From a virus, in IMG/VR virus record IMGVR_UViG_3300021424_000267, positions 1-21,652 of that record: 21,652 nt of DNA. One strand, 5' to 3'. The position numbers were made by a program, and so were the translations under genes. Shown in pieces: positions 1-21,652 of this stretch; position 1 is the first letter of the stretch; each line of letters opens with the position of its first letter. A model generated the notes under the pieces. The model searched no databases. It was not told the origin of the DNA and saw nothing but the letters and a program-made list of their open reading frames with translations.

Positions 1-3000
1 TGGGCTGGTATTGACAATCATATAGGTGGTGTCACTATTGGGACAACTACAAATTTAAATAAAACAGGTTTACTCGGAACAGCAAGAATTCGTTCTTTCC
101 AATTACATTCTTCAGATTATACTGGAACACCAAAATATAAACTTTCTTTCTTTGATTTAAAATTAGAATCAGGATATAACTTTGAGAGAGATGTCAAATG
201 GATCTCTGATGTTGGAGCAACAAATCCAATTGGGTTTTATGCTGAAGTAGATCAAGTTATTGCACCAAAGTCTTTAATTGGTCAAGTATCAGGAACTTCA
301 GGATCTGCTACTCTTACAGGTATTGGAACAAGATTTCAAGATGAATTTAAAATAGGAGATGCTGTAGTTTTAACAACATCAAATACATTTGTAGGATTTG
401 TAGATGCAATAGCTTCACCAACTTCATTAACAATTGATAGAAATTTTGCTGCAACTTACACAGGTGTAGTTTATGCACGTGGTAATACTATAATTTACGA
501 TCCTGAATATTTACCACTCGTTTTTCAAACTGGAATAGAAAATACAAAAACATTAAGAGGATTAGATACAGCTACAGGTCAAGACACAATTCTTTCATCT
601 ACACAAACTGTGAGAAGAATGATTACTGCTACAACAACTGCAGGTGGTGATTGGATACATACTTTAACAGAATCTACTGAATTCTTTTTAACAGATGCTG
701 ATTTAAATAACTATACATTATTTGATAATGTTGCAAAAACAATTGTAGCATTAACAACAGCTACAATAGCATTTGATAATAACGCAAATAGAAAAACAGT
801 CACTATTTCTGGTTTAACTGGTGCAAGAAGCTATACACTTTTAACAAGTATATTACAAACAGGAATAAGTGCTAGAGAAAAAATTAAAACAAAAACTAGT
901 TATACACAAGATATAACAACAGCTTTAAATGTCACTGGTAAATCTATTCTTTTAGATCATGCTGATGTTTGTGAAATAGTTTCAGTGTTAATGACTCCAG
1001 GAAATTATTCAGCATTCAGTTCAGCTGGTGCTATTAATATTACAAGTAGATTTACATTAGATTCAGGTCAAAGACCTACACATTATCAAAAAGGTGCATT
1101 AGTATTAAAAGATGGTGTTGGTGTACCAACTGGAGCAATTAGAGTAAATTACAAATACTTTGCTTATAGTGGTACAGGAAATTATTTCAGTGCTGATAGC
1201 TATTCATCTCTCAATTATGAAGATATACCAGAATTCAAAGTGACCAATTCAGATGGTTCAACTGTCTCAATACCTCTTCATGATGTGATTGATTATCGTC
1301 CAGTTATTTCTGGATTAAATACATTTGCACCAAATATACCAAAAATTGGTACAGATTTTAATACAAGCATTGCTAATTATTTACCAAGATGGGATAAAAT
1401 TGTTATAGACAGTATTGGTAATTTTACAGTAATTAAAGGTGTTCCTGGATTTGTTCCAAAACAACCTGAAGATCCAAAACAAGGTATGGTTCTAGGAACA
1501 GTATTTTTACCAGCATATACTAAGAAAGCAAGTGATGTTGCTATATTCAAACGTGATAATCGTAGATATACAATGCGTGATATAGGATTTTTAGAAAGAA
1601 GAATATCAAATTTAGAATATTATACAAGTTTAAGCTTATTAGAAAAAGAAACAGCAGCATTTAGTATTAAATCAGCAACATCAGGTTTAGATAGATTTAA
1701 AAATGGATTCTTAGTGGATCAATTCACAGGACATGGTGTAGGAAATGTTCAACATCCAGATTATCGTATAGCAGTAGATAATGCTACAAGAGAATTACGT
1801 CCTATGCACTTCACTGAAGCATTAGATATAATTGAAAACTTAGATTCAGGTCCACAAAGAGCAAGTAGATCGTATCAAAGATCAAATGATTTAATTACAT
1901 TACCATATACTGAAACATCATTTATTTTTAATCCAAATGCATCAAGAACAATCGATGTTAATCCATATAAGATTGGTGCATTCAAAGGAGAAATAGAATT
2001 AACACCTGAAGGAGATTTTTGGAAAGAAATAGATCGTCGTCCAGATTTACAAGTCACAGATGATAATGGTTATGATGCAATTAGATTTTTAGCTGAAAAA
2101 GCTGGAGTGTTTGGTACACAATGGAATGAGTGGTCATATAACTGGACTGGTTCAACAGATCAAGTAAGAACATATGAATCAGGGAATTCTGGATTTGAAG
2201 AAACAATTACAACACAAACTGGAACACAAACAAGAGATGGTATAACTACTTCTTTATCAAATAGTGTTAATTCTGTAAATTATGGAGATAGAGTAGTTGA
2301 TATTTCATACATACCTTATATTCGTCCAAGACCAGTTTCTTTTATCGCTAGAAATTTAAAACCTGATACTAAATTCTATGCATTTTTTGATAATGCTAGA
2401 ATTGATGATACAGCAATCATACCAGCTGATGTATTTAAATTAACAAAAGTTGTTGGTGCAGCAGACTTAAATTTTAACGTTCAACAAACTATTCAAACTG
2501 TTCTTTCTGATTCATTAGCAAGAACTGATTCTGAAGGAGTATTTCAACCAGCATTCCAATATGGTGATGTATTAAAAAATACATTACCTGCTGCTACAAC
2601 AGTTCAAACTATTAATCATATTACAAGTGCTAGTGGTGCAACATCATTTACATTAACTGTATCAAGTGCTAATGATATTCGTGCAGGACATCATGTTCAT
2701 TTATATAATTTTAATAATGTAAGAGTAAATCCAGAAGTTGTTTCAAACTTAATTGAAAACAATGTGACTTCTACAATTGTCACATTAGGAAACAATCACG
2801 CAAAACAATTAAATTTAAGAATATTTAAAGTATTAGCAGTTGCTGGAACAACATTAACATTAGGAAATATTAATGGTTCAATTATTGATGCTTTTGATTC
2901 TTATACAACAGCTGTATATCCTAATGGTGATGGTGGAAAATTACAAAGATTACAAGCTAGTGCAGTAGCTAACTTTGAAGGAATTTCAACTTCATCAACT

Positions 3001-5907
3001 GTTCGTAATATTCATATGATTAATATTAAAAATGGATTTGCAATTGGTGATGAATTAACAGGAGAAGTTGATATTGGTTCAGGTGCGAGAAATAGAGTGA
3101 CGATTACTGAGATTAATAGTGGATCTAATGCTTCAATTGCTCCTACAATGAAAGTATTAGGAAATAGTTTAAGAACTGATAATAATGGTTCAATTTGTGG
3201 TGTTTACTTTATACCAGAGAATGCATTTAGAACAGGTGAAAGAACATTTAAACTAATTGATAGTATTACGAACAATGATAAAGATTATGATTCTAAAGGA
3301 ACAGCATCTTATATAGCTTCAGGTACAACATTAAGTAAAGAAAGAACTATTGTAAATTCAAGAGATGTAAGATTTGTACAAGATAGATTGTTTCAAGAAT
3401 TGCCAGCAAGACGTACAACTACAACAACTAGACTTCTTTATACTCTTCCACCACCTGCACCAGATAATACAGGAGGTGGCGGTGGAAATGGAGGTGGAGG
3501 AGGTGGACACGATCCTGTAGCACAAACGTTTGTTGTATCAGGTAAAGGTGGCATATTTGTTTCTTCTGTTGATTTATATTTTGAAGAAAGAGGATCAAGA
3601 CCAATTCTTGTTGACTTAAGAGTGACAAATAGTGGCGTCCCTTCTTCACGTATAATACCACTTACAACTGTCACAAAAATGCCAGAAGAAATAAATGAAT
3701 CTTCAAATGGTTCAGTTGCAACAAATTTTAAATTTTTAGCACCTGTTCATTTACAAGACAATGAAACATATGCTATCGTCGTAAGAACAGATGAACCTGG
3801 AGCTAAAATATTTATTTCTGAATTGGGACAGCAAGATTTAATTACAACAAATATTATAACACAACAACCATTAACTGGTTCATTATATCTATCACAAAAC
3901 GCACAAGAGTATCAAATTAATCCTTTATTGGATATGAAATTTAAATTATATTCTTGTGTATTTAATACAGGTGTTGTTGCTGATGTTGAATTAAAAGCAA
4001 ACCCACCATTAACATTTAAATTAGATGAAAATCCATTTACATTTACTCCGAATACACCACATGTAAGAGTAAATGCTAGAAATCATGGATTCACATTTAA
4101 TGATAAAGTAGTTATCACAGGAGTTCCTACAGGAACATATGGTGGTAGTGGTGCGAATGGTGTTCCTCATAGTTTATTAAATGGTTCACACTTGGTATTA
4201 GCTGAAGGATTAACAAAAGATTCTTTTATGATACAATTACAAACTACAGATGCAAATGGACAGAGTTTAATTACAGGAACAACAGCAAACTTTGTTAAAA
4301 GTAATGTTGGTGGAACAAATGTACTTTGCTCTCGTCAATTGAATGTTGATGCACTTTATTTAAAAACAAATGATTTAATCTTTACAGATACAAGTATTGA
4401 TTATACAGTAATTGCTTCAGATAAAGATGGTGCGACCACTGATCCTCTTCCATTAATTGCAAATGAAAATTATTTCTTCACAGGAAGAAAAATAGTTAAA
4501 TCTTATGAAAACCAAACTGTCGTATCAAATACACCATTGTTAAAGAAACCAAGTTTAAGAATAAAAGCAAAATTAAAATCATTTAATGCTAATTTATCTC
4601 CTGTAATAGATTTACAAAAAATTGGTTTATTTGTTATATCGAATTCTGTTGATAATTTAACTTCAACAAACTTAAATGTTCCTGGAGTTGATAATAGAGA
4701 TATATTAGTTAATAACACAATCGTAGATTCTGATACATTTATAACTGGAACAGGAACAATTACATCAGCAACAAACTCAACAACAGTCACTGGTACAGGA
4801 ACATCATTTGTCACTGAAGGAAGAGTTGGCGATTTCTTAAGAGTTGGTGACACTGCAATTGGAGTAATTGCTTCAATTACGAATAATACAACAATTGTTT
4901 TAACAGCAAATGCACTTTCTGCACAAACTACTGCTGCTTATAAAATAGTAGCAAGACCAGTTGTTGAATTATCACACAATGCTAAAGGTAATGGACAATT
5001 AGTCACATGGATTGATGCAGCTGATAATTTATTAGCAAATACTCTAATTGGTTCTGAATTGGTTTTAAGTGGCGTTTATGCTAATGCTTTAGATGGAACT
5101 TATAAGATTGCAAATGTAGTTGAAGAATTTAATTTAGATCGTTATGCTGGTTCTGCTGATGGTAATAAAGTGACAGTCACACTAGATAGTCCTTTTACAA
5201 ATATTCCAACATCAAATACTATATTTTTAGATGTTGTTAATGATGTATTAGAATTTAATTTATCAGGATCGCAAACATCAGCAACAAACAGTATTACAAT
5301 AACATCAACAGCAAATAACACTTCAGTAATATCAGCTGGAGATAAAATTATATCAACTACATTATATGAAGTAGTGACACCAGATGGTGGAACAGCACAA
5401 AGATTAGAGAAAAGAGTAATTGGTACTGTTGCTTCAGTAGCTGCAGGTTCAATTACATTAAATGCAAATGCTACAGTAGCTTTAACACAAACTATGGCTG
5501 TTCGTAAAACATTAGCAAACTTTAAAATACAACAATATGATGCTTTTGTAGATGATTATGCTCCAACTGGTTCTACAAATTTAGCAAACTATATTACAAG
5601 AACATTAGCATTAGCTACTCCTGCTTCAAATATTAAAATATTATTTGATGCTAATGTACCAAATGATACAAATTTAAAATTATACTATCGTTCTTGGAGT
5701 GATTCTGTTGATCTAAATAAATTAAAATTTAATGAAATTACTTTACCTATTTCTTCTAAAGACTCATTAGATGTGTTTAGAGAAAGAACAGCTACATTAG
5801 AAAATATTACACCATTTCAAAATTTACAAATAAAATTGGTATTTAAATCAACAAATCCAGTTTATGTACCAAAAGTTAAAAATTTAAGAGTTATTGCATA
5901 TAGTTAA
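1..5907 (+). CDS. Giant phage structural protein (tail/baseplate-associated), 5'-truncated
   Basis: The frame is open from base 1 to the stop at 5905-5907 (at least 1968 residues); the GTG at 610 is only an internal codon, so the true start lies upstream of the window. Window-residues about 26-60 (GTARIRS... then KYKLSFFDLKLESG) and 521-550 (RYTMRDIGFLERRISNLEYY) match, from memory, the large DUF4815-type structural proteins of marine T4-like phages. A Pro run and Gly-rich hinge (about 1150-1169) is followed by a beta domain beginning DPVAQTFVV and containing ILVDLR, PVHLQDNETYAIVV and QQPLTGSLYLSQN, also typical of these virion proteins. The C-terminus carries YYRSW and PKVKNLRVIAYS. Repeated SGT-type beta modules lie near 94-160, 1584-1655 and 1755-1840. 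The role as a virion component is inferred; exact position in the tail is unknown. An alternative is a fibre-anchoring protein. Confidence 0.85.
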   Translation, partial: WAGIDNHIGGVTIGTTTNLNKTGLLGTARIRSFQLHSSDYTGTPKYKLSFFDLKLESGYNFERDVKWISDVGATNPIGFYAEVDQVIAPKSLIGQVSGTSGSATLTGIGTRFQDEFKIGDAVVLTTSNTFVGFVDAIASPTSLTIDRNFAATYTGVVYARGNTIIYDPEYLPLVFQTGIENTKTLRGLDTATGQDTILSSTQTVRRMITATTTAGGDWIHTLTESTEFFLTDADLNNYTLFDNVAKTIVALTTATIAFDNNANRKTVTISGLTGARSYTLLTSILQTGISAREKIKTKTSYTQDITTALNVTGKSILLDHADVCEIVSVLMTPGNYSAFSSAGAINITSRFTLDSGQRPTHYQKGALVLKDGVGVPTGAIRVNYKYFAYSGTGNYFSADSYSSLNYEDIPEFKVTNSDGSTVSIPLHDVIDYRPVISGLNTFAPNIPKIGTDFNTSIANYLPRWDKIVIDSIGNFTVIKGVPGFVPKQPEDPKQGMVLGTVFLPAYTKKASDVAIFKRDNRRYTMRDIGFLERRISNLEYYTSLSLLEKETAAFSIKSATSGLDRFKNGFLVDQFTGHGVGNVQHPDYRIAVDNATRELRPMHFTEALDIIENLDSGPQRASRSYQRSNDLITLPYTETSFIFNPNASRTIDVNPYKIGAFKGEIELTPEGDFWKEIDRRPDLQVTDDNGYDAIRFLAEKAGVFGTQWNEWSYNWTGSTDQVRTYESGNSGFEETITTQTGTQTRDGITTSLSNSVNSVNYGDRVVDISYIPYIRPRPVSFIARNLKPDTKFYAFFDNARIDDTAIIPADVFKLTKVVGAADLNFNVQQTIQTVLSDSLARTDSEGVFQPAFQYGDVLKNTLPAATTVQTINHITSASGATSFTLTVSSANDIRAGHHVHLYNFNNVRVNPEVVSNLIENNVTSTIVTLGNNHAKQLNLRIFKVLAVAGTTLTLGNINGSIIDAFDSYTTAVYPNGDGGKLQRLQASAVANFEGISTSSTVRNIHMINIKNGFAIGDELTGEVDIGSGARNRVTITEINSGSNASIAPTMKVLGNSLRTDNNGSICGVYFIPENAFRTGERTFKLIDSITNNDKDYDSKGTASYIASGTTLSKERTIVNSRDVRFVQDRLFQELPARRTTTTTRLLYTLPPPAPDNTGGGGGNGGGGGGHDPVAQTFVVSGKGGIFVSSVDLYFEERGSRPILVDLRVTNSGVPSSRIIPLTTVTKMPEEINESSNGSVATNFKFLAPVHLQDNETYAIVVRTDEPGAKIFISELGQQDLITTNIITQQPLTGSLYLSQNAQEYQINPLLDMKFKLYSCVFNTGVVADVELKANPPLTFKLDENPFTFTPNTPHVRVNARNHGFTFNDKVVITGVPTGTYGGSGANGVPHSLLNGSHLVLAEGLTKDSFMIQLQTTDANGQSLITGTTANFVKSNVGGTNVLCSRQLNVDALYLKTNDLIFTDTSIDYTVIASDKDGATTDPLPLIANENYFFTGRKIVKSYENQTVVSNTPLLKKPSLRIKAKLKSFNANLSPVIDLQKIGLFVISNSVDNLTSTNLNVPGVDNRDILVNNTIVDSDTFITGTGTITSATNSTTVTGTGTSFVTEGRVGDFLRVGDTAIGVIASITNNTTIVLTANALSAQTTAAYKIVARPVVELSHNAKGNGQLVTWIDAADNLLANTLIGSELVLSGVYANALDGTYKIANVVEEFNLDRYAGSADGNKVTVTLDSPFTNIPTSNTIFLDVVNDVLEFNLSGSQTSATNSITITSTANNTSVISAGDKIISTTLYEVVTPDGGTAQRLEKRVIGTVASVAAGSITLNANATVALTQTMAVRKTLANFKIQQYDAFVDDYAPTGSTNLANYITRTLALATPASNIKILFDANVPNDTNLKLYYRSWSDSVDLNKLKFNEITLPISSKDSLDVFRERTATLENITPFQNLQIKLVFKSTNPVYVPKVKNLRVIAYS

Positions 5908-5911
5908 TCAT

Positions 5912-6124
5912 ATGAAAACAATTAAAGTTGCAGATCATAGAAATTTTGTTAGAGATCTTAATTCTCAGGCAATAATTAATACAAATGTTTCTGACTATGA
6001 AGAATATAAAAAACTAGAAGAAGCAAGTCGTATTCGTGAAACCACTATGGCAAACGAAATAAATAGTCTTAAGAATGATATTTCAGAAATTAAGTCTATT
6101 TTAAAACAAATAATAGGAAAATAA
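5912..6124 (+). CDS. Small coiled-coil protein of the structural operon
   Basis: This gene encodes 70 residues beginning MKTIKVADHRNFVRDLNSQA. The N-terminal third (VRDLNSQAIINTNVSDYEEY) resembles a small protein found beside structural genes in T4-like marine phages, as I remember the family. From about residue 30 the sequence is charged and heptad-like (KKLEEASRIRE, then NSLKNDISEIKSILKQI), which suggests a coiled coil. The ATG at 5912 lies 4 bases after the upstream stop; an in-frame TTG at 5894 would overlap the upstream gene and is a poorer choice. No Shine-Dalgarno sequence is visible, so translation is probably coupled to the giant upstream gene. The function is unknown; an assembly or adaptor role is only a guess from position. 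Confidence 0.75.
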   Translation: MKTIKVADHRNFVRDLNSQAIINTNVSDYEEYKKLEEASRIRETTMANEINSLKNDISEIKSILKQIIGK

Positions 6125-6127
6125 ACA

Positions 6128-6337
6128 ATGGCAAAACAAGCAGTTGTAGCAACAGTATCACAGGCTAACACGTTCGATCAATGGCGTGTTCAAACTAATT
6201 CTGTTATTACAAAAACAAATAACCAAGAAGATTACATTGGCGATCTAGCATTGCTTGATAATGCTCAACCAGATTTGGTTTCTGGAATAAACGAAGCACG
6301 TGGATTTTCTTTAGCAATAACAATAGCATTAGGATAA
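6128..6337 (+). CDS. Short fibre-like structural protein ending in IALG
   Basis: This gene encodes 69 residues. The FDQWRVQTNSVI segment (about residues 16-27) followed by LALLDNAQPDLVSGINEA is the kind of N-terminal sequence seen at the head of marine phage fibre proteins (recalled, not searched). Here it stands alone without a fibre shaft. The last residues, AITIALG, resemble the last residues of the product at 8650-8877 (AMSIALG). The start at 6128 is supported by AGGA at 6115-6118, nine bases upstream and inside the preceding gene; the intergenic gap is 3 bases. It is probably a virion adaptor or a fibre remnant; nothing in it suggests an enzyme. Confidence 0.7.
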   Translation: MAKQAVVATVSQANTFDQWRVQTNSVITKTNNQEDYIGDLALLDNAQPDLVSGINEARGFSLAITIALG

Positions 6338-6341
6338 ACAA

Positions 6342-6665
6342 ATGGCGAATGTATTTACAAATGGTTTTCAAAGAGATATTGGAACAACACCAATTACAAT
6401 ATATACATGCCCTGCAAATAAGAAGTCAATTTTAATTGAATTAGATGTTTGTAATACAACAAACGCAAATGTTCAAGTTGCTGCTTATATAACTTCAGGT
6501 GGTCAGGATTTTCATTTAGTTAAAAATGCTCCGATACCAGCAGGTGGAACACTTCAGGTAATATCTGGGCAAAAAATTGTTTTGAAAAATTCAGAAATTG
6601 TAAAAGTTGTTTCTAATACTGCAACATCAGTAGATGTTGTAGCGAGTATTTTAGAAGACGTATAA
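6342..6665 (+). CDS. Small beta-sandwich-like virion protein
   Basis: This gene encodes 107 residues made almost entirely of alternating hydrophobic strands: ITIYTCPANKKSILIELDVC (about residues 18-37), then VQVAAYITSGG, then PIPAGGTLQVISGQKIVL, and a VDVVASILEDV end. This pattern matches a small conserved structural protein of T4-like marine phages that I recognise by its CPANKKSI and PAGGTLQV stretches but cannot name. There is no signal peptide, transmembrane segment or catalytic motif. The start is supported by AGGA at 6331-6334, seven bases upstream; this Shine-Dalgarno lies inside the Leu-Gly-stop end of the preceding gene, so the two genes are tightly packed. The role as a decoration or baseplate component is inferred. 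Confidence 0.75.
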   Translation: MANVFTNGFQRDIGTTPITIYTCPANKKSILIELDVCNTTNANVQVAAYITSGGQDFHLVKNAPIPAGGTLQVISGQKIVLKNSEIVKVVSNTATSVDVVASILEDV

Positions 6666-6687
6666 ACAAAAAAATAGTTAAACTTAA

Positions 6688-8616
6688 ATGGCATATATTG
6701 GTTCATCAACAGTAATACCTATTACAACTCAAATCCGTCCAAGAGATGAGTTTGTATCGAATGGATTTCAGAAAGAATATTTTCTTTCTCAGGAGATTCC
6801 AGGAGGTTTTGAAAGTAATGTATTAGCGATTGTGGATAACGTTCCACAAGAGCCAATTAGTGCATACACAATTAAAGATATTCAAAGATTAACTATTTCA
6901 GCTGTAAGTGCAAATACATTAAGAAGTGTCAACCTCGCAAAACCAACATCAAGCCCATATACTGGTGTCACTGATTATTCAGCAAATACTACATTAATTA
7001 CTGCAGTAAATCAATTACTTAATGGTCAAGCACCATTTGCTGCAAGAGCAAATAACACAATACGTTTAGAACAAAGATTAGTTTCAAATAATAATTTAGT
7101 TTCTTCTATGACAATAGATAAAACAGATTCTTTGACCCAACCAACTGCTTTTAATGGTACTTCAGTTTCAGGTATATTTACTTCGAATACAATTAACGAA
7201 TATGTAATTTTTCATGATGCCACAGCAAATGATTTTCTTGCTTTAACAACAACAGGATTAGTGACAAGAGCAAACACTGGTGCTATTAGTAATATCGATG
7301 ATAAATTTTATACAGTTTCTTCTTTCAGTAGTGAAATAGAACAACCAAAAGCTGGAGATAAAATTACACAAGCAAGTAGTGGTGCGATAGGATTTGTGGC
7401 AAATGCTACATCAAGTTTTGTTGATGTTGTTCTTTCTGGTTCAACTAATTTTACCACACAAGGTAGTGGTGGTGGTGTAGTAAATTATGTAGAAGGAAAA
7501 AGTGTAGATTTTAATACTGATACAATTACATATGAAAGTATCATAACTGGTTCTTTTGATGTCACAGCAGTTTCTACAATTAAATTTAGAGGATTACAAT
7601 TTACTGGATTCCCAAGATCAGGACAAAAAATTCTTATTAACCATTTAGGTGGTAGCAACTTTCAAGTAAATCCAACAGCTGGTAGTGTCACTGATTTAGC
7701 ATTATCAGATAATTTAAAAACATTTACAGTTGATAAATTTACATCAACACAAGGACAAACAACTTTCACATTATCAAAGAGTCCAGTAAGTGTTCAAAGT
7801 ATTTTAGTGACAATTAATGGTGTTGTACAAACAGATACAGTTGGTTATACTTTACAAAATCAAAATCAACTTTTATTAAGTGCACCATTGAATGCAGGAA
7901 TATCTGTTAATGTATTACATTTAGGATTCAGTACAGTTTCTCGTAATTCATTTGTTGATGGAGCAATCACTGCTGCAGCAATTCAAGATTTAGGAATTAC
8001 TGGTTCAAAAATAGCAAACAATACAATTACAAGCAGCAAACTTGTTGCTGGCTCTGCAATTGCAAATATAGGTTATACACCACACGATCCAACTTCAGTA
8101 AGTCAACAAAGTTATACTGGAGGTGTGACATTTAATGCTGCTGTGACATTAGCAAATGGACATCTTGTATTTCCTGGAACAGCAAACCCAGCTACAAATG
8201 ATAATACTTTAGATGAATATAGAGAGGGTGATTATACACCATCACTTTCAGTCGCTGCAGGTGGTAATTTAAATACACTTACTTATGGTACAAGATTAGG
8301 AAAATTTATAAAAATTGGTAGATTATGCAAAGTTTCAGGTTCAATTACAATAACTGCTCTTGGAGCATCGAATGGCAATCTTTTCATAACATTACCATTT
8401 AGTACAAACCAAACAGGAAATAGACCAAAAGATTGGGGAACACTGGTAATATCCAATGTTCAGGGAACATTTACAAATCCTATAATCTTTACAGATAATT
8501 TTGGATTATCAAATACTGCAGTTTATGTGATGAAAGGTGCAACACAAGCAACAGTGGCAGATTTAACTAGTACATCAGTTTTGGAATTTAGCATAACATA
8601 TATTACAGAAGTATAA
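6688..8616 (+). CDS. Tail fibre-like protein with fibre-tip C-terminal domain
   Basis: This gene encodes 642 residues. The N-terminus (MAYIGSSTVIPITTQIRPRD, then SNGFQKEYFLSQEIPGG) is an attachment-type domain of marine phage fibres. Around residues 345-420 sits a common fibre module with TTFTLSKSPVSVQSILVTIN, GVVQ and SAPLNAGISVNVLHLG, followed by the linker AIQDLGITGSKIANNTITSS. The C-terminal 135 or so residues begin NTLDEYREGDYTPSL and contain GKFIKIGRLCKVSGSI and LPFSTN, a fibre-tip domain common in environmental phages and a candidate for receptor contact. No clear Shine-Dalgarno precedes the ATG at 6688 (the leader is A-rich). Fibre identity is well supported; the receptor is unknown. 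Confidence 0.85.
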   Translation: MAYIGSSTVIPITTQIRPRDEFVSNGFQKEYFLSQEIPGGFESNVLAIVDNVPQEPISAYTIKDIQRLTISAVSANTLRSVNLAKPTSSPYTGVTDYSANTTLITAVNQLLNGQAPFAARANNTIRLEQRLVSNNNLVSSMTIDKTDSLTQPTAFNGTSVSGIFTSNTINEYVIFHDATANDFLALTTTGLVTRANTGAISNIDDKFYTVSSFSSEIEQPKAGDKITQASSGAIGFVANATSSFVDVVLSGSTNFTTQGSGGGVVNYVEGKSVDFNTDTITYESIITGSFDVTAVSTIKFRGLQFTGFPRSGQKILINHLGGSNFQVNPTAGSVTDLALSDNLKTFTVDKFTSTQGQTTFTLSKSPVSVQSILVTINGVVQTDTVGYTLQNQNQLLLSAPLNAGISVNVLHLGFSTVSRNSFVDGAITAAAIQDLGITGSKIANNTITSSKLVAGSAIANIGYTPHDPTSVSQQSYTGGVTFNAAVTLANGHLVFPGTANPATNDNTLDEYREGDYTPSLSVAAGGNLNTLTYGTRLGKFIKIGRLCKVSGSITITALGASNGNLFITLPFSTNQTGNRPKDWGTLVISNVQGTFTNPIIFTDNFGLSNTAVYVMKGATQATVADLTSTSVLEFSITYITEV

Positions 8617-8628
8617 GATTAAAAAATA

Positions 8629-8635
8629 CTAAATA
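8629..8635 (+). promoter_or_regulatory. Candidate T4-like late promoter (CTAAATA)
   Basis: CTAAATA lies in the 33-base gap before the 8650 gene. T4 late promoters are read by the phage sigma factor gp55 at TATAAATA, and this is a near match lacking the first bases. A transcript starting about six bases downstream would still leave part of the AAGGGA Shine-Dalgarno (8635-8640) close to its 5' end. Such short AT motifs also arise by chance in this genome, so this is tentative. Confidence 0.4.
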
Positions 8636-8649
8636 AGGGAATAAAACAT

Positions 8650-8877
8650 ATGCCTATTAGCAAAATTCTTTCTAACTCAATCCAAAACGATCTAAAGTTG
8701 AAAGGGAAAGCAACAGGATTAGTCGCTGATACATCCGACAATCGCTCGAACACCCCAACAACTGGAGACGTAAGATTTAATACAACTCTTAGAAAGTATG
8801 AGTTATACAATGGAGATAAGTGGCAAACAGTTGACCCAAGTGAAATATCAATGGCAATGTCCATAGCATTGGGATAA
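8650..8877 (+). CDS. Short fibre-like structural protein ending in IALG
   Basis: This gene encodes 75 residues. The centre (TGDVRFNTTLRKYELYNGDK, then WQTV) is a widespread phage fibre motif in which a strand pair of the form G-x-(I/V)-R-(Y/F)-N is followed by an x-Y-x-G-x-x-W loop; the 882-residue fibre at 16548 has a variant (GTIRYNTDTSSFEGYSGATW). No shaft or tip domain follows. The C-terminus AMSIALG resembles that of the 69-residue protein at 6128. The start is supported by AAGGGA at 8635-8640. Codons such as TCC, CGC, TCG and CCC give this gene a less AT-biased look than the fibre bodies. It is probably a virion adaptor or collar-like part; the function is not known. Confidence 0.75.
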   Translation: MPISKILSNSIQNDLKLKGKATGLVADTSDNRSNTPTTGDVRFNTTLRKYELYNGDKWQTVDPSEISMAMSIALG

Positions 8878-8893
8878 CCTAATAAATTATATT

Positions 8894-9550
8894 ATGAGAT
8901 TTAAAAGTTCTGATGAATGGGAATGGGAAATAGTTTTTAGTGATCGTAAGAATAACTTTGTTCTACAAAAAGCCACAGGTAGTAAGAATAAAGAGGGGTG
9001 GATAGGTATTCCACATATAGAATTATGTACTTTAACAGTACTTAAAGATGGATTGGTTTCAATTAGAGATTGGGACACAAAAAGAGATTTAGGTGTAATG
9101 GGTCCAAATTTTAGATTTCATTATACTCATATAATGAAGGGATATACAAATCGAAAAGATTACTTTGGAAATGATCTTCCTTCAGATAAAGAGATACTCG
9201 AAACAGCGAGTAAATCACACGTAAGATTGTTGACTATTTCTGAAAAAAGTGTATTTTATTGTATTTCAGACCCATTAAATAAAGTTATTTGGGATGGATA
9301 TTCAAATATACTTGATAATAATTCGGAAATATTCAAGATAAACAAAAATACATCAAATTATAAGTTTGTCGCACTAGACGAAAACCTAAATATTGATGGT
9401 AAAAAGATTGAAAAATATCGTCCGATTGGTCTGGATGTGTATGATAAAGATATAACTTTTACAGGGAAAGGAATGTATCTTATTACTGCACCTCTTGGAA
9501 TATATAATAAAGATGACAGTCCAGTTCCGAGATATGTAAACGATAATTAA
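8894..9550 (+). CDS. Unrecognised protein of 218 residues
   Basis: I do not recognise this protein. It differs from its neighbours: it is rich in Trp, Lys, Asp and Tyr (MRFKSSDEWEWEIVFSDRKN at the start) instead of Thr/Asn/Ser/Gly, and has no fibre repeats. Visible segments include GWIGIPHIELCTLTVLKDG (residues about 35-53), RFHYTHIMKGYTNRKDYFGN, a Ser/Lys-rich middle with VFYCISD, and a C-terminal part with IDGKKIEKYRPIGLDVYDKD and KGMYLITAPLGIYN. There is no signal peptide or obvious membrane helix. The ATG at 8894 is 16 bases after the upstream stop and lacks a Shine-Dalgarno. It lies 18 bases before the second giant structural gene. It could be a compact globular virion protein, an assembly factor or an inserted accessory gene. 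The length of the open frame makes a real gene very likely. Confidence 0.75.
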   Translation: MRFKSSDEWEWEIVFSDRKNNFVLQKATGSKNKEGWIGIPHIELCTLTVLKDGLVSIRDWDTKRDLGVMGPNFRFHYTHIMKGYTNRKDYFGNDLPSDKEILETASKSHVRLLTISEKSVFYCISDPLNKVIWDGYSNILDNNSEIFKINKNTSNYKFVALDENLNIDGKKIEKYRPIGLDVYDKDITFTGKGMYLITAPLGIYNKDDSPVPRYVNDN

Positions 9551-9568
9551 TTTTAAAGGAAACACGCA

Positions 9569-12500
9569 ATGGCAAAAAAACTATTATTCACATACGACAT
9601 TAACACAGCACAAAATGCTATCTTCCTATATGGAAATGTACCATTAGAACGAATTCTATTAATTACTAACGTTGATGCTGGTAAAATTATATACAACTTT
9701 GCAGATTCAACTCTTGGATCAACATCTTGCACATATCAACCAGCCATAGATCAAACTAGATTAGTCCTTGCTGCGAATTTTGCTTCACAAAACTTTGGTC
9801 CAGTGACTGCAAATACAAGATTACAAATTTTCGTAGAAGAAGAGTTTGCTAGAGTAGGTTTTGAAGAGGCGATGCTTGACCCTGTCAACAAATTGCGTAT
9901 ATCGGCTCCTGAAAACCTTATCGACACTGACTTTGAATATGGATCTCAATCTACAAAATGGGAAACACTTCAATCAGTTTTAAACATTCCTACAATTTAT
10001 TCTTCTTCAGGAGATCTATCACTTGAAGGACTTGTATCAATTAATACAACAATAGCATCCAAACAAGTTCGTTGTACATTCACAACTGCGCATCAACAAA
10101 GTATTGGTAATCCGATTGTGATTCAAGGTGTTAGTGATATTACTTGTGAAGGAGCATTCCTTGTCACAGGTGTAATTAGTTCTACGGAATTTTTCTATGA
10201 AATAGATCAACCAGCAATTGTGACTCAAAACGTTGCTGGATCTTACACTTCGATTGTTCCTGCTAAATTTTTTGAAGGATCAAATTTAATTTTAGATCCA
10301 AATGCATTTGATCCAAACACAGGAGCAGCAATTAATCCTATTGCTACTGATGGTGCTACTCCTTCTGTTTTAACTGTTAGAACACTTGAACCACATGGTC
10401 TTAAGGTAAATACAAAACTTTATTTACGTCAAACGATTGGTCCAAAAGTTTTATCAATTACTGATCCAACAGGAACTGCTCCAGATGGACGTCCTTTTAT
10501 TGATTCATCTCCAACAATTACTATCACAAACAATGTCAATGCTTCTACTTCAACTGCAGCAGCAGAATTTAAATATGATCGCCCTGTCACCACTTGGGAT
10601 TGGGAAACAACTTATTTCAAATATCTACAATCAGCAGATGTAAACGCAGCAGCAGATGAAATTACTTGGAATGCTCACGGATTATCAGCAAATGCTGCAT
10701 TACTTTTCAATACACAGGTTCGTGGTGATGATACCACACCAGCTACTAATGGTGGAATGGAAGATGGTAGAGTCTATTATGCTAAAATCGTAGATGCTAA
10801 TACAATTCAATTATGTACAGATTATGGTACACTTGCTTCAGTCGTAAATCTTTCAGCAATCAGCACAACAAGAGGATTTCCTAGACTTGGATTAGTTTAT
10901 AAAATTGAACAAAGAAGTGATGGAAATTTATTTACTGCATTTTTCTCTCGAAATGTGACCACAGGTGCAACAGGACAGTTTAATATTGGTAATATTAACA
11001 ATACTAACACAAACTCATTCACTTGGAACGTTCAAAGTATAATGGGCGCAAGCAGAATTCCTACAAGAATGGTAATTACGCAATTAAACTTCTCTGGAGC
11101 AAACACTAATAGTAGTCCGATTAACATTACTTACATAGCACAAAATTATTTAAATGCAGGATCAAGCAATATAACTTATTCTCTTGGTGCTAAAGGTGCA
11201 TCTCCTGGAACTGAATTTCCAAATACAGATGTGACAAGATGTTTATTCCTTTCTTCTGGTAGTTATTTTATTAACGTTCAATATCAATTTGGTGCAATCA
11301 ACAGAGATAAATTCGGAAACCCAACTTCTAGCTATAACGTTGTTTGGACTGGATCTTTAGATCACGTGCCTACTGCTTTAAACACAGCACATTCAGGATC
11401 AGATTTAGCAGGAGAATCATTTGGTAAAGGAACAACAGCTGGAAACAAAATAATTGGATTCCAAGGTGTTGCAAATAATGGTACTTCAGTTAATGGTGCA
11501 CTTGATCCATTTACTCATCAAGCAAATACAAGAAATAATGGAAGATATGGAACAGGTATCATTCCTTATAATTTCCAAGCAACATCAACAACTACATTAG
11601 GATCAATAGCAATAAACTTCCCACAAGCTGGAAATGCAAACTATGGAACAACTTCTGAAATATTTGTTAGCTTTGCGAATGAATTAACAGCTTTAAGAAA
11701 TACTTTCTATATTCCATCTCATGGAATAACTGAAAATGAAACTTGTACAATTAATATTACAGGTGCAGGACTTTCAACTACAAACAGATTTGCTTTTTGC
11801 AATTCTTCATCAACTGTAGTTCCTTATAACTTGACATCATTTCAAGTGACAGCTAACGTAGTTAATTCAAATTATATTAGATTTACAAGTAAAACTTCAC
11901 CATTCACGAATGACGTTGCTGCATTCCCAGTAGAATTCAACGTTCAAAATAATAAAACTAACACATTGTATAATACAATCTTTATACAAAACCATAAAGT
12001 TTCAGGAACAACTAATGCAGTTTATTCAACTGCAGGAACAGTAATTGGTGGTTTGACAAATAATACTACTTTTCAATTACAATTCGTAAATGACTCTCGT
12101 TTATTACTTAAACAAGCAGGTCAAGTAGGTGCTGGATCAGCTACAACAGCAGCATTTGGATCAACTTCAAATGCGCAAAACCAATCATTTACAGTAAACT
12201 TTGAAACACCACTTGGTTCAGTTCCAACGAATGCAGTAGTGACGATGGTTCAACATCGTGGAAGACTTTCAACAGCTTCTCGTTTCGTATCACTGAAATT
12301 TGCTGATAATATAAATTATAATATTGGTGCAGTAAATGGACAAGATACATCTACATTTCAAAATGAACCAACTTGGGTTCCAAAGAATGTTTCTTCATTC
12401 TTAACTGGTTCTCCAGTAGGTGTTGTAGTGACTGCATCACCAACAGCTGGTGTTAATAGAGCAGTTCCAGGAATGTCAAACTGGTGGGAATTACGATTTT

Positions 12501-15157
12501 TAATTTCAACTCAATTAGGTGAAATAGTTTTAACTTCTTCTGGTTCAGGAACTCAAGTGTTTACAATTACATCTCAAGATGGTGCTTATGATGGAATATA
12601 TCCTATTGCTTCAGTGCCAACAAATGATTCATTTACACTAGCATTACCATTCTTAGTTCCAGCGAGAACTTATACTTTCAATTCAAGATCAACTTCGAAT
12701 AGTGGTAATGTAGATTCTACAGCTGATACAATTGTATTAGGTACAGCAAACCCTTATAATCCTACAAACTTCTTTCCAGGAGAATTAGTATCATATGCTC
12801 AAGGAGCAGGAAATACAGATATTATTAATGATGTTTCTGTAGATAATGCGGAAGTATATGTAATTCCAGTTAGTGAATTCGTAATATCACTTTCAAACTC
12901 TTATGTTTCAGCGATTGCAGGACAAGTAATACAATTAACACCAACAGGTGCGTCACAAACTCAAACAATTAGTTCACATAATATATTGAAGACATCAAAA
13001 CAGACTGGATCTGTTTCTGGTACTATTAATGGACGTGTATTAACTGGTACAGGAACTGCTTTCTTAAGTAAATTTAAGAGATTTGATTCAATATTCATTT
13101 ATATTGGAAGTTCATTGAAAGAATTTATAGTTGATAGAATTACTTCAGATACTGAATTAACAGTTGATCCAGGTCGACCAGCATTCCCTGCAACATTTTC
13201 TGCAGCGACTTTTTCTACATTAACAACAATCAATTTAAGACCAGATGGTTTCTCATTACATAAATCATTTGATGGTGGTATAGATATCACTGCTGGTACT
13301 TCACCAAACAGTAAGATTGTTCGTCAATCTCGTAAGTATTTTAGATATCAGTCAGGAAAAGGTATTCAAAATTCATTCGCGATTAACTTTTCACCTTTTA
13401 AAACTTTACAAAAGCTTGAATATGAAGCACTTACAGTAGGTGGTGCGACTGTACATACTATTAAAGCAGTTTGTCAAGAACCACACAATTTATCTGTAGG
13501 AAATGTTATACTTATTGATAAAGCTGTTGTCACAGTTGGAAATAACGTTTACAATGGTACTTTCCCTGTGTCTCATGTTATAGATTTGAAATCATTTAGA
13601 TATGTTATAGGATCTGCTCCAACTCAACAATCAGCAGCAGGATTCCCAGAATATGCAAGAGATACATGGTCTCAATCTTTTGTTCGTGCAGGTATGTTTG
13701 ACGATGCAAACGGATTCTTCTTTGAATATGATGGACAATATCTATATGTTGTAAGAAGATCTTCTACCTTACAGTTATCTGGAACATGTAATGCTACCAA
13801 AAACTCACAAGTAATTACTGGAAATAATACATCATTCCAATCACAGTTAATTATTGGCGATCATATACAAGTTAGAGGACAAGTATATCGTGTTATCGAT
13901 ATTTCATCTGATACTCGTATTGTAGTACAACCACCATATCGTGGAATTACTGCTACAGGTATTAAAACAACAATTCGTGAGGATGTTAAAGTAAAACAAG
14001 AATTCTGGAATATAGATCCTTGTGATGGAACTGGTCCAAATGGATACGTATTTGATATTCATAAAATTCAAATGTGTTATGCTGACTATTCTTGGTATGG
14101 TGCTGGTAAAATAAGATTTGGTACAAAAGATGCCAAAGGACATATTCATTATCACCATGAGTTTGTACACAACAATAAATTAAATGAATCATATTTACGT
14201 TCAGGAAATTTACCTGCAAGATATGAAATTGAAAATGGAGATGTTCCGACTTCTGCACCAACATTATTCCACTTTGGTACATCAGTTATAATGGATGGTA
14301 CATTTGATGATGACGATGCTTACTTATTCACATCACAATCAAAACCATTCGTATTAACTGGAACAACAGCAACACAAACTGCAACATCGACTGCAGTTAG
14401 TGAATTCAGAGAAATTACATTAAACGCAAGACGTGTGTTTGTGTATTCTTTCCAATGTTCAGAAGCTGATGCTAATAAATGTCAAGTGGGAATGTTAATT
14501 AAAGATGCTACAGGAAATATTCCTGATGGATCTTTCGTTGCGCAGGTTCAAAAAGCAGGTGCTAATTCAAGAGTGTTTACATCTTTCCCTGCTCTAGCAT
14601 CAGTTCCTTCAAATCCACAAATAGCAAGTGGAACAGTATTTACTGTTGGTGAAAACGCATTTGGTAATGGAGCAATTGACTTAACACGTCCAATTCCATT
14701 AGTTTCTGTTCGTTTAGCACCAGCTGTTGACTCTGGTATAACAGGCTCTGTTGGTGAAAGAGAAATTATCAATCGTATGCAAATGAAATTAAACAGTGGT
14801 GGTGTGACTGCGAATAAAGACTTAAACGTATTCTTTATTCTAAACGGAAATCCATCTAAATTAACTTTTGAGAAGAATCCTTCTCCATCATTATCAAATA
14901 CTATTTCTCACGATACAGGAGATATTATTAAAGATGGTACAGTTATATTCTCATCAAAAGCTTCTCCTGGAACAACTTCATTTGATATATCAGGTTTGAT
15001 CGATTTAGGTAATTCGATTCTCGGAGGAGATTCAGTTTATCCAAATGGTCCAGACTTAATCACGCTTGCGATACAGCCTACTGATACATCACAAATTACA
15101 TCGGCATCACCTTTGGTTGTGACAGGTAAACTATCTTGGTCTGAATCTCAAGCTTAA
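9569..15157 (+). CDS. Giant phage structural protein (tail/baseplate-associated), 1862 residues
   Basis: The start is supported by AAAGGA at 9555-9560. Residues 104-132 (DPVNKLRISAPENLIDTDFE, then YGSQSTKWE) and 1505-1557 (ADYSWYGAGKIRFGTKDAKG, then HEFVHNN and YLRSGNLPARYEIENG) are hallmark stretches of a very large virion protein of T4-like cyanophages and related marine phages, as I remember them; AGMFDDANGFFFEYDG (about 1373-1388) and VVRRSST also fit. In between are repeated beta modules with an HGL/HNL-type turn (near residues 175, 275, 368, 718, 808 and 1304) and two SGT-type modules (about 1148-1215 and 1402-1465). The protein has no membrane segment. It is probably part of the baseplate periphery or fibre network. 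Which tail component it forms is not shown by the sequence. Confidence 0.88.
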   Translation: MAKKLLFTYDINTAQNAIFLYGNVPLERILLITNVDAGKIIYNFADSTLGSTSCTYQPAIDQTRLVLAANFASQNFGPVTANTRLQIFVEEEFARVGFEEAMLDPVNKLRISAPENLIDTDFEYGSQSTKWETLQSVLNIPTIYSSSGDLSLEGLVSINTTIASKQVRCTFTTAHQQSIGNPIVIQGVSDITCEGAFLVTGVISSTEFFYEIDQPAIVTQNVAGSYTSIVPAKFFEGSNLILDPNAFDPNTGAAINPIATDGATPSVLTVRTLEPHGLKVNTKLYLRQTIGPKVLSITDPTGTAPDGRPFIDSSPTITITNNVNASTSTAAAEFKYDRPVTTWDWETTYFKYLQSADVNAAADEITWNAHGLSANAALLFNTQVRGDDTTPATNGGMEDGRVYYAKIVDANTIQLCTDYGTLASVVNLSAISTTRGFPRLGLVYKIEQRSDGNLFTAFFSRNVTTGATGQFNIGNINNTNTNSFTWNVQSIMGASRIPTRMVITQLNFSGANTNSSPINITYIAQNYLNAGSSNITYSLGAKGASPGTEFPNTDVTRCLFLSSGSYFINVQYQFGAINRDKFGNPTSSYNVVWTGSLDHVPTALNTAHSGSDLAGESFGKGTTAGNKIIGFQGVANNGTSVNGALDPFTHQANTRNNGRYGTGIIPYNFQATSTTTLGSIAINFPQAGNANYGTTSEIFVSFANELTALRNTFYIPSHGITENETCTINITGAGLSTTNRFAFCNSSSTVVPYNLTSFQVTANVVNSNYIRFTSKTSPFTNDVAAFPVEFNVQNNKTNTLYNTIFIQNHKVSGTTNAVYSTAGTVIGGLTNNTTFQLQFVNDSRLLLKQAGQVGAGSATTAAFGSTSNAQNQSFTVNFETPLGSVPTNAVVTMVQHRGRLSTASRFVSLKFADNINYNIGAVNGQDTSTFQNEPTWVPKNVSSFLTGSPVGVVVTASPTAGVNRAVPGMSNWWELRFLISTQLGEIVLTSSGSGTQVFTITSQDGAYDGIYPIASVPTNDSFTLALPFLVPARTYTFNSRSTSNSGNVDSTADTIVLGTANPYNPTNFFPGELVSYAQGAGNTDIINDVSVDNAEVYVIPVSEFVISLSNSYVSAIAGQVIQLTPTGASQTQTISSHNILKTSKQTGSVSGTINGRVLTGTGTAFLSKFKRFDSIFIYIGSSLKEFIVDRITSDTELTVDPGRPAFPATFSAATFSTLTTINLRPDGFSLHKSFDGGIDITAGTSPNSKIVRQSRKYFRYQSGKGIQNSFAINFSPFKTLQKLEYEALTVGGATVHTIKAVCQEPHNLSVGNVILIDKAVVTVGNNVYNGTFPVSHVIDLKSFRYVIGSAPTQQSAAGFPEYARDTWSQSFVRAGMFDDANGFFFEYDGQYLYVVRRSSTLQLSGTCNATKNSQVITGNNTSFQSQLIIGDHIQVRGQVYRVIDISSDTRIVVQPPYRGITATGIKTTIREDVKVKQEFWNIDPCDGTGPNGYVFDIHKIQMCYADYSWYGAGKIRFGTKDAKGHIHYHHEFVHNNKLNESYLRSGNLPARYEIENGDVPTSAPTLFHFGTSVIMDGTFDDDDAYLFTSQSKPFVLTGTTATQTATSTAVSEFREITLNARRVFVYSFQCSEADANKCQVGMLIKDATGNIPDGSFVAQVQKAGANSRVFTSFPALASVPSNPQIASGTVFTVGENAFGNGAIDLTRPIPLVSVRLAPAVDSGITGSVGEREIINRMQMKLNSGGVTANKDLNVFFILNGNPSKLTFEKNPSPSLSNTISHDTGDIIKDGTVIFSSKASPGTTSFDISGLIDLGNSILGGDSVYPNGPDLITLAIQPTDTSQITSASPLVVTGKLSWSESQA

Positions 15158-15175
15158 GAAGAAAGTAAAACTTCT

Positions 15176-15874
15176 ATGGCATATTTGGGAAGAGATCCAA
15201 TTCACGGCAGTTCGCAAGTGCAAGTATTTGCACCGAATGGAGTCGCAACAACATTTTCTTTAGACTTTTCAATAGGGTCAACAGGAAGCATTCTTTTAAT
15301 TAAGAATGGTGTTGTACAACAGCCAAATATAGATTTCACATTACTTGGTGGGGGTTCAAGCATTTCAATAGCAGGTGCTCCCATTAATGCTGGTGTAAGT
15401 TTATATTGCATTTATCTTTCTACTCAATATCTTCAAAATACATTACCTGATAATTCAATATCAGCTGATAAACTTTCATCATCCATACGTGGTAAATTTC
15501 CAAGTGATGTAATTGTGCCAGCAATTGGTTCAACTTCTTTAAGTTATGGTGTTGGTAAATTCTTTATATTAGGAAATGATACATCTTATACACTTACATT
15601 ACCATCAGCACCAGCGATTGGTGATATGTTTTGGCTAACAAGACCAGTAAGTAATGCAATTAATGCGATTACAGTTTCTATTAATACAAATGGAAATAAT
15701 ATATCTTCTGGTGATACAAATGCAGCATTAAATGTATTAAATGGTGCTTCCGTCAGTGTTTTACTTGATAAACTTGCGAGCACAGACTCAAGAAGAACAA
15801 GATGGTTTGTTTATGTAGGCACAGTTGCGAGTGAAAATATAGGTTGGTTTATGTATAGGGTTGATGCTTTTTAA
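15176..15874 (+). CDS. Fibre-like structural protein with INGV-Q module
   Basis: This gene encodes 232 residues. It opens MAYLGRDPIHGSSQVQVF, close in style to the MAYIG start of the 642-residue fibre at 6688. Residues about 18-80 form the same fibre module found inside that protein (TTFSLDFSIGSTGSILLIKN, then GVVQQPNIDFTL and GAPINAGVSLYCIYL), and the linker DNSISADKLSSSIRGKF follows. The last half (YTLTLPSAPAIGDMFWL, then NGNNISSG and RTRWFVYVG) looks like the beta-structured C-terminal domain common to phage fibre tips, where TLP strands precede a hydrophobic core and a Trp near the end. The Shine-Dalgarno is weak (GAAGAAAG about ten bases upstream). Compared with the 6688 fibre it lacks the shaft. 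It is probably a short fibre or fibre tip. Confidence 0.8.
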   Translation: MAYLGRDPIHGSSQVQVFAPNGVATTFSLDFSIGSTGSILLIKNGVVQQPNIDFTLLGGGSSISIAGAPINAGVSLYCIYLSTQYLQNTLPDNSISADKLSSSIRGKFPSDVIVPAIGSTSLSYGVGKFFILGNDTSYTLTLPSAPAIGDMFWLTRPVSNAINAITVSINTNGNNISSGDTNAALNVLNGASVSVLLDKLASTDSRRTRWFVYVGTVASENIGWFMYRVDAF

Positions 15875-15886
15875 AGTATATAATTA

Positions 15887-15893
15887 ATAAATA
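15887..15893 (+). promoter_or_regulatory. Candidate T4-like late promoter (ATAAATA)
   Basis: ATAAATA in the 32-base gap before the 15907 gene matches seven of eight bases of the T4 late promoter core TATAAATA (the preceding base is A). The AGGA Shine-Dalgarno at 15893-15896 overlaps its end, so with T4 spacing a transcript would start just past the Shine-Dalgarno; this argues against it serving the first gene with a normal leader. It is therefore a tentative site. Confidence 0.4.
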
Positions 15894-15906
15894 GGAATAG
15901 AAATTT

Positions 15907-16242
15907 ATGGCACAAATTACCGACTTATTTGTAGATCAAGGAAGTGATTGGTCTGCCATATTAACATTTTCGAATGTTGATGGAACAGCAAGAGATTTTA
16001 CAAATTGCACTGTTGCAGGACAATTAAGAAAAGGGTATGGTTCTTCAACATTTACTGCAATAACGACTACTTTTCCTGCTCCAGTGACTAGTGGTAAAAT
16101 AAAATTAGCATTAGGAAATGCTACAACAGCAGCATTAAAAGCTGGTAGATATGTTTATGATGTTGAAGTTGTTGATTCACAGGGTTTAAAAAGTAGAGTC
16201 GTAGAAGGAATTATAACTTTAACACCAGAGGTCACAAAATAA
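15907..16242 (+). CDS. Small virion structural protein, Ig-like/upper-baseplate type
   Basis: This gene encodes 111 residues. The start MAQITDLFVDQGSDWSAILT, the middle VAGQLRKGYGSSTF, and the end AGRYVYDVEVVDSQGLKSRV, then EGIITLTPEVTK, match a small conserved structural protein of T4-like marine phages that I recognise by pattern. The arrangement (a strand pair, a Q-x-R-K segment, then AGRYxYDVEV and an EGxIxLTPEVT end) resembles the immunoglobulin-like N-terminal domain of baseplate upper proteins of other phages; that comparison is inference. AGGA at 15893-15896 supports the start. The stop overlaps the start of the next gene by one base (TAATG), which implies translational coupling with the 95-residue product. 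Confidence 0.8.
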   Translation: MAQITDLFVDQGSDWSAILTFSNVDGTARDFTNCTVAGQLRKGYGSSTFTAITTTFPAPVTSGKIKLALGNATTAALKAGRYVYDVEVVDSQGLKSRVVEGIITLTPEVTK

Positions 16243-16529
16243 TGGCAGATTTAGTAGTCACAGTAGATTCGCAAGGGAGTACAATTACACCAAGTAATAC
16301 TACTTTAACAACTTCGAATACAACTGCTGGAATTAGTACTACAGCAATTACTACAGTTGGAATACAAGGTGCATCAGGTGCAGCAGTTCCAATATCTGAA
16401 AATGTTCAAGTCGATGTGATTACTGAAGGATTAAATAATGGTTCAGTTTTAGTTTATAAAACGAACACATCTAAATGGACAGCTACAAAAAACTTAAATT
16501 TACAAAATGTAGATAGTGGAGAATATTAA
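16242..16529 (+). CDS. Small Thr/Asn-rich structural protein ending VDSGEY
   Basis: This gene encodes 95 residues. The N-terminal half is low-complexity, rich in Thr, Ser and Asn (MADLVVTVDSQGSTITPSNT onward) and contains GIQGASGAAVP. The C-terminal half reads ITEGLNNGSVLVYKTNTSKW, then NLNLQNVDSGEY. The NGS-LVY and VD-x-G-x-Y elements also end the 882-residue fibre encoded just downstream (NGTTLVYGDVDGGTY), so the two probably share a C-terminal module. The ATG overlaps the preceding stop by one base and AGAGG lies at 16227-16231. It is likely a virion adaptor expressed with its partner at 15907; no enzymatic motif is visible. Confidence 0.75.
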   Translation: MADLVVTVDSQGSTITPSNTTLTTSNTTAGISTTAITTVGIQGASGAAVPISENVQVDVITEGLNNGSVLVYKTNTSKWTATKNLNLQNVDSGEY

Positions 16530-16547
16530 ATTAGGAGAAAATAAAAA

Positions 16548-19196
16548 ATGGCATCAATAATAAGAATTAAACGTTCCAGTACTTCGGGCAATCCCCAGAC
16601 ACTGGCAGCAGGAGAATTAGCATATTCTTCACTTTCAGGTTTACAGAATAATGGTGGTGATCGTCTATACGTTGGTATAGGTGCAGAAACATCAGGAAAT
16701 GCTGCAAATCATTTTGTAGTCGGTGGTAAATATTTCACTGATATGTTGGATCATGTACAAGGTACATTAACAGCAGATTCAGCAATTGTCACAGACGCAA
16801 ATTCTAAAATAAACAATTTAAAAGTAGATAATCTAGATCTAGATGGAAATACAATTACTTCAACAGATGCCAATGGAAATATTGTATTAGATCCTAATGG
16901 AACTGGTTATGTATCAATCACTGGAACAAATGGTCTTGTTATTCCAGTAGGAACAACTGCACAACGTTCACCAAACGTTCAAGGAACAATTCGATACAAT
17001 ACTGATACTTCTTCATTCGAAGGATATTCAGGTGCAACTTGGGGATCACTTGGTGGTGTTAAATCTGTAGATGGTTTAACATTTATTAGTGCTGAATCTA
17101 CTCCAGGAGCATCAAACGATACACTTTCTTTCGTCACAGATAATGTTGAAAGAATGTCTCTTGATACTGATAGTTTAGATATTGCAAGTACAATTACAAC
17201 AGTAAATATTAACGCAACTACAGCTTCTTCAAACACTACAACTGGTTCATTAGTTGTTGATGGTGGCGTTGGTATAGCTGGAAATTTAAATGTTGGTGGC
17301 ACTGTAAGTATGGGTGCAGCATCATTTACATCTATCAATAATACACCAATTGGAAATGCTACACCAAGCACTGGTGCATTTACACAAGTAGATACTGATA
17401 ATATTCGCATTAATGATAATACAATTAGTTCTACTAATGCAAATGGCGATATTATTCTAGCACCAAATGGTACTGGTGATGTACTTTTAGACGCTGATAC
17501 AGTTAGAATCGGTGATGGTAATTCTACAGCTACTTTTACTTCAAATGGACAAGGAAATTTAGTTTTAAATACTGATGGTGGTGCTAGTTCTGGGTCAATT
17601 ACGATTGCACATAGTGCTAATGGTGATATTACTCTAGCACCAAATGGTACTGGTAAAACAGTTTTAAATAATGTTTTTATCAATGGTACATCAGATTCTC
17701 TTGCTGAATTTATTTACGATACAGTCGGCGGAGCAACTACTGGTGGAACTGGTATTACAGTCACAAATAACGATGCTGGTAATTCTTCTACAATTGCTAT
17801 TACAAATACAACTGTCACTGCTGGTTCTTATGGTTCATCCACAGAAATCCCTACATTTACTGTAAACGCACAAGGACAATTAACTGCTGCTGGTACAGCA
17901 AGCGTTGCATCTACATTAAATATTACTGCTGATACAGGAACAAATGATGCTGTTGCTCTTTTAAGTGAAACATTAAACATTGCTGGTGGTGAAGGAATTG
18001 ATACAGTTGTATCAAATAATACAATTACGATTGCTGGAGAAGATGCTTCAACAACAAATAAAGGTATTGCTTCATTTGACACAAGCAATTTTACTGTCAC
18101 ATCAGGTGCAGTCTCTACAAAAAATATTACATTAGGATCTTCAACACTAACAAATGGTTCAACAACAACTTCAATAGCTGGATTATTACAATTAGATGTT
18201 GATAATATTCAAATTGATGGAAATTCAATTCTTTCAACAAATGCTAATGGTGGAATTACACTTGATCCGAATGGAACAGGACATATTTCTGCGAGCAATG
18301 CATTAATTAAAGACGTTGCGAGTCCAGTTGATGGAAACGATGCTGCAAATAAAGCATATGTTGATGCAGTTGCTGAAGGATTACATGTTCATGCATCAGT
18401 AAAAGCTGCAACAGTAGCAAATTTAGTTGGTACATATAACAATAATGCTGGCACTTATACACTTTCAGCTGCATTAAATACACTTGATGGTTATTCATTA
18501 GTTAATGGTGATCGTATTTTAATTAAAGATCAAACAAATGCTTTTGAAAATGGTATATACGTTCGTACATCAAGCACAGTATTTACTCGTGCTGTAGATT
18601 TTAATTCAGTTGCTGAAATTTCTTCAGGTGATTTCTTATTTGTGACAAATGGAACAATTAATGGAAACACTGGTTGGGTGCAAACTATACCAATGGTGAC
18701 AATAGGTGTCACATCAATTCTTTTTAATCAATTTGCTGGTGTTGGTACATATATTGCTGGAGCTGGATTATTATTTACTGGAAACGTTCTTGATATAGTA
18801 TTAAAATCAGATGGTGGATTAGAAATTGTTTCAGATGAATTAGGTTTAAAATCATCAACAGCTGGAGATGGTTTAACGTTTTCTGCAGGTGTTTTAAACG
18901 TTGGTGGTACAGCAGATAGAATTTCTGTCTCTGCTGATAGTATTGATATTGCTGCAACTTATGTTGGACAAAGTACAATCACAACATTAGGTACAATCGC
19001 AACTGGTACTTGGAATGGTTCAACGATTGCTGCAATTTATGGTGGAACAGGACAAAGCACATATGCAATTGGTGATATATTAGTTGGTGCTGCAGCAAAC
19101 ACTTTAAATAAATTAACATTAGGTGGTTCAGGAACAGTTTTACAATCTAATGGAACGACTTTGGTTTATGGCGATGTGGACGGAGGTACATATTAA
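16548..19196 (+). CDS. Long repetitive tail fibre protein
   Basis: This gene encodes 882 residues, with a good AGGAG at 16533-16537. The N-terminus MASIIRIKRSSTSGNPQTLA, then GELAY and DRLYVG, is a fibre attachment domain that recurs at 19481. The shaft contains four copies of an ANG-x-I-x-L-x-PNGTG motif (near residues 109, 299, 358 and 567), often after DNL/DNI and ISSTN segments, and SGATW of the RYN type near 160. Residues about 590-745 (DAANKAYVDAVAEGLHVHAS, then LVNGDRILIKDQTNAFENGI) form a domain common in phage fibres. The C-terminus (TTLGTIATGTWNGSTIAAIY, then GGTGQSTYAIGDILVGAA) and the final VDGGTY are also fibre hallmarks. Host recognition is the likely role. A minus-strand open frame across 16979-17683 is a by-product of the composition. 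Confidence 0.88.
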   Translation: MASIIRIKRSSTSGNPQTLAAGELAYSSLSGLQNNGGDRLYVGIGAETSGNAANHFVVGGKYFTDMLDHVQGTLTADSAIVTDANSKINNLKVDNLDLDGNTITSTDANGNIVLDPNGTGYVSITGTNGLVIPVGTTAQRSPNVQGTIRYNTDTSSFEGYSGATWGSLGGVKSVDGLTFISAESTPGASNDTLSFVTDNVERMSLDTDSLDIASTITTVNINATTASSNTTTGSLVVDGGVGIAGNLNVGGTVSMGAASFTSINNTPIGNATPSTGAFTQVDTDNIRINDNTISSTNANGDIILAPNGTGDVLLDADTVRIGDGNSTATFTSNGQGNLVLNTDGGASSGSITIAHSANGDITLAPNGTGKTVLNNVFINGTSDSLAEFIYDTVGGATTGGTGITVTNNDAGNSSTIAITNTTVTAGSYGSSTEIPTFTVNAQGQLTAAGTASVASTLNITADTGTNDAVALLSETLNIAGGEGIDTVVSNNTITIAGEDASTTNKGIASFDTSNFTVTSGAVSTKNITLGSSTLTNGSTTTSIAGLLQLDVDNIQIDGNSILSTNANGGITLDPNGTGHISASNALIKDVASPVDGNDAANKAYVDAVAEGLHVHASVKAATVANLVGTYNNNAGTYTLSAALNTLDGYSLVNGDRILIKDQTNAFENGIYVRTSSTVFTRAVDFNSVAEISSGDFLFVTNGTINGNTGWVQTIPMVTIGVTSILFNQFAGVGTYIAGAGLLFTGNVLDIVLKSDGGLEIVSDELGLKSSTAGDGLTFSAGVLNVGGTADRISVSADSIDIAATYVGQSTITTLGTIATGTWNGSTIAAIYGGTGQSTYAIGDILVGAAANTLNKLTLGGSGTVLQSNGTTLVYGDVDGGTY
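16872..18290 (+). repeat. Four degenerate copies of an ANGxIxLxPNGTG-encoding repeat
   Basis: Copies start at about 16872, 17442, 17619 and 18246, each about 36-40 bases, within the 882-residue fibre. They encode NGNIVLDPNGTG, NGDIILAPNGTG, NGDITLAPNGTG and NGGITLDPNGTG. The second and third are nearly identical at the DNA level, differing mainly at synonymous positions and in the residue before the LAP. Spacing is irregular, so they mark repeating shaft domains and do not form a tandem array. Confidence 0.8.
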
Positions 19197-19244
19197 TTTC
19201 TAGATTATCTTTCGTTATTAAAAATTAACAAGGAGATAATTAAG

Positions 19245-19418
19245 ATGCCTAAAAAAAAGAAAGCAGAAAGTCTTTCTGATATTCTTGATAGAATTGATGA
19301 AGATTTAATGAGTGTTAGAGAAAAAATTGAAGAATTAGAAGATCACGAATGTGACTCGGATGATGAGGATCTAGATGATGAAGATTTAGATTCAGATGAC
19401 GACGATAGCGAAGAATAA
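19245..19418 (+). CDS. 57-residue highly acidic protein with basic N-terminus
   Basis: This gene encodes 57 residues from ATG 19245 with a strong AAGGAG at 19230-19235, nine bases upstream. The N-terminus MPKKKKAESL is basic, residues about 10-33 (SDILDRIDEDLMSVREKIEE, then LED) look like an amphipathic helix or short coiled coil, and the last 20 or so residues are nearly all Asp and Glu (for example SDDEDLDDEDL and DSDDDDSEE). The strong ribosome binding site and clean stop make a real gene likely despite the short length. It sits between two fibre genes, 48 bases after the 882-residue fibre and just before a hairpin. I do not recognise it. Possible roles are a charged chaperone, a DNA-mimic-like inhibitor or a virion protein; none is supported beyond composition. 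Confidence 0.7.
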   Translation: MPKKKKAESLSDILDRIDEDLMSVREKIEELEDHECDSDDEDLDDEDLDSDDDDSEE

Positions 19419-19432
19419 AGAATAAAATACAA

Positions 19433-19460
19433 AGGCGAAGATCTTAATCGGTCTTCGCCT
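19433..19460 (+). terminator. Perfect hairpin after the acidic gene, possible terminator
   Basis: AGGCGAAGATC (19433-19443) pairs with GGTCTTCGCCT (19450-19460), with one T-G wobble and a TTAATC loop, giving an 11-pair stem. On the + strand the hairpin is followed by AATAAACAGG, not a T-run, so it is a poor intrinsic terminator in that direction. Read on the minus strand it is followed by TTTGTATTTTATT, a better T-rich tail. It may instead stabilise or process the upstream transcript end. Confidence 0.5.
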
Positions 19461-19470
19461 AATAAACAGG

Positions 19471-19477
19471 ATAAATA
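19471..19477 (+). promoter_or_regulatory. Possible T4-like late promoter (ATAAATA)
   Basis: ATAAATA matches seven of eight bases of the T4 late core (preceded by G), directly downstream of the hairpin. With T4 spacing the transcript would start about six bases later, past the ATG at 19481, so it could not supply a normal leader for that gene. It might serve the 19833 gene or be a chance match. AGGA at 19468-19471 is the likely Shine-Dalgarno of the 19481 gene. Confidence 0.25.
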
Positions 19478-19480
19478 TTA

Positions 19481-19831
19481 ATGGCAACAATAATTAAAAT
19501 TAAAGGTTCATCAGTACCAAATCAAGCACCAGTAGCCAATGATTTATCTTTTAAAGAATTAGCGTTAAATTACGCAGATGGAAAACTTTATTTTAAGAAT
19601 GCTGCTGGACAAATAGCTTATTTCTCATCAGACAGTGGTAGTCAACTTGGACAAGATGATGAGTTATTAAATCAGTTAGCATATGCAATTAAATTTGGTA
19701 TATTTCCTCTTTCAGATTATGGAAATGTTTCAGATTCAACAACTGATGCATTTGGTCAAATCATAGCATTTACATATGATAATCAAGCAGCAGAGGGTTT
19801 AAGAATAGTAGATAACGAAGGATTAGTATAA
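19481..19831 (+). CDS. Short anchor-only fibre-like protein
   Basis: This gene encodes 116 residues, with AGGA at 19468-19471. It starts MATIIKIKGSSVPNQAPVAN and continues DLSFKELALNYADGKLYFKN, then GQIAYFSS. This is the same kind of N-terminal domain as the start of the 882-residue fibre (MASIIRIKRSS... GELAY... DRLYVG). The remainder has LLNQLAYAIKFGIFPLSDYG and ends TYDNQAAEGLRIVDNEGLV. No shaft repeats or fibre-tip domain follow, so it reads as the attachment domain with a short tail. The stop is followed after one base by the ATG of the next fibre gene, which suggests coupled expression. It may be a short cap, an adaptor, or a partner that trimerises with another fibre; only the domain similarity is seen. 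Confidence 0.8.
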   Translation: MATIIKIKGSSVPNQAPVANDLSFKELALNYADGKLYFKNAAGQIAYFSSDSGSQLGQDDELLNQLAYAIKFGIFPLSDYGNVSDSTTDAFGQIIAFTYDNQAAEGLRIVDNEGLV

Positions 19832-19832
19832 A

Positions 19833-21652
19833 ATGCCAACACAATTACAATTACGAAGAGGGACTACAGTTCAACATAACACATTTACAGGTGCTGTTGG
19901 AGAAGTCACTGTTAATACGACAAAGAAAACAGCAGTCGTTCATGATGGAAGTACAGCAGGTGGTCTTGAATTACTTCGTGCTGATATGTCAAACGTTTTT
20001 GCTGCAGCAACTCCATCAATAACTTCTTTAACTACATCAGGAAACGTAGATGTGGGTGGTAATTTAACTGTCACTGGTACAACTACATTTAATGGCGGTA
20101 CAATCACTATGGGTGATGCTGATACTGATAATGTTGTATTTGGTGCTGATGTAAATTCAAATATTCTTCCAAACACAGATAACACTTATTCATTAGGAAA
20201 TTCTTCAAAGAAATGGTCTGATGTAAGAACAGTATTACTTACAACTACAGGTGCTGCTTCATTAGGAAGCACTCTTGATGTCACAGGAAATGTTGCAGTT
20301 AATACAAATAAATTTACAGTTAATGCTACAACTGGAGACACTGTTGTTGCTGGCGATTTATCCATAGGTGGTGGTGATATTATTGTTCCTGCAGGAAATT
20401 TAAGAATCACAACTCCCGCAATTGGCACGCAATTAATACTAAATTCAAATGGAAGCGGAGTTGACATTGGAAATGCGTTTGGATCAGGTATAATAGTTGT
20501 TCGCGACTTTACAACCTTTTTTAAATCTATTGAAATAGTAGGACAAAGTTTAAGTACTAACCAAACTACATTTAATTTATTAAACACAAATGCAACTACT
20601 CTAAACGTAGGTGGTGCTGCTACAACTTTAAATCTTGGTGCTGCATCAGGTACTACGACAGTTGGTAATAATTTAACAGTCACAGGAAATTTAACTGTAA
20701 ATGGTGCAACGACTACAGTTAATTCTACAACACTTACAGTAGATGATAAAAATATAGAATTAGCTTCAACTGCATCACCATCGGATGTTTTAGCAGATGG
20801 TGCTGGTATAACAATTAAAGGAACAACTGATAAAACATTTAATTGGGTTGATGCAACAGATGCATTTACATCAAGTGAAAATTTAGAAACTGCTGCAGGA
20901 AAAACAGTCGCATTAAGTGGTTCAACTTCAGGCAAAACAACATTAAACGTTTTAGCAACTGCAAGTGGAACATTAACTTTACCATCAGCAACAGATACAC
21001 TAGTTGGAAAAGCAACTACTGACACTCTTACAAATAAATCAATAAGTTTAACTACTAATACAATCAGTGGCACATTAGCTGAATTCAATACAGCATTATC
21101 TGATGATAATTTTGTTTCATTAACTGGAGCAGAAACACTAACAAATAAAACACTAACATCTCCAATAATTTCTAGCATCTCTAATACTGGAACATTAACT
21201 TTACCTACTTCCACAGATACATTAGTTGGTCGTGATACAACAGATACATTAACAAATAAAACATTAACTGAACCTAAATTTGTGAATGGTGGATTTATTG
21301 CAGATGATACAGGTAATGAGCAAATTAAATTTACTAAAACAGCTTCAGCAGTAAATGAATTAACAGTTTCAAACGCAGCAACAACAAATAGACCTTCTAT
21401 TGAAGCTACAGGAGATGACACAAACATTGGAATTAGTATAACACCAAAAGGTACTGGGACAATTGTTGTAGGAAATTCAATTATACCATCAGCTAATGCT
21501 ACAATGGATTTAGGATCTGCTTCAAATAAATTTAGAGATTTATATTTACATAACTCTTCATTCTTTATGGGAACTACAAAAGTGACAATGCATGCAGATG
21601 GTTATCTAGTATTTAATAACAATTCTGGTGGTGGATATCCTGCAGGATCCCT
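19833..21652 (+). CDS. Long tail fibre protein with Mtd-like N-terminus, 3'-truncated
   Basis: The frame is open from ATG 19833 (AAGGA at 19818-19822) to the window end, 606 full codons. The N-terminus (MPTQLQLRRGTTVQHNTFTG, then GEVTVN and VVHDGSTAGGLELLR) matches the major-tropism-determinant N-terminal type domain found at the head of many phage fibres. The shaft is made of variants of NLTVTGN, TLTNKTL and TLTLPSATDTLVG. A segment TTFNLLNTNATTLNVGGAAT, then TLNLGAASGTTTVGNNLTVT (about residues 250-290), is a familiar marine phage fibre motif. Two elements of the type NTYSLGNSSKKWSDV and ATMDLGSASNKFRDLYLHNS occur near residues 118 and 560; the second often comes shortly before the fibre tip. 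The tip itself lies outside the window. A minus-strand open frame at 20186-21427 is a shadow. Confidence 0.85.
   Translation, partial: MPTQLQLRRGTTVQHNTFTGAVGEVTVNTTKKTAVVHDGSTAGGLELLRADMSNVFAAATPSITSLTTSGNVDVGGNLTVTGTTTFNGGTITMGDADTDNVVFGADVNSNILPNTDNTYSLGNSSKKWSDVRTVLLTTTGAASLGSTLDVTGNVAVNTNKFTVNATTGDTVVAGDLSIGGGDIIVPAGNLRITTPAIGTQLILNSNGSGVDIGNAFGSGIIVVRDFTTFFKSIEIVGQSLSTNQTTFNLLNTNATTLNVGGAATTLNLGAASGTTTVGNNLTVTGNLTVNGATTTVNSTTLTVDDKNIELASTASPSDVLADGAGITIKGTTDKTFNWVDATDAFTSSENLETAAGKTVALSGSTSGKTTLNVLATASGTLTLPSATDTLVGKATTDTLTNKSISLTTNTISGTLAEFNTALSDDNFVSLTGAETLTNKTLTSPIISSISNTGTLTLPTSTDTLVGRDTTDTLTNKTLTEPKFVNGGFIADDTGNEQIKFTKTASAVNELTVSNAATTNRPSIEATGDDTNIGISITPKGTGTIVVGNSIIPSANATMDLGSASNKFRDLYLHNSSFFMGTTKVTMHADGYLVFNNNSGGGYPAGS
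20967..21260 (+). repeat. Two copies of a 72-base fibre-shaft repeat, 222 bases apart
   Basis: Copy one (20967-21038) and copy two (21189-21260) lie exactly 222 bases apart, each 24 codons long. Both encode GTLTLP followed by a TDTLVG and a TDTLTNK segment, with several substitutions. A further half-copy with TLTNKTLTSP starts near 21132. They represent duplicated shaft domains in the long fibre gene. Confidence 0.75.

Follow-up and report, generated by a model that had tools for sequence, protein, structure and literature searches.

The question raised by this locus, positions 1-21,652 of the IMG/VR record IMGVR_UViG_3300021424_000267 (the whole stretch analysed, 21,652 bases, called the window here), is why it lacks the words GTTAC and GTAAC, which are reverse complements of each other and are written together as GTWAC. 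An exact search found 0 copies of each, as an earlier note on this DNA had stated, whereas a maximal-order Markov model predicts about 33 GTWAC sites; the same model predicts about 20 copies of GTSAC, and 54 were observed. The GTWAC-free region and the ten complete open reading frames (ORFs) in it, whose products match tail and structural families, are the following:

1-21652, no strand assigned: GTWAC-free region (GTTAC and GTAAC absent from both strands), from exact search and codon shuffle
610-5907, plus strand: VrlC/baseplate-like protein, 1765 aa (DUF4815, phrog_358), with 16 GTSAC and 0 GTWAC
6342-6665, plus strand: structural protein, 107 aa (phrog_1276), without GTWAC
6688-8616, plus strand: structural protein, 642 aa, without GTWAC, with a homologue in contig G007
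8894-9550, plus strand: protein of 218 aa, without GTWAC, with homologues in G007 and in the marine clade described below
9569-15157, plus strand: virion structural protein, 1862 aa (phrog_5838), without GTWAC
15176-15874, plus strand: tail-fibre-like protein, 232 aa (phrog_18673), without GTWAC
15907-16242, plus strand: protein of 111 aa (phrog_1084; LtfC-like beta-sandwich just under the Pfam cut-off), without GTWAC
16242-16529, plus strand: protein of 95 aa, without GTWAC
16548-19196, plus strand: fibre-like structural protein, 882 aa, without GTWAC, compared with G007
19481-19831, plus strand: protein of 116 aa, without GTWAC

The VrlC-like protein is 34-35% identical to VrlC of the Pelagibacter phages Mosig and HTVC008M across 59-65% of its length. 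Contig G007, a relative of the window, has homologues of the terminase, portal, major capsid, DNA polymerase, clamp loader, UvsX and helicase annotated in HTVC008M, and the phage of the window is a T4-like myovirus.

Expected numbers were also obtained with a codon shuffle, in which synonymous codons were swapped within each gene, so that both the proteins and the codon usage were kept. In 1000 shuffles of the ten complete ORFs, 46.1 +/- 3.8 GTWAC sites were expected and never fewer than 35 were generated, against 0 observed, while GTSAC was observed 47 times against 14.5 expected. Nearly all of these GTSAC words (45 of 47) were in the Val-Thr frame. Valine before threonine was encoded by GTC (23) or GTG (22) in all 45 pairs and never by GTT or GTA, whereas valine in other positions was mostly GTT (218) or GTA (158), with only 25 GTG and 20 GTC. 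The avoidance was also found outside the valine frame: codons ending in GT were followed by AAT (20) or TAT (11) and never by AAC or TAC, although AAC (102) and TAC (19) were used after codons not ending in GT. The replacement in 45 of 45 Val-Thr pairs, together with the GTSAC excess, indicates selection on the DNA acting through synonymous codons.

The earlier note had described this valine usage, the avoidance in the other frame and an expectation of a few tens of sites, all of which agree with our counts; it gave 51 Val-Thr pairs, all GTC or GTG, and the codon choice is as described but the number is 45 in the complete ORFs. It had read the pattern as a palindromic signal at the DNA level with GTSAC tolerated, which is supported, GTSAC being enriched, and the codon-preserving shuffles that it named as a possible refutation predict dozens of sites.

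The fate of individual sites could be followed in the VrlC-like gene, whose homologue in the non-avoiding locus L017 (74% identical protein) contains 16 GTWAC and 1 GTSAC. None of these 16 sites is still GTWAC in the window: 10 read GTSAC and keep their amino acids, 1 has a different synonymous word, and the other 5 coincide with amino-acid changes. This synonymous compensation is evidence against both sequencing error and mutational explanations. Sequencing or assembly error is ruled out by the in-frame compensation together with the agreement of many separate contigs, and codon-pair bias is ruled out because the effect appears in more than one reading frame and is absent from the relatives G010 and G030.

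The absence is real and extends genome-wide. G007 (144,834 bases, locus L013) has 0 GTWAC against 204 expected, and G029, which is nearly identical to it (149 proteins at >90%), has 0 against 115; with the window (0/46 by codon shuffle), all three are below an observed/expected ratio of 0.1 with at least 15 sites expected, the limits used here for site elimination. Normal counts in the rest of the genome, which would have contradicted the earlier note, were thus not found in these near-complete relatives. Among the words with one mismatch to GTWAC in G007, GTSAC alone departed strongly from expectation (2.38 times), the remainder being between 0.60 and 1.30, and the low ones (GTTAG, GGTAC and GCTAC) were even lower in the non-avoider G010. 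Since no other one-mismatch word is strongly altered, the signal is the exact degenerate palindrome GTWAC, as for an orthodox Type II-like site.

The comparison with related phages proposed in the earlier note showed that the avoidance is shared but clade-specific. Besides G007, the close relatives G013, G003, G006 and G011 have no GTWAC, as in the window; G002 (15/112 observed/expected), G008 (17/83) and G018 (5/50) are partly purged, and G010 does not avoid the site at all (114/115). A second, more distant clade with a GC content of 0.35-0.37 also avoids it (G027, 8/223; G028, 10/213). By sample number, this second clade is presumably marine and the group of the window freshwater. Contig G007 is the most complete of the freshwater-type avoiders. 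In a tree of the TET/JBP oxygenase carried by these phages, 40 of the 42 rows of one clade avoid GTWAC, and the avoidance label changes 3 times, compared with about 26 in shuffles; the tree is explained equally well by a single gain and two losses or by a small number of gains. G030 adjoins the avoiders in this tree and matches 97 proteins of G007 (mean identity 61%), yet its GTWAC count is normal (87/89) and there is no GTSAC excess (24/26), a result that could reflect another host or a phage trait that differs beyond the part compared. Another relative, G004, gave the visual impression of a clean mosaic. Its site-rich half still has about twice the expected GTSAC (21/10.5), and partial relaxation is as likely as a clean mosaic.

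The GTWAC sites that survive in the partly purged relatives lie nearly all in one flank context. All 15 survivors of G002 are in the context TGTWACA (19 expected), with 0/92 in other contexts; the same is true of the 5 survivors of G018 (0/40 in other contexts) and of the 8 survivors of G027 (25 expected; 0/197 in other contexts), while G028 keeps 8 of its 10 in TGTWACA and 2/192 elsewhere. Because G002, G008 and G009 have many sites in common, they are to be counted as a single lineage, from which both G018 and the marine clade are separate. In the relaxed relatives G004, G019 and G020 each additional flanking T goes with better survival, from 13/50 with none to 46/75 with one and 24/29 with two, and every flank context is near expectation in the non-avoiders G010, Mosig and G030. 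In the window (0/11), G007 (0/33) and G029 (0/16) TGTWACA has also been lost. The GTWAC specificity given in the earlier note therefore stands as the core signal but has to be refined, since the purge in several relatives spares TGTWACA and the flanks matter.

A single enzyme with poor cutting at T-flanked sites would be expected to leave this gradation, which from the sequences would be the trace of a symmetric dimeric enzyme with a flank-dependent rate; two enzymes, or time since exposure, could produce the flank effect instead of the cutting rate, which we infer to be its basis. We give about even odds to the proposal that the genomes of these phages reflect how an undescribed enzyme cuts in vivo, namely at GTWAC and at a rate falling from no flanking T to one and then to TGTWACA. 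If so, phage genomes would hold kinetic footprints of enzymes not yet known, from which both the recognition site and the preferred flanks could be learnt.

The best explanation, with a probability of roughly 0.7, is long and strong selection by an orthodox Type II restriction enzyme that resides in the host, recognises GTWAC and cuts T-flanked sites more slowly. According to this proposal, an endonuclease present in the host population, as part of a restriction-modification system encoded chromosomally or by a resident mobile element, would cut unmodified GTWAC in double-stranded DNA, and for phages with no detected protecting methyltransferase each site would be a liability. Sites would have been removed mainly by synonymous change, from GTW to GTS in Val-Thr pairs and from TAC or AAC to TAT or AAT after GT. 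Where T precedes GTWAC on both strands cutting would be slower, and because of this TGTWACA would be the last to go, kept in the less purged relatives and gone in the lineage of the window and in G007. The earlier note had also considered restriction the likeliest cause, a reading that the sequence data favour.

Other T4-like phages have purged other palindromes: ACGT (0/217) and GATC (18/272) in Mosig, TCGA in HTVC008M (0/75 in the 50 kb tested), and AGCT (1/332) and GCWGC (14/199) in G022, which fits a restriction pressure that varies by host. Scans of GTDB genomes did not point to a host: the terminase had no relative in genome_contigs, and a 54-mer of tRNA-Thr matched one MAG contig, whose genes carried no useful host signal. 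Fonsibacter, a freshwater genus of SAR11, has had myophages assigned to it (PMC7029224), which makes SAR11 a candidate host group, although nothing in our data ties the phage of the window to it.

The nuclease could instead belong to a rival element (a competing phage, a satellite, a plasmid or a prophage) whose attack is escaped by site-free phages. The trace in the sequence would be identical and the trait is patchy among relatives, but no such element was seen, and purging hundreds of sites needs steady and frequent exposure, for which a resident system is a simpler source; we regard this as unlikely. The phage itself, also named in the earlier note, is a still less probable source, through a phage-encoded nuclease that would attack GTWAC in the DNA of the host, the phage DNA being safe for lack of the site. 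G007 does encode a SegE-like GIY-YIG protein (PF19835, E 8.6e-38) and an HNH_3 protein, and the matching methyltransferase that the earlier note proposed to look for was not found among the families PF01555, PF00145 and PF02086 in the related records, some of which may be incomplete contigs. However, a SegE homologue (73% identical) occurs in G030, which disfavours this nuclease as the cause. G030 has in common with the avoiders the SegE-like nuclease, the TET/JBP gene and most of the variable region, and the G007 proteins matched in the marine avoiders but not in HTVC008M, Mosig or G022 are all present in it; this gene-content comparison spans about 40-105 kb of G007 and leaves out 1-39 kb and 105-145 kb. 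In the comparable stretch of G007, G027/G028 and G030 no nuclease gene, and no other phage gene, distinguished the avoiders.

Hypermodification by the TET/JBP oxygenase and a neighbouring glycosyltransferase-like gene, which would make GTWAC harmful or unprotected, deserves the least credence. The gene is present in the avoiders G007, G014 and G015 and absent from the non-avoiders HTVC008M, Mosig and G022, but the TET-bearing DLP6, Cr30, C48C1, S-CBWM1 and HTVC112P keep GTWAC in the stretches examined, and neither G030 nor loci with a 57-60% identical TET purge it, so that these TET-positive non-avoiders reject it as a sufficient cause. Mutation without selection, with GTWAC being lost to mutation where it is methylated or damaged in the DNA of host or phage, is very improbable. 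Cytosine methylation in GTWAC would create a hotspot for C-to-T change; loss by that route would give Val-Ile from Val-Thr and no GTSAC enrichment, whereas the in-frame losses affect the wobble base (W to S) and leave the amino acids unchanged, and the GTSAC excess, 2-3 times expectation, largely refutes this explanation. We consider equally improbable an avoidance at the RNA level, with a toxin-like ribonuclease of host or phage cutting GUWAC in mRNA. As GTWAC is its own reverse complement, its absence from the sense strand cannot separate RNA from DNA, but that the two RNA words were reverse complements would be a coincidence, the one-T survivors of the marine clade are evenly split between the two coding-strand orientations (4/62 and 4/71), and related phages purge other Type II-like palindromes.

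A host restriction enzyme, the reading we prefer, would place the window within a known class of phenomena, and the flank gradient is its unusual part. Non-temperate dsDNA phages are known to eliminate orthodox Type II sites, and elimination this complete is uncommon, 7.5% of cases in a lifestyle comparison (Rusinov et al. 2018, PMC6286503). The present case resembles those in having a palindromic site, an observed/expected ratio <0.1 (0 here) and a lytic-type T4-like dsDNA phage, and no methyltransferase of the three Pfam families searched turned up in the related phage records; it differs in that the enzyme is deduced from the sequence pattern and that survivors follow the TGTWACA flank rule, of which no description was found in the literature searched. 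Staphylococcus phage K, a textbook case with a genome of about 140 kb, has likewise wholly lost one short restriction site, GATC (PMC6532042), but there the host enzyme, Sau3A, is known, whereas here it is deduced and the site is degenerate (W).

The Pelagibacter myophages Mosig and HTVC008M have a related T4-like architecture and their own purged palindromes, and their GTWAC counts are normal (255/270 and 177/167, respectively). The specificities of MaeIII (GTNAC) and Tsp45I (GTSAC) have the palindromic GT-N-AC frame in common with GTWAC; neither fits, as both would act against GTSAC, a word in excess here. GTWAC was not found named as a restriction site in those parts of the open-access literature reached by a word search, where it occurs in 2 papers whose titles and abstracts do not concern restriction. 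As far as searched, the restriction specificity is thus unassigned, and its flank preference is visible.

Phage sequence alone would thus predict a specific endonuclease and methylation motif in bacteria, including the flanking bases that slow the enzyme, and matched avoider and non-avoider phages could be used for finding the host and for dating the gain and loss of restriction pressure. Finally, the GATC residue of phage Mosig consists only of GGATCC, a hint that kinetic footprints may be general.

In G027, a member of the second, more distant clade of GTWAC avoiders, the TGTWACA count was 0 against 8.8 expected in 1-80 kb, versus 8 against 17.4 expected in 80-131 kb. In the partial avoider G002, 15 sites were found in 1-44 kb (15.5 expected) versus none in 44-69 kb (3.9 expected). 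The survivors were confined to the structural-gene part of each genome, a pattern that is suggestive and not significant after allowing for the overall depletion.

Purging that spares one flank context was not restricted to GTWAC. The Pelagibacter myophage Mosig (MT647606.1) retained 18 of 272 expected GATC sites and, according to word counts, all of them were GGATCC (GATCA, GATCT and GATCG each 0), which makes its GATC a second example of this kind. ACGT was completely absent from the second avoider clade (G014, G015, G016, G027 and G028), and two of its members, G014 (3/135) and G015 (7/118), had almost no GATCA left. Mosig showed the same two losses, hinting at a shared restriction pressure.

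The non-palindromic word ACCGT/ACGGT was missing from GTWAC avoiders and non-avoiders alike (0/85 in G007, 0/33 in G010, 0/71 in G014 and 0/55 in G015, with zero counts also in G027, G028, G029 and G030). Its count was normal in Mosig. GGCC was almost missing too from G007, G010, G014, G015 and G027-G030.

The following features were located in the window-type avoider G007, with some positions given on loci L022 and L024:

44780-46078 (L022:4780-6075), TET/JBP-family 2OG oxygenase (PF12851, E 2.4e-23)
46081-47085, adjoining glycosyltransferase-like protein (our impression; no Pfam match)
about 75-97 kb, variable region
L024:3744-3820, tRNA-Arg(ACG)
L024:19317-19391, tRNA-Val(GAC)
L024:19393-19468, tRNA-Thr(TGT)

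Because no C5 methyltransferase (PF00145) was found in the related phage records searched, the oxygenase may act on thymine instead of on 5mC made by the phage. In some cultured phages the TET/JBP-family gene is labelled 'SNF2 DNA repair protein'.

The tRNA-Val(GAC) and tRNA-Thr(TGT) genes lie side by side, and the former decodes GTC, one codon that GTWAC avoidance forces, a match that may be a coincidence. The variable region carries a metabolic gene set unusual among phages, comprising a beta-ketoacyl synthase (PF00109/PF02801), class III aminotransferases, an Asp/Arg hydroxylase-like protein and a putative fatty-acid desaturase recognised by eye.
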